Part shown: positions 1 to 64,000 of the stretch, piece by piece
Position numbering within the stretch: the stretch's first letter is position 1
How the letters are laid out: the number at the start of each line of letters is the position of its first letter
Assembly (NCBI GenBank): GCA_002005505.1
Contig: KV908546.1
Span: forward strand, 186,922 to 250,921
Length of the DNA stretch: 64,000 bases
Direction of reading: 5' to 3'
From: Botryococcus braunii
Lineage: Eukaryota; Chlorophyta; Trebouxiophyceae
Translations under genes and position numbers: made by a program
The notes under the pieces: generated by a model
Told to the model about the DNA's origin: nothing
Database searches by the model: none
The model's input: only the letters and a program-made list of their open reading frames with translations

Positions 1-268
1 TCCGGTCCTTTCCACTGGTCCTTTCCACATCACGATACATCAGGGTAAACACAAGTCGCGACACTCTACACATGTGTCCTGTCCAGGGTGAGCGGTTAGC
101 ACCGCACGCACCCGAGAGGGGCCACGCGCCTCACTCTCGTCCGTTCCCATGTCCGTTCCACTCCTAAGGTCTACCCATACTGGAGTACCCCCAAGGTGCA
201 CTCTGGTTGCCACGTCCAGAGCTTCCCACAAAAGGAGCACCAAGGGGCCGACCCGACCTGCCAGGGCG
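1..268 (-). other. 3' untranslated region of element A
   Basis: This stretch lies downstream of the pol stop on the minus strand. It has no coding frame I trust and no clear polypurine tract or LTR start. The 3' LTR of A is expected left of the window. Confidence 0.5.
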
Positions 269-3200
269 TCAAGCACGCCTAGCACGCTTGCGTTGAGATG
301 TAGCTTCCGTTCCTGTCCGTTTAGCTTCCGACCCACGCCCCGTGGTTAGACTCCAGTACTGCTGTACCGCCTCTCGAGAATGCACTAAGTTTTCCTCAGG
401 TTCCCAGGTATTATGGATGCTCTCATAGCCGGACCACTTAATAAGATACTCGCGCACTACTTTCTTGCCCCTAAGTTTCCGCTCTCTATGTGCAAGCACT
501 GCCTCCACCTCATATTCTAGCTCACCATCTATGATTTCAGGAGGAGGTGGGGGTTGCACGCTTCCGTCAGTTTTATACGGTTTGAGAAGGGAAACATGGA
601 ATACGTCGTGCATGCGCATATGCGTAGGTAGCAGCAACTTGTATGCTACCGGGGAAATAACCCGGGTGACCGGAAAGGGGCCAATGTACCTTGGCAACAA
701 TTTCTTAGTCCGGGAATGTTTGAACTTAATATTCTTTGACGAAAGCAGGACTTGTTGACCTACTTCAAAGCCTGGTAGGTCCCGCCGCCTTTTATCGGCG
801 TACGCCTTCTGTCTTTCTTGGGCTGCCTTAAGGCAAGTCCTGGCCCGTTCTAAGTCCCACCGCATACGTCTGACAAACTCAGCCGCAGCTGGAACATATT
901 CTTGCTCGATACCACGACCAAGAACAGGTGCATCATAGATTTCTTGAAAAGGGATCACAGGGTCCTGCCCAAAAGTTAAGCGAAACGGAGTAGTATTGAT
1001 AGATTGATTGTAAGTGTTATTATATGCAAACTCGGCCTCACACAAATGCTTATCCCAATCAGTCTGTCTCCCCCCCACATAGTGCCGAAGGTAATCTTCC
1101 AAGATTCTGTTGATGCGTTCAGTCTGGCCGTCGCTCTGGGGGTGGAAAGCAGTAGACAAGGCGGACCGGCACCCCGTGAGCCTAAACAACTCTTGACAGA
1201 ACTTGCCCACCCAACGTGGGTCTCTATCTGAAACTATCTCACGGGGAAAGCCATGTAAAGTGAAGACACGCGTGCGCAATAGTTGGGCAATGTCAGCGGC
1301 GTCGGCCTCCTGTGACGTCGGCGCAAAATGGGCAAATTTAGATAATCTATCAACCCCAACCCAAATTGCATTGCACCCAGATTTGGTCTTAGGTAATCCC
1401 GTGATGAGATCCATGGACATGGACTCCCATTTTCGAGAAGGGATTTCTAAGGGGTGTAACAACCCTACAGGTAAGCCTGAAAAAGGTTTTACTCTTTGGC
1501 ACGAGTCGCAATGCGCTACATAGTCGGTTACATCTGCATTTACCCCTGGCCACCACCAAGATCTGGCGACCAGCTCGATTGTCCTGTCCCGCCCTTGGTG
1601 ACCCACTATTGGGGGTCCATGAAGGTTTTCAAGTATTTCCCTACGGAGGTTCCTTTCCGCCCCGTCCACTGAAACGTAATGCGAGGGCACATACAAACGC
1701 GAGTTTTTATACCAGAACCCGTTCCGGTGGGCCAATTTCCGACGGTTTTGTTTACGCGAGAGCCATCCATCAACTAAATAAGCATCCTTGAGAACCCGCA
1801 CCCATGCTTCCATTCCTTCCAGTTGCGAGGGTAGGGAGTGAGAGTCTGCAGCCTCCCCTGCCCCCATCATATCCGCTTCGACAAGGAGAGAGTGCTCCCC
1901 CAGATGTTCACCCGACACGTTGGCCACGGCCAGGTTAGGACATCTTGAAAGTGGGTCTGCTGGGTTGCCAACCCCAGGTGACCATTCCCACTTAATGTCA
2001 AATTGTTGCAGATATTCGGCCCACCGCGCCCTTCTGGGTGAAAGGAGAGATTGGGTTTGTAAAAAGCTGTTAGCCTTATGGTCAGTGACAACAACAAATG
2101 AGGTGCCTAGGACATAGCAGCGCCACTCTTTCAAAGCATATAAGACTCCTAAAAGTTCTTTTTCAGTTGTGCTATATCGCGTCTCAGCTGAATTGAATTT
2201 TTTACTGAAATAAGCGACCGGCTTTTGGTCTTGTAATAAAACTGCACCAACTCCTATGTCACTAGCATCGGTAACGACACGGTACGGCTTTTGTGGATTT
2301 GGCAATACCAAGGTGGGAGCATTGACTAAGGCATTTTTGAGACTATCAAAAGAATGTTGCTCGGTGTTGCCCCAAATCCATGGAGTCTTGCCAGTTAGAT
2401 GGGTAAGTGGGGCAGCTATCGTACTATAGTTTTTGACAAACTTGCGGAAGTAGTTGGCTAGCCCCAGAAATTGCCGTACGTGCGTCGCCGTAGTGGGAGT
2501 TGGCCAGTCCTTGATAGCTTTAACTTTAGCCGGATCCACTTTCAGCCCGTCCCGTCCAACAACATGTCCCAAGTAACACAACTCTGACGTTAGGAAGTCA
2601 CATTTGGATAACTTAGCATACAGTTTCTGTTCCCGGAGCCGCTCGAGCACACGTGCCAAATGTTGGTAATGATCCTCTAAGGATTGACTGTGGATTAACA
2701 AGTCATCTAGATAAATAACGACGAAGCCTTCACGAATAAAGTTGTGAAATATTGAATTCATCAACCTTTGAAAAGTTGACGGAGCATTCGTTAGCCCAAA
2801 GGGCATAACCAAAAACTCATAGGACCCAAAAGGTGTCCTAAATGCTGTTTTGGGTACATCCGCCTCATGCAGTCGTACTTGGTGGTAACCCGACAACAGG
2901 TCAAACGAACTGAAATATCGTGAGCCTTGTAGTTTATCTAGCAAATCGTCAATTCTTGGTAATGGATATTTGTCTTTCCTTGTGAGATTATTGACCGCTC
3001 GATAGTCGATGACCATACGGAAAGAACCATCCTTTTTTCTAACAAACAGAATTGGGCTGCCATAAGGAGAGGAACTAGGCCTAATGAACCCTTGGGTTAA
3101 GAGTTCTTCGACGTGCCGCCTACATTCTTTGACTTCAGGTTCAGCAAGCCTATAGGTGGGTCGGCACGGGGGTACATGGCCTGGTTCCATTGGTATAGTG

Positions 3201-4351
3201 TGAGCTACCCCCCTATCTGGTGGCAACTCTGGCAGCTTATCTGGGAAAACATCTAGAAACTGCAACAGAAGTTCTCGCAGCTCCTTTGGTTTGCCAGTCA
3301 TACTACCAATTGCATCCCGAGAGTTTAGGTTAAGGTCGGTGGCTTCATCTGTATCCCATGGGGGAGGTTCTTCTTTCATGGTAGCCGAGGCCACTTTCCC
3401 CAATACAATCTCCTCCCATGACTGGTCCCTTCCATTCCCCATTGTCCCCTCCTTTGTCTCCTCTCGCACGACTCCCCAAAACATTTGAGCACCCTTCCGT
3501 AAAGCCCTGTTTGCACTTATTGCTGAAATAATCTTAGTATGATTTATTAGGCTTGTCTCGGGCACAATCGCATTATTTCGGAGAGTTATGTAGTGAGGGA
3601 AGTGTGCCGGCTTCAAATGCAAGGCATTTTGCGCGTAGTCTATGAATGCGCCCCGGTCTTTCAAGAAATCATTTCCTAAAATGACATCTATACCATCCAA
3701 GAGCCTGTCACAGACTATGAATTTCCTTTGTTCAACGTAAGTTCTTGACAAATGCAACCTTAAAGAAACAGTGCCGGCAGAGGTCATTGTTTGGCCATCT
3801 GCCAATTGGACAGACACCGGAGTGTTCACCGGCCGAAGGCCTAAGGTGTTCACAAAAGACCTGCGCACAAATGTGTGGGTTGCCCCGGTATCTATCAGAG
3901 CGACTCCACTGACCCCCCCACACCTGATATTGAAGATGAAGGCAAGGTCTGGATGTGCTAGGGCCTGACAAAATGATATGCAATGTTGGGGAGGTGCATA
4001 GTAAACGACATAGGAATAGGGAATATTCCTATCTTTTTTCCCTTGCAGGAGCACACGCATGCCCTTCAAAAAGGGAAAAATGGTCGCACTTTTGGCAACT
4101 TTTGCCCCTAAGACAAAGCAAGCATGCATTTGAGGTGTCCCAAGTTGGTCTTGCCGAAAGCGTGATAATGTTTGTTCAACTTCCCCCCGTTTAACAACAA
4201 CAAACTGTGGTAAGTGTGTACCATCGGGCTGAACTTCCAAAGAAGTGCTACAAGAAAATAAACAATCTAAAAGCTGTCCCGCTTGCTGTTTTAAAGAAGA
4301 ATAAAAATTAGGATAAGGAGAAAATGTGGTGAGGTATTGTTCCATGTTCAT
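269..4351 (-). CDS. pol: Pol polyprotein of Gypsy element A, with chromodomain
   Basis: This 1360-residue polyprotein is uninterrupted. In order it has an aspartic protease (DTGATHTFV, about residue 153), RT with the YLDD active site (about 545), an RNase H (VTDASDIGVGAVL), an H2C2 integrase zinc domain, the DDE core and a C-terminal chromodomain (YLIKWSGYESIHNTWEP). The integrase core shows DRDPRWVGKF and the usual GQTERINRI glutamate. In chromoviruses the chromodomain directs integration to histone-marked chromatin. The ATG overlaps the gag stop by ATGA. No frameshift or stop is seen, so the protein may still be functional. Confidence 0.93.
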   Translation of the reverse strand: MNMEQYLTTFSPYPNFYSSLKQQAGQLLDCLFSCSTSLEVQPDGTHLPQFVVVKRGEVEQTLSRFRQDQLGTPQMHACFVLGAKVAKSATIFPFLKGMRVLLQGKKDRNIPYSYVVYYAPPQHCISFCQALAHPDLAFIFNIRCGGVSGVALIDTGATHTFVRRSFVNTLGLRPVNTPVSVQLADGQTMTSAGTVSLRLHLSRTYVEQRKFIVCDRLLDGIDVILGNDFLKDRGAFIDYAQNALHLKPAHFPHYITLRNNAIVPETSLINHTKIISAISANRALRKGAQMFWGVVREETKEGTMGNGRDQSWEEIVLGKVASATMKEEPPPWDTDEATDLNLNSRDAIGSMTGKPKELRELLLQFLDVFPDKLPELPPDRGVAHTIPMEPGHVPPCRPTYRLAEPEVKECRRHVEELLTQGFIRPSSSPYGSPILFVRKKDGSFRMVIDYRAVNNLTRKDKYPLPRIDDLLDKLQGSRYFSSFDLLSGYHQVRLHEADVPKTAFRTPFGSYEFLVMPFGLTNAPSTFQRLMNSIFHNFIREGFVVIYLDDLLIHSQSLEDHYQHLARVLERLREQKLYAKLSKCDFLTSELCYLGHVVGRDGLKVDPAKVKAIKDWPTPTTATHVRQFLGLANYFRKFVKNYSTIAAPLTHLTGKTPWIWGNTEQHSFDSLKNALVNAPTLVLPNPQKPYRVVTDASDIGVGAVLLQDQKPVAYFSKKFNSAETRYSTTEKELLGVLYALKEWRCYVLGTSFVVVTDHKANSFLQTQSLLSPRRARWAEYLQQFDIKWEWSPGVGNPADPLSRCPNLAVANVSGEHLGEHSLLVEADMMGAGEAADSHSLPSQLEGMEAWVRVLKDAYLVDGWLSRKQNRRKLAHRNGFWYKNSRLYVPSHYVSVDGAERNLRREILENLHGPPIVGHQGRDRTIELVARSWWWPGVNADVTDYVAHCDSCQRVKPFSGLPVGLLHPLEIPSRKWESMSMDLITGLPKTKSGCNAIWVGVDRLSKFAHFAPTSQEADAADIAQLLRTRVFTLHGFPREIVSDRDPRWVGKFCQELFRLTGCRSALSTAFHPQSDGQTERINRILEDYLRHYVGGRQTDWDKHLCEAEFAYNNTYNQSINTTPFRLTFGQDPVIPFQEIYDAPVLGRGIEQEYVPAAAEFVRRMRWDLERARTCLKAAQERQKAYADKRRRDLPGFEVGQQVLLSSKNIKFKHSRTKKLLPRYIGPFPVTRVISPVAYKLLLPTHMRMHDVFHVSLLKPYKTDGSVQPPPPPEIIDGELEYEVEAVLAHRERKLRGKKVVREYLIKWSGYESIHNTWEPEENLVHSREAVQQYWSLTTGRGSEAKRTGTEATSQRKRARRA

Positions 4352-5769
4352 GTTCTAGCCCGTCCCCGCCCTCTTCCGTAGCCCCGTCCTCGTCCCCGGC
4401 CTCGTCCGCGCCCGCGCCCAGTCCTACCAGCTGGTCCAGTCCCGCCCGTTCCCACCCCACCATATGCTTGGCCCCTATTCACCATCTCTGCAAACTGTGC
4501 AGGGATGACAGGAAGTGGAACTCCCCGAGCCCGCCGGTCCCTCACAATCTGTTGAGCAATGTGCAACTGAAAAGCAGTGAGGGGGATCTCAGGGTGTTCA
4601 GCCATTTGTTTGAAAGGGCACACCCACGCCTCATGACCCATGCTCTGACACGAGAAACACTGCCTCTCGGGGTTGAACCCAGTGCGGCCATCTACCCGCA
4701 TTGAGGGTGGTACCCCATCCCTACGGGGATACAGGGAAGGCCCACCTGCCATGGAGGCTAATGGACCTGCTTGAGGGTAGACTGGGGCCATGGCCATGGG
4801 AGCCGCAGCATACGTTGGGGCTTGTTGATAACCATAGCCATAGTTGTATCCTGTCCATGTCCCGTCCGGGGTGGCTGTGGGGTAGGCATATTCGACGGCA
4901 GTGGTGGCTGCCACACTAGGGCCCCCAAGACGTTGTCTTTTCCCCTGCGCCGTGCCTCCCACGGCAGCATCATACTTTGTTAGTGCACTGATCAATGCAT
5001 CTATGTCTTGGTAAGGAGCCCCAGTGGTGGGGTCAAGGACAGCCACCTTTTTTAAGTCGTCGCGCAACCCCTTTCTAAAGCGATGAATTTTCTCCCCCCC
5101 AGACAGCTCTCCCCCCACTTCCACCTCTGAAAGCAGTGTTGTGAACCTTTCGACATAACGTTCTAGGGTATCAGAACCCTGAAAAACCCCATCCAACTTG
5201 TCCCTTGCCTTGGTGATTTTATCACTATTGTCATAGACACTGCCCAGAAGTTGTCCAAAGATTTCAAGAGTCAGGGCTGTACCTGGGTTTGTTCTAAGGT
5301 AATTGGCTTTCTTAGCCAGCCATACCTTTTTCACGGACTTCCCCAGGCACCGCACCGCGTAATCCACTCGCTTGTCAAGTGGGAGATTAGTAAGCACACA
5401 ATACGAACGCACATCCTCTAAAAATTGCTCCAAATCATCCTTTCGGCCCTCAAATTTGTCAGGCATATGCGTACGAATTACGGGAGTGGGTCGTGCCTCT
5501 TGTTCCGCACGGAGTTCGTCGTTCTGAGTTTGGAGCGCGTCTTCCCGCTCTCGGGACTCATCCAGCTGCGCACGTAAATCATCAAGTTCTCTCCGCGCCA
5601 TTTCTGAAGTTATTGAGGCATCAGATTGTACGGAACGAGAGGGATCGTCGAGTTGGGGGCCCTGTGAGACTTCACGACGTCTCCTCGCTAAATCTAACTC
5701 CCAAGCGGCAAATTCCTCTTCTATTAAATTACATAAATAAATATACCTTTCTAGACTCAGTCGGCTCAC
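4348..5769 (-). CDS. gag: Gag of Gypsy element A
   Basis: This is a 473-residue nucleocapsid-type protein that would form the cytoplasmic particle. It has an N-terminal coiled-coil-like stretch rich in R, E, D and L (residues about 55-95) and a Retrotrans_gag-like core (about 100-270). A CCHC zinc knuckle follows (CFSCQSMGHEAWVC, about 375) and then a strongly basic RG-rich tail. The open frame begins with GTG; the first AUG is about 55 codons in (MARREL), so the true start is uncertain. The stop TGA overlaps the pol ATG as ATGA, which suggests pol is made by termination-reinitiation and not by a frameshift. No disabling mutation is seen. Confidence 0.85.
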   Translation of the reverse strand: MSRLSLERYIYLCNLIEEEFAAWELDLARRRREVSQGPQLDDPSRSVQSDASITSEMARRELDDLRAQLDESREREDALQTQNDELRAEQEARPTPVIRTHMPDKFEGRKDDLEQFLEDVRSYCVLTNLPLDKRVDYAVRCLGKSVKKVWLAKKANYLRTNPGTALTLEIFGQLLGSVYDNSDKITKARDKLDGVFQGSDTLERYVERFTTLLSEVEVGGELSGGEKIHRFRKGLRDDLKKVAVLDPTTGAPYQDIDALISALTKYDAAVGGTAQGKRQRLGGPSVAATTAVEYAYPTATPDGTWTGYNYGYGYQQAPTYAAAPMAMAPVYPQAGPLASMAGGPSLYPRRDGVPPSMRVDGRTGFNPERQCFSCQSMGHEAWVCPFKQMAEHPEIPLTAFQLHIAQQIVRDRRARGVPLPVIPAQFAEMVNRGQAYGGVGTGGTGPAGRTGRGRGRGRGRGRGYGRGRGRART

Positions 5770-5784
5770 GAAAGGGGCCTAAGC

Positions 5785-5801
5785 CCCTCTCGCCGATACC
5801 A
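5785..5801 (-). other. Primer-binding site of element A
   Basis: One base inside the LTR the minus strand reads TGGTATCGGCGA. This is complementary to a tRNA 3' end with CCA. Element B starts its own site with the same TGGTATCGGCGA, so both Gypsy elements probably use the same tRNA. An initiator-Met-like acceptor end (...GATACCA) would fit. Confidence 0.65.
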
Positions 5802-5802
5802 C

Positions 5803-6043
5803 TGTCACGGACCGATCGGCAAAGGTCCCAAACCCCGACTGCCACGAACCTTACATAATGGGGCTCCACCTCTCGCCCAAGGTCTCTATAACTCTAAACC
5901 CAAGCCTTTAGGTGCCTAGACTATCCTAACACCTCTCTATCTTGTCCAATCTCTGCCCGCACAGCAGCACCACCGGTGCGCTACTGCACGTGTAACGCCG
6001 TTATGCGTCACGAGGTTCACCCGATCGTTGAACCCCTGTTACA
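5803..6043 (-). repeat. 5' LTR of element A
   Basis: This 241-bp segment starts with tgtaacagg on the minus strand and ends in ccgtgaca, so it has the usual TG...CA ends. The boundary at 6043 is set by homology: Copia C sequence matching element F resumes at 6044. The inner boundary is set by the primer-binding site that follows. There is no second LTR to compare in this window. Confidence 0.75.
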
Positions 6044-6721
6044 CAGGCCAGGTACTTGTGAGTGAGCCACCCTTGGTAGGTCTCCCTGATTTGCAGAGGC
6101 AGGTTGAGACAGGGGAGGCTATGCTTGGAGAAGATGTTAGCGAGGAGAGTAGTGGGCTAGAAGTGCCAGCAGCAGGGGAAGCACGTAGCCAAGGTGAGCT
6201 GGGAACCAATCATGCTTATGGGGTGCAGCCTGACACAATAGGCGCAGCTCAGGAAAGTCAGAGTAGTGTACCTAGGTGTGAGTCAAGGAGAGAGAGAGAG
6301 AGAGAGAGCTGCTGCTTCCTCCTGCATTGAGAAAGGTGAGAGATTGTAATGGTGGAGCGCATGAGTCTGGCAGTTCAAGAGAGAGAGTTGGGGAGGGCTC
6401 TGGCAGTTCTGGCTGTACTGCAGGATCTCAACATAAGGTACAAAATGTACCTTATTCTGGGAACCAGGATCAGAGGGATAACAGTCCCAGGAGTGTTGAC
6501 AGTACTGCAGAGTCTCAGCATAAGGTACAAAATGTACCTTATGTCAAGCTGGGAAAGGTTCACGTGCCATCTAACCTGAGGGAAGCCCAATGCTCCCCTC
6601 AGTGGGACTTTTGGCAACAAGCAATGAGGGAAGAGATGGATTCCCTTGATACCCATGAGGTTCTAGAGTATGTGGACAGACAACACGGACAAAAAGTTAT
6701 TCCTGTCCATTGGATATTCTC
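6044..6721 (+). pseudogene. Copia C pol fragment: integrase-RT linker and start of RT
   Basis: This fragment is homologous to the linker and first RT residues of element F (near 61715-62390). It contains the repeated QHKV.NVPY motif, encoded by two palindromes built on ATAAGGTAC/GTACCTTAT (6433-6455 and 6520-6542). A GA microsatellite near 6290-6307 is longer than in F and shifts the frame, which splits the coding sequence. The segment ends at HWIFS, where element B is inserted. Confidence 0.85.
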
Positions 6722-6947
6722 TGTAAAGACAACCATTACCTTGTACTTCATATGCGTGCATGGGGAGATCCCGTACAGTTCTCTCTGGTTTTCATATATA
6801 CTTAGATGAACGCGTACATTCTATAATTGGCCGCTCTGCGTCGCATTTAAGACGAGAACTTCACGCATTGTAATCAGTCGCTATCTTCGTCTTCATGAAC
6901 GGATCTCTTTGCCTCAGTCAAATACTCTTCCGCTGATTGCCATAACA
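6722..6947 (+). repeat. 5' LTR of element B
   Basis: The LTR runs from TGTAAAGAC to GCCATAACA and is 226 bp long. It carries TGTAATCAG near its end, a possible poly(A) signal. Apart from its position it matches the 3' LTR base for base as far as I can read. Confidence 0.95.
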
Positions 6948-6948
6948 C

Positions 6949-6965
6949 TGGTATCGGCGACATAG
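6949..6965 (+). other. Primer-binding site of element B
   Basis: TGGTATCGGCGACATAG lies one base after the 5' LTR. It is the complement of a tRNA 3' terminus ending in CCA. The first 12 bases equal those of element A. Confidence 0.7.
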
Positions 6966-7009
6966 TTGTCGCTTGATCTTCTTGTTTCTTTGGCTTAGGT
7001 GCGTTTGTG

Positions 7010-8083
7010 ATGAGACGAACCAGGACAGGGGCTCCGCGCAAGCGGGTCAGTTTTACGACGCCTAGGAAGCAGATGGTTCCTGCTGGAATCCCCACTTCAG
7101 GGCCGAATTTTGTTGATCCTGAGCGTGTAGATGTGTCTACTTTTGTTTCCAAACCTTTATACGAGTCGATGCTGGCTCGGGGCTTTGACCCGGGAGCCAC
7201 TTACGACACCACTGATGAGGAGGCGGAGAGCCGCCCAGGCAGTGCTGTCGTGCAAGATGCAAGCCGTCTAAGTGATGCATCTCTTCTAGCAGAGATGCGC
7301 TCGCGTGGAATGGTCTTCCCAGCACCGTCTCCTGTGGTTCCGGACCCCACCTTGAGGGAAGTTCCCATCTCGGCTGTGAAGACCAAGTTTCCTGAACCCA
7401 TGTTGTATTATGGAGATCCTGACATGTTGGATGCCCATTTTCTGCAAGTTCGTACGTACTTGCGTGCGAATCGTGTAGATCTGTCAGGAGACGTAGCCGT
7501 TGATATGGCCAGTATGTTCCTACGGGGCAAGGCTCTTGATTGGCTCGTCTCACGGACTCAATTGGCAGCTAAAGGGCAAGCCGTGGAATTGGCAACGTTC
7601 CACGCATACATGCAGGCTTTACAGGAGGCCGTCCGACCAGTGGAGCTGACGGATACTTACTTTGAGCCTTTTCTTGTCATGAGACAAGGAAAACGGTCCA
7701 TGAGGGAGTATGTTGCGCATTTCAATGCGTGTAGGGCCAAAGCACCTGACTGCATGTCAGATGCGATGTTAATGTTTGTGTTTAAGCGTGGGTGTCGGGA
7801 TGACCTGCGCAGGGCGATTACGGTGCAGCGTCCGCAGACGCTGGAAGAGGTGTTCACACTTGCAGTTGCAGTATCTGATCTGCATGCAAGTGTCCCTCCT
7901 CAGGGTGGCGGGCAGAAGGGGTTTCCCTCCGGAGGATCCCAGACCAAACCCACACCTTCTCCCCCGGCTAAGGAGGCTAATAAGCCTACCTGCCCCCATT
8001 GCGGCAAACCCGGACATAATGTCGATGCATGCTGGGTCTTACACCCTGAAATGAGAAAAGTAAAAAACAAAACGGCTGCCTAA
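7010..8083 (+). CDS. gag: Gag of Gypsy element B
   Basis: This is a 357-residue Gag counted from the ATG at 7010 (MRRTRTG). It has a Retrotrans_gag core (LRANRVDLSGDVAVDMAS through DDLRRAITVQ, about residues 140-275) and one CCHC knuckle near the C-terminus (CPHCGKPGHNVDACW). It ends in a double stop, TAA TAG (8081-8086), and the pol frame continues in the same register. Pol would therefore need stop readthrough of two codons, reinitiation at the ATG at 8120, or another route. Confidence 0.85.
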   Translation: MRRTRTGAPRKRVSFTTPRKQMVPAGIPTSGPNFVDPERVDVSTFVSKPLYESMLARGFDPGATYDTTDEEAESRPGSAVVQDASRLSDASLLAEMRSRGMVFPAPSPVVPDPTLREVPISAVKTKFPEPMLYYGDPDMLDAHFLQVRTYLRANRVDLSGDVAVDMASMFLRGKALDWLVSRTQLAAKGQAVELATFHAYMQALQEAVRPVELTDTYFEPFLVMRQGKRSMREYVAHFNACRAKAPDCMSDAMLMFVFKRGCRDDLRRAITVQRPQTLEEVFTLAVAVSDLHASVPPQGGGQKGFPSGGSQTKPTPSPPAKEANKPTCPHCGKPGHNVDACWVLHPEMRKVKNKTAA

Positions 8084-8086
8084 TAG

Positions 8087-11000
8087 GTGTGGCTGTGGGG
8101 TGTGACAGGTGTTGGTACCATGGAGATTCAAACAGGGATCCCGGTTCTTCCCGTGTTTGACGAGTTTGTTACCTACCTACGCACCTTTTCTGAGAGTGTT
8201 GTGACTCATGTGACGAGTTCGCAACGCTTGCCTGTGTCTGAAACCCCTTTCGGGCTGATCACCCCTGCTTGTGAGCAGTGTGAGGGTAGAGAGACGCATG
8301 TTGATGGATCCCATGAGTTGGTTGTTTCCTTGAGTTCTGAAGCTGCTCCCATGGCTTGGGAAAGAGTGATTACACGGGCCCTTCCCGGGGATAGGGTAAC
8401 ACTGCTTTGCCCCAGGTCCACAGGTGGGGAGGCTGTAGGGCCAGAACTGCAGGAGCAACGCCATGCGACCATCGTTATCCCTTGGACATCTCTACTGCAG
8501 TTATGGGGAGAATCTACTGCGATTCAGGCGCCTCCCACTGTTAAGAGTGTTTTCGGGCGGGACATGGTTGAGGTGTTTGTCATTACTAGGCTTGTAGCTG
8601 TACCTAGTAAACTCACCTACCAGCCCCTTCATCATATTGCACAGATGAGCGCAGATTTTACTGTAGCGACTCCTGACTTGTCACATACGTGTATCCAGTT
8701 TGAGGGATTGGTGCAGGGTGTTGCATGTAGGGTGCTATTGGATAGTGGTGCTACAGCTAATTTTGTGAGTGAAGAGTTTATGCATGCTCTTGTTTTACCC
8801 ACTATGCCTCTCAACTCGTTGTTGACAGTGAACCTCGCTGATGGTAGAGCCAAGGTAACTGATCAGGTGTGTGCAGTTGACTTGTCTGTGGGGTCGTTTC
8901 AGTTCCGTGTGGATTGTTTGCCTACAGAGCTGCATACCTATGATGTTGTGTTAGGAAAGCCCTGGTTGACAGCGTTTAATCCATGTGTAAATTGGCGCTT
9001 GAACACTGTTTGTCTTGTTGATGGTGAAAGCACACATGTTTTGGTGGGTAGTCAGCGTTCTGATGTGCCTAAATATGTGATTTCTGCCATAGAGTTGGAT
9101 AGATTTGCTTCTGATTTGACAGAATTGTACGTGCTCAAGTTGAAACCTGTACAACGGGATTCTGAACCAATACATGCCCAGCCGGGGTTGGAGGACTTGT
9201 TGCAGGAGTTCTCGGATGTCCTATCAGGCTTGCCTGACAGTCTTCCACCACCTCGAGTCGGAGACCACGAAATCCACCTGGAACCTGGTGCTCGACCTCC
9301 TGCCTCCCGCATTTACCCGCTGTCGGGAGCTCAGCTTGCTGAGCTCAGGGCACAGCTGCAGGAGTTGCTGGAACGAGGGTACATCAGGCCCAGCTCTAGT
9401 CCTTACGGTGCTCCCATCCTTTTTGTCCCCAAGAAGGACGGTGGTTGGCGGTTGTGTATTGACTATCGCGCTCTAAACAAATTGACTATAAGAAACCAAC
9501 ACCCGTTGCCACGTATCGATGAAATGTTCGAGCAGTTGTGTGGTAGTAAGCTCTTTACTAAACTTGACTTAGCCTCTGGGTACCACCAGATCCGTATGCA
9601 TGAGAATAGTATAGAGAAGACTGCTTTTAAGACAAAGTATGGTCACTATGAATTTACTGTGATGCCCTTTGGTCTGACAAACGCCCCCGCAACGTTTCAA
9701 TACGTGATGAATACTGTTCTGGCGCCTTACTTAGACAGGTTTGTGCTGGTTTATTTAGATGACATCCTCATATATAGTAAGTCTTTTGAGGAACACTTGC
9801 AACACTTGAGACTTGTACTTCAGGCACTACGAGACCATCAGTTTTTCTGTAAACGCTCCAAGTGTTTGTTTTGCGCACCCGAGGTGGAGTATTTGGGGCA
9901 TGTCATTTCCAGTGAGGGAGTGAGGGTGGACCCGAAGAAGGTTGAGGCTATCATGAATTGGCCCACCCCTACCTGTGTGTCTGAACTTCGTTCGTTCATG
10001 GGTCTTCTACAGTTCTATGATACATTTGCAGACCACTTTGCTCATGTTGCCTTCCCTCTTACTGAGTTGTTTAAAAAGGATGCTCCATGGCAATGGGATG
10101 ACTTGCATGAGAAGGCTTTCCGTGAATTGAAACATCTGATGTGTACTGCTCCTTGTTTGCTCCCACCAGACTTGCAAAAACCTTTTGTCGTGCATGTGGA
10201 TGCATCTGCCTTTGCTATTGGGTGTGTGTTACAGCAAGATCAAGGTAAGGGACTGCAGCCGATCGCCTTTGAGTCTAGGAAACTGCAGCCCAGTGAGCGA
10301 AAGTTGGCTCCATATGACAGAGAATTATTGGCCCTTGTACACGCCCTGCGTAAGTGGAAGCATTTGCTGATTGGGGGGAAGTTTACTGTGTACACTGACC
10401 AAAAAGCTTTAAAATTCCTCTTAACTGCACCGACGCGTACTGATCGACAAGAGCGCTTTTTGACTGACATTATGAGGTTCATGCCTGACATTAGATATGT
10501 CAAAGGTACTGATAATGTGGTCGCGGACGCGTTGAGTCGGCGCGCAGACTTAGCTACTCTGCATGTCTCCTCTCTTGTGTCAGACACCTTGTTGGAAGAG
10601 TTGAGTAAGGGCTATGAAAATGATCCACAGGTCCCTGGTTTGTTGGATCAGGGAACCGTGAGTTGGAAAAGGGGGTTGCTGTATACCGAGCATGACAAGA
10701 TATATGTTTCAGAAGGCCCTGTGAGGGAGAGGATCCTAGCAGAGTGTCACAGCACACCTTTTTCAGGCCATTTGGGCGCTCACAAGACTGCTGAGCAAGT
10801 GTGCAGGTTCTTCTATTGGCCAGCCATGTTGTCTGCCGTACGTCGGTACTGCAGAGAGTGCACTAGCTGTCAACGGATGAAGGGGACTAGCAAAGTACCT
10901 TTTGGATTGTTGCAGCCCTTGCCTGTACCAGAGTCGCCTTGGGAGAGTGTTTCTTTGGATCTGGTGACAGACCTGCCATTGTGCTGTGGACATGACTCCA

Positions 11001-11701
11001 TCGTAGTCTTTGTCGATCGTTTGACCAAGTTGATTGTCTTAGCGCCTTGTTCTAAAACTGTGAATGCACCTCAGTTGGCTCAGATCTTCATTGACACAGT
11101 ATTTAGACGGTTTGGCATGCCTACTTCCCTTGTATCTGACAGAGACCCTAGGTTTACTAGTCATTTTTGGAAGGCATTCATGTCGTTACTCGGCACGCAA
11201 CTGAATATGTCTACTGCGTACCACCCTCAGACCGACGGTCAGACTGAGAGGGCTAATAGGACCGTTGAAGACATGCTGAGAGCGTTTGTGGGTCCCAGGC
11301 AAGATGATTGGTGCAAGTATTTGGCCATTGTGGAATTCGCTTACAATAATTCAGTACAGGCCACTACTCAGCATAGCCCCTTTTTCCTGAACCATGGCAG
11401 AAACCCTCTTACGCCTTGGTCCACTGCTGTTCCTACGCGCTCGTCGGTGCCCGCCGTTGCTGAATATGTGGGGGACTTGCAGAAGGCTTTGCATAGTGCC
11501 AAATCTAATATTTCATCTTCCCAACAGCGCCAGAAATACTATGCTGACAGGAAGAGGAGGGATCATCCTTTCCAGGTTGGAGATTCAGTGTTGTTGGCTG
11601 TGCGCCAAAACCAGCTCCCCCCTGGGTTGTCCTCTAAGCTATCAGCTAAGTATATGGGCCCCTTCTGTATCCTGGAAGCTGTAGGTGTGAATGCATTTTA
11701 G
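8087..11701 (+). CDS. pol: Pol polyprotein of Gypsy element B
   Basis: This 1204-codon open frame lies in the same frame as gag; the first ATG is at 8120. The domains are an aspartic protease ([11 protein letters not shown]), RT ([10 protein letters not shown]), RNase H ([13 protein letters not shown]), an H2C2 integrase zinc region, and a DDE core with SDRDPRF and [10 protein letters not shown] single TAG at 11699-11701 interrupts the conserved junction NAF-stop-LELPADF. Beyond it the frame stays open and encodes the integrase tail and a chromodomain up to 11995. The stop is either a recent nonsense mutation or a leaky stop that makes a minor chromodomain-bearing form. Confidence 0.9.
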
Positions 11702-11995
11702 CTGGAATTGCCTGCTGATTTTAGGATTCACCCTGTTTTTCATGTGTCTCAATTGAAGCCATACGTATCGTCCACTAACCCTACTGCAGAACCTACAAAC
11801 CCTGGTCCTTTGTATACAGGCAGACAAGGAGATTACTATGAAGTGGAGACCATCCTGGGCAAGAGGAAATTTGGACGCTCTTGGCGCTTCCTTGTGAAAT
11901 GGAAAGGCTGGTCAGATCATGATAATTCCTGGGAGGCGCTTCGGAATGTCAGGCACCTGACAGACCTTATCGCGGCTGCGCCAGTACTGCCATGA
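11702..11995 (+). pseudogene. Integrase tail and chromodomain of element B, behind an in-frame TAG
   Basis: The frame is the same as pol and begins right after the TAG. It encodes the GPY-like tail motif RIHPVFHVSQLKP and a chromodomain (YYEVETILGKR, FLVKWKGWSDHDNSWE). It ends at a TGA. The lack of any other lesion in pol and the identity of the LTRs make the single TAG notable. Confidence 0.85.
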
Positions 11996-12583
11996 CCTTG
12001 CTGGAGCAATGATTTCCTCTTGGCAGCCTGGATCTTCGCCGCATGGGTCTCTGTACTGCGGCTGCGCTTAGACTTGGGAGGGTGGGTTCTGGTTGGGAGG
12101 GTTTGGGGCTGGGAGGGTACTCCTTATGGTGTTTGTTGCCTTGCAATTAGGCTCTGTGGCCCCTCTTTCAAAAAAAGCAGTACAACACACAGTACAGCAT
12201 AAGGTACACTGTACCTTATTTTTCTGGCTTACTGTTCTACTGTACTTGGGTTGAATGATGGGGGGGGAGTAATATGGATTGGGAGCCATGCCCCTTGGAA
12301 TCAACTTATAGTGGTGGACAGTTCTTCCCTAGATGCGACTTTCTATTGGAAGGGAAGGTCCTTAAAGGCCATCTTCTGTGCTACTGGAGGGAATTGTTCC
12401 TCTTTTCCCTGCCTGGAGTATCTTCCAATGTCTTGTCTCTCTGCAACTTGTAATTGACCCGATGTGTGTGGGTTAATTGCGCAAGATCGGAAGGGTTTCC
12501 TTTGCCTTTTTGATCTATCTTCATGATCTGCGTTTCATGAAGAAGGGCCCTTGCCCGTCATCTTCATTCCAAGGGGGAGGGAA
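11996..12583 (+). other. 3' untranslated region and polypurine tract of element B
   Basis: About 590 bp of non-coding sequence lie between the chromodomain stop and the 3' LTR. A palindrome (12199-12219) pairs ATAAGGTAC with GTACCTTAT. The polypurine tract aagggggagggaa (12571-12583) directly precedes the 3' LTR. Confidence 0.75.
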
Positions 12584-12809
12584 TGTAAAGACAACCATTA
12601 CCTTGTACTTCATATGCGTGCATGGGGAGATCCCGTACAGTTCTCTCTGGTTTTCATATATACTTAGATGAACGCGTACATTCTATAATTGGCCGCTCTG
12701 CGTCGCATTTAAGACGAGAACTTCACGCATTGTAATCAGTCGCTATCTTCGTCTTCATGAACGGATCTCTTTGCCTCAGTCAAATACTCTTCCGCTGATT
12801 GCCATAACA
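12584..12809 (+). repeat. 3' LTR of element B
   Basis: It is 226 bp and a perfect match to the 5' LTR by eye. It is followed by the target duplication ttctc. Confidence 0.95.
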
Positions 12810-12814
12810 TTCTC

Positions 12815-14231
12815 CACTAAAATTGATGCACATGGGAATGTTACTCGCTTTAAAGCGAGGTTAGTTGCCCAAGGGTGTAGACAGATCCCTGGGATAGATG
12901 TTGGGGAGGTATTTGCACCCACCAGCAGCTATGAGGCAAGGAGGGTTGTGCTGGCAGTGGCTGCCACACAGAATCTTGAGATCCACCAAGTGGATATCAA
13001 GACGGCTTTTCTCAATGGAGAGTTGGAGGAAGAGGTCTATGTGACCCAACCACCAGGATTTGAGAATGGCAACACGAGGGTTGTGTGCAAGCTCAGGAAG
13101 GCACTATACGGTCTAAAACAAGCCCCACGGGCTTGGCACAAGACCTTGACCGACAAGTTGAGCGTGATGGGGTATCGTGTGTGCAAGAGTGATGCGGGTG
13201 TATACATCAGGAGGGCCCCTGATGGCAACCTGTCCTTTATTCTTGTTTATGTTGATGATCTTCTCATAGTTTCCAGATTGGTTGCAGAGATTGAGTGGGG
13301 GAAAGAGTTGTTGAAGAAGGACTTCACCATCCATGCTTTGGGAGAGGTGAATGATTTCCTGGGGTGTCAGATCCTACGCAATAGAGTTCAAGGCACTATT
13401 TCCATGAGTTGCACTCCCAAGATTGATGCTCTTGTGGAAAAGTTTGGTGTTACTGATGATGGGCGTGTGGTTGATACCCCCATGTCCAAGGACTTCGTGG
13501 CTAGCAGCAGACCCGAGTCCTCAGATGGTTTGTCACATGGGGCAGGTACCCCACTGCCACCTGGTCATCGATACTGTGAGTTGATTGGATCGTTGCTATA
13601 TATTGCCAATACGACCCGGCCTGACATTTCTCAGGCTGTTGGAGTGTTGTCAAGGTATAGAATGACACCCACTACCTCACACTGGAATGAGGCCATTCGA
13701 GTGCTGAAGTACTTGAGAGATACGAGAGAATTAGCTCTTACTCTGGGTGGAAAGGGGCCTGAGCTGAAAGGCTATGTTGATGCCGACTATGCTGGGGACC
13801 TGGACCACAGGTATTCCACCACTGGCTATGTTCTATCAGTCTATGGTAGTGCAGTGGTTTGGGGAAGCAAGAAGCAGAGCTCAGTTGCTACCTCAACTGT
13901 GCAAGCCGAATTTATGGCAGCCGGCCATATTGTGAAGGAAGCCATCTGGCTTAGGGGCTTCTTAGAAGAGATCGGGGCTGCACCTTGGAGGGTCAAAATT
14001 TTCTGTGACAACCAAGGATGCATTTCCAATTTACGGAACCCCCTTTATTCCAAATTCACAAAGCATGTTGCAGTAAGCTTCCACTATGCTGGGGAAGCTA
14101 TGGCACTTGGGCAGGTAGATATCCTCTATGTAGAATCTGCTCGAAATGTGGCTGACATTATGACCAAGCCACTTGCTAAGCCCGTGTTTGTTGGTCATCG
14201 TGATTCACTAGGTTTGAGAAGATACACATAA
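12815..14231 (+). pseudogene. Copia C RT and RNase H (C-terminal pol part)
   Basis: The frame is open from the B insertion point to a TAA at 14229-14231. It encodes the RT core (QVDIKTAFLNGELEEEVYVTQ, VYVDDLLIV) and RNase H (DADYAGDLDHRYSTTGY). It is very close to the end of the element F polyprotein, so C and F are one family. It is part of a gene broken by two insertions and cannot be expressed as a full polyprotein. Confidence 0.9.
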
Positions 14232-14251
14232 AGCATGCAGGCAAGGGGAAG

Positions 14252-14952
14252 TGTTGAGTTGTGAACATACATTATAGAATGCCTTGTGCTTTAGGTGATC
14301 TTCAAATGTACATTATCAGGATACGGGTCCACTATCCACATAAGTTACCTCAAGACACGTTCGGATGAGGTCTATTTAGAACATAAGGTACAATCTGATC
14401 TAGATTACGCGTTAGTGTGAAAGGACTATTAAAGCTGCGATCACCGCACAGTCGAGCAACTGGTTTGGAAAGATACTAGGCACATAAGGATGCCAGTCTT
14501 GTTCATGCAGTTGCATGTGTCTAAAGAGCAGACAGTCGTCAAGGACTGTAGCTGGAGAGGCACGAACTTACGACCTGTCTGCTTGCTTACAGGTGCGGTG
14601 ACGCAGGGTGTGTATTGGTAATGTGTTCATGTTTGATTGCTTGTTTGTAAGTGAACCATCTTAGTGTACAATCAAGTCTCCCAAACAGCTAAGGGACGGA
14701 GTCTTGATTGAGTATAGGAAGGTACTTGCTTTCAGCCGTCAGGAGCTTATCCGTGTGTAGATGCTCATTGACAGATCAACATGTAACGGAACTGGTTTGG
14801 AAAGATACTGGACACATAAGGATGCCAGTCTTGTTCATGCAGTTGCATGTGTCTAAAGAGCGGACAGTCGTCAAGGACTGTAGCTGGAGAGGCACGAACT
14901 TACGACCTGTCTGCTTGCTTACAGGAGACGCCACTGCCCATAACATTTTACA
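14252..14952 (+). repeat. 3' LTR of Copia C with duplicated leader
   Basis: The LTR follows a polypurine tract (ggcaaggggaag) and runs from tgttgagttg to ttttaca (701 bp). It contains two 135-bp direct copies, 14458-14592 and 14790-14924. The first is followed by GTGCGG and the second by GAGACG. TGTAA at 14782-14786 lies 3 nt before the second copy. A 28-nt U5 follows. The copies differ at only about three positions. The layout matches the LTR of element F. Confidence 0.85.
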
Positions 14953-17737
14953 GTTTTGGTGTCATTCATGCTAACTATTTTGAAGGGACCTTTGAGCCCA
15001 GTTTGTAGTGGACCAGCAATGTTTGTGACTTCCAAAACCAAGTCCCCAACCTCCAAACCAGTGCACATTCTTTTGCCACGCAGTTTATGGGCTTGACCCA
15101 CAATGTTTTTGTGCATTGCATTGTCCAATGCACGTGCCACTCTGTTATACTGCTCTTGCAATTTGTCTTGTAACTTGCACACGTTATGTTCAGGAGAAAG
15201 GGCCTCTGCAACATTTACAAGCACATCTCTCACAGCCAAAGGCAATTTAGGAATATACCCATACAAAACTTCAGTTGGAGAGAGATTACATATCGACGTG
15301 TGTTTGCATGACATGTATGCTTGATGCACAGTGGGCAAAGACGAAGTCCAGTCAGTGGGAAAGTCATTGTATTGCTTGGTCAACATTCCCTTCACGGTTC
15401 TAACCAAACGTTCAACCACACCGTTTGCAGATGGGTGGTTGGGCGAGATCTGGATGTGATATATTCCAAGTCTCAAAAGCATGTGAACAAAATTAGCTGA
15501 AAACTCGTTACCATTGTCAGATGTAACAACAGTAGGTACACCATATCTAAAGATTCAGGCATTGTAAAAGGACTTAGACACTGACAAGGGGGTTTTGTCT
15601 TCAACAGTGACAAATACCGCAACTTTGGTGAAGTAATCAATCATGAGCACAACCCAAAGCTTTTGCTTGTCATGTCTGCCATCCTTATCCTTCGCCAGCA
15701 TGCGAGGAATCGGACCAAATAAGTCAATGTGAACATGATCCATTGGTCCGAACAGGGCAGGTTTCTGTAGCCGTGGTGGATCAGGCAGTCAAGCTCTGAG
15801 CTTCTGACATGGTTCACAAGTACGAACAAACAAGTCAACATCAGCCTTAATGCCAGGCCAATGAAAGTGCTGGTGCAAAACAACAAGAGTTTGTGAGACA
15901 CCGGGATGAGCAAGGACATCATGAATCATGGCAATAATGTCCCATCTGTACATAACAGGAGGGCAGACCAGCCAACGTGAGGGCTTACCGCGAATTTCCT
16001 TGTATACCATAAGCCAGTCACTGATGGACGGGTGCTGCGCAGAGAAGGACCCTCTCCTTCTGTATTCTGCTGCAAGTTGGGGAGGAAGACTGACCAAAAG
16101 GTCTAAGTTATGCTCACTTCGAATATAATCCAAAAATCCCTGGTCTCTGTAAGGATCAAATCTGTGGCATACTAAAGGTGTCTCTGCATTTTTGAGCTCG
16201 GCAATCTTCAGTTCACCCCCCTTGCCTAAGTACGGGTCACAGGCTGGACAAAACCAGCAGCCTCCTGGAACTACAGATCGAGGCGGGAACAAGCACTCCA
16301 AGTGGAAGCAACGATTACAGCCATCGCACAGGACAATGTTGTCGTCCCGCTGTTGGAACCCGCAAATAACACAAGGCACGGAATCCAAATCCTTTTGCTT
16401 GGCAGGGTTGGTTTCCCACACATGTGCAGTGGCATAAACGTGAACAGCTTCAGAATGAACGCAACGAGACAGACAATCAGCAACAAGATTCTCCTCCCCC
16501 TTCTTGTATTTAATTTCAATGTCGAAGTTTTGTAGGCGTAACGCCCACCGCTCCAACTTAGAGTTTGTGTGTCTTTTGGAATTCAAATACACAAGGGGTG
16601 AGTGATCAGTGTATGCAATGAACCGTCTGCCATGCAGAAAAGGACGAAACTTCTCACAAGCCCATACTAAGGCAAGACATTCACCTTCAGTGGAGGAGTA
16701 ATTCCGCTCTGCATCCTTTAACAATTTAGAAGCAAAAGCGACAGGATGATCAAAGTGCGTGTCAGGATCAGGTTGGCTTAACACAGCACCAATAGCAGTT
16801 TTAGACCAATCCGTCGTTAAAACAAAAGGAAGCTTGAAATTAGGAGCACGTAAAACGGGTTCAGAAGCAAGGCGATGTTTAACTTCATCAAAGGCAAGTT
16901 GGCACTCAGGGCTCCAGGCAAAGAAAGATGTCTTTTTCAGAAGGCGGGACAAGGGTTCAGTGATCCTGGCAAAATTTTCAACATATGTATGATAATAACC
17001 AGCAGCCCCTTATACTGACCTAGTGCCGGATACATCTCTCGGCTCTGACAGATTTAGTATAGCTGCAACATTGTCAGGATCTGGACGTAAGCAACCATCC
17101 CCAACCACGTGTCCCAATGTCTTCAAATACTTAGCACCAAAAATGCACTTGGGCCGTATGAGTTTGATTTTGTGCAAGGCAAGCTTCTCAAATGTGTCTC
17201 TAATATGTTTTACGTGCTGTTCCCAAGTTTCGGAAAACACATGTACATCATCTAAGTAAGCATGAGAAAATGAGGAGGAGCCTAACACATTATCCATCAG
17301 CCTTTGGAATGTACTGGATGCATTTTTAAGTCCAAATGGCATTCTCAACCACTCAAACTTGTCTTCATGGGTCATAAATGTAGTGTACTTGGAATGTTCC
17401 GGGTGCATAGACACTTGCCAAAAAGCAAAAGCGATATCCATGGCAGAAAAGTATTTTGCAGGGGCCATTTTACATTGCTTCAATGAGAGGCAAAGGATAA
17501 GGGTCTGACACAGTACAAGCATTCAAGGGTCTGAAGTCAATAAAAAGTCTGAGTGTGCCATCTTGCTTCTTTACGATAACTGGCGTGGACACCCAAGGCG
17601 ACATAGAAGGACGAATAATGCCTAACTCCAACAACATCTTCACTTCACCAGACAGGAACTCTTTTTCCTTTTCTGAATAAGTGGACATGTTACGAAATTT
17701 AGAAGGTGGATAAGACTCAGGTCTTAGTGTAGCGTGC
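14953..17737 (-). mobile_element. Decayed Ty3/Gypsy element D with a PHD finger
   Basis: This is the 3' part of a Gypsy pol on the minus strand, truncated on the right by repeat J and on the left by Copia C. It covers RT, RNase H, a PHD finger and integrase. It has a frameshift in early RT and in-frame stops (TAA near 17000, TGA near 15790 and 15560), so it is dead. No LTR of D is visible. Confidence 0.85.
14975..17730 (-). pseudogene. Pol of element D: RT, RNase H, PHD finger, integrase
   Basis: RT starts with HATLRPESYPPSKF at the J border and contains IIRPSMSPW, FGLKNASSTFQ and AYLDDVHV. RNase H shows LTTDWSKTAIGAVL and YTDHSPLVYL. Between RNase H and the integrase zinc domain lies a Cys4-His-Cys3 PHD finger (CVICG...CDGCNRCFHLEC...CPAC, about 16295-16395). 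The H2C2 motif follows (CEPCQ), then the DDE core split by two TGA codons, with DNG at about 15510 and the glutamate in NGVVER. The tail ends near 14953. PHD fingers read histone H3 tails, so it may serve as a chromatin-targeting module in place of a chromodomain. Confidence 0.88.
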
Positions 17738-19035
17738 TATAGGGTACCCGTGCCCAACGGTATCCAAAATTTTTCCCGTCTAAATGGTCGAATTTTATCT
17801 GGGGATAGATTCTGGGTTGTACTGCTGCGGTCAGTTACTGTTTTAAAGGTACGTCTGGACAGGATCGCCACCCAGGGATTACGGCCCTGAGACCTAGCTG
17901 TTACGGTGTGACAAATGTATTACGGTCCGGGGAAAGGCTCCGGGTTGCGGGTTCGGCTTTCGCCGGCTTGTTCGGGTCGGTCGGACTATTTTAGTCGGTG
18001 AGGCGCGCGGCTACCTAGCTGTGCGGCTACGGTTGAGAGGAATTAAACAATGGCGTCTTTCACGGTTCTGTTATTACTAAAACTATATTTGGCGAGCTTA
18101 CAAGGCTATTCAAGGATGTATCTATTCTTCCTTGGCTCGAGGGCTTGGGACGATTGTTCCCTACGGCTTGGGTGCGTGGCACTGAACGTGCGGCTTGATC
18201 TAGGTGGTGATGCTTCACCTATGTGTAGGTTACGACTAGGGCCATTGACAAATCTCCTTGGAAATGTTTGGACTTACTTGTTCGTGCGGGTGTTGCTTTG
18301 GTACTCTACCGGGGTACTACGGCTCCTTGGTACGTACGGTATGTTAATGCTTCAACGTTGCTTTACTGTGTATTACTCTGAATTACTATCACAAGTTCAG
18401 TATTTGAAACAATTATGCAGGTATCACTGCAGGTGTTGCTCAGGTGGAACTCGGTTGAACCTCGGATCTGGTAAGACTCAAACACACTAACGAGGCGTGG
18501 CCCGGACAGGAGGCAGAATTTGTGGCAAACCTTTTACAACCATTGTTTCTGGAATCTCACTGTAACTGTGAGGGGGAGGCATCCCTCTTTATATAGACAA
18601 CCGGCGCTTTCACATACATACCGGCGTAGCTCTCACGCAGCTAACTTTTTAGAATATATCAGAAGCGGTCTTGAACGGCTTAGAATTGCCAAATCATCAA
18701 TCTTTAGGTTCCAGTATGTTCGTTCAGGATCCAAAGGTATATACAGGTGTGTACCGATCGCTACATGGGCCCACGACTTGAAGGTACCCATGGGAAGGTA
18801 AATCAATGCAACTGAAGCTACTGTCAACTTCCGGCTATACTCCCCAAACGGGACTTCCTGAGGGTCCTAATTGGCCTTGGACGGGGCCAGAATTCAGGAG
18901 CCACAGGGCAAAAGGTCTTGCCCATTTTCTAGGTCTTATTCCCCAATGGGATGAAGATGTACCATCACAATTTCCACTCGATTCCGAGCTGTCAAATGTC
19001 TTCCTTTCGTCGGCATCTTATTTCCACTGATATTG
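17728..19035 (+). repeat. Tandem repeat J, copy 1
   Basis: This is a 1,308-bp unit starting at tgtagcgtgct followed by atagggtacccg. It is about 90% like the next unit, with several diverged patches near 18520-18560 and 18715-18850. I find no convincing protein. The best open frame (about 18050-18490) has no recognisable domain and is conserved only because the DNA is repeated. Its nature is unknown. Confidence 0.7.
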
Positions 19036-20420
19036 TGTAGCGTGCTTTATAGGGTACCCGTGCCCAACGGTATCCAAAATTTTTCCCGTCTAAATGGGTC
19101 GATTTTTATCTGGGTTTTGAGTCTGGGTTGTACTGCTGCGGTCAATTACTGTTAAAGGTACGTCTGGACAGGATCGCCACCCAGGGATTACGGCCCTGAG
19201 ACCTAGCTGTTACGGTGTGACAATTGATTTACGGTCCGGGGGAAGGCTCCGGATTGCGGATTCGGCTTGTCGGCTTGTTTCGGGTTGGCCGGACTATTTT
19301 AGTCGGTAGGGCGTGCGGCTACCTAGTGGTGTGGTCGCGGTTCGTGTGGACTTAAACAATTGCGTCTTTCAAGGTTCTGTTATTACTAAAACTATATTTG
19401 GCGAGCTTATAAGGCTATTCAAGGATGTATCTATTCTTCCTTGGCTCGAGGGCTTGGGACGATTGTTCCCTACGGCTTGGGTGCGTGGCACTGAACGTGC
19501 GGCTTGATCTAGGTGGTGATGCTTCACCTATGTGTAGGTTACGACTAGGGCCATTGACAAATCTCCTTGGAAATGTTTGGACTTACTTGTTCGTGCGGGT
19601 GTTGCTTTGGTACTCTACCGGGGTACTACGGCTCCTTGGTACGTACGGTATGTTAATGCTTAAATGTTGCTTTACTGTGTATTACTCTGAATTGCTATCA
19701 CAAGTTCAGTATTTGAAACAATTATGTAGGTATCACTGCAGGTGTTGCTCAGGTGGAACTCGGTTGATCCTCGGATCTGGTAAGACTCAAACACACTAAC
19801 GAGGCGTGGCCCGGACAGGAGGCATGAACTTGGGGGCGAACTCTTACAACCAGCCAATTTTCGAACTCACTGTAACTGTGAGGGGGAGGCATCCCTCTTT
19901 ATATAGACAACCGGCGCTTTCATGTGCATACCGGCGTAGCTCTCACGCAGTTAACTTTTTAGAATATATCAGAAGCGGTCTTGAACGGCTTAGAATTGCC
20001 AAATCATCAATCTTTAGGTTCAGGTACATCCGTCGGCATCTATCGGTAGGTGCCTTTAAGTGCCGATCACTTCCATGGGGCGACACCACACAGCACCCAC
20101 GAGAAGGTAAATCTATTCAGTCTGAAGCCAATGTCTACTTCTGGCTGTACTCCCTAACACGGGACTTCCTGAGGGTCCTAATTGGTCTTGAAAGGGACCA
20201 GAATCGGGAGCCTACAGGGTAAAAGGTCGCCAAATTTCTAGGTCTTATTCACCAATGGGATGAAGTTGTACCATCACAATTTCCACTCGATTCCTAGCTG
20301 TCAAATGTCTCTCTTTCGCCGGCATCATATTTCTACCGGTTTCGCATCATAAACACAACAATTATTGATTGTCCACTTGCAGTCACAGCCACACGCCATT
20401 TCACGACATATGTAGCGTGC
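19036..20420 (+). repeat. Tandem repeat J, copy 2, and closing 10-mer
   Basis: The second unit is 1,375 bp and ends with an extra stretch absent from copy 1. The sequence tgtagcgtgc occurs at 17728, 19036 and 20411, once at each border. The leftmost copy is part of the coding sequence of element D (HATLRPE on the minus strand). It may therefore be a duplicated target site. No terminal inverted repeats were found. Confidence 0.65.
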
Positions 20421-20672
20421 TTTCCCCCCCCCCCCCCTAAAAGGAGAGAAAGACTGTGAAACGTCTTTCTGGTGCTTGGTTATAAAGATAAGGTACGATC
20501 ATCCGAGCATAAGGTACATCATGCAGGTATCTCAAGTGCAGCTTGTCCTCCACAGGGAGGCACAACTCCTTTATTTAAAAAGTACTATTGCTCATGTCAT
20601 TCAGTCCAGTTGTATGATTCTCAATAAGATTCTATTGCTTGTTTGTTCTCAAGCCAACTCTCAGGCTGGATT
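20421..20672 (-). other. 3' flank of element G with poly-C tract
   Basis: This region lies downstream of the G pol stop on the minus strand. It contains a run of C (G15 followed by AAAG on the minus strand, a possible polypurine tract), and two ATAAGGTAC motifs at 20488 and 20509. No gene is seen. An LTR for G could not be defined. Confidence 0.45.
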
Positions 20673-21165
20673 TTAACGGCGGTCGTGATGGTACTTTCCA
20701 ATAGTGTGGATGGATTCCCTCCACATCTTTCCTTTAGAATTTTGGATAACAAGCGTGCTGTCGTCGTAGTACTCCTTGAAGATGAAGGGGCCCACAAAGG
20801 GTGGGGCCAACTTGTGCTTCTTTCGATTTTTGACGGCTATTAAGTCTCCAGGCTGTAGGTTACGTAGCCCTTCTTCAATCTCTCGTCCACGCTTGGTGGG
20901 CTTCAGCTTCTGAGCGTATTCTCTTTTCTGGCGCTCTTGGGCGCGCATAATGTTGGTGTGGGCGGCTGCTATCTCCTCTTGATGTCTCTCGCGGGGGCAA
21001 CTTCCTTCCCCGCCTGCAATGTCTGGCGTGGTGCTTGGTAAGGTCTTGTTGTCGATAGGTAGGGTGGCTGCTCTTCCGTACAACAACCGGAAGGGGCTGT
21101 GCTTGGTGAAACCCTGGGGACTCGTCCGGTACCCCAGAAGAATGTCAGGGAGCTTGCGGTCCCAT
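20673..21165 (-). pseudogene. Element G integrase C-terminal part
   Basis: The minus frame reads WDRKLPDILLGYRTSP, then SPFRLLYGRAATLP and a tail with LAPPFVGPFIF. It ends at a stop at 20673. It continues the integrase that breaks off at 29411, with the intervening DNA being Copia H and its TSD cccat. There is no chromodomain after the tail; the chromatin reader in this element is the PHD finger upstream. Confidence 0.85.
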
Positions 21166-22669
21166 TGTTGTGTATTAGTTGGAGGATGCCGTAACTGTAA
21201 GCGGTACGTATGCCGTAGGAGAATCACTTCCTGTGAACACCACCAAGTAATCTCAATGTCTATATAGACCAGTGCTCGCACTGCCGTCTATATCTGCCGA
21301 CTGCTCTCCGATCAGGACACCCTTGGCCCTTCAGCAGTCCCAGGAGTTTAATGGCTACTCCCAACCAATCGCTATAACCAGTGTGCAACTCGTCACACAC
21401 AAATAGCCTTACTGTTCGCACAACAGTAACATACAAGCAATGCAGCTCCTGTATTGAAATGAATGTGACAGCAGTATATCAAGCAGTCCTTCAATACAGA
21501 GCAAACACTATTCAGCTTGGAGCTCGAAGCCCAGATGCATTCCACACCCCATCGACTCGTTACAAATGGTTTACGTATATTTACCTGTGAACACCACCAA
21601 GTAATCTCAATGTCTATATAGACCAGTGCTCGCACTGCCGTCTATATCTGCCTGCATCCGAGCGTTACGATTTACTTGTGGGTTCATCAGTGTCCATAAA
21701 ATATATCTAAACCACATAAAACACACACGCAACCTATCCACATATGTGTACGTACCGACTGCTCTCCGATCAGGACACCCTTGGCCCTTCAGCAGTCCCA
21801 GGAGTTTAATGGCTACTCCCAACCAATCTGCACAATATGTGGATCATCAGAGATCAAAACAAAACAGTTATTTAACCAGCAGGAGCATGCTTGTTATACG
21901 TATCTGTACTCACCGCTATAACCAGTGTGCAACTCGTCACACACAAATAGCCTTACTGTTCGCACAACAGTAACATACAAGCAATGCAGCTCCTGCAACA
22001 CAAGACACATGTAATGTTTCATAATCAGCAGAAACATCAGTATGCATGTGCTTAACGCCTACGATCGCAGCCACACGACTGCGACCGTTACCCTTGCCAG
22101 CGATCGCAAGCTTACCTGTATTGAAATGAATGTGACAGCAGTATATCAAGCAGTCCTTCAATACAGAGCAAACACTATTCAGCTTGGAGCTCGAAGCCCA
22201 GATGCATTCCACACCCCATCGACTGCCAAGCTTGCTCGCGATCTGGCGTTTCTATGCCTTCTGATCGTAACCGGCGGTAACGGTACAGTTCCTTTCGAGA
22301 GGCTGTACCGTACTGCATGGTCACATAAACAACCCTGACTTGGCCCTATGCCAACGTGTAGCTCTATAGCTGCACCAGGGATCTCATACTTATACACGCG
22401 TACACACTCAATGGAGTCTTTACCTTGTGACCTTACCGTCACTAGTACAAGACCTGTACTGCATGGAGGTCACTTATATGATCAACCTAACTGAACATAA
22501 TACAATACCCTTTGACACGCAATCAGGCGCATCTTCTTACTTGTACTCCACACGTGGAGAAATTCAAGTTATACAATGTTTCCTAGAACCACTTGATAAA
22601 CTGATAGCGCCCCTGTATCTTGTACGTTTGCCATCACGTATCTATACGTACCTATCAGTTTATACAACA
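21166..22669 (-). repeat. 3' LTR of element H with intron-bearing and processed leader copies
   Basis: On the minus strand, U3 is 22669-22225. Exons follow at 22224-22116, 21992-21914, 21827-21756 and 21651-21585 (109, 79, 72 and 67 nt). They are separated by GT-AG introns of 123, 86 and 104 nt with donors GTAAGC, GTGAGT and GTACGT, each ending in GCAG. At 21584 a fourth donor GTAAAT begins. After 27 nt, ending TGTAACG, a 327-bp copy (21557-21231) of the four exons follows without introns. It ends in CACAG. U5 (21230-21166) closes the LTR. Confidence 0.92.
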
Positions 22670-22813
22670 ATCTTCCCCTTTTAGAAAACATGTATAATGT
22701 CGTTCATTAATGTTGAGTTCAATTGTTCCCATTAACGCACTACTCTTCCGAGCCAAACTTAGAATCTTAGAAGCCCTAAAGCCCTAAAGCCCTAGAACTT
22801 CAACACTCTAGGC
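22670..22813 (-). other. 3' untranslated segment and polypurine tract of element H
   Basis: The minus strand reads AAAAGGGGAAGAT directly before the 3' LTR at 22670-22682. The rest of the segment, up to the pol stop, holds a short AT-rich run and no gene. Confidence 0.75.
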
Positions 22814-25800
22814 TTAACCCATTCTCAAGCTGTCACGATGCTTGAGAAATGCTGGACTGGCCAACGGCTTTGTAAAAATGTCAGCCACATTTTCCTCTGT
22901 GTTGACGTACACCGGCGTGATCTGCCCCCATGCTACCTTTTCCCTCGCTTGATGATAGCACACGCTAACATGCTTGGTGTACTTGGACAATACATGGTTT
23001 TGCAGATTTGCAATACAGCCCATGTTGTCCATTCTTAATTCTACACCAGACACAGACTGACCGAGCTCCTCCAACAAGCTCCCAAGCCATACTCCTTCCT
23101 TTATTGCATGGCTGGCCGCAATAAACTCCGCCTCGACATTGGAAGTAGCAACTGACTGTTGCTTCTTACTTCCCCACGACACTGCTCCCCCATTCAGCAT
23201 GAACACGAAACCAGTTGTTGATTTTCGCGTATCAACATCTCCCGCAAAATCTGAATCTACAAAGCCAGCCAGACTTTGCTTCCCCTTTCCCCCATAAACC
23301 AAACCCATCTCCTTGGTGCCCAACAGGTATCTCACAATCCTCAACCCTGCACGCATGTGTGCAGTGGTTGGGGCAGCACGGTAACGTGCCAGCAGGCTTA
23401 CTGCCTGTGAAATATCAGGACGAGTGGTATTGGCCAGGTACTGCAGTGACCCTACGAGTTCCAGGTACCGGTGTCCGTCCGGTAGTGGAGACCCTGAACC
23501 CGCACTCTCATCCCCCACCTTCCCTTGTGGAAGCTCTGTCTGCACAAAGCTTTTACACATGGGTGTGCTCACTCCCTTGTCACTCTCACTCACTCCAAAT
23601 GACTCCGCAAGATCCTTGATCTTCTGAGTGTTGGAAATCACTATCACTCCCCCATCGCGATCGCGCCTGACTTCACTTCCGAGGAAGTTCTTCACTTCCC
23701 CCAAGTCGTGAACCTTAAATCTTGCTTTCAACTCACCCTTGATTTCTGACACTCTCTCACCACTCTTGCAGATGATCAGCAAATCATCCACATAGGTAAC
23801 AATGAACGCCCGGTCTTCACCCCTTCCGGAGTCCAAGAATAAGGCCGGGTCGCTCCTACATGCCTTGAAACCCATCTCTCCAAGATCCTTGGAGAGCCTT
23901 TTGTGCCATGCCCGAGGTGCCTGCTTGAGTCCATACAAAGCCTTCCTCAAGCGAAACACCTCCTTTTTATCACCATTAGAGAAACCAGGAGGCTGCGTTA
24001 CATACACCTCCTCCTCTAATTCTCCATTGAGAAATGCCGTCTTGATATCCACTTGGTGGATTTCAAGATTTTCTGTTGCTGCAATATTCAGCAACACTCT
24101 CCTACATGCATGGGTGCTGACAGGTGCAAAGGTTTGATCACAATCTATACCTTCTACCTGCCTGCAACCTTGCGCTACGAGTCTTGCCTTAAACCGGATG
24201 ACATCGCCATATTCATCCGTCTTTAAGGCAAACACCCAAATCAGAGGAATCACTTTTGCTCCCTCTGGCCTCCTCACCACCTCATACGTGTCACATTCTT
24301 CAATAGCATCTAGCTCCTCTTGCATGGCTTGCTTCCAGTACTCCTTTTGAGGACTGGCAAGCGCTTCTCCAATGTGTTTTGGAATGGACAACTCTGATGC
24401 TTTCAATTTTGCCTCCTCAACTACTACTGCATGGGCTTTTACTTGCGTGTGATATGCCCCAGGAACATACTTATCTGGCGGGCCAACTCTCTCTCTCAAT
24501 TCGTAACGCCCACCACCTCTTCCCCTCTCTGCATTCTCCTCATTATCATGCTGCTCTTCGTCTCTCTCACTTGCCTGCCCTTGACTTTCACCATCACCAT
24601 TTCCCTCACCAGTCACTTCCCCGGCTGGAAGTTCTGCAGGAAGCTGCTGCAGCACCTCCCGTGCACGCCTCATGACTTCATGCATATCGTCCGTTCGTAA
24701 TTCCGGGTTTATCGCAATTTCGCGTGGGGCATCAATTGCCTCTTCCAGGGAAACCTCAGGTACCTCCTCTTCATCATGAAACAACTCTTCAACCCTCATT
24801 TCAGGTTGTAGTGTGGGTGGAGTTACAACCGGATAGCCCAACTCATCTTCAATAAATCTCACATCCTTACTCACCATTACCTTGCCTTGCACCAGGATCC
24901 GATACGCCTTGGATCCTGTTTCATATCCCACAAACATGCCCGCAACTGAGCGCGGACCAAGTGCTGACAGCTGCCTATCAGGCAGCTTCACATAAGCCAA
25001 ACAACCCCAAACCTTCAGGTGAGCAACTGAGGGTTTCTTGCCATAGAATGCCTCATACGGACAAGACTCCTTTCCACTGACGGCACTCACATTCAGCAGT
25101 CGTACCACAGTGTGTGCTGCCTCAGCCCATAGTTCAGGCCCTGCCTCTGCTGTGAAGAGGAGAGCCCTCACTCGTTCCTTGATTACCCTGTTTACACGCT
25201 CTACCTTGCCATTTTGTTGAGGCGTGTACGGTGCAGAGGTCTGATGCGCGATCCCCTTTCTGGCAAAGAAATCTGCCAGCTCGCGATTTACAAATTCAGT
25301 ACCTCTGTCCGTCCTAACAGTGCCAACTTTACATTTAGTTGACACCTCCCAATTCAAGAGGACCTCTTGAACGAGTGCTCCTACCTCAGTCTTTGAACTG
25401 AACGTCCTGATTTGGATTCTATGCGAGAAGTCGTCCAAAAGGACCAGCATATACTTCTCTCCATTCAGCCCAGCCACAGGCAGCTCTCCCACTACGTCCA
25501 TATGGACCAGCTGAAGTCTCTCAGTAGACTCAGCCGCAGTGGAGGAAGGCGTGGGAGTCCTAGTCTGCTTCCCCCGTATACAACCGTCACAGTGAGTCAC
25601 AACTCTTTCTGCTTCACCCACACTTCCTTTAACCTCATTCACAATCTGCTCTCTCAACATTCTTGACATGCATACAACTCCCGGATGTCCCAACCTTTTG
25701 TGCCACAACTCTGTCTCTTCTCGTGTAGTTACTAAAAGTGCAGCCGCCCCTCCCCATGCACAGAGCCCACTTTTGTGTGACAGGAAGTATAAGCTCCCTT

Positions 25801-27106
25801 TCGGTTCAATGTCACACATGAACTCATTTGCTTGGCACATGACAGCCACATATTCCCCTTTTTCATTTACAGAGAATGTGCATCCATCTTTGACAGCAGC
25901 TGACACGGACAAGAGGTTATCAGTCGCTGTCGGGACATACTCAACATGTGTAAGCAACACACTTCCCCCACCTTGCACAGATAGACACACATTTCCCTGT
26001 GCCTTTCGCAATCCTTGACCATCACTCGCTGCCAGTCCCAGTGGTTTGGCTTCATCATAAACAATGACATTGGACATTAAATGCAAATCATTGCATATAT
26101 GGTTAGTAGCACCCGTGTCAACAATCCACTGCCCTTCCCCAGTGTTTTGTAACTTTGAGGATGCCATCCCTGCCCTTGGATTTACCTCTTCTCCAGTGGG
26201 TGGGTTACCTCGGTTAGGAGGGTGCACAAGTCTTGGGCAGTTCACTTTAATGTGCCCCCTCTCACCACACTCATAGCATGTCCGATTATCGTTCCTGACA
26301 GCCGGACCCGGCTTGCGGACAACAGCCGCCCTTGGAGCCCTTGGTTGCTGATCATTGAAACCAATGGTTTCTGCAACCACCCTTACAGCAGCCAAGGTTT
26401 GGTTAATATTGCATGTAGCAGTGGAAGAAGATAAACTTGGTTTATGAGCATCAAACTGGTACGGAAGGCACTTCAGGATTGACTTCTTGAGTTTTGTTTG
26501 CGTTACTGGCATGTTGTTATCGTTCAGTCTTTTTGCCAGCAGCTCTTTCCTAGCCACATATTCTTCCAACGTGCCCTCATTCCCCATTATTTCACTGTCC
26601 AACAGCTCCAGCCATTGGTCATTGATTTCCAAGTTTGCTCCCCCTTGGAACTGGCTCATAATCCATTTAAATGCCACTGCTGCAGATTCAGCAAATGCCA
26701 CCTTCTGAGCCCACACTTCTGGAACCTTTTGCAGCAACAAATGCAGTGCCACTGCATCCCCTTTAGTCCCCGGCATGGACGTTTTTAGGCATTCCAGCAC
26801 ATTCCTGCTCACGGCACAATGGAACACAATTTGTTTCCAGATGTCCAACGAAAAACCCAGTCTATCTAAGGAGGTGGTGACCTGCAGACTGGAGTTCACT
26901 GGACTCGTCGGATCTTCCCGGCCAGATGTACTGGCCGGTTCAGATCCCCTAGCCACTGCTGTTCCAACTCCTGAATCTCTTCCCATGTCAGTCGCTGTAA
27001 CCCCATCACTGGTTCCAGCCACCCCCGTGAGATCCCCTCGTAGGTCTGGAAGTAATCCGGATGGAGCCGCAACGGATTGAGTCCCAGCTCCTCCACCTCC
27101 CTCCAT
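22814..27106 (-). CDS. gag-pol: Gag-Pol polyprotein of Copia H
   Basis: This 1430-residue polyprotein is uninterrupted. The order is Copia type: a UBN2-like Gag (SSLQVTTSLDRLGFSLDIW through about residue 230), a CCHC knuckle (CYECGERGHIKVNC), protease (WIVDTGATNHICND), a pre-integrase H2C2 motif (LWHKRLGHPG...CDGCIRGKQ) and an integrase core (TDRGTEFVN, PQQNGKVERVN). RT (VDIKTAFLNGELEEEVYV, YVDDLLII) and RNase H (DSDFAGDVDTRKSTTGF) follow. Integrase precedes RT, as expected of Ty1/Copia. An ATG is present at 27106, but expression by -1 frameshift from ORF1 is also possible. Confidence 0.93.
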   Translation of the reverse strand: MEGGGGAGTQSVAAPSGLLPDLRGDLTGVAGTSDGVTATDMGRDSGVGTAVARGSEPASTSGREDPTSPVNSSLQVTTSLDRLGFSLDIWKQIVFHCAVSRNVLECLKTSMPGTKGDAVALHLLLQKVPEVWAQKVAFAESAAVAFKWIMSQFQGGANLEINDQWLELLDSEIMGNEGTLEEYVARKELLAKRLNDNNMPVTQTKLKKSILKCLPYQFDAHKPSLSSSTATCNINQTLAAVRVVAETIGFNDQQPRAPRAAVVRKPGPAVRNDNRTCYECGERGHIKVNCPRLVHPPNRGNPPTGEEVNPRAGMASSKLQNTGEGQWIVDTGATNHICNDLHLMSNVIVYDEAKPLGLAASDGQGLRKAQGNVCLSVQGGGSVLLTHVEYVPTATDNLLSVSAAVKDGCTFSVNEKGEYVAVMCQANEFMCDIEPKGSLYFLSHKSGLCAWGGAAALLVTTREETELWHKRLGHPGVVCMSRMLREQIVNEVKGSVGEAERVVTHCDGCIRGKQTRTPTPSSTAAESTERLQLVHMDVVGELPVAGLNGEKYMLVLLDDFSHRIQIRTFSSKTEVGALVQEVLLNWEVSTKCKVGTVRTDRGTEFVNRELADFFARKGIAHQTSAPYTPQQNGKVERVNRVIKERVRALLFTAEAGPELWAEAAHTVVRLLNVSAVSGKESCPYEAFYGKKPSVAHLKVWGCLAYVKLPDRQLSALGPRSVAGMFVGYETGSKAYRILVQGKVMVSKDVRFIEDELGYPVVTPPTLQPEMRVEELFHDEEEVPEVSLEEAIDAPREIAINPELRTDDMHEVMRRAREVLQQLPAELPAGEVTGEGNGDGESQGQASERDEEQHDNEENAERGRGGGRYELRERVGPPDKYVPGAYHTQVKAHAVVVEEAKLKASELSIPKHIGEALASPQKEYWKQAMQEELDAIEECDTYEVVRRPEGAKVIPLIWVFALKTDEYGDVIRFKARLVAQGCRQVEGIDCDQTFAPVSTHACRRVLLNIAATENLEIHQVDIKTAFLNGELEEEVYVTQPPGFSNGDKKEVFRLRKALYGLKQAPRAWHKRLSKDLGEMGFKACRSDPALFLDSGRGEDRAFIVTYVDDLLIICKSGERVSEIKGELKARFKVHDLGEVKNFLGSEVRRDRDGGVIVISNTQKIKDLAESFGVSESDKGVSTPMCKSFVQTELPQGKVGDESAGSGSPLPDGHRYLELVGSLQYLANTTRPDISQAVSLLARYRAAPTTAHMRAGLRIVRYLLGTKEMGLVYGGKGKQSLAGFVDSDFAGDVDTRKSTTGFVFMLNGGAVSWGSKKQQSVATSNVEAEFIAASHAIKEGVWLGSLLEELGQSVSGVELRMDNMGCIANLQNHVLSKYTKHVSVCYHQAREKVAWGQITPVYVNTEENVADIFTKPLASPAFLKHRDSLRMG

Positions 27107-27876
27107 GATGGCAGTCGGTCAAATACTGCCTTACTCTGCCCTTGGTGTAAACGAAACTGGAACTGTACCAGCTCGATATACACGTGGTATTCTCTGTACC
27201 ACCTGAGTACCTGTCCTGTACCCTCTCTTCCCTCAACAATAGCTCTGTCGAGAAAGAACGAAGGAAAACCTTCCCGTGGCCCGTCTGCAGTTAGCTTAAA
27301 TAACTCCTGCAAACGGTTCCACACTTTCAGAAAATAGTGCACCTCCCAGTCTTCTTTTGGAAGGCTCTTCCCGTATAGCTCTGCTACCTCATGCACCAGG
27401 CTATCAGCAAGGGGATCACTGAACACAATCAATTCCTCCCACTTGACCAAAATGGGCTCCTCTCGTGGCTGTGTCAGACCAGCCAAGAATGCCGTTGATA
27501 TGATTCCTTCACACAGAGCGGACCCTTCTTCACTTTCACAAGTCTTAACAAAGATGTAGTTTGCTCGTTCAACAGGATCAGGAAGATTGTTCAGCACAAT
27601 GTCTTGGTGATGCACAATTGGCCTTTGAAATTGACCCTTTGGAACACCAGGCCTCTCAATATGAATATACAGACCCGGGTCTCCAAAATAGTCAGGAACT
27701 TTAAAGTGAGTCCTGACAAAAGGAATGGGATACTCTGAGTATTCCGGTCTTCTTGGATGCTGTTGACGTACTGCAGGTCGCAGTCCTCTTCCTCTCGTTG
27801 TTGGGAAAGGTCTCGGCGTCCGTTGCTCTTCAGGTTCCGGTGTATCTTCGATCACAATGACTTCCTCCTCTGGCAT
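26896..27876 (-). CDS. ORF1, conserved protein of unknown function in Copia H
   Basis: This 326-residue protein starts at an ATG 27 nt inside the LTR, so it is the first ORF on the genomic RNA. I do not recognise a domain. It is clearly related to the ORF at 34558-35361 of element I. Shared blocks include IVHHQDI.L.NLP.PV, RANYIFV, LVKWEEL, LPKEDWE.HYFL and VFDRLPSW. The N-terminus is acidic and then Arg/Pro-rich. It overlaps gag-pol by about 210 nt, and gag-pol is in the -1 frame relative to it, which would allow programmed -1 frameshifting. A role in RNA binding or particle assembly is only a guess. Confidence 0.8.
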   Translation of the reverse strand: MPEEEVIVIEDTPEPEEQRTPRPFPTTRGRGLRPAVRQQHPRRPEYSEYPIPFVRTHFKVPDYFGDPGLYIHIERPGVPKGQFQRPIVHHQDIVLNNLPDPVERANYIFVKTCESEEGSALCEGIISTAFLAGLTQPREEPILVKWEELIVFSDPLADSLVHEVAELYGKSLPKEDWEVHYFLKVWNRLQELFKLTADGPREGFPSFFLDRAIVEGREGTGQVLRWYREYHVYIELVQFQFRLHQGQSKAVFDRLPSWREVEELGLNPLRLHPDYFQTYEGISRGWLEPVMGLQRLTWEEIQELEQQWLGDLNRPVHLAGKIRRVQ

Positions 27877-27884
27877 GCAGCAAG

Positions 27885-27900
27885 TTGTGGGCCCAGCACC
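27885..27900 (-). other. Primer-binding site region of element H
   Basis: Just inside the 5' LTR the minus strand reads GGTGCTGGGCCCAC. It resembles the half-tRNA site of elements F and I (GGTTATGGGCCCAC) but differs in the anticodon-loop bases. It may use another tRNA half or a mutated site. Confidence 0.45.
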
Positions 27901-27902
27901 TT

Positions 27903-29406
27903 TGTTGTGTATTAGTTGGAGGATGCCGTAACTGTAAGCGGTACGTATGCCGTAGGAGAATCACTTCCTGTGAACACCACCAAGTAATCTCAATGTCTAT
28001 ATAGACCAGTGCTCGCACTGCCGTCTATATCTGCCGACTGCTCTCCGATCAGGACACCCTTGGCCCTTCAGCAGTCCCAGGAGTTTAATGGCTACTCCCA
28101 ACCAATCGCTATAACCAGTGTGCAACTCGTCACACACAAATAGCCTTACTGTTCGCACAACAGTAACATACAAGCAATGCAGCTCCTGTATTGAAATGAA
28201 TGTGACAGCAGTATATCAAGCAGTCCTTCAATACAGAGCAAACACTATTCAGCTTGGAGCTCGAAGCCCAGATGCATTCCACACCCCATCGACTCGTTAC
28301 AAATGGTTTACGTATATTTACCTGTGAACACCACCAAGTAATCTCAATGTCTATATAGACCAGTGCTCGCACTGCCGTCTATATCTGCCTGCATCCGAGC
28401 GTTACGATTTACTTGTGGGTTCATCAGTGTCCATAAAATATATCTAAACCACATAAAACACACACGCAACCTATCCACATATGTGTACGTACCGACTGCT
28501 CTCCGATCAGGACACCCTTGGCCCTTCAGCAGTCCCAGGAGTTTAATGGCTACTCCCAACCAATCTGCACAATATGTGGATCATCAGAGATCAAAACAAA
28601 ACAGTTATTTAACCAGCAGGAGCATGCTTGTTATACGTATCTGTACTCACCGCTATAACCAGTGTGCAACTCGTCACACACAAATAGCCTTACTGTTCGC
28701 ACAACAGTAACATACAAGCAATGCAGCTCCTGCAACACAAGACACATGTAATGTTTCATAATCAGCAGAAACATCAGTATGCATGTGCTTAACGCCTACG
28801 ATCGCAGCCACACGACTGCGACCGTTACCCTTGCCAGCGATCGCAAGCTTACCTGTATTGAAATGAATGTGACAGCAGTATATCAAGCAGTCCTTCAATA
28901 CAGAGCAAACACTATTCAGCTTGGAGCTCGAAGCCCAGATGCATTCCACACCCCATCGACTGCCAAGCTTGCTCGCGATCTGGCGTTTCTATGCCTTCTG
29001 ATCGTAACCGGCGGTAACGGTACAGTTCCTTTCGAGAGGCTGTACCGTACTGCATGGTCACATAAACAACCCTGACTTGGCCCTATGCCAACGTGTAGCT
29101 CTATAGCTGCACCAGGGATCTCATACTTATACACGCGTACACACTCAATGGAGTCTTTACCTTGTGACCTTACCGTCACTAGTACAAGACCTGTACTGCA
29201 TGGAGGTCACTTATATGATCAACCTAACTGAACATAATACAATACCCTTTGACACGCAATCAGGCGCATCTTCTTACTTGTACTCCACACGTGGAGAAAC
29301 TCAAGTTATACAATGTTTCCTAAAACCACTTGATAAACTGATAGCGCCCCTGTATCTTGTACGTTTGCCATCACGTATCTATACGTACCTATCAGTTTAT
29401 ACAACA
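27903..29406 (-). repeat. 5' LTR of element H
   Basis: The LTR starts TGTTGTATAAAC on the minus strand and ends ACACAACA. It is essentially identical to the 3' LTR, and so has the same U3, intron-bearing leader copy, TGTAA and processed leader copy. As the upstream LTR it would drive transcription. Confidence 0.93.
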
Positions 29407-30997
29407 CCCATGCTCCAGGGCTTTCAAGGGCGGCTTGCCCGAGCTTCTCTTTCAAAGTGCCATGAAACCTCTTGACGAGGCCGTTGGCTTGTGGATGGTA
29501 TGGGCTGGTCTTTCTTACTTCTATGAAGCATTGGTCCATTAATGTCTGGAATTCTCCTTGCCATTCCTGGCCATTGTCCGTAATAACAATCTGGGGGCAG
29601 CCGTGCCGTGCCAGAATCTCTTCTTTGAAAAATTTTGCGGTAGTCGATGCCTCTTTGTTTGGGATAATCTTGGCCTCCACCCATTTGGTGAGGTAGTCTA
29701 TGGCGGTGGCAATGTACACTTTCTCTCGCCCCGAGGGCGCATCCATGGGTCCTGTCAGGTCCACTCCAATCATATCGAGGACCCCCGTGACGGCTACGGG
29801 AGTCAGCTCCACCGGCTTGGTGAGCTGAATGGTCCTGTATTGACATCCAGGGCAATGCTGGATGTATATTTTGACGTCGAGGGACATATCTGTCCAGTAA
29901 AAGCGCTCCTTGACAAGATGAATTGTACGGTTAATTCCGTAGTGGCCCATGTCGTCGTGTAGCTCCTTAATGATGTCAAGTCTGTCCTCGTACCATGGTA
30001 CGGTACGTGGGCCAAATCCTCTTGTGGCCTTTCGTACAAGTGGCCAGTTGCGAGTCCTCCATTCAATAGGGAATTCTTCGGCGGCAAAGTAGTAGTTCTG
30101 GGCCCGGCGTGCTATTCGCTTAGCATCCTTGCGGCTTGTCCCAGGTCGGTGTCGTTTGTCGGCGGCTAGGTAGTCAAGTACTTCTTCATCGTCCACAATG
30201 TCACGAGTGGGGACGGCATCTGCAATCTGGTCACATAAAGGGCATAGCCAGGGTCCCCTGGGTACCCGGACCAGTGCAGGCTCCAAACAGTCGATGTGGT
30301 ATCCGTGGTCGCAGAGGTCACATAGTAGCATGGTCTCCTCATCATCTCTTCCCGTGCATACTTGGCACGGTACATCCTCCATAAGCGGCGGGCTGTCAAA
30401 ACGCGTACGCGGTGTAGTCATAGGTTCTTGGCTGGCCAGGGCGGCAGAACGGCCAGATAAAGTCTCTGTAGACGGTGGCAGGTCATAAATCGGTGTTGAT
30501 ACAATTCTCATCTCCGGAAGGTAGTCCCTGGAAGGAAGTGCATCATCCTCCGGGGTCATCATGCGGCGTAGGGTTGGTGAAGTTATTATCTCTCCACGCT
30601 GAGTGGTCTCGTACGCGGGTGGCTGGTAAGGCTGGTCCAGGTCCAATGTGTCTTTGGCGGGCGGCATATTTTCCTTGTCCAAGGTCATGGTGTAGCAGCA
30701 GTGCATGTGGTTCTCCTCAATAATTTCTTTTTCTTGCGGCGGCGGCGGCGGCGGCTCTTCACTGTAGTCTTCACCAGGGGGTGGCTGTAGGCGTAGACGA
30801 GAAAGGCAGTCCACATTCCCATGCAAGGTCCCCGAGCGGTGCTGGATGTCAAAGTCATATTCTTGTAGTTCGATGGCGTATCGTGCTAGCTTGCCGGACA
30901 AATGCGTGTGGTGAGTAACAACTTTAAAGCTTTGTGGTCTGTTACTATAGTAAATTGAACTCCATAGAGGTAGGGGCGGAATAGCTTCACGGCCCAC
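29407..30997 (-). pseudogene. Element G RNase H end, PHD finger and integrase core
   Basis: The frame opens at the end of RNase H (VVTHHTHL, HRSGTLHGNVDCLSR). A Pro- and acid-rich linker of about 150 residues follows. Next is a PHD finger (CQVC...CDLCDHGYHIDC...CPLC, about 30235-30375). The integrase follows, with the H2C2 motif (HDDMGH...HCPGC) and the DDE core. The first two acidic residues are visible (GVDLTGP, TDNGQEW), but the third reads NGLVKR where family members have NGxxER, so the catalytic glutamate is replaced by lysine. The frame is cut at 29411 by H. Confidence 0.88.
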
Positions 30998-32589
30998 ACT
31001 ATGGCAAGCAGCTCCCCATCCGTTGGAGAGTAGTTGAGCTCTGCTCCTTGTAAAGTTTTGCTGGCGTAGGCGATCACATGGTCACCATCCTCGAGCTCCT
31101 GGCCCAGAATAGCAGCGGCGGCTCCGGGCTGCCAATCAGTATATAGCGTGAATTTCTTGCTGAAGTCGGGGTATCGTAGAAGCGGCGCATCCACTAGCAT
31201 GGCCTTGATGGCTTCGAAGGCGGCTTGGCAGTCAGTGGTCCAGTTGAAAACAACCCCCTTTCTCGTGAGCCGCGTCAAAGGGGCAGATATGGCGGCCATG
31301 TTGTGCAGAAATCTCCTGTAGTAGTTTGCAAGTCCCAAAAAGGACCTGACTTCGGTAACGTTCGTCGGCGGTGCTGCGTTGAGTACTGCCTCAACCTTGG
31401 AAGGGTTGGGCTTTATGCCTTGGGGCGTAATAATGTATCCTAAGTAGAACACTTCACTGCAACATAACTCACACTTGGCTGGGTTGGCTCTAAAGCCCAC
31501 CGCACGGAAGCGTTCAAGCACTAATTTCAGATGTGTGAGGTGGTCCTCAAATGTGCGGCTGTATATCAAACAGTCATCTAGATAAATGACACAACACTTT
31601 CCTATTAAGTCTTGCAACAGAGTGTTAACAAATCTCTGAAGCGTAGCCGGGGCGTTACGCAAGCCGAACGGCATTGATACAAACTCGAATAAACCTTCTT
31701 TGGTAGTAAAAGCGGTTTTTGCACGGTCCTCTGGGGCTACTGGTATCAACCAGAAGGCTGACTTGCAATCTATCTTACTCAAGTATTCCACCCCCTGACC
31801 TAAGGAATCTAGGGTCTCATCTATCCTAGGCATGGGGTAATTGTCCCGTCTGGTAACTGCATTCAACGGACGGTAGTCAATACAAAACCGGACAGAGCCA
31901 TCCGGCTTGCCTACTAACACAGGCGAACTAGACCAAGGAGAGCTGGAAGGCACTATCACTCCAGCCTCTAGCATTTTGTGAACTTCTTCCTCGATCACCT
32001 GATCCTCCGAACGGGACAAGCGATAAGGGCGTGTTTTAATGGGGATCGCATCCCCAGTGTCTATGCGGTGGTGCATTAAGGTGGTTCTTTCTTGTACTAT
32101 ACCTGGGGTATATACATCCTTGTACTCCTGTACTAATCTCTCAATCTCTTGTTCTCTCATAGGACCCAATTTTCGCATCCCGGTGGTGATTTTTAACATG
32201 GGATCGGGGTCCTGTTTCATCTTTTCAGTATTTATTATCTCTCTCAACTTCTGCATACCAGGATCTTCCTTCCTAAGGGAGGTGGGGACACGAACAATTA
32301 TGACAGGCCATCTGGTAGGGCCATAACGACGTCGCGGACCTGCAGGGTCCTCTCCCGGGGCTGTGAAAAGCTGCACACCAGGAGGGTATTGTTTGATGAT
32401 CTCAAATTGCTCCATTACTGTAGGAAACCAAGGGGCAGAAGGCCACCATGGTAGCACAAGTAGTGCACTATTGGTAAAGGGACTACTGGTGAAACACGCG
32501 AGACAGTGATTCACAACTCTGTCAATTATCGAAAAAGGTGGATTGCAAATACATGTATACTCAAATGGGTCCAGCTCTGCTGTAAACAA
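30886..32589 (-). pseudogene. Element G RT-RNase H with end of Dam-like domain
   Basis: The frame begins inside the Dam-like domain at the NPPF motif. A linker follows, then RT (VHKMLEAGVIVPSSSPW, CIDYRPLNAV, FGLRNAPATLQ, VIYLDDCLIYS) and RNase H (LYTDWQPGAAAAIL, TDGELLAIVWA). It lies in a different frame from both neighbours. A frameshift near 32575 separates it from the upstream half of the methyltransferase domain, and another near 30900-30990 separates it from the RNase H end. Confidence 0.9.
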
Positions 32590-32725
32590 TCGTCCTCAGC
32601 GGACCAATACAAAGGTAACTGAGAGTTGTGACCTTGGAGATCACAACATGCGTCGAGGTCAAAAGGACCCCACTGTGTTTCAATTTCTCTAAAAATGCTA
32701 GTTTCTAACATCCAATCTTCAGTCA
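32440..32725 (-). other. Dam-like (phage N6-adenine methyltransferase type) domain in element G
   Basis: Two halves in different frames fit the phage-type DNA N6-adenine methyltransferase family (PF05869-like). The first half has WMLETSIF..I, then GPFDLDAC (about 32646-32669) as motif I and YWSAEDDCLQQSW. The second has CNPPFSIID (about 32520-32545), matching the D/N-P-P-Y/F catalytic motif, followed by a hydrophobic strand LLVLPWWPSAPWFP. The known family transfers methyl from SAM to adenine N6. Whether this copy was ever active is unknown. DIRS elements are known to carry a related domain downstream of RNase H; here it sits between protease and RT of a Gypsy element. Confidence 0.75.
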
Positions 32726-33187
32726 TGTAGGGATGGGCTGCTAACTCAAGCTCTCGACCCTCGTTGCTTACTGTCGCATTGTAAATCTCAATCTCACTTT
32801 CGGAAGAGAAAGCCTCATGCTCCTCCGAATACTCTTCCTCCTCATCGGAGGGTTCAGTACTAGGAATTTCTCCCTCACTCCCGGAATAAAGGTCTGTTTC
32901 TTCCTGGGATTCTTCTGACAGATCGTCCTCAATGTTTATAATTTCGTTCGGTAGGCCGGGTACCCCCGGTACCCTTGGCTCGGCGGGGTGACCCGCGGGA
33001 CCTTCGAAGTCCATTCCGGGGACTCCCGCGACGCAATATCGGTTGCTGCTTTTACTGGCAGGCATGACAGTGATGGGAACTCTCCCCATAACTTGTGGTT
33101 CAATACGAAAGGACATTTCTTGTTTGGCGAAACTCATCTCGGCGTGAGCCTGAGTAAGCCAATCTGTTCCAAGAAGTACATCATAAG
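32526..33187 (-). pseudogene. Element G protease end, acidic linker and first half of Dam-like domain
   Basis: Next to the Copia I insertion the minus frame reads YDVLLGTDWLTQAH, the typical end of a retroviral-type protease. A long acidic, Ser- and Glu-rich linker follows (about 32800-32960). Then comes the start of the methyltransferase-like domain. The frame stops at 32526 because of the frameshift. Confidence 0.82.
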
Positions 33188-33192
33188 AAGTC

Positions 33193-34521
33193 TGTTGTGT
33201 CTTGGGAGAGATATAACATAAGGTACGGATCTGCTTGTGCGGAGATACGTATACGTAAGTATGGGAGCTCTCTCTCGTTCACACCATTGGTTTTGGACAC
33301 GTCACATAAAGTGAATAGAGGGACATATGATGTGAAAAGAAAAACGCCTGCATCAGGACACAAAAATTGCCGTTATATACTAGGAGACCTGGAGAGAAAG
33401 TTCTCCGTGGGTGACATGAGTTCATAGCCTATCACGCAAGTACAGATCTCAGTCAGTGAAGTTCAAAGAACCATGATGGAGATCCTATTGTGAGTGTACA
33501 CGTGTAGGACAGGTGTATAAGTTACAGCATAAGTCTGTACTTCGTGGGTGTGACAAGTGTACTTCACACACTTAGGATGTGATGATAAAGTACACTTGTC
33601 AGCGGTGATCTGCGATTGTGCATAATGCACGATCAGGCTAGGAGGGGCAGGTCGGCAGCGTGGTCCTCAGACAGTTGGAACTTCATCTTTGAGTTGCCTG
33701 GAGTCCTTTGAGTGTGAACACTAGAGGACCTGTCTGAGACCTGCCGGAGTATTGCTCTCACTGATATCATGCTATACTTGTGCATGTGGGCTGCGTGAGA
33801 GAATATCGGTAAAACTCGGTTAGAGCATCGGCAGTGCTTGGTACATGATAAAACATAAGTGTTAATGAGTGCCATTTAGTTGTGAAGACTGAATAACATT
33901 CAGTACTGTGCAGGAGGTTGTTGTTTTCTGTCTTTTGAGACAGTGCGAGCTGCATAAGTGTAAGTGTATACACGTGTGGGCAGCGGTAAGAACACCTCCT
34001 GATAAAACTTGTACATTGATGGAAGACATTGTGTTGTTTAGTTACTGGTGTAAGTATGATACTGATAGAGAGCAATGTACGTGACTCGTACAGGTGGTCA
34101 GTTACGAGGACGACGTCATAACTGATGCGAATGCTTGAGTATGTGACAGATACTTACGGTTGCGAACATGTAATAAACAACACCATGTAAAGAGACAGTT
34201 GGATCTTCATCTTTGAGTTGCCTGGAGTCCTTTGAGTGTGAACACTAAAAGACCTGTCTAAGACCTGCCGGAGTATTGCTCTCACTGATATCATGCTATA
34301 CTTGTGCATGTGGGCTGCGTGAGAGAATATCGGAGGTTGTTGTTTTCTGTCTTTTGAGACAGTGCGAGCTGCATAAGTGTAAGTGTATACACGTGTGGGC
34401 AGCGGTGGTCAGTTACGAGGACGACGTCATAACTGATGCGAATGCTTGAGTATGTGACGGATACTTACGGTTGCGAACAGGTGCTTATTCTACAAATACG
34501 GACATCAACTCCAACACAACA
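33193..34521 (+). repeat. 5' LTR of element I with intron-bearing and processed leader copies
   Basis: Exons are at 33669-33808, 33914-33985 and 34094-34169 (140, 72 and 76 nt). Introns are 33809-33913 (GTAAAA...GTGCAG) and 33986-34093 (GTAAGA...GTACAG). A third donor, GTAATAAAC, begins at 34170. It contains AATAAA and then TGTAA (34186-34190). A 288-bp copy of the joined exons starts at 34193 and ends ...CGAACAG at 34480. A 41-nt U5 closes the LTR. The last base pair of exon 3 here is T where the 3' LTR has the consensus G. Confidence 0.92.
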
Positions 34522-34524
34522 ATA

Positions 34525-34539
34525 GGTTATGGGGCCCGC
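34525..34539 (+). other. Primer-binding site of element I (half-tRNA type)
   Basis: GGTTATGGGGCCCGC begins 3 nt after the 5' LTR. It is complementary to the anticodon-loop side of a tRNA fragment ending ...GGGC(C)CCATAACC, as in eukaryotic initiator tRNA-Met. One extra G is present compared with element F. Confidence 0.65.
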
Positions 34540-34557
34540 TGCAATCTCCAATGGAGC

Positions 34558-35361
34558 ATGCGAAGAACCAAGCGACCAACTGATCCCGGAAAGCCACTAG
34601 TAAGAACAAACTATCCATTTCCGTGTGTTGAGGTGACTGTGGAAGTCTTTGGTGACGTTGGTAGACCTGGTTTATATCTGGATCTTGAACATCCAGGGCA
34701 CAACCCTCACGTGTGGTGTCATAGAAAACTTATCGTTCATCATCAAGACATTCGCTTGGAAAACCTTCCGAATCCTGTGATACGTGCAAATTATATATTT
34801 GTAGAAGCAGCAAAGAGGGGTCACGTGCTTGATTGTGAAGAGAATCAGATTGAGTGCTCAGAAGAGTGGCTTGATGAGTTAAGGAAAGGTTTTCCTGAAA
34901 AGCCGATTGTCTTGCTGAAGTGGGAAGAACTGTGGATCGAAAATCACGTGAGAAAAGAGTACATAGTGACTGCTGTTGCAACTACCTACAGCACTCAGTT
35001 GCCCAAGGAAGATTGGGAGTTTCATTACTTTCTGACAGTGCTTAGCAGGTTGAGGTATCTGTGCAAGTCAGCTGGTGCATGCTTCTATGATAACAGCCCT
35101 TTCTTACACGTAGAAAAGGGAGTGGTAGAAAAGGGAGATCCAAATCCATTGATATCTTCCTGGTACACTAAATATAGGGAGTACATCTCTATAGTACAGT
35201 ACCAGTTCCGCGTTTGGTCCAACTTTTCAACGTTTGTGTTTGATAGACTTCCATCATGGACACTGGTGGAGGATCACAGGCTGGACCCGTTGTTAATGCA
35301 TCCCGAGTATTACCAACTGAGGGAGTCAACATTGGGGGGGGGGACACACTGGAGAGATTGA
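34558..35361 (+). pseudogene. ORF1 homologue of unknown function in Copia I
   Basis: The first ATG is at 34558 (MRRTKRPTDPGKP), 36 nt inside the LTR. The protein matches ORF1 of element H over its whole length, including IVHHQDIRLENLPNPV, RANYIFV, LPKEDWEFHYFL and VFDRLPSW. It runs into a G10 tract at about 35335-35343 and then stops early. One frame over, the matching end LERLTWE (H has LQRLTWE) is found, so the tract has probably gained or lost a base. The restored end would overlap gag in the -1 frame, as in H. Confidence 0.8.
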
Positions 35362-35362
35362 C

Positions 35363-38275
35363 GTGGGAGGCAGTGGCACAGCAGACGGGGTTCAAGCACG
35401 TGATTCAGGGCCCGTGAGCATGTCAGGGAGCGAAGACACCACGAGTCCGGTAAATTCAAGCTTGCAAGTGACTGCTACACTTGACAGGCTTGGTTTCTCC
35501 TTAGACATCTGGAGACAGAGTGTTGTTCACTGTGCTGTGAGTAAAAATGTGTGGCAGTGTCTGAAGACACACATGCCCGGGACTAAGGGCGATGCGGTAG
35601 CTCTTCACTTGTTACTTCAGAAGATTCCAGAAGTGTGGGCACAAAAGGTGGCATTTATGGAATCTGCTCATGTTGCCCTGAAATGGATTATTAGTCAGTT
35701 TGAGGGTGGAGCCAATTTGGACATAAATGATGAGTGGCTGGAGTTGCTTGACAATGAGATTATGGGAAATGAAATGTCATTGGAGGAGTACGTCAGCCGC
35801 AAGCAACTCCTGGCGAAGCGTCTGTCCACCAATGCCATGCCCATCACTACTGCCAAGCTGAAGAAATCAATTTTAAAGTGCCTGCCCTATCAGTTTGATG
35901 CCCACAAGGCATCACTGACGGCATCCACAGCAACAGTGGGTGTGGAGGGGACGTTGACGGCCATTCGCGCAGTGGCAGAGTCCATCGGGTTCAATGATAA
36001 AGTTCCACGCGTACCGAGGGCCGCAACAGCCAAGAAGGAGCCATCCGGACGATATGAGGGAAGGCCATTTCGTGGGACCTGCTACAACTGCCATCAAGTG
36101 GGACACAAGAAAGCTGATTGTCCAGCACTGGCAAAACAAGAAGGAGGTAATTCACAAGGGACTCGTGCAGGCATGGCCACTGCAGGTATGCATGATGGCG
36201 TAGAAGGCCAATGGTTGGTGGATACAGGAGCCATTAATCATATCTGCAATGATATTCGTCTTATGTTAAATGTGGTGGCATATGATGTTGCCAAGCCGTT
36301 GTGTTTGGCTGCAAGTGATGGAAGCGCATTAAGAAAAGCACAAGGAAATGTAGTACTGTCGGTGAAAGGTGGTGGGAGCATATTGTTGACACAAGTTGAG
36401 TATGTTCCAACAGCCACTGATAATTTGTTTTCAGTGTCTGCGGCTGTGAATGATGGTTGCAAATTTTCAGTCAATGAAAAGGGTGAATATGTCCATGTTT
36501 CGGCAGAAAAGAGTGGATTTGAGTGTGAAATTGTGTCGAAAGGGCGACTGTATTTCCTCTCAAGTAATCAGCGGTTGTGTGCTTGGGGAGGGGCAGCAGC
36601 CTCTTTGGTCACTACTAAAGACGAAACAGAGATATGGCACAGAAGATTGGGCCACCCTGGCATTGTGTGCATGTCAAGGATGATGAGAGATAATTTTCTG
36701 AATGATCTGAAGGGCAGCACTGCAGAAATTGAGAAAGTCGTTACTCATTGTGATGCGTGCATTCGGGGGAAGCAGAGTAAGACTCCACTGCCTACCTCCT
36801 TGGGTGCAGAGTCTACAGAGAGACTGCAGCTTGTCCACATGGACGTCATGGGGGAGATGCCAGTTGTTGGGCTGGGTGCAGAGCGGTACTTGCTGGTCCT
36901 GCTAGACGACTTCTCGCACAAGTGTGAAGCTCGATCGTTCAGCTCCAAGGCTGAGGTAGGCCAGCTTGTCCAAGAAATCCTTCTGAAATGGGAAGTATCC
37001 ACCAAATGTAAAGTGGGTACTGTGAGGACTGATAGGGGAACTGAATTTGTAAACAGTGACCTGTCTCAGTTTTTCTCACGTAAAGGGATAACGCATCAAA
37101 CAAGCGCTCCTTATACGCCCGAGCAGAATGGAAAGGTTGAGAGAATTAACAGAGTAATCAAGGAAAGAGTGAGGGCTTTGCTTTTTGATGCTGAAGCAGG
37201 GCCTGAGCTGTGGCCTGAAGCAGTTCGCACGGTTGTTTATTTGTTAAACTTTAGTGCAGTAAGGGGCAAGAATGCATGTCCCAATGAGCTGTTTTATGGA
37301 GGGAAACCTACGTGCAAGTACTTCAAGATCTGGGGTTGTCTTGCATATGTTAGGCTGCCAGAACGGCAGCTGACAGCGTTGGGTCCCCGCTCTGTTGCTG
37401 GCATGTTCGTGGGGTACGCACAAGGGTCAAAGGCGTACCGGGTGCTGGTGAAAGGAAAAATTGTTGTGAGCAAGGATGTGCGGTTCGTAGAAGACGAACT
37501 AGGGTATTCAGTGGCCTCTCCAGAGGGAGAGCACAGAGAGAAGGATGTACAGGGTCTGTTTGTGTCTGATGATGATGATGTGGAGTTGGTGGAAGAAGTA
37601 CAAGAGAGAGTTGTTGATGTTCCAAGGCAGCTGGCGGTAGAGCCGGCGTTACATGTCGGCAATCTCAGGGATGCGTTACTGCGAGCCCGAGGACTTCTTC
37701 AACAACTGCCACCGGCTGAAGCTGACCAGCAAATGAGTGAGGAGGATGAAGAAAGGGAAGAAGTGAACCAGAGTGAGGAGGATGACAGAGTTGATAGGGC
37801 GGATGGTCAAGACGATGACCCCGGACACGATGCAGAAATTGATTCTGCCGGGGAAGAAGAAAGAAGGGGTGGGGGAAGATATGATCTGAGAGCAAGCGTG
37901 GCTCCACCTGACAGGTTTGTGCCTGGTGCAAATGCGACAAGTGTACGGGTACATGCTGCTGTGATTGAAAGGGGCGGGGAAGAGAAAATGAGCGCTGCAG
38001 ATTTGGTCATCCCCAAGCACATTGGGGAAGCTATGTCTAGCCCTCAAAAGGAGTATTGGAAACAGGGTATGCAAGAGGAACTGGACGCGATTGAAGAGTG
38101 TGACACATTTGAGGTTGTAAATAGGCCTGAAGGTGCAAAAGCATTCCTCTCATCTGGGTGTTTGCACTTAAAACTGATGAATTTGGGGATGTGGTCCGAT
38201 TCAAGGCAAGACTGGTCGCGCAGGGATGCCGTCAGGTTGAGGGTATTGACTGTGACCAAACTTTCGCTCCTGTGA
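35363..38275 (+). pseudogene. Copia I Gag, protease, integrase and start of RT
   Basis: The first ATG is near 35420 (MSGSEDTTSPVNSS). The domains are a UBN2-like Gag, a CCHC knuckle (CYNCHQVGHKKADC), protease (WLVDTGAINHICND; H has T in place of the I), a pre-integrase zinc motif (CDACIRGKQ) and the integrase core (TDRGTEFVN, PEQNGKVERIN). The acidic linker then leads into RT. A one-base loss near 38140 (AKAFLSSG where H has AKVIPLIWVF) shifts the frame, so this part ends early at 38275. Confidence 0.9.
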
Positions 38276-39585
38276 GCACGCATGCTTGTAGACGGGTGCT
38301 GTTGAACATTGCAGCGACTGAAAATATGTCCATTCATCAAGTGGACATCAAAACTGCCTTCTTGAATGGAGAGCTCGAGGGGGAAGTGTACGTGTCACAG
38401 CCTCCAGGGTTTTCTAATGGAAACAAGAAGGAAGTGTACCGCCTGAAGAAAGCTTTGTACGGCCTGAAACAGGCACCCAGGGCCTGGCACAAGAGGTTGA
38501 CCAGGGACTTGGGAGAAATGGGTTTTAAGCCATGCTTGAGTGATCCCGGATTATTCATCAATGCGGGAATAGGGGAAGCACGTGTGTTTATTGTCACGTA
38601 TGTGGATGACTTACTGATAATCAGTAAGGATGATACTCGTGTGCAGGAGATAAAGTGTGAGATTAAGAGTAGGTTCAAAATTCATGACTTGGGGGAAGTC
38701 AAGAATTTTCTGGGAAGCGAAGTGAAGAGAGATAGAGAGAAGGGAGTGTTAGTGATCACTAACACTCAGAAAATTCGGGACTTGGCACAGTCCTTTGGGA
38801 TTGAGGAAGGGGGACGGGTGTACAATACACCCATGTGTAAGAGCTTTGTGGCAACGGAGCAGCCACAGGGTGAGGTGGCTGAGGAGGTGGTGGGGTCAGG
38901 TTCTAAACTGCCTGATGGTCATAGGTATCTAGAGCTTATCGGCTCGCTGCAGTATTGGGCAAATACCACGCGTCCAGATATCTCGCAAGCTGTCAGCTTG
39001 CTGGCGCGCTACCGTGCAGCTCCCACAACTGCTCATTACAAGGCAGGACTGAGAGTTGTAAGTTATCTTCTTGGTACTAAGGAGATGGGGCTGGTATATG
39101 GGGGCACTGGGCAGCAGACCCTTGAAGGGTATGTTGATTCCGATTTTGCAGGAGACATGGATACACGGAAATCCACAACGGGATTTGTGTTCATGTTGAA
39201 TGGAGGTGCAGTCTCTTGGGGAAGCAAGAAACAGCAGTCCGTCGCCACATCTACGGTGGAGGCGGAGTATATAGCTGCAAGCCATGCAATCAAAGAGGGA
39301 GTGTGGCTTGGTAGCTTGCTGGGGGAGTTGGGAAGAGTAGTGAGAGGGGTGAAGCTCATGATGGATAACATGGGCTGCATCGCTAACCTGCAGAATCATG
39401 TGCTGTCAAAATACACAAAGCACATAAGTGTGTGTTATCATCAGGCTCGAGAGAAGGTTGCATGGGGTCAAATTCTGCCTGAGTATGTGGCCACCGATGA
39501 GAATGTGGCAGATCTGTTCACAAAACCATTGAACAGCCCGTCCTTCTTGAAGCACAGGGACAGCCTTAGGATGGGAATGGTGTAA
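38158..39585 (+). pseudogene. Copia I RT and RNase H
   Basis: This frame continues RT after the frameshift: ALKTDEFGDV, QVDIKTAFLNGELEGEVYV, TYVDDLLIIS and RNase H DSDFAGDMDTRKSTTGF. It ends with LRMGMV and a TAA at 39583. Apart from the single frameshift it is intact and about as long as the matching part of H. Confidence 0.92.
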
Positions 39586-39695
39586 CGGGTGAGAATGAGA
39601 GAGAAGGAGAGTAATGGACTTCTGTACAAAACAAAACTCAATTAGTAATGAACAGACATTGAACTTTATAAGTGAGTGTCCAAAAGGGGAAGTAT

Positions 39696-41024
39696 TGTTG
39701 TGTCTTGGGAGCGAGATAACATAAGGTACGGATCTGCTTGTGCGGAGATACGTATACGTAAGTATGGGAGCTCTCTCTCGTTCACACCATTGGTTTTGGA
39801 CACGTCACATAAAGTGAATAGAGGGACATATGATGTGAAAAGAAAAACGCCTGCATCAGGACACAAAAATTGCCGTTATATACTAGGAGACCTGGAGAGA
39901 AAGTTCTCCGTGGGTGACATGAGTTCATAGCCTATCACGCAAGTACAGATCTCAGTCAGGGAAGTTCAAAGAACCATGATGGAGATCCTATTGTGAGTGT
40001 ACACGTGTAGGACAGGTGTATAAGTTACAGCATAAGTCTGTACTTCGTGGGTGTGACAAGTGTACTTCACACACTTAGGATGTGGTGATAAAGTACACTT
40101 GTCAGCGGTGATCTGCGATTGTGCATAACGCACGATCAGGCTAGGAGGGGCAGGTCAGCAGCGTGGTCCTCAGACAGTTGGAACTTCATCTTTGAGTTGC
40201 CTGGAGTCCTTTGAGTGTGAACACTAAAGGACCTGTCTGAGACCTGCCGGAGTATTGCTCTCACTGATATCATGCTATACTTGTGCATGTGGGCTGCGTG
40301 AGAGAATATCCGTAAGACTCGGTTAGAGCATCGGCAGTGCTTGGTACATGATAAAACATAAGTGTTAATGAGTGCCATTTAGTTGTGAAGACTGAATAAC
40401 ATTCAGTACTGTGCAGGAGGTTGTTGTTTTCTGTCTTTTGAGACAGTGCGAGCTGCATAAGTGTAAGTGTATACACGTGTGGGCAGCGGTAAGAACACCT
40501 CCTGATGAAACTTGTATATTGATGGAAGACATTGTGTTGTTTAGTTACTGGTGTAAGTATGATACTGATAGAGAGCAATGTACGTGACTCGTACAGGTGG
40601 TCAGGTACGAGGACGACGTCATAACTGATGCGAATGCTTGAGTATGTGACAGATACTTACGGTTGCGAACAGGTAATAAACAACACCATGTAAAGAGACA
40701 GTTGGAACTTCATCTTTGAGTTGCCTGGAGTCCTTTGAGTGTGAACACTAAAGGACCTGTCTGAGACCTGCCGGAGTATTGCTCTCACTGATATCATGCT
40801 ATACTTGTGCATGTGGGCTGCGTGAGAGAATATCGGAGGTTGTTGTTTTCTGTCTTTTGAGACAGTGCGAGCTGCATAAGTGTAAGTGTATACACGTGTG
40901 GGCAGCGGTGGTCAGTTACGAGGACGACGTCATAACTGATGCGAATGCTTGAGTATGTGACAGATACTTACGGTTGCGAACAGGTGCTTATTCTACAAAT
41001 ACGGACATCAACTCCAACACAACA
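39696..41024 (+). repeat. 3' LTR of element I
   Basis: It has the same layout as the 5' LTR at the same offsets: exons at 40172-40311, 40417-40488 and 40597-40672, and the processed copy at 40696-40983. Here exon 3 ends CAG/GTAATAAAC, a better 5' splice site than in the 5' LTR. A polypurine tract (caaaaggggaag) precedes it at about 39681-39692. Confidence 0.92.
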
Positions 41025-41958
41025 AAGTCGCTCCACTAACAAATACGTCAATTGGTATTACTAAGCCCTCAACTCCTACAGGGAGCTTGCGAATAATGCT
41101 CCAAGGAGTGGACATTTTCCCATCTGCACACGAGTATCTAAGACGTGAAGGCTCAATCTGATCAATTAAATTTAACTGTCGTGCGGCTGATTGTGAGATC
41201 ATTGTGTTTGTGGCACCAGTATCAATGATGGCATCCTCAAATACTAAGTCATTAATGATTATGGGTACGGTGGCAACCGTAGTGTTCACCGGATTCCTTT
41301 GCAGGTTTGATTGTGGGACTCGCGTTGAAGGTGACTCCTCGTTGTCAGTCTCGCTAGTTGAGGTGGTCCCTCCAGAAACGTAGATAACTTCCGCATTGGT
41401 AGCTCTCGCTGGCGGCGGGTCTCGCTGTCTATTACGCAGAAATTCCTCACGGGACTCCTTTAGCTCCTTGATTGACTTGTTGAACTCCTCCTCGCTGATG
41501 TGGTTCAGGTAGGTTTGTACGGTGAGCTTCATGGGAAGCCCTTTAATCTGCTGAATGGGTTCTGCCGTTGCTGGTGCGATGGCCACAGGTCTCCTGTAGG
41601 CAGCGGGACGTGCGGCATTAGGTAGGGGAGGCAATCCTCCAAGGTCCACGTGTGGACGCGCTGCTGGCTCCCTTGCAGGTGCAGGCGGGGGTGCTGCTGG
41701 TGTTGTAGGTTCTACTGGTTGTCTCTGAGCTGGTGCAGGCCGAGGGGCGGCAGGCCTTGGTATGTTTCTTGGGTCAACTATGGTGTCCTCCAGATTGTTG
41801 GGGCGGCGCCGAAGCAGCGGTTGGTTTGCTTCAGGTGGACTTTCTGCTGGCCTCTTAGTGGCATATATAGGATACACAGGAAAATGATCCGTAAATCCGT
41901 CGTACACTATTGTGGCGTGCTCCGGGGTCGGTTGCTCCGGTTGCTGTTCATGCTCCAC
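41025..41958 (-). pseudogene. Element G Gag-Pro region: Pro/Ala-rich linker and protease
   Basis: The frame holds a Pro-rich linker and an aspartic protease core (EDAIIDTGATNTMISQSAARQ). It breaks off in the flap region (IDVFVSGATL) at the insertion site of Copia I. The upstream Gag is in another frame, so a frameshift lies near 41950. Confidence 0.85.
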
Positions 41959-42811
41959 AAACTTGGTGAAGTTGGCTGTGGGCTGTCGCTGTAGTTCTGC
42001 GATTGAATTCGTAGTCTCTCCATCTCCCTTGTGAGGGTGTCAATGTCATTAGTTGGGGGTGGCTCAGGTGCCCCCCTTGGTGGGTTGATTGAAGCAATCT
42101 GTCTAGGCGGTACTGCTGGTTGCGTCGCTCCGGAAAGTCTCACTGACGCTGCCAATTTCTGTTGTCTCTATTGTTCTCCCTCTGATTTTGCTGCGGCGGC
42201 GGGCGTGCTGCACGCTGATCCACATTGCCATCGGCGCGGCGATTCCATTGATCCATCCTCTCGCGCCCCGGCACTTGTATGTTCTGGCTTGAATACATGC
42301 CCCCTAAAGGCGCGTGTCCAAATGTTTGTTCATAATCAGCTGCCAATTATGTAATGTCGGCTAACGCTCCTTTGCCGGGGTAGGTCATCTGAACCCTCTC
42401 ACGTAGATGTGGTACTAGACCTTTAACAAATAGTTGTGTTACCATTCTGGGAGGCAGAGAGTTCTGCAAATAACCCACTATTTTCCTGAATCTGTCAGCA
42501 TAACTCCTAACAGTCTCATTAGATTGTTGTGCACATGTGTCTAATTTCAACATAAGGGTGTCCTCGTCGAGGCCAAATCTTTCGAGAAAAGCCTCCTTGC
42601 AATCATCCCAGTCATTAAAGTCATCTTGATTCGCACGAAACCAGGTATATGCTTCTTCACGCATTGCGTGTTTGACAAATCGTAAAACTCGATCGCCCAC
42701 AACATGGTTGATCTCAATGAACAACTCAAAAGACTCAAGCCACTGAAAAGGGTCCTCTGTGGGCTTTCCATAGAAAAATTCTAAACGAACAGGAGTTTGT
42801 ACGTCTGCCAT
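41959..42811 (-). pseudogene. Gag of element G
   Basis: The start is probably the ATG at 42811 (MADVQTPVRLEFFYG). The Retrotrans_gag core runs through FQWLESFELF, DDCKEAFLERFG and LPPRMVTQLFVKGL. A TAA at about 42347-42349 interrupts the frame (GALADIT-stop-LAADYEQTFG). A further frameshift follows near 42150. I see no zinc knuckle. Confidence 0.8.
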
Positions 42812-42925
42812 TCTAGTTTCTTGATCAAATAAGGCCTTGTGCTCTAGATGGCCTAACACACTATGAGAGATTACGCTCGTGTGTCCACGACACAAATTAA
42901 TGTCAGATATTGCCGGTACTGCCAC

Positions 42926-43800
42926 TTACTGTATTGCTGATTCTGCTGTTTTAGCTGGCTGCAGGGGTGCCTGTTCAACAAACGGAGTGTAATCAGACCC
43001 CTCCTAAAGGGGCATCCCGCGAACCCAATTGCAATCGTGCAATGCTAGTCTATTGTAAATTCGGTATTACAAGGTTTCTTTCTGCTTATTACATTCACTG
43101 CAGTTATAAAATTAACGAATCGTATTACTAAGGTTGCAGTATCTTCAACCTAAACAAGGTCTCACTACCAACCTTGGACTTCCAGATGATAAAGGCAATC
43201 CTTACAAAGGTACTATGAATGATCTTTAAATTCTACAAGAACTGCTACTACAAATTCTTAGATCGATCAACTATATATTCTTCCTGCTGCGTATCAAACT
43301 ACCGCGATCTTCGGGGCTGCAAAGATTTCGATAAACAAACAATCAAGCAATCGCGGCTATGAAATTAAGGTCTTTACTGTTGATAGGATTCACACAATCG
43401 GAATTCAAGTGCTACAATCAATTACTTTGTCTCAACTAACTCTGCGGTACAGATGATGATGTGCTTCAAACTGACCTTTCCTAAAGTATGGTTTTGCTCC
43501 AAACGGTCGTTGCTGATGCTTTTGCTGATAATTCCTGCGACAAACGGAATGTAATCAAGCCCCTCCTAAAGGGGTATACCCAGTCCTATATGCTGTCAAA
43601 GCTCAACTGATTCGAAATACGGTACGTCGTTGTTCGACAAACACGGCAAATCTGCGCAGAAGAGTCAGATTCGGAGTGCCCAGGCGATGACTAAGTCTAC
43701 GCGCTAAAACTCCCTGGACGGTGCATCGAGAGTACTATCGTGTTCCCTTGCCATAGGCCTTACGGAGTACCCGAAGGTGTCAGCATACCCCTCTAGGTAA
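42926..43800 (-). other. Leader region of element G and junction with element L
   Basis: There is no gene here. It contains two diverged direct repeats that share about 35 bases around cccctcctaaaggggcat (near 42975-43020 and 43540-43580). This could be the remains of an old LTR with a duplicated leader, but divergence prevents a firm call. The border between G and L lies somewhere here and was not resolved. Confidence 0.4.
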
Positions 43801-44740
43801 TTGGCCCTGGCCCAGGACATCTGCAGGGTTGACGCGCAGTGTGCTGGCGGGCAGGGATTACGCGCTCTTCCCTACAAATCTCCCAAACATCCCAGGGACC
43901 CCAGTCTACTGGGCCATCTGCAAGATGGGTGCCCCACAGGGGCGCACCAAGCAGTTGTTCGGGACGCCCTGTGCAGCGTGGCCGGGTTCCCTTATGTGCA
44001 GCGTGCCCTACGTCAGAGCTTCATTAAACCCAGCTTGCCCCAGCGTCCCACTCCTCAGACAGCAGAGAAGAGACTGCAGAATCTCGTGGGTGCATTAGCC
44101 ACCTGTTCCGCAGCTACCTGTGATGAGACGAGGAAGAAGCGGGATGCCACTTACAACCTGTTCATCGACTATCTAAATGGCATGAATGCAGAACCAGCGA
44201 CTGCCAGTGATGCGCACTGCATTGCATTTTTGGATGCCTATAGCCACCGGGGCACGTTCCTTGTGAATGGCCAACCTCGGTCCTCCCCAGAGAGCATGCA
44301 CAATCAGATTGGCTACCTCCGCAAAGCCATTGAACTTTATGATGGCAGAGTTGGGCCCTTCTGCCCAATAACCCTGCAAGGTATGCACGCGATCCAGGCA
44401 TGCAAACCTCGCTTGCTGTACGCCCCATGGACCTAGGCCCCTGACACCAAGGCTGGGTATGCAGGGAACCCCTTCAACTCCACGAGTGTGGCCGACTGGC
44501 AAGCAGGGTACCGGAAAACCATGTATAAAGCAGGGTTCCGTTCCCAGAGCGCCAATCCCTGGAAGGTGGACGACTACCACAAAGTTCTTGCCCACGTGCA
44601 AGGGAAGCTGGCTGTTGCCACGGGCATCGAACGGGTGGTCCTTGCACGGGACGCCTTTGCTATGAGCATAGGCTGGCACTTGTTCACCCGGGGCAAGACT
44701 GTGTTGGATTGGCACCTCCAACACTTCGAGACCGAAGACG
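43801..44740 (+). pseudogene. Tyrosine recombinase of element L, exon 1
   Basis: The frame holds an N-terminal SAM-like part (about residues 75-200: AEKRLQNLVGALAT, LFIDYLNGM, SMHNQIGYLRKAI). After an in-frame TAG at 44434-44436 it continues into the catalytic domain start (RDAFAMSIGWHLFTRGKTVLDW). The Arg in FTRGK fits the first catalytic Arg of the R-H-R-Y family. A donor GTGAGT begins at 44741. No AUG is evident at the left end, so another exon upstream is possible. Confidence 0.7.
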
Positions 44741-45356
44741 GTGAGTGCTCTCTCTACATGCGAGCCGGCCTGTAACAAATGGGCGCCACTTGTGCCAAAA
44801 GACTGTATTCTCATATGTTACCATTGTCATGACCCTTTCTCATTCAATTGGCTTCCCCTGAAGTAGCTTGCATAGGTACGCGAATCTCTCCCTGATTCGA
44901 CATATCCTTCGACATAGGCCCGCTCGAACCGCTGAACGTCTCGAATGCTTAAACGACTCGAATCTTTTACTCACTACCGCGATGTGACGCGCGGATTGAT
45001 TTCCAGGGTCCGCCGATCAGGATTCCGACGACGGCGAAGGTCCGGGCTGAGTTCCACCGAACAAACTTCTCACGACCGCGACGATCCGATCCCGGTATAC
45101 CATACCTCCCTGACAGTCTCGGACTGTCCAGAAACACTTGCGTAACAGTCCTTACACATGCATCCCAGCTATCCATTTATAGAGACGGGCGAATATGTCT
45201 AGAAGGCCCAGCAGCATCCTTCGTTGCTAAGCTGAGACCCACACACATGCACTCACTTTCTTATCAGACCATCCCCGCCCTGGTACCCTAATTATTGGAA
45301 GGTCTACCTATGTGTGTGCCCCTGAGTCCCCCCAACTGACAGCATGGCTGGGGCAG
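44741..45356 (+). other. Probable 616-nt intron in the recombinase gene of L
   Basis: It starts GTGAGT and ends GGGGCAG. Joining exon 1 (phase 1, at GAC G) to GG ATA CCT keeps the frame and gives a continuous recombinase-like protein. An alternative acceptor at 45342 (CTGACAG) looks stronger but would shift the frame. No open frame of interest lies inside. Confidence 0.55.
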
Positions 45357-45859
45357 GGATACCTGTGGCTAGCTTTTTACAGCAAGGAACCCTGGCGTCC
45401 GGTTTGGCCTTCCTCTGCCGCGCTGTGAGTTTGAAGCACGACTTGGCCCCTGAGCCCTTCGTCCTCGAAATGGTGGAGCAGCCCAGCAATCCCTTGTGGC
45501 TCCTCCGGCAGTATTGGCAAGTCAGCAACGAGGAGGGGCATCCCTTGCGGGGCCTCCTGTTCCGGCCACTAGCGCCCAACCACAAGTCCTTCTTGGAGAA
45601 AGCCGTCGGGAATGGCACTTACCGCAAGCGCCTGGAAGTGCACTTTCAAGCCGTCGGGGTAGCATACCCCGCCACGTCTCATGGCAGCCGCAGGGGAGCA
45701 GTGCAGAATGCCCGAGCCAACGGGGCCCCTGCCGAAGAAGTGGGGAAGCTCGCTAGGATAGTAAGCCCTGAGATCCGAGAGCTCTATGAGGACCGCTTCA
45801 AGCATCTGCCTTGCAAGCTTAAGCGGGTGAAGAGGGATTTGCAAGGGTGGGACCTATAA
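45357..45859 (+). CDS. Tyrosine recombinase of element L, exon 2 (catalytic end)
   Basis: This part holds the H-x-x-R motif (SHGSRRG, about 45680) followed by AVQNARANGAPAEEVGKLARI and a candidate nucleophile Tyr in ELYEDRF. These are the last catalytic residues of the family, which joins DNA through a 3'-phosphotyrosine and would integrate a circular cDNA. The frame is open to a TAA at 45857. It faces the RT gene 354 bp away. Confidence 0.75.
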
Positions 45860-46212
45860 CGGATCCGGGTGCAGTGACTACGTGGGGTCCCTTGCATGCC
45901 TCCTCGCGCGCTTGCCCGGGGTTTAGTCGATAGGCTGCAACTGCATGTGCGGTTTTGCTCGAAACACTTGGAGTGCAAGGGGAGGAGGGGAGTCTCGCGG
46001 GTGTGACGGATCCCTCGCCAACAAGTCATGTAGGTAGGCGTAGACGGGGCAGAGACTAGACACTCGTAGCTGCCATATTACACACGGTGGCCTAACCCCT
46101 TAGCATGCGTCACGGCTGAGGGTGTAGGTCCTGCAGCTGACCCTCCCCAGGGAGGTAGTATTTCTTGCAACAAGAAGCAAAATCGCACCCGACAATTAGG
46201 TCAGCCCAGGTG
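45860..46212. other. Spacer between convergent genes of element L
   Basis: This stretch separates the recombinase stop from the RT stop on the other strand. No gene or clear repeat is seen. Confidence 0.5.
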
Positions 46213-48660
46213 TCAAGAATATCTGACCAGAAAGCAATCAAGCCTAGATGTGAAGGGCGGCTCCTTCATGGCTGGGGGGAGAGTAGACCCCAACTCGAAC
46301 ATCCCCGCATGTGGCAAGATGACATGGGTATCTGCCACTGGTACGGCTCGCAGTAACTCCCTTAACATGGGGTTGAGCGATGGCAATAACAAGATGCAAT
46401 TACATCTCTGTGCCTTGACCTTTAACAAGGCCTCCCTTATGAGCCATACCGGAGGGAAGACCCAGATGAGTTTCCCTAGCACCGCCCAATCCCTTATCAT
46501 CGCATCCCATCCGAGCCCCACATGGCAAGGTGTGGCCGTGAAAAATTTGGGTGCCTTATGCGAATGAGCCCACGGCCCTGCAAAAGCATCTCCTGTGGGG
46601 GTGCCCCACTTTTGCATTAGTTGAGCAGCCTGCTTATAGCACAAGCTGTAATCGGAGGGGTCCACCACCCGTGACAGAGCATCCGCCCTCTTGATTTCCT
46701 GCGCGGTACGTGGCTTCCACTCCACTCTGATCTGGACATCAAGTGCCGTCGCGAGGATCATCATATCCCGGATAGCATTGACCTCCTCTGGTGACCCTCG
46801 CATGTTGTTGATATTGGCCACTGCCCCCTGATTGTCGCAGTACGCCACTAACGTGGACCCCTTGAGCACATGTGAACTATGCCGAATACATGCCGTGACC
46901 AAATAACAAGCATTCTTTACCTCACGCAGTGTGGAGGACAGATGGCCTTGCTGCATGCGAAGGTGATCATCCTGATCAAATGGCATAACCAGGTCCGCAG
47001 GAAGCAACAGAGAATGCCCCCCAAACCCTGTTTCCGAAGCATCACTGGCACAATAGAACTCATGCAAGCTCGCCCGAGGTACCCAGCCCCAGCCCGCATT
47101 CACTCGCAACGCTTCCTTGAAATAAAGAAGGTCCTCACTAGCGAGCTCCAACTGCTCCGCTTGCACCGCGGTCTCCCATGTGGGAGCCTGAGCTAGGGCT
47201 TGGAACAACCGGCGGGTGAACAATGGGGTGAGCTGGACGGCAGGGGCAATGCTGCACAGCTTACCCGCCAATCTTGCCAACTCACGCTTGCTGCCTCCCG
47301 TCGCCTGAAACATCTCAATCTGCTGTATTAACGCAACTGCCTTTAGTGCAGGCACCTTGAAAAATCCGCCAGGGAGGTTGCACACCATCCCCAACATTTG
47401 TCCCTCCTTAGGAAGCGCGAGATCGCACTTGTGGATGGACAGATACCAGTGTAAATAGGCCAAGACCGATAAAACCAATGCTCGGCCCACGAGGGCTTTC
47501 GCTCCTTCCTGGAAGAGGGACATGATATCATCTATGTACAAGATGCCGCGCATGCCTAAGCCTCGCAAAGGCCTCCAGACTTCCCTCATTACCAATGTGA
47601 ACACCCTGCAAGCAGATGCCAAGCCGAAGGGGAGGACGGTGAAACAATACGTGACGCCCCCGTACTGGATGCCAAAATACTTGTGCACAGAAGGGTGTAA
47701 GGGGATGTGGTGGTAGCCCGACTTAAAGTCTGTTATCATCATCACATCCTCTGGGTTCGCCAAGAGAGGCAGATTCCTGAGGCTCTCATAGTGGAATGGC
47801 ACATATTTGACAAATGTGTTTACATACATGGCATCCAAAATCAAGCGTGGTTTTTGAGATGTCTCGCCCACCACTCCCAGTGGGCTGATGACGACCACCT
47901 GTGCGGGGTCAACCACCCTGATGGCCCCAGTGCGACACATTTGAGCCAGTGCCTCTCCCACGAAACCGGGGTTCACCAGAGCTGACTTCCTATTGGGGAA
48001 GACAACAGCCCCGGGGGAGGACCCCTCCAATAATGCCTGAACCCGATTACTCCCTACAACTTGAGCCAATTGGTCTCGCACCCTGGACAGATTGGCTTGG
48101 TGCCGGGGGTGTGCCTGTTGAACCCTGCTGCGGGTGTGCACCCACTCGATTCTATACCCCTCCCGCATGATGCCCAGCACCTTACCCGTGTCAGGCCCGT
48201 GTCCTAATAAGGCAAAATATTGCACCCAATTCTCATGAGCTCTACCAGGCGATCCTGCTTGGAACATATCGGGATTTGGGAGGCTCCTAACAAGGGATTC
48301 TACCTCTAGCCCTGCCGCGCTTGGCTGGACCCCCTGATCAATCCCCTTCCACTCCTCCAGCAACTCTTTTATTCTGGACAGGGTAATGGGGGCCCCTGGG
48401 GGCCCCTGGGGGGGGCCGCAGTCATGAGAGGGTGTTTGTTCACCCCCCAGGAGAGGATGCTCAATCTCCACCCATCCTTCAAGGAAGTCCTCCCAAGCGC
48501 CCATAGAGCAGTCCCGGCCTTGTGGACGAGGGATCTCCGTCATAGTCGGGCACAGTCCCGCCCCCCGCAATCCCTCACTCCCAGCTATCCCTCGCGCAGT
48601 CTCGCCCTTCGGGGCCTGCCTTGCACCATGTAAGAAATCAGGGTGCAATTCTGCGGCCAC
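46213..48660 (-). CDS. Reverse transcriptase-RNase H of DIRS-like element L
   Basis: This is an 815-codon open frame. RT motifs are FKSGYHHIPLHP, VLPFGLASACRVFT and the active site YIDD (about residue 365). RNase H shows CASDASETGFGGHSL, STLREVKNACYLV, AYCDNQGAVANINN and RADALSR. After RNase H, the last 130 residues (GDAFAGPW, FPPVWLIREAL, CILLLPSLNP) look like a weak relative of the Dam-like tail of DIRS elements, with FPP in place of NPP. The frame is the same as the upstream Gag and is separated from it by one TGA (48667-48669). Start codon unclear. Confidence 0.87.
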   Translation of the reverse strand: MAAELHPDFLHGARQAPKGETARGIAGSEGLRGAGLCPTMTEIPRPQGRDCSMGAWEDFLEGWVEIEHPLLGGEQTPSHDCGPPQGPPGAPITLSRIKELLEEWKGIDQGVQPSAAGLEVESLVRSLPNPDMFQAGSPGRAHENWVQYFALLGHGPDTGKVLGIMREGYRIEWVHTRSRVQQAHPRHQANLSRVRDQLAQVVGSNRVQALLEGSSPGAVVFPNRKSALVNPGFVGEALAQMCRTGAIRVVDPAQVVVISPLGVVGETSQKPRLILDAMYVNTFVKYVPFHYESLRNLPLLANPEDVMMITDFKSGYHHIPLHPSVHKYFGIQYGGVTYCFTVLPFGLASACRVFTLVMREVWRPLRGLGMRGILYIDDIMSLFQEGAKALVGRALVLSVLAYLHWYLSIHKCDLALPKEGQMLGMVCNLPGGFFKVPALKAVALIQQIEMFQATGGSKRELARLAGKLCSIAPAVQLTPLFTRRLFQALAQAPTWETAVQAEQLELASEDLLYFKEALRVNAGWGWVPRASLHEFYCASDASETGFGGHSLLLPADLVMPFDQDDHLRMQQGHLSSTLREVKNACYLVTACIRHSSHVLKGSTLVAYCDNQGAVANINNMRGSPEEVNAIRDMMILATALDVQIRVEWKPRTAQEIKRADALSRVVDPSDYSLCYKQAAQLMQKWGTPTGDAFAGPWAHSHKAPKFFTATPCHVGLGWDAMIRDWAVLGKLIWVFPPVWLIREALLKVKAQRCNCILLLPSLNPMLRELLRAVPVADTHVILPHAGMFELGSTLPPAMKEPPFTSRLDCFLVRYS

Positions 48661-48666
48661 CTGCTG

Positions 48667-49560
48667 TCATTTTGCCCCGTCTGCTTGTCCATGGGACCAG
48701 TCGCACTTATCCCCCTTCAAACAGGTTCCCTTCCTCAAGAAGGGGCAGAACTCCATCTTCTTCTGCGCCGTCGCCAATGCTCCGTGCATGCGGGGCATCT
48801 TCTGAGGAGGGGCCCGCGCATACGCGTCCCTGCCCCCAGGGAATAGCCGTTTTGGGACGAGCCCCGAGGCCCCAGGGAGCTTGCCCAACGCTTTTGATTC
48901 ATCCCTCAGAGCCTTTTGAATGCCGGACTTCGCCTTCTGCCACCACTGCTGGTACGCCTCGTCCAAAGACATCTCCTGTGCCAGGCCCCACGTGAGCGAG
49001 GAGCAACATGCCCAGCACACCACTTCCCACGTGACATGCGCGCCGTCACGGCCCAATTGAAACAGGAGCTTGCCGTCCCTTAGGCGAGGCATGGGCTCTA
49101 CCCGCCTCAAAAATACCCCAAAGTTACGTCCCACGCAAGACACAAACCCATAGGCTAGGCTTCACTCTCAATTATCCACAGCACGTCCCCCCAAACACGA
49201 GGGCAAGCCACATCTTGCACAGCGCACCTTTTTTCGGCATCGCTCCATCTCATGCCGAATTGCACTCCACACGTCATTCATCACCTCCTTCATTTTTGCC
49301 CCCTTCATGTTGTCCATGGTGTTATCCATGTCGAAGTGCTCCTCCAGTAGCGGCACAGCTTGCGACATGAAGAGGCTCACTAATGTGCTCAAATCCAACT
49401 TCTTTCCCGCCAGACGCTCATTGGTGCTGCGGCATTCTTGGATTCGATTCAGCATGCGGTTACACCGCAAGGCCGCCTTAGCGTCACCCGTAGCGTTTGC
49501 TTGGGCCTCTGCCAGCTTGTAAGCCCGTTTGAAATCCTTCAAATTCATATCGCACGCGCC
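48667..49560 (-). pseudogene. Gag-like protein of element L, exon 2, with a CCCH zinc finger
   Basis: The frame starts after an acceptor CAG at 49561 with GACDMNLKDFKRAYKLAEAQ and runs to 48667. Two in-frame TGA codons near 49160-49170 break it. Near the end is a C-x7-C-x5-C-x3-H finger (CPFLRKGTCLKGDKCDWSH), a CCCH type common in RNA-binding proteins and not the usual Gag CCHC knuckle. The frame is shared with the RT downstream. I infer Gag from position only. Confidence 0.6.
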
Positions 49561-49743
49561 CTGAACATGCCATGTCCCCACCGTTACCATTCATGGAGGT
49601 GCAACTTCCCACACACACCCAAGCAGCATGCTTCGACAATTCCCATCTCCCCCTACTTACACCCTGCGGCCCAATGCCAAAGTCGTGCCTGGCCATCGGC
49701 CCCTGACCATTCCAACGCCGTACTTCGAGCCCATGTGCCCCCC

Positions 49744-49957
<214 letters not shown>

Positions 49958-50189
49958 AGTGGGTCCACACATATTACCATCCTTAGCACCACAACAACCA
50001 TATCACCATGACCATCACCCTCACCACACCAGGAACATCACCACCGACCTCCCTATCACCAGTACCATGACTATCCCATGCCCCAAAATTATTCCCATGA
50101 CCTTCAGCATGATCTTCTCCATAAATATCACCATCAGCATCCATCTCCATATCCCCCTGTATTTGTATATTCCCATGAATATCAGCATC

Positions 50190-51280
50190 CATCTGGGCCC
50201 AGTATGCAGACTGGTGCAACCCAATGCCATCTATCTTCCTTCCCCAATATGCCAACTGGGGAAGGGAGCAACAACTGGGCCCAGTGTGCAGACTGGTGCA
50301 ACCCAGGATCATCCACCTCCCTGCCCAATATGCCAATTGGGGAAGGGAGCAACAAGATCTGGGCCCAGTAGGCAGACTGGTGCAACCCAATGCCATCTAT
50401 CTTCCTTCCCCAATATGCCAACTGGGGAAGGGAGCAACAACTGTGCCCAGTATGCAGACTGGTGCAACCCAGGATCATCCACCTCCTTGCCCAATATGCC
50501 AATTGGAGAAGGGAGCAACAACATCCGGGCCCAGTATGCAGACTGGTGCAACCCAATGCCAAGTATCTTCCTTCCCCAATATGCCAAGTGGGGAAGGGAG
50601 CAACAACTGTGCCCAGCATGCAGACTGGTGCAACCCAGGACCATCCACCTCCCTCCCCAATATGCTAATTGGGAAGGGAGCAACAATTGGGCCCAGCATG
50701 CAGACTGGTGCCACCCAGGACCATCCACCTGCCTTCCCCAATATGCCCACTGGGGAAGGGAGCAACATCTGGGCCAGTATGCAGACTGGTGCAACCCAGG
50801 ACCATCCACCTCCCTTCCCCAATATGCCAAATGGGGAAGGGAGCAACAACTGGGCCCAGTATACAGACTGGTGCAACCCAGGATCATCCACCTCCCTGCC
50901 CAATATGCCAATTGGGGAAGGGAGCACCAATATCTGGGCCCAGTATGCAGTCTGGTGCCACCCAGGACCATCCACCTCCCTTCCCCAATATGCCACTTGG
51001 GGAAGGGAGCAACAACTGGGCCCAGTATGCAGACTGGTGCAACCCAGGATCATCCACCTCCCAACCCAATATGCCAATTGGGGAAGGGAGCACCAATATC
51101 TGGGCCCAGTATGCAGACTGGTGCAACCCAGGACCATCCACCTCCCTTCCCCTATATGCCAATTGGGGAAGGGAGCAACAACTGGGCCCAATATGCAGAC
51201 TGGTGCAACCCAGGATCATCCACTTCCCTACCCCAATATGCTAATTAAGGAAGGGAGCAACAACTAGACCCAGTATGCAG
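50190..51280. repeat. 82-bp minisatellite, about 13 copies
   Basis: Units begin around cagtatgcagactggtgcaa at 50200, 50282, 50366, 50448 and onward to 51272, with a spacing of 82-84 bp. Each unit contains ccaatatgccaa and ggggaagggagcaa. Two unit types alternate in part (accatccacctcc and atgccatctatcttcc variants). The plus strand of the unit has no stop codon in any frame, so it gives long open frames that do not look like genes. Confidence 0.97.
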
Positions 51281-51283
51281 ACA

Positions 51284-51390
51284 CAATCCCACACACACAC
51301 AGATACTGACACCCACACACACACACACACACACCCACCCACACAGCCACACACACATCCACACACACCCACACCCCCACACATAAGCAC
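51284..51390. repeat. CA-rich simple repeat
   Basis: An imperfect CA/CCA tract lies between the minisatellite and the gag exon 1 region of L. Confidence 0.9.
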
Positions 51391-51500
51391 ACCATCCATC
51401 ACCCATTGGGACATGATATTCCCATTATAACACCTTGAATGTATGCCTCAAATTTTCTTACTTGAAGGGCACCACAAAACATCACCCATAAGTACCATAC

Positions 51501-52311
51501 CTTGGAGCTCAGGGGCGCAGGCGAAGTAACTTCTGGCGAGCCTTCCCGTTGCCCTCTCCCTCCTGAAGAATGTTTAGATAGGTCCACCATTTCCATGGCA
51601 AGAGGCTTAGGTGGGGGCCCTATCCCTGAAGGGCCCCCCGAAGCTGTAGGCGGTACCCGTGCACCCCAGGTCGGCAGTCCCACAGGGACATTCCCCGTGC
51701 CATAATTTCTGAACACCTTCACTTCTTGCAAAGAAACAAGGCGCGGCAGGAATTTTTCCAACTCCTTGTGATTCAAAAATTCCACGACATCGGGTTTCAG
51801 CAAGCTGTGTTGGTTGCGGAAAATACTGCCAAACATGACTGTTTCATGGGAAAACTGCCTTGTGACTAGCACGCCTTCCTTGTCTAAAGCGAGCAACTCG
51901 ACCAAAGGCACTCCCTCATCATCTTCGAACTCACACTGAAAACCTGGCAGGTTCTCCGTGACAATAAGTGTTCTGCCGGACGGAGCGATGGAGAACAACG
52001 AGTATCTGCCCGCTGTGGAGTTTGGCGCTGCCATCGAGAAAGGTACCAATTTTTGTGGTGCTTGTTGCAATAAAACATTAAACATGTCATTTGTGATGGT
52101 ATGATACTGCGGGCCAGGGCTATTTCGAGGAGGAGTGCCTTGCGCGGCAGCACCTACTTCTGCCATTGCAAATTCAACAAATAAGTTTGCCAACCAACCC
52201 GGAGGTATGCTATCCTCCTTCAAATATTCAATGAAGGCTTTCAGCAATTTTTCTTTGTGTGCGAGCCTTCATTTCCTCGCCCTTGCTTGGCGCCGCAGTT
52301 CTAGAAGCTTA
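51501..52311 (-). pseudogene. Unrecognised protein, probable Gag exon 1 of element L
   Basis: The open frame 52247-51501 encodes about 249 residues with no domain I know. It includes FSMAAPNSTAGRYSLFSIAP, LPGFQCEFEDDEGV and a Gly/Pro/Ser-rich end. An in-frame TGA at about 52259 separates it from a short charged upstream stretch (SKLLELRRQARARK). Its end at AAG/GTATGG matches the acceptor at 49561 in phase 0, which is the main reason to assign it to L. A host gene remnant cannot be excluded. Confidence 0.5.
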
Positions 52312-52340
52312 CTGTCCACCCTATCACGTGACCGTTCGTA

Positions 52341-52575
52341 GTGCCTTTACCCTGACGGTGCCGATGGGCTAGAGTCCGGTGCAGTTCGACAGAATGAAAG
52401 GGCGGAATCCGGACGAGGACGCCTGTGTCCAAGGATAAAACGCCCGAGTCCGAAGGTGCATGTCCAGAGGTGAGAACCCAGAAATTCTAAGCAGTGCAAC
52501 AGACCGAGCAGCGGCGGAAAAAATGCGCATAAGGCAGAGGCCTTGAAATACACCCACGCTCCACCAATGGAAAAC
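52341..52575. other. Intergenic segment between L and K
   Basis: No coding frame or repeat is recognised. The last five bases, aaaac (52571-52575), are the candidate target duplication of Copia K. Confidence 0.5.
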
Positions 52576-53305
52576 TGAACAATTCTGGGCGTAATGTTCC
52601 CTGTATGTCCCGGCACGAAGGGTGTTAAGCTCGGTCGGGTCTCTTGCTGTGTGTCGGAGAGCAAGCAGAGCCCGACTATGTGTTGGCACTTGTGGCAACT
52701 GATCAGAGATAAGCACCCGGAGTGCTCTTTCAGTCCCAAACAAGTCATTACATTGCTTCTTGCTCTCTCTCAACGCCAAGGAATTCAAACTACCTCTTCT
52801 AGGCATTGACAGATAGTTCGCATTACCATTGTTCGATGAGCCAAGCATTAGCAACATTCTAATACTCTTATCTAGACCTCTTCCTAATCAATTTGTCCAT
52901 GCAAGTTACACTAAGATGCAGCACTTCACCTGTATGTCCCGGCACGAAGGGTGTTAAGCTCGGTCGGGTCTCTTGCTGTGTGTCGGAGAGCAAGCAGAGC
53001 CCGACTATGTGTTGGCACTTGTGGCAACTGATCAGAGATAAGCACCCGGAGTGCTCTTTCAGTCCCAAACAAGTGCCGTGCCCTTCATGCCTGCTGCCTA
53101 TATCCTTTCTCGCAAGGACGCGTCAAATTGCATTACTCTCTCTCTCCAAAATGGAATCGGTCCAGATCAATTATGGCAGAACTCTAGAGTTCTGCCAACC
53201 ATTACTCTACCTCTAAGATTGTTCACATTGATTGCTATAGGGAAGCCTAGCCACTATTACTCTTCTGAGGGAAAGTCACTAATTTGTTCCTTCACTATTA
53301 TAACA
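52576..53305 (-). repeat. 3' LTR of Copia K with duplicated leader
   Basis: On the minus strand the LTR starts TGTTATAATAG. A first 145-bp leader copy (53074-52930) ends ACATACAG/GTGAAG. A second identical copy (52745-52601) ends ACATACAG/GGAAC and is preceded by TGTAATG, so TGTAA is 2 nt upstream. U5 is about 25 nt. The outer end at 52576 is inferred from U5 length in C and F. Confidence 0.82.
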
Positions 53306-54436
53306 CTTCCCCTTGACTTTTCCTCACAAAAACTTGGCTAGTCCTAGAGCCTCGCGATGGCCCTGAAATACCTGCCTTGTCAACGGCTTGGTAAATATAT
53401 CTGCCACATTCCTAGCAGAAGGAACGTATTTCACATCCACCTGTCCCAATGCAATAGCTTCCCGAGCAAAATGAAAGCTGATTGCAATGTGCTTGGTATG
53501 TTTTGAGAACACTGGATTTCTGAGATGATTGATGCATCCCTGATTATCACAGTGGATCTTCACAATCCAAGGAGAAATACCAATTTCTTCCAGGAATCCC
53601 TTCATCCAATTTGCCTCTTTGACAGCTGCACTTGCCGCCATAAACTCAGCCTCTACAGTGGATGTGGCCACTGCAGACTGCTTCTTGCTTCCCCAAACTA
53701 CAGCTCCTCCAAACACACGAATTACGTAACCAGTAGTGGAGAACCTGTGATCCTGATCACCACCATAATCTGCATCCACAAAGCCCTCCAGCTCTGTGTC
53801 CTTCCCCCCAAGTACTAACACAAGATCCCTGGTAGCCATCAGATACTTCAACACTCTGATGGCTTCATTCCAGTGAGCAGTGGTGGGAGTAATCCTGTAC
53901 CTGGAAAGCACTCCCACAGCCTGGGAAATATCAGGCCTTGTGGTGTTTGCAATGTACAACAGTGACCCAACCAGCTCACAATATCTGTGCCCTGGTGGTA
54001 AGGGACTCCCAGCTCCAATGCTGGCACTGTTGTCCTTGGACATCGGTCGCTGTGTGGCCACAAAATCCTTAGTCATAGGGGTGTCAGGCCCCACAGACTC
54101 CAGATCCAGCCCAAATTTCTCAACTAGGGCATCAATCTTTGGTATGCAACTCAAAGAAATCAACCCCTTCTCTCTATCTCTCATCACTTGGCAGCCCAAG
54201 AAATCTTTCACCTCTCCTAGATCATGAATGGTGAACTCCTGCTTCAACAACCCTTTCACTCTCTCAATCTCACTCATGCCCTTCGAGACTATCAACAGAT
54301 CATCAACATAAATCAGCACAAAGGATTTCCCTCCATCCACAGAACATTTCACATAGACCCCAGCATCACTCCAGCACACCTCATACCCCATGGTATGTAG
54401 CTTCTCATTAAGGGTCTTATGCCATGCCCTTGGAGC
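52576..54436 (-). mobile_element. Ty1/Copia fragment K (3' part with LTR)
   Basis: This is a minus-strand Copia 3' end of the same broad family as C and F. It has the RT end, RNase H, a polypurine tract (about 53306-53317) and a 730-bp LTR (52576-53305). It is cut at 54436 by insertion of Gypsy E inside RT (QAPRAWHK). The rest of K should lie right of the window. Confidence 0.87.
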
Positions 54437-54454
54437 TTGTGTCGTAGAATGCAC
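53324..54454 (-). pseudogene. Copia K RT end and RNase H
   Basis: The true fragment begins at QAPRAWHKTLNEKLHTMGY (54441) and runs through YVDDLLIVSKG, FLGCQVMRDREKG and RNase H (DADYGGDQDHRFSTTGY) to a stop at 53324. It is uninterrupted within this part. The first residues of the open frame (54442-54454) come from the LTR of E. Confidence 0.9.
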
Positions 54455-54915
54455 AAGTTAGGGAGAATTTCCAAGTTGTGAGAGAGAGAGAGACAAGGCC
54501 GGATGGCCGACAAGTTGGACGCTCTTTCCAATTACAAGTAACCCCCACCTCACGGAGCTTCCACTCCCTACTTGTGGTCTACTAAGCTTCCAAATTACCT
54601 GAGTGCGTGTCTTCCCGTGGCTTACGTCTCTATCCGTTCCTTCCCGTGGTTCGTGATCGTGTGTTCACGTTCCTCCAATGGTAGCGCACTAGTCCACCAA
54701 ACCTCTACAATAGTATCTAGAAAATATCCTAGAATCCTACTATGAGAGTAACGTCCATAACTATCCAATGGAATTCGACGGCTAGGAAGCCAAGGCTAGA
54801 CGCTAGGCACGTGCGTACTCGCGTTGCTCGTACGACATGTGCGCCACATGTGCGCCTAGGCTAGGGGGTAAGGGAAATGTCCAGAAATGCCGGGAAATCC
54901 CTACATTCCATCACA
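54442..54915 (-). repeat. 3' LTR of element E
   Basis: On the minus strand it runs from TGTGATGGAATG to TCTACGACA (474 bp). It is preceded by a polypurine tract AAGGGGGGGATGA (54916-54928). It contains a short GA run near its end. Confidence 0.75.
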
Positions 54916-55904
54916 TCATCCCCCCCTTAATTCCTGCATGTCCTCATGCAGCCACATACACACATACAGTGGACCACAATTATAAGGGAATGGTCGTCAC
55001 CGAACGGCCCATCCACCAGCGCCGTTAGACCCTTGCCGAATGGGTTACATTAGGGTCCCCGCCTCCAAGTTATTCCCCTATCATCCCAAGCAATTGACTA
55101 AAGCGTCCATTTTTTTTTTTGTTTTTTTTTAAATTTATTTATTAGGTGTGCTTTATTTTAGTCCTAAGTACAATACTGTACGATACGATACGACACGGTA
55201 CTATAATTACGATAAATTACGATAAATTACGGCGAACTACGACGAACGTTCGCCTTATTCCTTTCGAACTATCCAAGTCCGCCTTTATTGACACATCCCT
55301 ATTTATTATTTATTAAAGCAATACAATGCTTGTGACACAACCGATAAACAATCCGAACAAGATAAATATGACACAGGTGTAGCTCAGTCCACAATGCTTC
55401 CCTAAAGTGGCTATCCATACAACACAGTTTCTTTATGATACATTGTCCATACTGTACACATACTGTACACATAAGGTACACATATAGTACATAGAAAGAA
55501 ATCCATCCCAAGATGCCAAGTAGTCCATATCCAAGGGTTCCAAGTAGCCCATAGCCAAGGGTTCCAAGTAGCCCATAGCCAAGGGTTCCAAGTAGCCCAT
55601 AGCCAAGGGTTCCAAGTCACTTCTGTACTTCAAGCCCACGTCCCAAGTGCTAGTTAAGCAGACTGCGGTTGCGCGCCATGTGTACTTCAATTCCTATCCC
55701 TGAATGCAGAACCCCGAGTTCAATGCATCGAAGCGGTATGAGGCCTCATGCCACACATACCGAGGTAGGCAACCTACCCCGTCCCTTGTCCCAAAGTACA
55801 CAAGATATACAGTCCCTACCATAGGTCCCGTCCCATGTATTCCCAGACACCAGGTGGGAACTCCACAAGTGGAATGAGGGGGACAACCGTCCGGAGGGGC
55901 CCGT
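54916..55904 (-). repeat. 3' untranslated region of element E with 24-bp tandem repeats
   Basis: Almost 1 kb separates the integrase stop from the LTR. It contains about four copies of a 24-bp unit (ccaagggttccaagtagccc...) at roughly 55515-55620, a T-rich run at about 55110-55140, and one ATAAGGTAC at 55471. The repeat makes a WNPWLWAT peptide in one minus frame that I do not consider a gene. Confidence 0.75.
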
Positions 55905-57515
55905 TCAAGGGAAGGTGTCGCGCAGCGCCACCTGGTCCCAAATGGGCGGGGCGAGCCCCTGGAGTCTATGATAGGTATTAACCAGCCCGGGATGGGTCTC
56001 GAATGCCTCCTGAGATTCCCATGAGTCCTCTGTGGCCCCATGGCCTGCCCACTTTACAAGGTACTCGAGAAAGGGTGTGCCATCCTCAAAATGGTAGGAG
56101 AACCCATCCTTGTCGTGCAACAGCCGGTGATCGACTAGTGCATCCACTACCCACTCCAGGTGAGTGGTGCCATCCGCTTTGGTGATGACTTTTGGGGGGC
56201 AGTATCCACGCGACTGCGCCTCCTCACGTGTCCAGTATGGCTTCAAATAGCAGACATTTATGCGGGGGTGGATGTCCAGCCGGTCCGGAAGATCCAGTGT
56301 GACGAAGTTAACGTTGTCGGGCGTGACCGCCATGACCCTGAAGGGTCCCACGTGCCTGGGTTGCAGCTTGCTGAATCTGTTTGAAGTTAGCGTGGGGGCC
56401 GCACGGGTTGAAAGGAGGACATAGTCCCCTTCCTGGTAGATGGCCTCCCTCCTATGCCGGTTGGCATAGGCCGTCTGACGGTCTTGAGCTGCACGCAAAC
56501 ACTTCCTTGCAAGGGTGATTTTGTCTTGCATTTTTCTCATGAAGAGATCAGCCCTATCCACCTTAGTGCCCTCCATGTGTCCCACCGCAAACGGTATATT
56601 TGGATCTTGCCCATATGTTAACCTGAAGGGTGTGGAGTTTAGGGAAGTTTGCCAAGAGTTGTTGTAGGCAAATTCCGCCACTGAAAGGTAATCCTCCCAC
56701 TCCCTTGGGTTCTCCTTGACATAGTGTTTCAAAAAATCTTCCAAGATCCTATTCACCCGTTCCGTTTGACCATCTGACTGAGGATGATATGCCGTAGTTC
56801 GAGCCGGCTTGCACCCCGTCAGACTTAGAAGTGTGTTCATGAAATTATTCACAAACCGAGGATCTCGGTCCGAAACAATTTCTTCAGGGAAACCGTGATA
56901 CTTCCATACTTTATCCCTCATCAGAACAGCAACTTCATAAGCATCTGCATTGGTAGTGGTAGGGGCAAAGTGGGCACATTTGCTCAACCTGTCAACCACT
57001 ACCCATATTGCGTTATGCCCGTGTTTGCTTTTAGGCAGTCCCGTGATGAAATCCATTGAGATGCTTTGCCATTTCCTTGTGGGGATTTGTAAAGGGTGTA
57101 AGAGTCCTGCGGGTAACTGGTTTGAGGCCTTCACCCGCTGGCATGAATCACAATACTTCACATACTCCCGCACATCCTCCGCCATTCCCGGCCACCACCA
57201 GTCCCGCTTCACTAGATCATACATCTTCGCAAAGCCTGGATGACCAACAGAAGGAGGTTCATGCAAAGCTTTCAATATGTCCTGCCGCAGATTCCTAGCA
57301 ACTGGACCTTCCTTATCCCGGACTTCATAAAATGCAGGCACATATTTTCTTCCCTCCCTTCCAAATTCCCAAACCCCGTCCGTAAAGTGAACTTTTCTCC
57401 TATTTGCCCTTGTTCCCAACCACGAATCATGTGCGTAAGCACCCTTCAACAATTCCAAGAAGGTGTCACACCCGTCAGACCCGAGGGTGATGGAGCCCGA
57501 GCGGGCCCTCCCGTC
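55905..57515 (-). pseudogene. Integrase and chromodomain of element E
   Basis: The frame is open from the F insertion site (57515) to a stop at 55905. It has the H2C2 zinc motif (HPGFAKMYDLVKRDWWWPG...CDSCQR), the DDE core ([27 protein letters not shown]), the tail RINVCYLKPYW and a chromodomain (EYLVKWAGHGATEDSWE). No lesion is visible in this half. RT and upstream parts should lie beyond the right edge. Confidence 0.92.
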
Positions 57516-58209
57516 TGTTGAGTTCTGAACATTATTATTGAATGCCTTGTGCTTTAAGTGATCTTCATGTGTGCACTATTAGGATATGGGTCCATTGAGA
57601 ACATAAGGTACCTTGAGACACGGCAGTTTCTGGACGTTTTCGAACATAAGGTACAATCCTATCTAGATCACACGTTTGTCGGATGAACTCTTAAGGCTGC
57701 CCCACCGGAGTGAATACCAACTGGTTGTGAAAGATGCTGGGCATCACCAGATGCTAGTCTTGTCCGACAGTTGTGTGTGGCACTCAGCAGACAGTCGTAC
57801 GGACTGTAGCTGGAGTAACTTCGTCTATTGACGACCTGTCTGCTTTGTACAGGTACGGTGCGGCAGTGTGTGTTGTATCATTGTTGCTATTGTGAGAGTG
57901 AACAAGCTTAGTGTACCCTGTAGTCACTCAAACAGATAAGGGACAGTGACTTCAGGGAGTATAGGCATGTACTTGAACGTAGCCGTCTAGAGCCTTATCT
58001 AGTGATTGCTTGATCGGTGCTTGTGTACAAGATAATGATGTAACGGAACTGGTTGTGAAAGATGCTGGGCATCACCAGATGCTAGTCTTGTCCGACAGTT
58101 GTGTGTGGCACTCAGCAGACAGTCGTACGGACTGTAGCTGGAGTAACTTCGTCTATTGACGACCTGTCTGCTTTGTACAGGGAAAGCCGATTGCCCATAA
58201 CCTTTCACA
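57516..58209 (+). repeat. 5' LTR of element F with duplicated leader
   Basis: The LTR runs from TGTTGAGTTC to CTTTCACA (694 bp). U3 is about 57516-57718. Two identical 134-bp copies lie at 57719-57852 and 58047-58180. The first is followed by GTACGG (5' splice site), the second by GGAAAG. TGTAA is at 58039-58043, 3 nt before the second copy. U5 is 29 nt. Two ATAAGGTAC motifs lie in U3 (57603 and 57646). Confidence 0.93.
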
Positions 58210-58227
58210 GGTTATGGGCCCACGCCC
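58210..58227 (+). other. Primer-binding site of element F (half-tRNA-iMet type)
   Basis: GGTTATGGGCCCACGCCC directly follows the LTR. It is complementary to the anticodon stem-loop of a tRNA with ...GGGCCCATAACC, as in eukaryotic initiator tRNA-Met. Drosophila copia is known to prime from such a 5' half tRNA. Complementarity may extend into the D arm (ttccagctgag). Confidence 0.75.
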
Positions 58228-58599
58228 TTCCAGCTGAGCCAAGTAAAAGCAGGAGTGAAGGTCGTCTACGGATGGGTCAGACGTAAGCGTCAACAAAGGA
58301 GCTCGAGCATGGCGCAGCGGCGCAAGGGAACTCGAGTGTACCAGGACCATTATCTTACTCACAGTTTACCTTTCTGGGAAATTCATAATTGAAGTTTTAG
58401 CTGTGCTTTATCATTCATAGACGTTGTCTAGAAGCACTGAGTGAGTCGGGCCGGACTCCGGCGCAAACTTCTGAGGGGAACATATCTGCTACTACTGTGC
58501 AAGACTGGCTGGTAAATTTCCATGACATGGAGGGAATTGTAGGGTATTGCTGCATTCCAGAAGTTTATGAGTAAGTTTGGCTGGTGAAGTGACAATAGT
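58228..58599 (+). other. Leader between primer site and gag-pol of element F
   Basis: This is about 370 nt of non-coding sequence. Unlike H and I there is no ORF1 here. No other element is seen. Confidence 0.6.
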
Positions 58600-61500
58600 A
58601 TGACAAAAAGGGGCAAAGAAAAGGAAAGTAGCAGTGAAACAGCAATGTCTCAACCTGGAGAAGTCAGTGGGGCCACTCCAGGGCAGTCTATGACCGGGAC
58701 ACAATCAGCCACTGCAGAACCAAAGGTGGAGATTGACAAGGCAGCCTACATCCCCAATACCTCTAATCCAAAGATGACTGTCATGCTTGATGATGGAGGG
58801 CGCAATTTTGAATTTTGGTATGAAAATTTGGAGGCGTGCGCAAACACCAAGGGGGTCAGAGCGGCTTTGGAGAGGCCAATGCCAGGGTCGGTGGAGAACT
58901 CAGCCATCAAGCAGTGGCTGATCCAGTCAGTTCCAGTCATCTGGCATTCTCAGATCTCATGCCACAAAGCAGCGTTCGACTTCATCGCGTGGGTGAAGAA
59001 CAGTCACACTGGAGGGAGCAACCAAGACATCAACCTTGAGTGGTACAAGGAAATGGAGCAGGGCATCAAGACAGGGGAGACACTCAAGGTCTACCTCTAC
59101 AGAATGATGGATCTGGCTACAAGTCTCAGAAACAACGCGTTCATCCTCTTGGACCACAATGTTGGGGAGCTGATGGTGAAGGGCCTCCCTCCTGTGCTGA
59201 GGCTCGAGTCCCTGGAGGTTATGGCAACCGACAAGCCGCCATTGGAGCTGATTCAAAGAATCCTGCGCGCCGCAGCCAGCCGTGGGTACAAGGACCCACC
59301 TGCAGAGGGAACACCTCAGGCCATGGCAGCTGCAGCAGTGGCTGGTCCCTCTGGGGGGGTAGCTGGAGCGTCATCAAGCGCTGGAGCTGCACCAGGAGTG
59401 GGAGCAGTACCGGGAGTTGGAGCAGCACTACCAGCAAACGAACAGCCTCCCGCTGGCCCCTCTGCAACTACTTTTGGTGGCAGGGGGCGTGGAGCTGGCA
59501 GGGCAAGAAGGCCCAGAGAGGAGCTTACATGCCACTTCTGCAAGGCAAAGGGCCACTTCATGACTGACTGCGGACCGCTCAGGCAGCTGCAGGCTCTGCA
59601 TCAAAACATGCAAGCGGCAAGCGTTGGGCCTGCAGCTTACTGGGGCCAGGGAGGCCCACAGTCGTCTCCTCAAGCCTGGTGGGACCATGGATCTGGCCGG
59701 GGTGGCCCGCCTTCATCCGCTTCCAGCCCTGGACCTCCTTCAGCATATAACTATCCAACAAGTCAACACACGTTTCCGGGGTGGCATTTACCACCTCCAC
59801 CCCCTCCTTCTGGTGAGGCGATGTTTATCTCTCTCAATGTGCTTGCCCCAACTTCGCATGGAGCTAGCAGCACATCTTGGTTAATAGATAGTGGTGCCTC
59901 TGTGCATATAGTCAATGATCTCTCATTGCTCCATAATCCAGTTATGCATAGACAGCCTCTTCCTCTGCACTTGGCAACCTCAGACGCCAAGGGAGGAATC
60001 ATTGCATCTGGGTCTGTATGCCTTGTGAATGCAAGGCACGAAGTATTCTGGCTGCACAATGTGCAGTGTGTTCCTTCTGCGCATACCAACCTCATTTCAG
60101 TCACTGGTGCAATTCAGGATGGAGCATCTTTCCTGACTGACACTGCAGGTGGTTACACAGCCATGAAGGGACCTGAAGGGTGGTGTGGAGATATCACCCG
60201 CGCACGAGGTCTGTTTTTTTTGGAGTTTGTTAGTCCTGTCAGAGGGCAGCAAGTTGGCTGCAGACATATTGATCACATGGCTGAGGCATCTCATCTTAGG
60301 AAAGGACACGTGTGTAGCGAGAGATCTCTGTGGCATGCTAGGTTAGGTCATCCTGGTGCCAGCAGCATGCAGAGGTTCTCCAAGGAAGATCTGGTTACAG
60401 GAATCAATATCTCCCTTGCTCCCTGCTCTGAGTGCCCCAAGCACTGTGAATCGTGTATACAAGGGAAACACTCCAGACCTCCTTTCCCTGTATCTTCCAG
60501 GCCTGCACATCACCCACTCGATAGAGTCCATGTGGATACTGTGGGTCCCATATCACCTCCTGCCATCACAGGTGAACGATATTGGGTCACTGTAGTGGAT
60601 GAAAGTTCACACCAAGTTGCCTCCCTGCCTGTGAAGTCAAAGGATTGCATCCCAAAGGCTGTGATAGACCTGCTCCGTTTTTGGCAGACCCAACGAGGCA
60701 CGGTTGTGAAGTGTGTGAGGACTGACAGGGGTTCAGAGTTCCTGAACCAGCAATTCAAAGAGTTTTGTGCTCAGCAGGGCACTAAGATGGAGTCCTCAGC
60801 GCCCTACACGCCTCAGCAGAATGGGGTGGCAGAGAGGATGAATAGGACCCTGAAGGAGCGAACAAGGACTCTGTTGGTCCATGCTGCAGCAGACCCCTCC
60901 CTTTGGAAGGAGGCGCTTGAGACAGCTACCCTCCTCTACAATGTGGGTCCTACTTCAGGCAGGTCCCTGACCCCCATGGAATTATTCTTTGGTGTCAAAC
61001 CTGATGTGTCTGTGCTGCGCACGTTTGGCTGTGTAGCCCATGTGCACATTCCCAGTGGCCAAAGGTCTGTTTTTGGGCCCAAGACCATCCCTGGGATGTT
61101 TACTGGTTATTGTCCCCAGTCTAAAGCGTATCGTGTGTACGTGGGGAATGGAGTGTGGAAGGAGAGTAGGGACGTCAGCTTTATCGAGCACTTGAGGGGG
61201 GCTGAGAGAGTGGGTCTATCAAAGGTCCAGCCTGGGTCTGTCTATGATTCTAGGATATCACCCCCCCTTGGCAGTGAGAATCTGGCAACGCCTCAAGCAA
61301 TTCCCTCTGCTGCTCCACCCACGTTCTGGGATGAGGAGGATGACCATGGAGTGGAGACGCTTTCCACTGGGGCTCCTGGGACCTCTGGACTCTGTGCTGG
61401 GGATCAGTCTGGAGACGGGACTACAGCAGCACATGACCAAGGAAACCCCACCAGCCTGGATTCTACTGTTGGGACCCCAGAACCATCTCAGCACTCGTGG

Positions 61501-63813
61501 TCGGTGCTTGAGCATATGCAGAATCTGGCCAGGGGGGGTGTAGAAACTCAATCCCAGGTAGAAAAAATGCAGAAGGTACAAGAGGGGTTGCGAATGCAGG
61601 GGAAGTCACAAATTCCCCTTCCTCCAGGGACCACCCTTACAAGGGAGCAGCGTTATGTACAGCGCGTGGCTAGGAGAGAGCATTCTGACATCCCATTGCA
61701 TGCCCCTGACCCAGGTCAGGCAATTGTGAGTGAGCCAAACATGGTTGGTCTCCCTGATATGCAGGGGCAGGTTGAGACAGTCGAGGCTATGTTCGGTGCA
61801 GATGTAAGAGATGAGAGCAGTGGGTTAGACATGCCAGCAGTAGGGGAAGCTGGTGCCCAATCCCAGTCACTGGCTAGTCATGCTTATGGTGTGCAGGCTG
61901 ACATTGTAGGCGCAGCTCAGGCAAGTCTGGGTAGTGTGCCCAAGTGTGAGTCCAGGAGAGAGAGAGAGCTGCTGCTCCCCTCTGCATTGCGGAAGGTGCG
62001 AGAATGTAAGGGTGCTGCACATGAGTCCAGTAGTCAAGGAGAGAGAGAGAGACTTGAGAAGGAATCAGATAATCCCGGCAGTACTGCCCAGTCCCAGCAT
62101 AAGGTACATAATGTACCTTATTCTGGCAACCAGGGAGAGAGAGAGAGAGAAGGGAACAGCATCAGTAAGGCTGACAGCCCTGCTGCACCACAGCATAAGG
62201 TACAGAGTGTACCTTCTGTCACGTTGGGAAAAGTTCACGTGCCCTCAAACTTGAGGGAAGCCCAGCGCTCACCTCAGTGGGAGTTTTGGCAGCAGGCAAT
62301 GCAAGAGGAGATGGAGTCTTTAGACACCCATGAGGTTATGCAGTATGTGGAAAGACCCCATGGGCAGAAAGTTATCCCTGTTCATTGGATTTTTTCTACA
62401 AAAAACGATGCACATGGGAATGTCACTCGGTTTAAAGCAAGATTGGTTGCCCAGGGTTGCAGACAGATTCCTGGTATAGATGTTGGTGAGGTTTTTGCAC
62501 CTACCAGCAGCTATGGTGCTAGGAGAGCTGTGCTGGCAGTGGCTGCCACACAAAATCTTGAGATCCACCAAGTGGATATCAAGACAGCTTTTCTCAATGG
62601 GGAGTTGGAGGAAGAGGTCTATGTGACCCAACCACCAGGATTTGAGAATGGCAACACGAGAGTTGTGTGCAAGCTCAGGAAGGCACTCTACGGTCTTAAG
62701 CAAGCCCCACGGGCTTGGCACAAGACCTTGAGCGACAAGTTGAGCGTGATGGGGTATAGTGTGTGCAAGAGCGACGCTGGGGTATACATCAGGAGGGCCC
62801 CTGATGGTAATCTGTCGTTTATTCTTGTTTATGTCGATGATCTTCTCATAGTTGCCAGAGTGGTTGCAGAGATTGAGTGGGGGAAAGAGTTATTGAAGAA
62901 GGACTTCACCATCCATGATTTGGGAGAGGTGAATGATTTCCTGGGGTGTCAGGTCCTACGCAATAGAGTTCAGGGCACTATTTCCATGAGTTGCACTCCC
63001 AAGATTGATGCTCTTGTGGAGAAGTTTGGCGTTGCTGATGATGGACGTGGGGTTGATACCCCCATGTCCAAGGACTTCGTGGCTAGCAGCAGACCCGAGT
63101 CCTCAGATGGTATGTCACATGGGGCTGGTACCCCTCTGCCACCTGGTCATCGATACTGCGAGTTAATTGGATCGTTACTGTACATAGCCAATACGACCCG
63201 GCCTGACATTTCTCAGGCTGTTGGAGTGTTGTCAAGGTATAGAATGACACCCACTACCTCACACTGGAATGAGGCCATTCGAGTGCTGAAGTACTTGAGA
63301 GATACCAGAGAGTTAGCTCTTACTCTGGGTGGAAAGGGCCCTGAGCTAGAAGGCTATGTTGATGCCGACTATGCTGGGGACCTGGACCACAGGTATTCCA
63401 CCACTGGCTATGTTCTATCAGTCTATGGTAGTGCCGTGGTTTGGGGAAGCAAGAAGCAGAGCTCAGTTGCTACCTCAACTGTGCAAGCTGAGTTTATGGC
63501 AGCTGGCCATATTGTGAAGGAAGCCAACTGGCTAAGGGGCTTCTTGGAAGAGATAGGGGCTGCACCTTGGAGGGTCAAAATTTTCTGTGACAACCAAGGA
63601 TGCATTTCTAATTTACGGAACCCCCTGTATTCCAAATTCACAAAGCACGTTGCAGTAAGCTTCCACTACGCTAGGGAAGCTATGGCACTTGGGCAGGTAG
63701 ATATCCTCTATGTGGAATCTGCACGCAATGTGGCTGACATTATGACCAAGCCACTTGCCAAGCCCGTGTTTGTTGGTCATCGTGATTCACTAGGTTTGAG
63801 AAGATACACTTAA
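58600..63813 (+). CDS. gag-pol: Gag-Pol polyprotein of Copia F
   Basis: This 1737-residue ORF is complete and starts at ATG. It has a UBN2-like Gag (FEFWYENLEACANTKG to about residue 225), an Ala/Gly/Pro-rich stretch, a CCHC knuckle (CHFCKAKGHFMTDC, about 312), protease (WLIDSGASVHIVND, about 428), a pre-integrase motif (LWHARLGHPGAS...CESCIQGKH) and an integrase core (TDRGSEFLN, PQQNGVAERMN). A long linker of about 400 residues follows, then RT (VDIKTAFLNGELEEEVYV, VYVDDLLIV) and RNase H (DADYAGDLDHRYSTTGY). The linker encodes two QHKV..VP motifs from ATAAGGTAC palindromes. A single-frame gag-pol is usual for Copia. Confidence 0.96.
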   Translation: MTKRGKEKESSSETAMSQPGEVSGATPGQSMTGTQSATAEPKVEIDKAAYIPNTSNPKMTVMLDDGGRNFEFWYENLEACANTKGVRAALERPMPGSVENSAIKQWLIQSVPVIWHSQISCHKAAFDFIAWVKNSHTGGSNQDINLEWYKEMEQGIKTGETLKVYLYRMMDLATSLRNNAFILLDHNVGELMVKGLPPVLRLESLEVMATDKPPLELIQRILRAAASRGYKDPPAEGTPQAMAAAAVAGPSGGVAGASSSAGAAPGVGAVPGVGAALPANEQPPAGPSATTFGGRGRGAGRARRPREELTCHFCKAKGHFMTDCGPLRQLQALHQNMQAASVGPAAYWGQGGPQSSPQAWWDHGSGRGGPPSSASSPGPPSAYNYPTSQHTFPGWHLPPPPPPSGEAMFISLNVLAPTSHGASSTSWLIDSGASVHIVNDLSLLHNPVMHRQPLPLHLATSDAKGGIIASGSVCLVNARHEVFWLHNVQCVPSAHTNLISVTGAIQDGASFLTDTAGGYTAMKGPEGWCGDITRARGLFFLEFVSPVRGQQVGCRHIDHMAEASHLRKGHVCSERSLWHARLGHPGASSMQRFSKEDLVTGINISLAPCSECPKHCESCIQGKHSRPPFPVSSRPAHHPLDRVHVDTVGPISPPAITGERYWVTVVDESSHQVASLPVKSKDCIPKAVIDLLRFWQTQRGTVVKCVRTDRGSEFLNQQFKEFCAQQGTKMESSAPYTPQQNGVAERMNRTLKERTRTLLVHAAADPSLWKEALETATLLYNVGPTSGRSLTPMELFFGVKPDVSVLRTFGCVAHVHIPSGQRSVFGPKTIPGMFTGYCPQSKAYRVYVGNGVWKESRDVSFIEHLRGAERVGLSKVQPGSVYDSRISPPLGSENLATPQAIPSAAPPTFWDEEDDHGVETLSTGAPGTSGLCAGDQSGDGTTAAHDQGNPTSLDSTVGTPEPSQHSWSVLEHMQNLARGGVETQSQVEKMQKVQEGLRMQGKSQIPLPPGTTLTREQRYVQRVARREHSDIPLHAPDPGQAIVSEPNMVGLPDMQGQVETVEAMFGADVRDESSGLDMPAVGEAGAQSQSLASHAYGVQADIVGAAQASLGSVPKCESRRERELLLPSALRKVRECKGAAHESSSQGERERLEKESDNPGSTAQSQHKVHNVPYSGNQGEREREGNSISKADSPAAPQHKVQSVPSVTLGKVHVPSNLREAQRSPQWEFWQQAMQEEMESLDTHEVMQYVERPHGQKVIPVHWIFSTKNDAHGNVTRFKARLVAQGCRQIPGIDVGEVFAPTSSYGARRAVLAVAATQNLEIHQVDIKTAFLNGELEEEVYVTQPPGFENGNTRVVCKLRKALYGLKQAPRAWHKTLSDKLSVMGYSVCKSDAGVYIRRAPDGNLSFILVYVDDLLIVARVVAEIEWGKELLKKDFTIHDLGEVNDFLGCQVLRNRVQGTISMSCTPKIDALVEKFGVADDGRGVDTPMSKDFVASSRPESSDGMSHGAGTPLPPGHRYCELIGSLLYIANTTRPDISQAVGVLSRYRMTPTTSHWNEAIRVLKYLRDTRELALTLGGKGPELEGYVDADYAGDLDHRYSTTGYVLSVYGSAVVWGSKKQSSVATSTVQAEFMAAGHIVKEANWLRGFLEEIGAAPWRVKIFCDNQGCISNLRNPLYSKFTKHVAVSFHYAREAMALGQVDILYVESARNVADIMTKPLAKPVFVGHRDSLGLRRYT

Positions 63814-63833
63814 AGCATGCAGGCAAGGGGAAG

Positions 63834-64000
63834 TGTTGAGTTCTGAACATTATTATTGAATGCCTTGTGCTTTAAGTGATCTTCATGTGTGCACTATTAG
63901 GATATGGGTCCATTGAGAACATAAGGTACCTTGAGACACGGCAGTTTCTGGACGTTTTCGAACATAAGGTACAATCCTATCTAGATCACACGTTTGTCGG
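63834..64000 (+). repeat. 3' LTR of element F (first 167 bp)
   Basis: It follows the polypurine tract ggcaaggggaag and repeats the start of the 5' LTR without a difference up to the window end. Confidence 0.95.

Follow-up and report, generated by a model that had tools for sequence, protein, structure and literature searches.

Copia LTRs of Botryococcus braunii carry their leader twice, the second copy probably being rewritten from spliced RNA

The window analyzed here, a stretch of 64,000 nucleotides of Botryococcus braunii DNA (assembly GCA_002005505.1, contig KV908546.1, positions 186,922 to 250,921 of the forward strand), contains elements of five families, C, F, H, I and K, whose LTR features are listed in Table 1. 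These elements are Ty1/Copia LTR retrotransposons. With the Ty1/Copia group (Pseudoviridae) they share the RVT_2 reverse transcriptase (RT; Pfam PF07727), found in pieces of all five families, an integrase domain (rve) before RVT_2 in F, H and I (the scan of C and K covered the RT piece only), LTRs of the form TG..CA and, in the H and I loci, a 5-bp TSD and a polypurine tract. The TSD was present in 14 of the 19 H and I loci examined and in the window's I element; locus L011 has none, and in L015, L046, L047 and L048 it was unreadable. The polypurine tract AAAAGGGGAAG lies ahead of the 3' LTR in most of the H and I loci examined. The sequence that follows the H and I LTRs resembles what we take to be the complement of the anticodon arm of initiator tRNA-Met, a candidate primer-binding site. 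Among the 120 proteins listed in an RT search the named organisms were Volvox africanus, Chlorella vulgaris, Closterium and one land plant, all of them distant, and no relative turned up when viral contigs were scanned with the RT piece of H. A RuBisCO search aimed at the host yielded no match; a gypsy integrase matched a EukProt entry labelled Botrbrau1, taken to be Botryococcus braunii, at 97% over 32% of the query.

Table 1. Positions of LTR features in the window; starts, poly(A) signals and introns are predictions from the DNA.
Feature	Position	Strand	Remarks
C LTR	14252..14952	+	end deduced from TG..CA and the alignment to F
C copy 1 (leader)	14458..14592	+	predicted +1 A at 14458, donor CAG/GTGCGG
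C predicted last intron	14593..14924	+	GT at 14593 to CAG at 14924
C TGTAA, predicted poly(A) signal	14782..14786	+	intronic in a 5' LTR
C copy 2	14790..14924	+	
F 5' LTR	57516..58209	+	3' LTR from 63834, running on in locus L066
F copy 1	57719..57852	+	donor CAG/GTACGG
F TGTAA	58039..58043	+	
F copy 2	58047..58180	+	
K LTR	52576..53305	-	ends inferred from printed sequence
K copy 1	52930..53074	-	donor CAG/GTGAAG
K TGTAA	52748..52752	-	
K copy 2	52601..52745	-	
H 5' LTR	33193..34522	+	3' LTR 39696-41025, TSD AAGTC
H copy 1	33669..34169	+	three exons, two introns (~33809-33913, ~33986-34094)
H TGTAA	34186..34190	+	
H copy 2	34193..34480	+	three exons joined, without introns
I 3' LTR	21166..22669	-	5' LTR 27903-29406, TSD ATGGG
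I copy 1	21585..22224	-	four exons, three introns (123, 86, 104 nt), last donor CACAG/GTAAAT
I TGTAA	21560..21564	-	
I copy 2	21231..21557	-	four exons joined, without introns

An earlier note on this DNA had claimed that the LTRs of these five families contain two leader copies, of which copy 1 leads directly into a GT donor while copy 2 is preceded by TGTAA at 2-3 nt, ends in CAG and is followed by a U5 of 25-65 nt. The coordinates given there for C, F and K held, and H and I, which had been named without coordinates, were taken as the two elements whose LTR pairs are listed in Table 1. We scored the rule on one LTR per family in ten Copia families, five of which were additional families chosen by their RT domain alone, and all ten follow it. 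Identity between the two copies is 97-100% over 96-328 nt (the 135-nt copies of C have three differences, those of F and of K none). A GT donor directly follows copy 1 in every family; it is preceded by CAG in nine, the exception being the H 5' LTR of the window (CAT/GT), and CAG is found at this position in the H 3' LTR of the window and in most H relatives. The distance from the end of TGTAA to the +1 A of copy 2 is 1-3 nt, and CAG closes copy 2, in 10/10 families. The U5 tail, counted visually, measures about 25 nt in K, 28 in C, 29 in F, 41 in H and 65 in I. Since TGTAA occurs only 1-5 times per LTR piece, its chance placement in the three allowed positions has a probability of about 1% or less per family, and this, together with the 97-100% identity of the copies, excludes chance as an explanation. 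The families are not all independent, as C is similar to F and the leaders of K, L089 (the family M) and L093 appear related. The evidence for F comes from the window and locus L066, a DNA search with F copy 1, by a tool that skips common words, having returned no match, itself included. The layout is thus confirmed, and it is stronger than first stated.

The copies of H and I differ in a feature that the earlier note had not mentioned. Copy 1 contains two GT-AG introns in H and three in I (GT-AG in nearly all cases), and these introns are exactly absent from copy 2 in 35/35 H and 36/36 I two-copy LTRs. Loss of the introns from copy 1 was seen in none of these 71 LTRs, the loci having been retrieved with an intron-free query, which favours an intron-free copy 2 in the sample. 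Given this exact absence of the copy-1 introns, copy 2 of H and I is, to judge from its sequence, a spliced cDNA of copy 1 within the same LTR; a DNA copy of the element's spliced RNA can be read directly in the intron-free copy 2 of these LTRs.

The model put forward in the earlier note predicted that copies 1 and 2 would be nearly identical within LTRs even where families diverge, and this was borne out. The median number of differences between the two copies of one LTR is 1 in H and in I alike, while different LTRs differ on average by 17.1 (H) and 3.4 (I), the permutation test giving p <= 5e-5 in either family. Non-major alleles were present in both copies 417 times in H and 44 times in I, versus 32 and 2 times in one copy, and the same A/B recombinant pattern was seen in both copies of the second LTR of L011 and in L013, L026, L027 and L033. 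Between the copies of 14 elements we counted 31 differences, where 34.6 were expected from mutation after insertion. In four of the 14, one copy difference is present in both LTRs and was therefore already there at integration. Copies 1 and 2 appear to have been almost identical when the elements integrated. A copy 2 has its own copy 1 as nearest or tied nearest relative in only 22/35 H and 22/36 I LTRs, and 8 of the 106 distinct copy differences in H and 3 of the 46 in I recur at more than one locus. A copy 2 that is unlike its own copy 1 and matches other elements, the pattern named beforehand as contradicting the model, is clear in just one of the 71 two-copy LTRs of H and I (L016), and strand transfer between two different RNAs would produce such a mismatch.

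The predicted ends of the RNA lie in different copies. At the start of copy 1 the -1/+1 bases are C/A in all ten families and the best TATA-like match falls between -28 and -32 (with weak scores in H, F and M), whereas an initiator-like C/A is found at copy 2 in two families only. The position of TGTAA and the spacing published for green algae predict polyadenylation about 5-13 nt downstream of the start of copy 2. From the inferred start to the inferred poly(A) site the distance is about 150-670 nt in the ten families; both ends being deduced from DNA, this gap would weigh against an R that forms one contiguous block, as in the canonical U3-R-U5 order.

No site varies more in H-A and H-B than the linker that precedes copy 2, which ranks second in I, while the five bases before copy 1 are invariant in 35/35 H and 36/36 I LTRs. 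Both LTRs of a locus have the same linker at 12/12 I loci, but at only 4/7 H loci; L012, an H element with a TSD, has different linkers in its two LTRs. A linker hot spot common to every family was rejected, as the linker is constant in 17/17 two-copy LTRs of K and in 10/10 distinct two-copy LTRs of C. Several individual LTRs deviate from their families. L016 is a mosaic in which copy 1 is of type B, copy 2 of type A and the linker B-type, which therefore locates a template switch no further than 11 nt into copy 2. In L056 the final acceptor is lost, and copy 2 is lengthened by cryptic splicing that joins the copy 1 donor to a site in the old copy 2. Collapsed LTRs were found in L009 (both LTRs), L052 and L085-L087, and may have arisen by wrong pairing to copy 1.

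At the DNA level these data support the model of the earlier note, and we consider it highly probable that R is split over two sites of the LTR and that copy 2 is rewritten from spliced copy 1 in each cycle. In the 5' LTR, the +1 A of copy 1 would be the first transcribed base. Splicing of the leader would take out the introns within copy 1 of H and I. As the DNA strongly suggests, it would also remove a last intron that opens at the donor ending copy 1 and closes with the terminal CAG of copy 2, and TGTAA and copy 2 would thereby be excised. This last acceptor would be absent from the RNA in its 3' LTR portion, for which reason TGTAA would be active there and direct cleavage within copy 2, about 5-13 nt from its start. 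The minus strong-stop cDNA, consisting of U5 and spliced copy 1, would pair with the 3' end of the RNA via about 10 nt and then be extended across the spacer, copy 1 with its introns, and U3. The resulting LTR would read U3, copy 1 with introns, spacer, spliced copy-1 cDNA (the new copy 2) and U5, copy 1 acting as the master and copy 2 being renewed every cycle. Several points count against the model. The copy-1 introns have to be kept unspliced in the 3' LTR part, as copy 1 would otherwise lose them; R would be only about 10 nt although copy 1 offers a far longer match; copy 2 of L016 is unlike its own copy 1; and the linker does not vary in K and C, yet differs between the LTRs of L012. The nearest-relative counts, the recurrent copy differences, those already present at integration, the weak TATA-like scores and the intron-free query, all described above, also count against it.

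Other explanations were weighed against the same observations. A standard LTR with a short R and a start at copy 2, in which the poly(A) signal lies in U3 as in MMTV and copy 1 is a passive duplicate, needs no splicing, and the TGTAA close before the +1 of copy 2 recalls the upstream signal and 15-nt R of MMTV described in the available part of PMC12789967. However, the initiator-like C/A and the best TATA-like position are at copy 1 and not at copy 2, and both the allele-by-allele tracking of copy 1 by copy 2 and the exact absence of the copy-1 introns are left unaccounted for. The reading of copy 1 as a relic and of copy 2 as the start was therefore rejected on the initiator, the TATA-like position, the introns and the concerted evolution of the copies, and we regard it as very unlikely.

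Direct repeats within one LTR could also recombine, and the existence of collapsed LTRs is in keeping with a duplication at the DNA level that is homogenised through gene conversion or unequal crossing-over. Such exchange should, however, have moved introns into copy 2 or erased them from copy 1, whereas the exons agree and the introns are one-sided in 71/71 two-copy LTRs of the H and I sample obtained with the intron-free query. Moreover, the repeat extends from C/A to a CAG splice-like site in 10/10 families (CAT at the measured H copy 1), and the structure of L056 looks like a splice product. Conversion at the DNA level was rejected on the introns and has hardly any probability left. The absence of introns could also be accounted for by a single event, in which copy 2 was made once from an ancestral spliced RNA and has since been inherited as an ordinary part of the LTR. 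Against this, the within-LTR agreement across diverged subfamilies and the shared mosaics need repeated rewriting, as do copy differences that are as few as expected since insertion. A one-time origin, rejected on this within-LTR clock, is extremely improbable. With repeated rewriting from spliced copy 1 as the preferred reading, it is likely that splicing is obligatory in the replication of the Copia elements of this alga, that only spliced RNA rebuilds the LTR and that each LTR bears a fresh cDNA of the leader.

The algal elements depart from Ty1/Copia in that an intact LTR holds the leader twice (in H and I, one copy with introns and one lacking them), and in the apparently obligatory splicing of the genomic leader. 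HIV-1 and foamy virus have a splice donor in the leader. According to the available part of PMC12789967, they must ignore a 5' poly(A) site, as the algal elements must too. The same part describes MMTV as having its poly(A) signal upstream of the start and an R of 15 nt; the algal signal likewise lies a few nt before a +1 and R is predicted to be short, but, unlike in MMTV, the signal would also be transcribed at the 5' end and have to be spliced out. The genomic RNA of HIV-1 is unspliced (PMC7912102, as far as available), while in the algal elements spliced RNA seems to regenerate the LTR. The plant LTR elements Ogre and EVADE, whose RNA is spliced as that of the algal elements appears to be, have functional introns that serve subgenomic RNAs, and in the available part of PMC12786077 these introns are, unlike the algal ones, not placed in the LTR. 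Our literature search, which covered open-licence papers and was partly aimed at side questions, yielded no description of an LTR-borne spliced leader copy.

Retroelements usually keep their genomic RNA from splicing. In the algal elements splicing seems to be required, and each insertion retains a record of it in DNA. This record opens tests by sequence only of the strand-transfer site, of additions at the cap end, of the rate of RNA mixing and of the ignoring of the 5' poly(A) site, and it would offer a natural case of a sequence block that is rewritten every generation from an upstream master copy. Because all ten families examined fit, the split-R layout may be a rule across a whole algal lineage. 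If every jump does restore the LTR from spliced RNA, these retroelements would copy themselves by an unusual route.

In two of the five Copia elements of the window, H and I, copy 1 of the leader (the copy that runs into a GT donor) contains introns that are missing from copy 2 (the copy downstream of TGTAA that ends in CAG). In I, four exons make up copy 1, interrupted by introns that are 123, 86 and 104 nt long; in H there are three, and the introns between them measure 104-105 and 107-109 nt. In both elements copy 2 corresponds to the same exons joined. The genome (176 Mb in 989 contigs) was searched with the intron-free copy 2, and 40 of 119 first-look candidates were scored for H and 40 of 193 for I. 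All 40 places were collected for I and 39 of the 40 for H, the missing one lying at a contig start. This provided 35 H and 36 I LTRs with both copies in full; the remaining eight were either collapsed (both LTRs of locus L009, and L052) or incomplete (five LTRs; see Table). The introns were present in copy 1 of all 35 H and all 36 I two-copy LTRs and in copy 2 of none, a count in which the intron-free query would under-sample an intron-retaining copy 2, though not an intron-less copy 1. GT-AG borders were found in H for intron 1 in 34/35, for intron 2 in 35/35 and for the last intron (copy 1 donor to the end of copy 2) in 33/35 LTRs, and in I for the three introns in 35/36, 36/36 and 36/36 and for the last intron in 35/36. 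If copy 2 is rewritten from spliced copy 1, the copy-1 introns would have to persist in the 3' part of an RNA whose 5' part is spliced. Our searches of open-licence literature found no intron-bearing LTR of the H/I kind; Ogre and EVADE are described as plant LTR elements with introns (PMC12786077). Locus L051 carries a private insertion in copy 1 exon 4 that holds a second donor-like stretch, and its copy 2 is normal.

The leader repeats reported by the earlier note for C, F and K are indeed present at their positions; no location had been given for H and I, which were placed here. Pieces of all five elements matched a Copia-type reverse transcriptase (RT), with an integrase upstream of it in F, H and I. 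A gypsy integrase of the window aligned over 32% of its length, at 97% identity, with the EukProt entry Botrbrau1, a label taken here to mean Botryococcus braunii, which makes this green alga or a close relative the probable host. Other repeats and open frames of the window are listed in the same Table.

Table. Locations of elements, repeats and particular LTRs.
Feature	Location	Strand	Remarks
Window in assembly	G000:C226:186922-250921
Element H	window 33193-41025	+	assigned in this analysis
Element I	window 21166-29406	-	assigned in this analysis
Repeats inside element C	window 6722-6947 and 12584-12809		identical, 226 nt, 5862 nt apart; possibly LTRs of a nested insertion
Gypsy-type polyprotein pieces	window 15789-16952 and 29306-30997		PHD finger upstream of integrase zinc-binding domain; second piece has 8 relatives among 6658 candidates
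Tandem duplication	window 17727-20336		1.3-kb stretch twice, 90% identity
Tandem array	window 50177-51282		~82-nt units, 166-nt higher order; overlaps two open frames (347 and 429 aa)
Consecutive K LTRs (L085, L086, L087)	G000:C162 near 101447, 107712, 114110		U3-copy-U5; spacing 6.3-6.4 kb
H LTRs L017 and L018	G000:C200 and C187, shared coordinate 297395		perhaps a duplicated or allelic assembly stretch
Incomplete LTRs	L025, L028, L054, first LTR of L047, first LTR of L048		N upstream in L047

The near identity of the two copies within an element, which the earlier note had predicted, was borne out, with a median of one difference within an LTR in both H and I. The means were 3.2 of 293 columns (H) and 1.4 of 328 (I), compared to 17.1 and 3.4 differences when copy 1 and copy 2 were taken from different LTRs, and the observed within-LTR sums were reached in none of 20,000 permutations; paired LTRs from a single element are not independent data points in this test. 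The own copy 1 was nearest or tied-nearest to copy 2 in just 22/35 H and 22/36 I LTRs, so single LTRs often do not discriminate. Minor alleles occurred in both copies rather than in one in 417 versus 32 cases (H) and 44 versus 2 (I); 8 of 106 distinct copy differences in H and 3 of 46 in I recurred in more than one locus, the others being private. When H leaders were typed at the 24 columns separating subfamilies A and B, the recombinant ones (L011 second LTR, L026, L027, L013, L033) carried the same mosaic in both copies, and the mosaic was nearly the same in both copies of L029, which is old and shows 28 differences. The copies were identical in 16/17 two-copy LTRs of K and differed by 0-3 positions in the 10 distinct ones of C.

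For 14 elements that have two intact LTRs flanked by a 5-bp TSD, 31 differences between the copies were seen and 34.6 were predicted from LTR-LTR divergence, which indicates from the sequences that copies 1 and 2 were all but identical when the element integrated. One difference was common to both LTRs in 4 of the 14 and was thus already present at integration, as would follow if the 3' LTR of the parent gave rise to copy 1 and its 5' LTR to copy 2; an RT error would have the same effect.

An RVT_2 search of the genome gave 150 scored matches out of 2658 candidates, of which seven places were hand-picked for differing scores. The same arrangement was present in L089 and L095 (one family), L090, L091, L093 and L094, while L092, a second member of the L090 family, stops within copy 1. 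Together with the window elements this makes ten families, which are partly dependent (C with F; K with L089 and L093). In all ten, the first base of copy 1 is an A that follows a C; homology of copy 2 to copy 1 sets in at that A, and the base before copy 2 is G, T or C. Between -38 and -23, the best TATA-like match is found at -28 to -32 of copy 1 in 10/10 families and is scattered at copy 2; with a simple ad hoc matrix, mean scores compared to random positions gave P = 8e-4 for copy 1 and P = 0.066 for copy 2, the scores of H, F and the L089 family being weak. The TGTAA that had been noted just upstream of copy 2 ends 1-3 nt before its first A in 10/10 families. Two reports place UGUAA at a peak of -17 in chlorophytes (PMC1868727) and at -10 to -20 in Chlamydomonas (PMC4701671). 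With this spacing, the RNA 3' end should be about 5-13 nt inside copy 2, and R, the RNA-end repeat used in strand transfer, about 10 nt; R of MMTV is given as 15 nt (PMC12789967). The alternative match of the strong-stop to copy 1 is longer than this short predicted R.

The linker of 1-3 nt between TGTAA and copy 2 is a hot spot of variation in H and I. Counting one LTR per locus and leaving out L016, the columns just before copy 2 ranked first and second in variability among 1072 in subfamily B of H (12 loci), the column just before it was the most variable of 1043 in subfamily A (15 loci), and in I (26 loci) it was second of 1240, the top one lying in U5. The five bases preceding copy 1 were invariant in 35/35 H and 36/36 I LTRs. 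Both LTRs had the same linker in 12/12 I loci and in 4/7 H loci (L010, L013, L014 and the window element); it was unlike in L012 (TSD present), L011 (no TSD) and L015, whose LTR homology extends to the contig start and which is perhaps an array. The linker was TG in 17/17 two-copy LTRs of K and CGG in the 10/10 distinct ones of C. Known RTs add nucleotides on arriving at a capped RNA end, and we read the H/I hot spot as probable additions of this kind.

The earlier note had named as refuting a copy 2 that is unlike its own copy 1 and matches other elements. One of the 71 two-copy LTRs, L016, clearly shows this pattern. Its copies differ at 30 positions. Whereas U3, copy 1, spacer and linker are of type B, copy 2 is identical to type A and U5 is A-type, which points to a change of template from one RNA to another in the first 11 nt of copy 2. 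In L056, copy 2 has lost its terminal acceptor (CACATT) and is longer, with CACAG, the donor end of copy 1, fused to an AG that lies in exon 3 of an older copy 2; cryptic-acceptor splicing followed by reverse transcription would give this product. Both LTRs of L009 (with TSD) are collapsed to U3-exons-U5; L052 and three K LTRs (L085-L087) are also collapsed. Strong-stop pairing with copy 1 could produce collapsed LTRs, and so could DNA recombination.

In C, F, K and the five other families, only the last intron is present. These may be families that lost the internal introns of copy 1 through splicing in the 3' part of the RNA.
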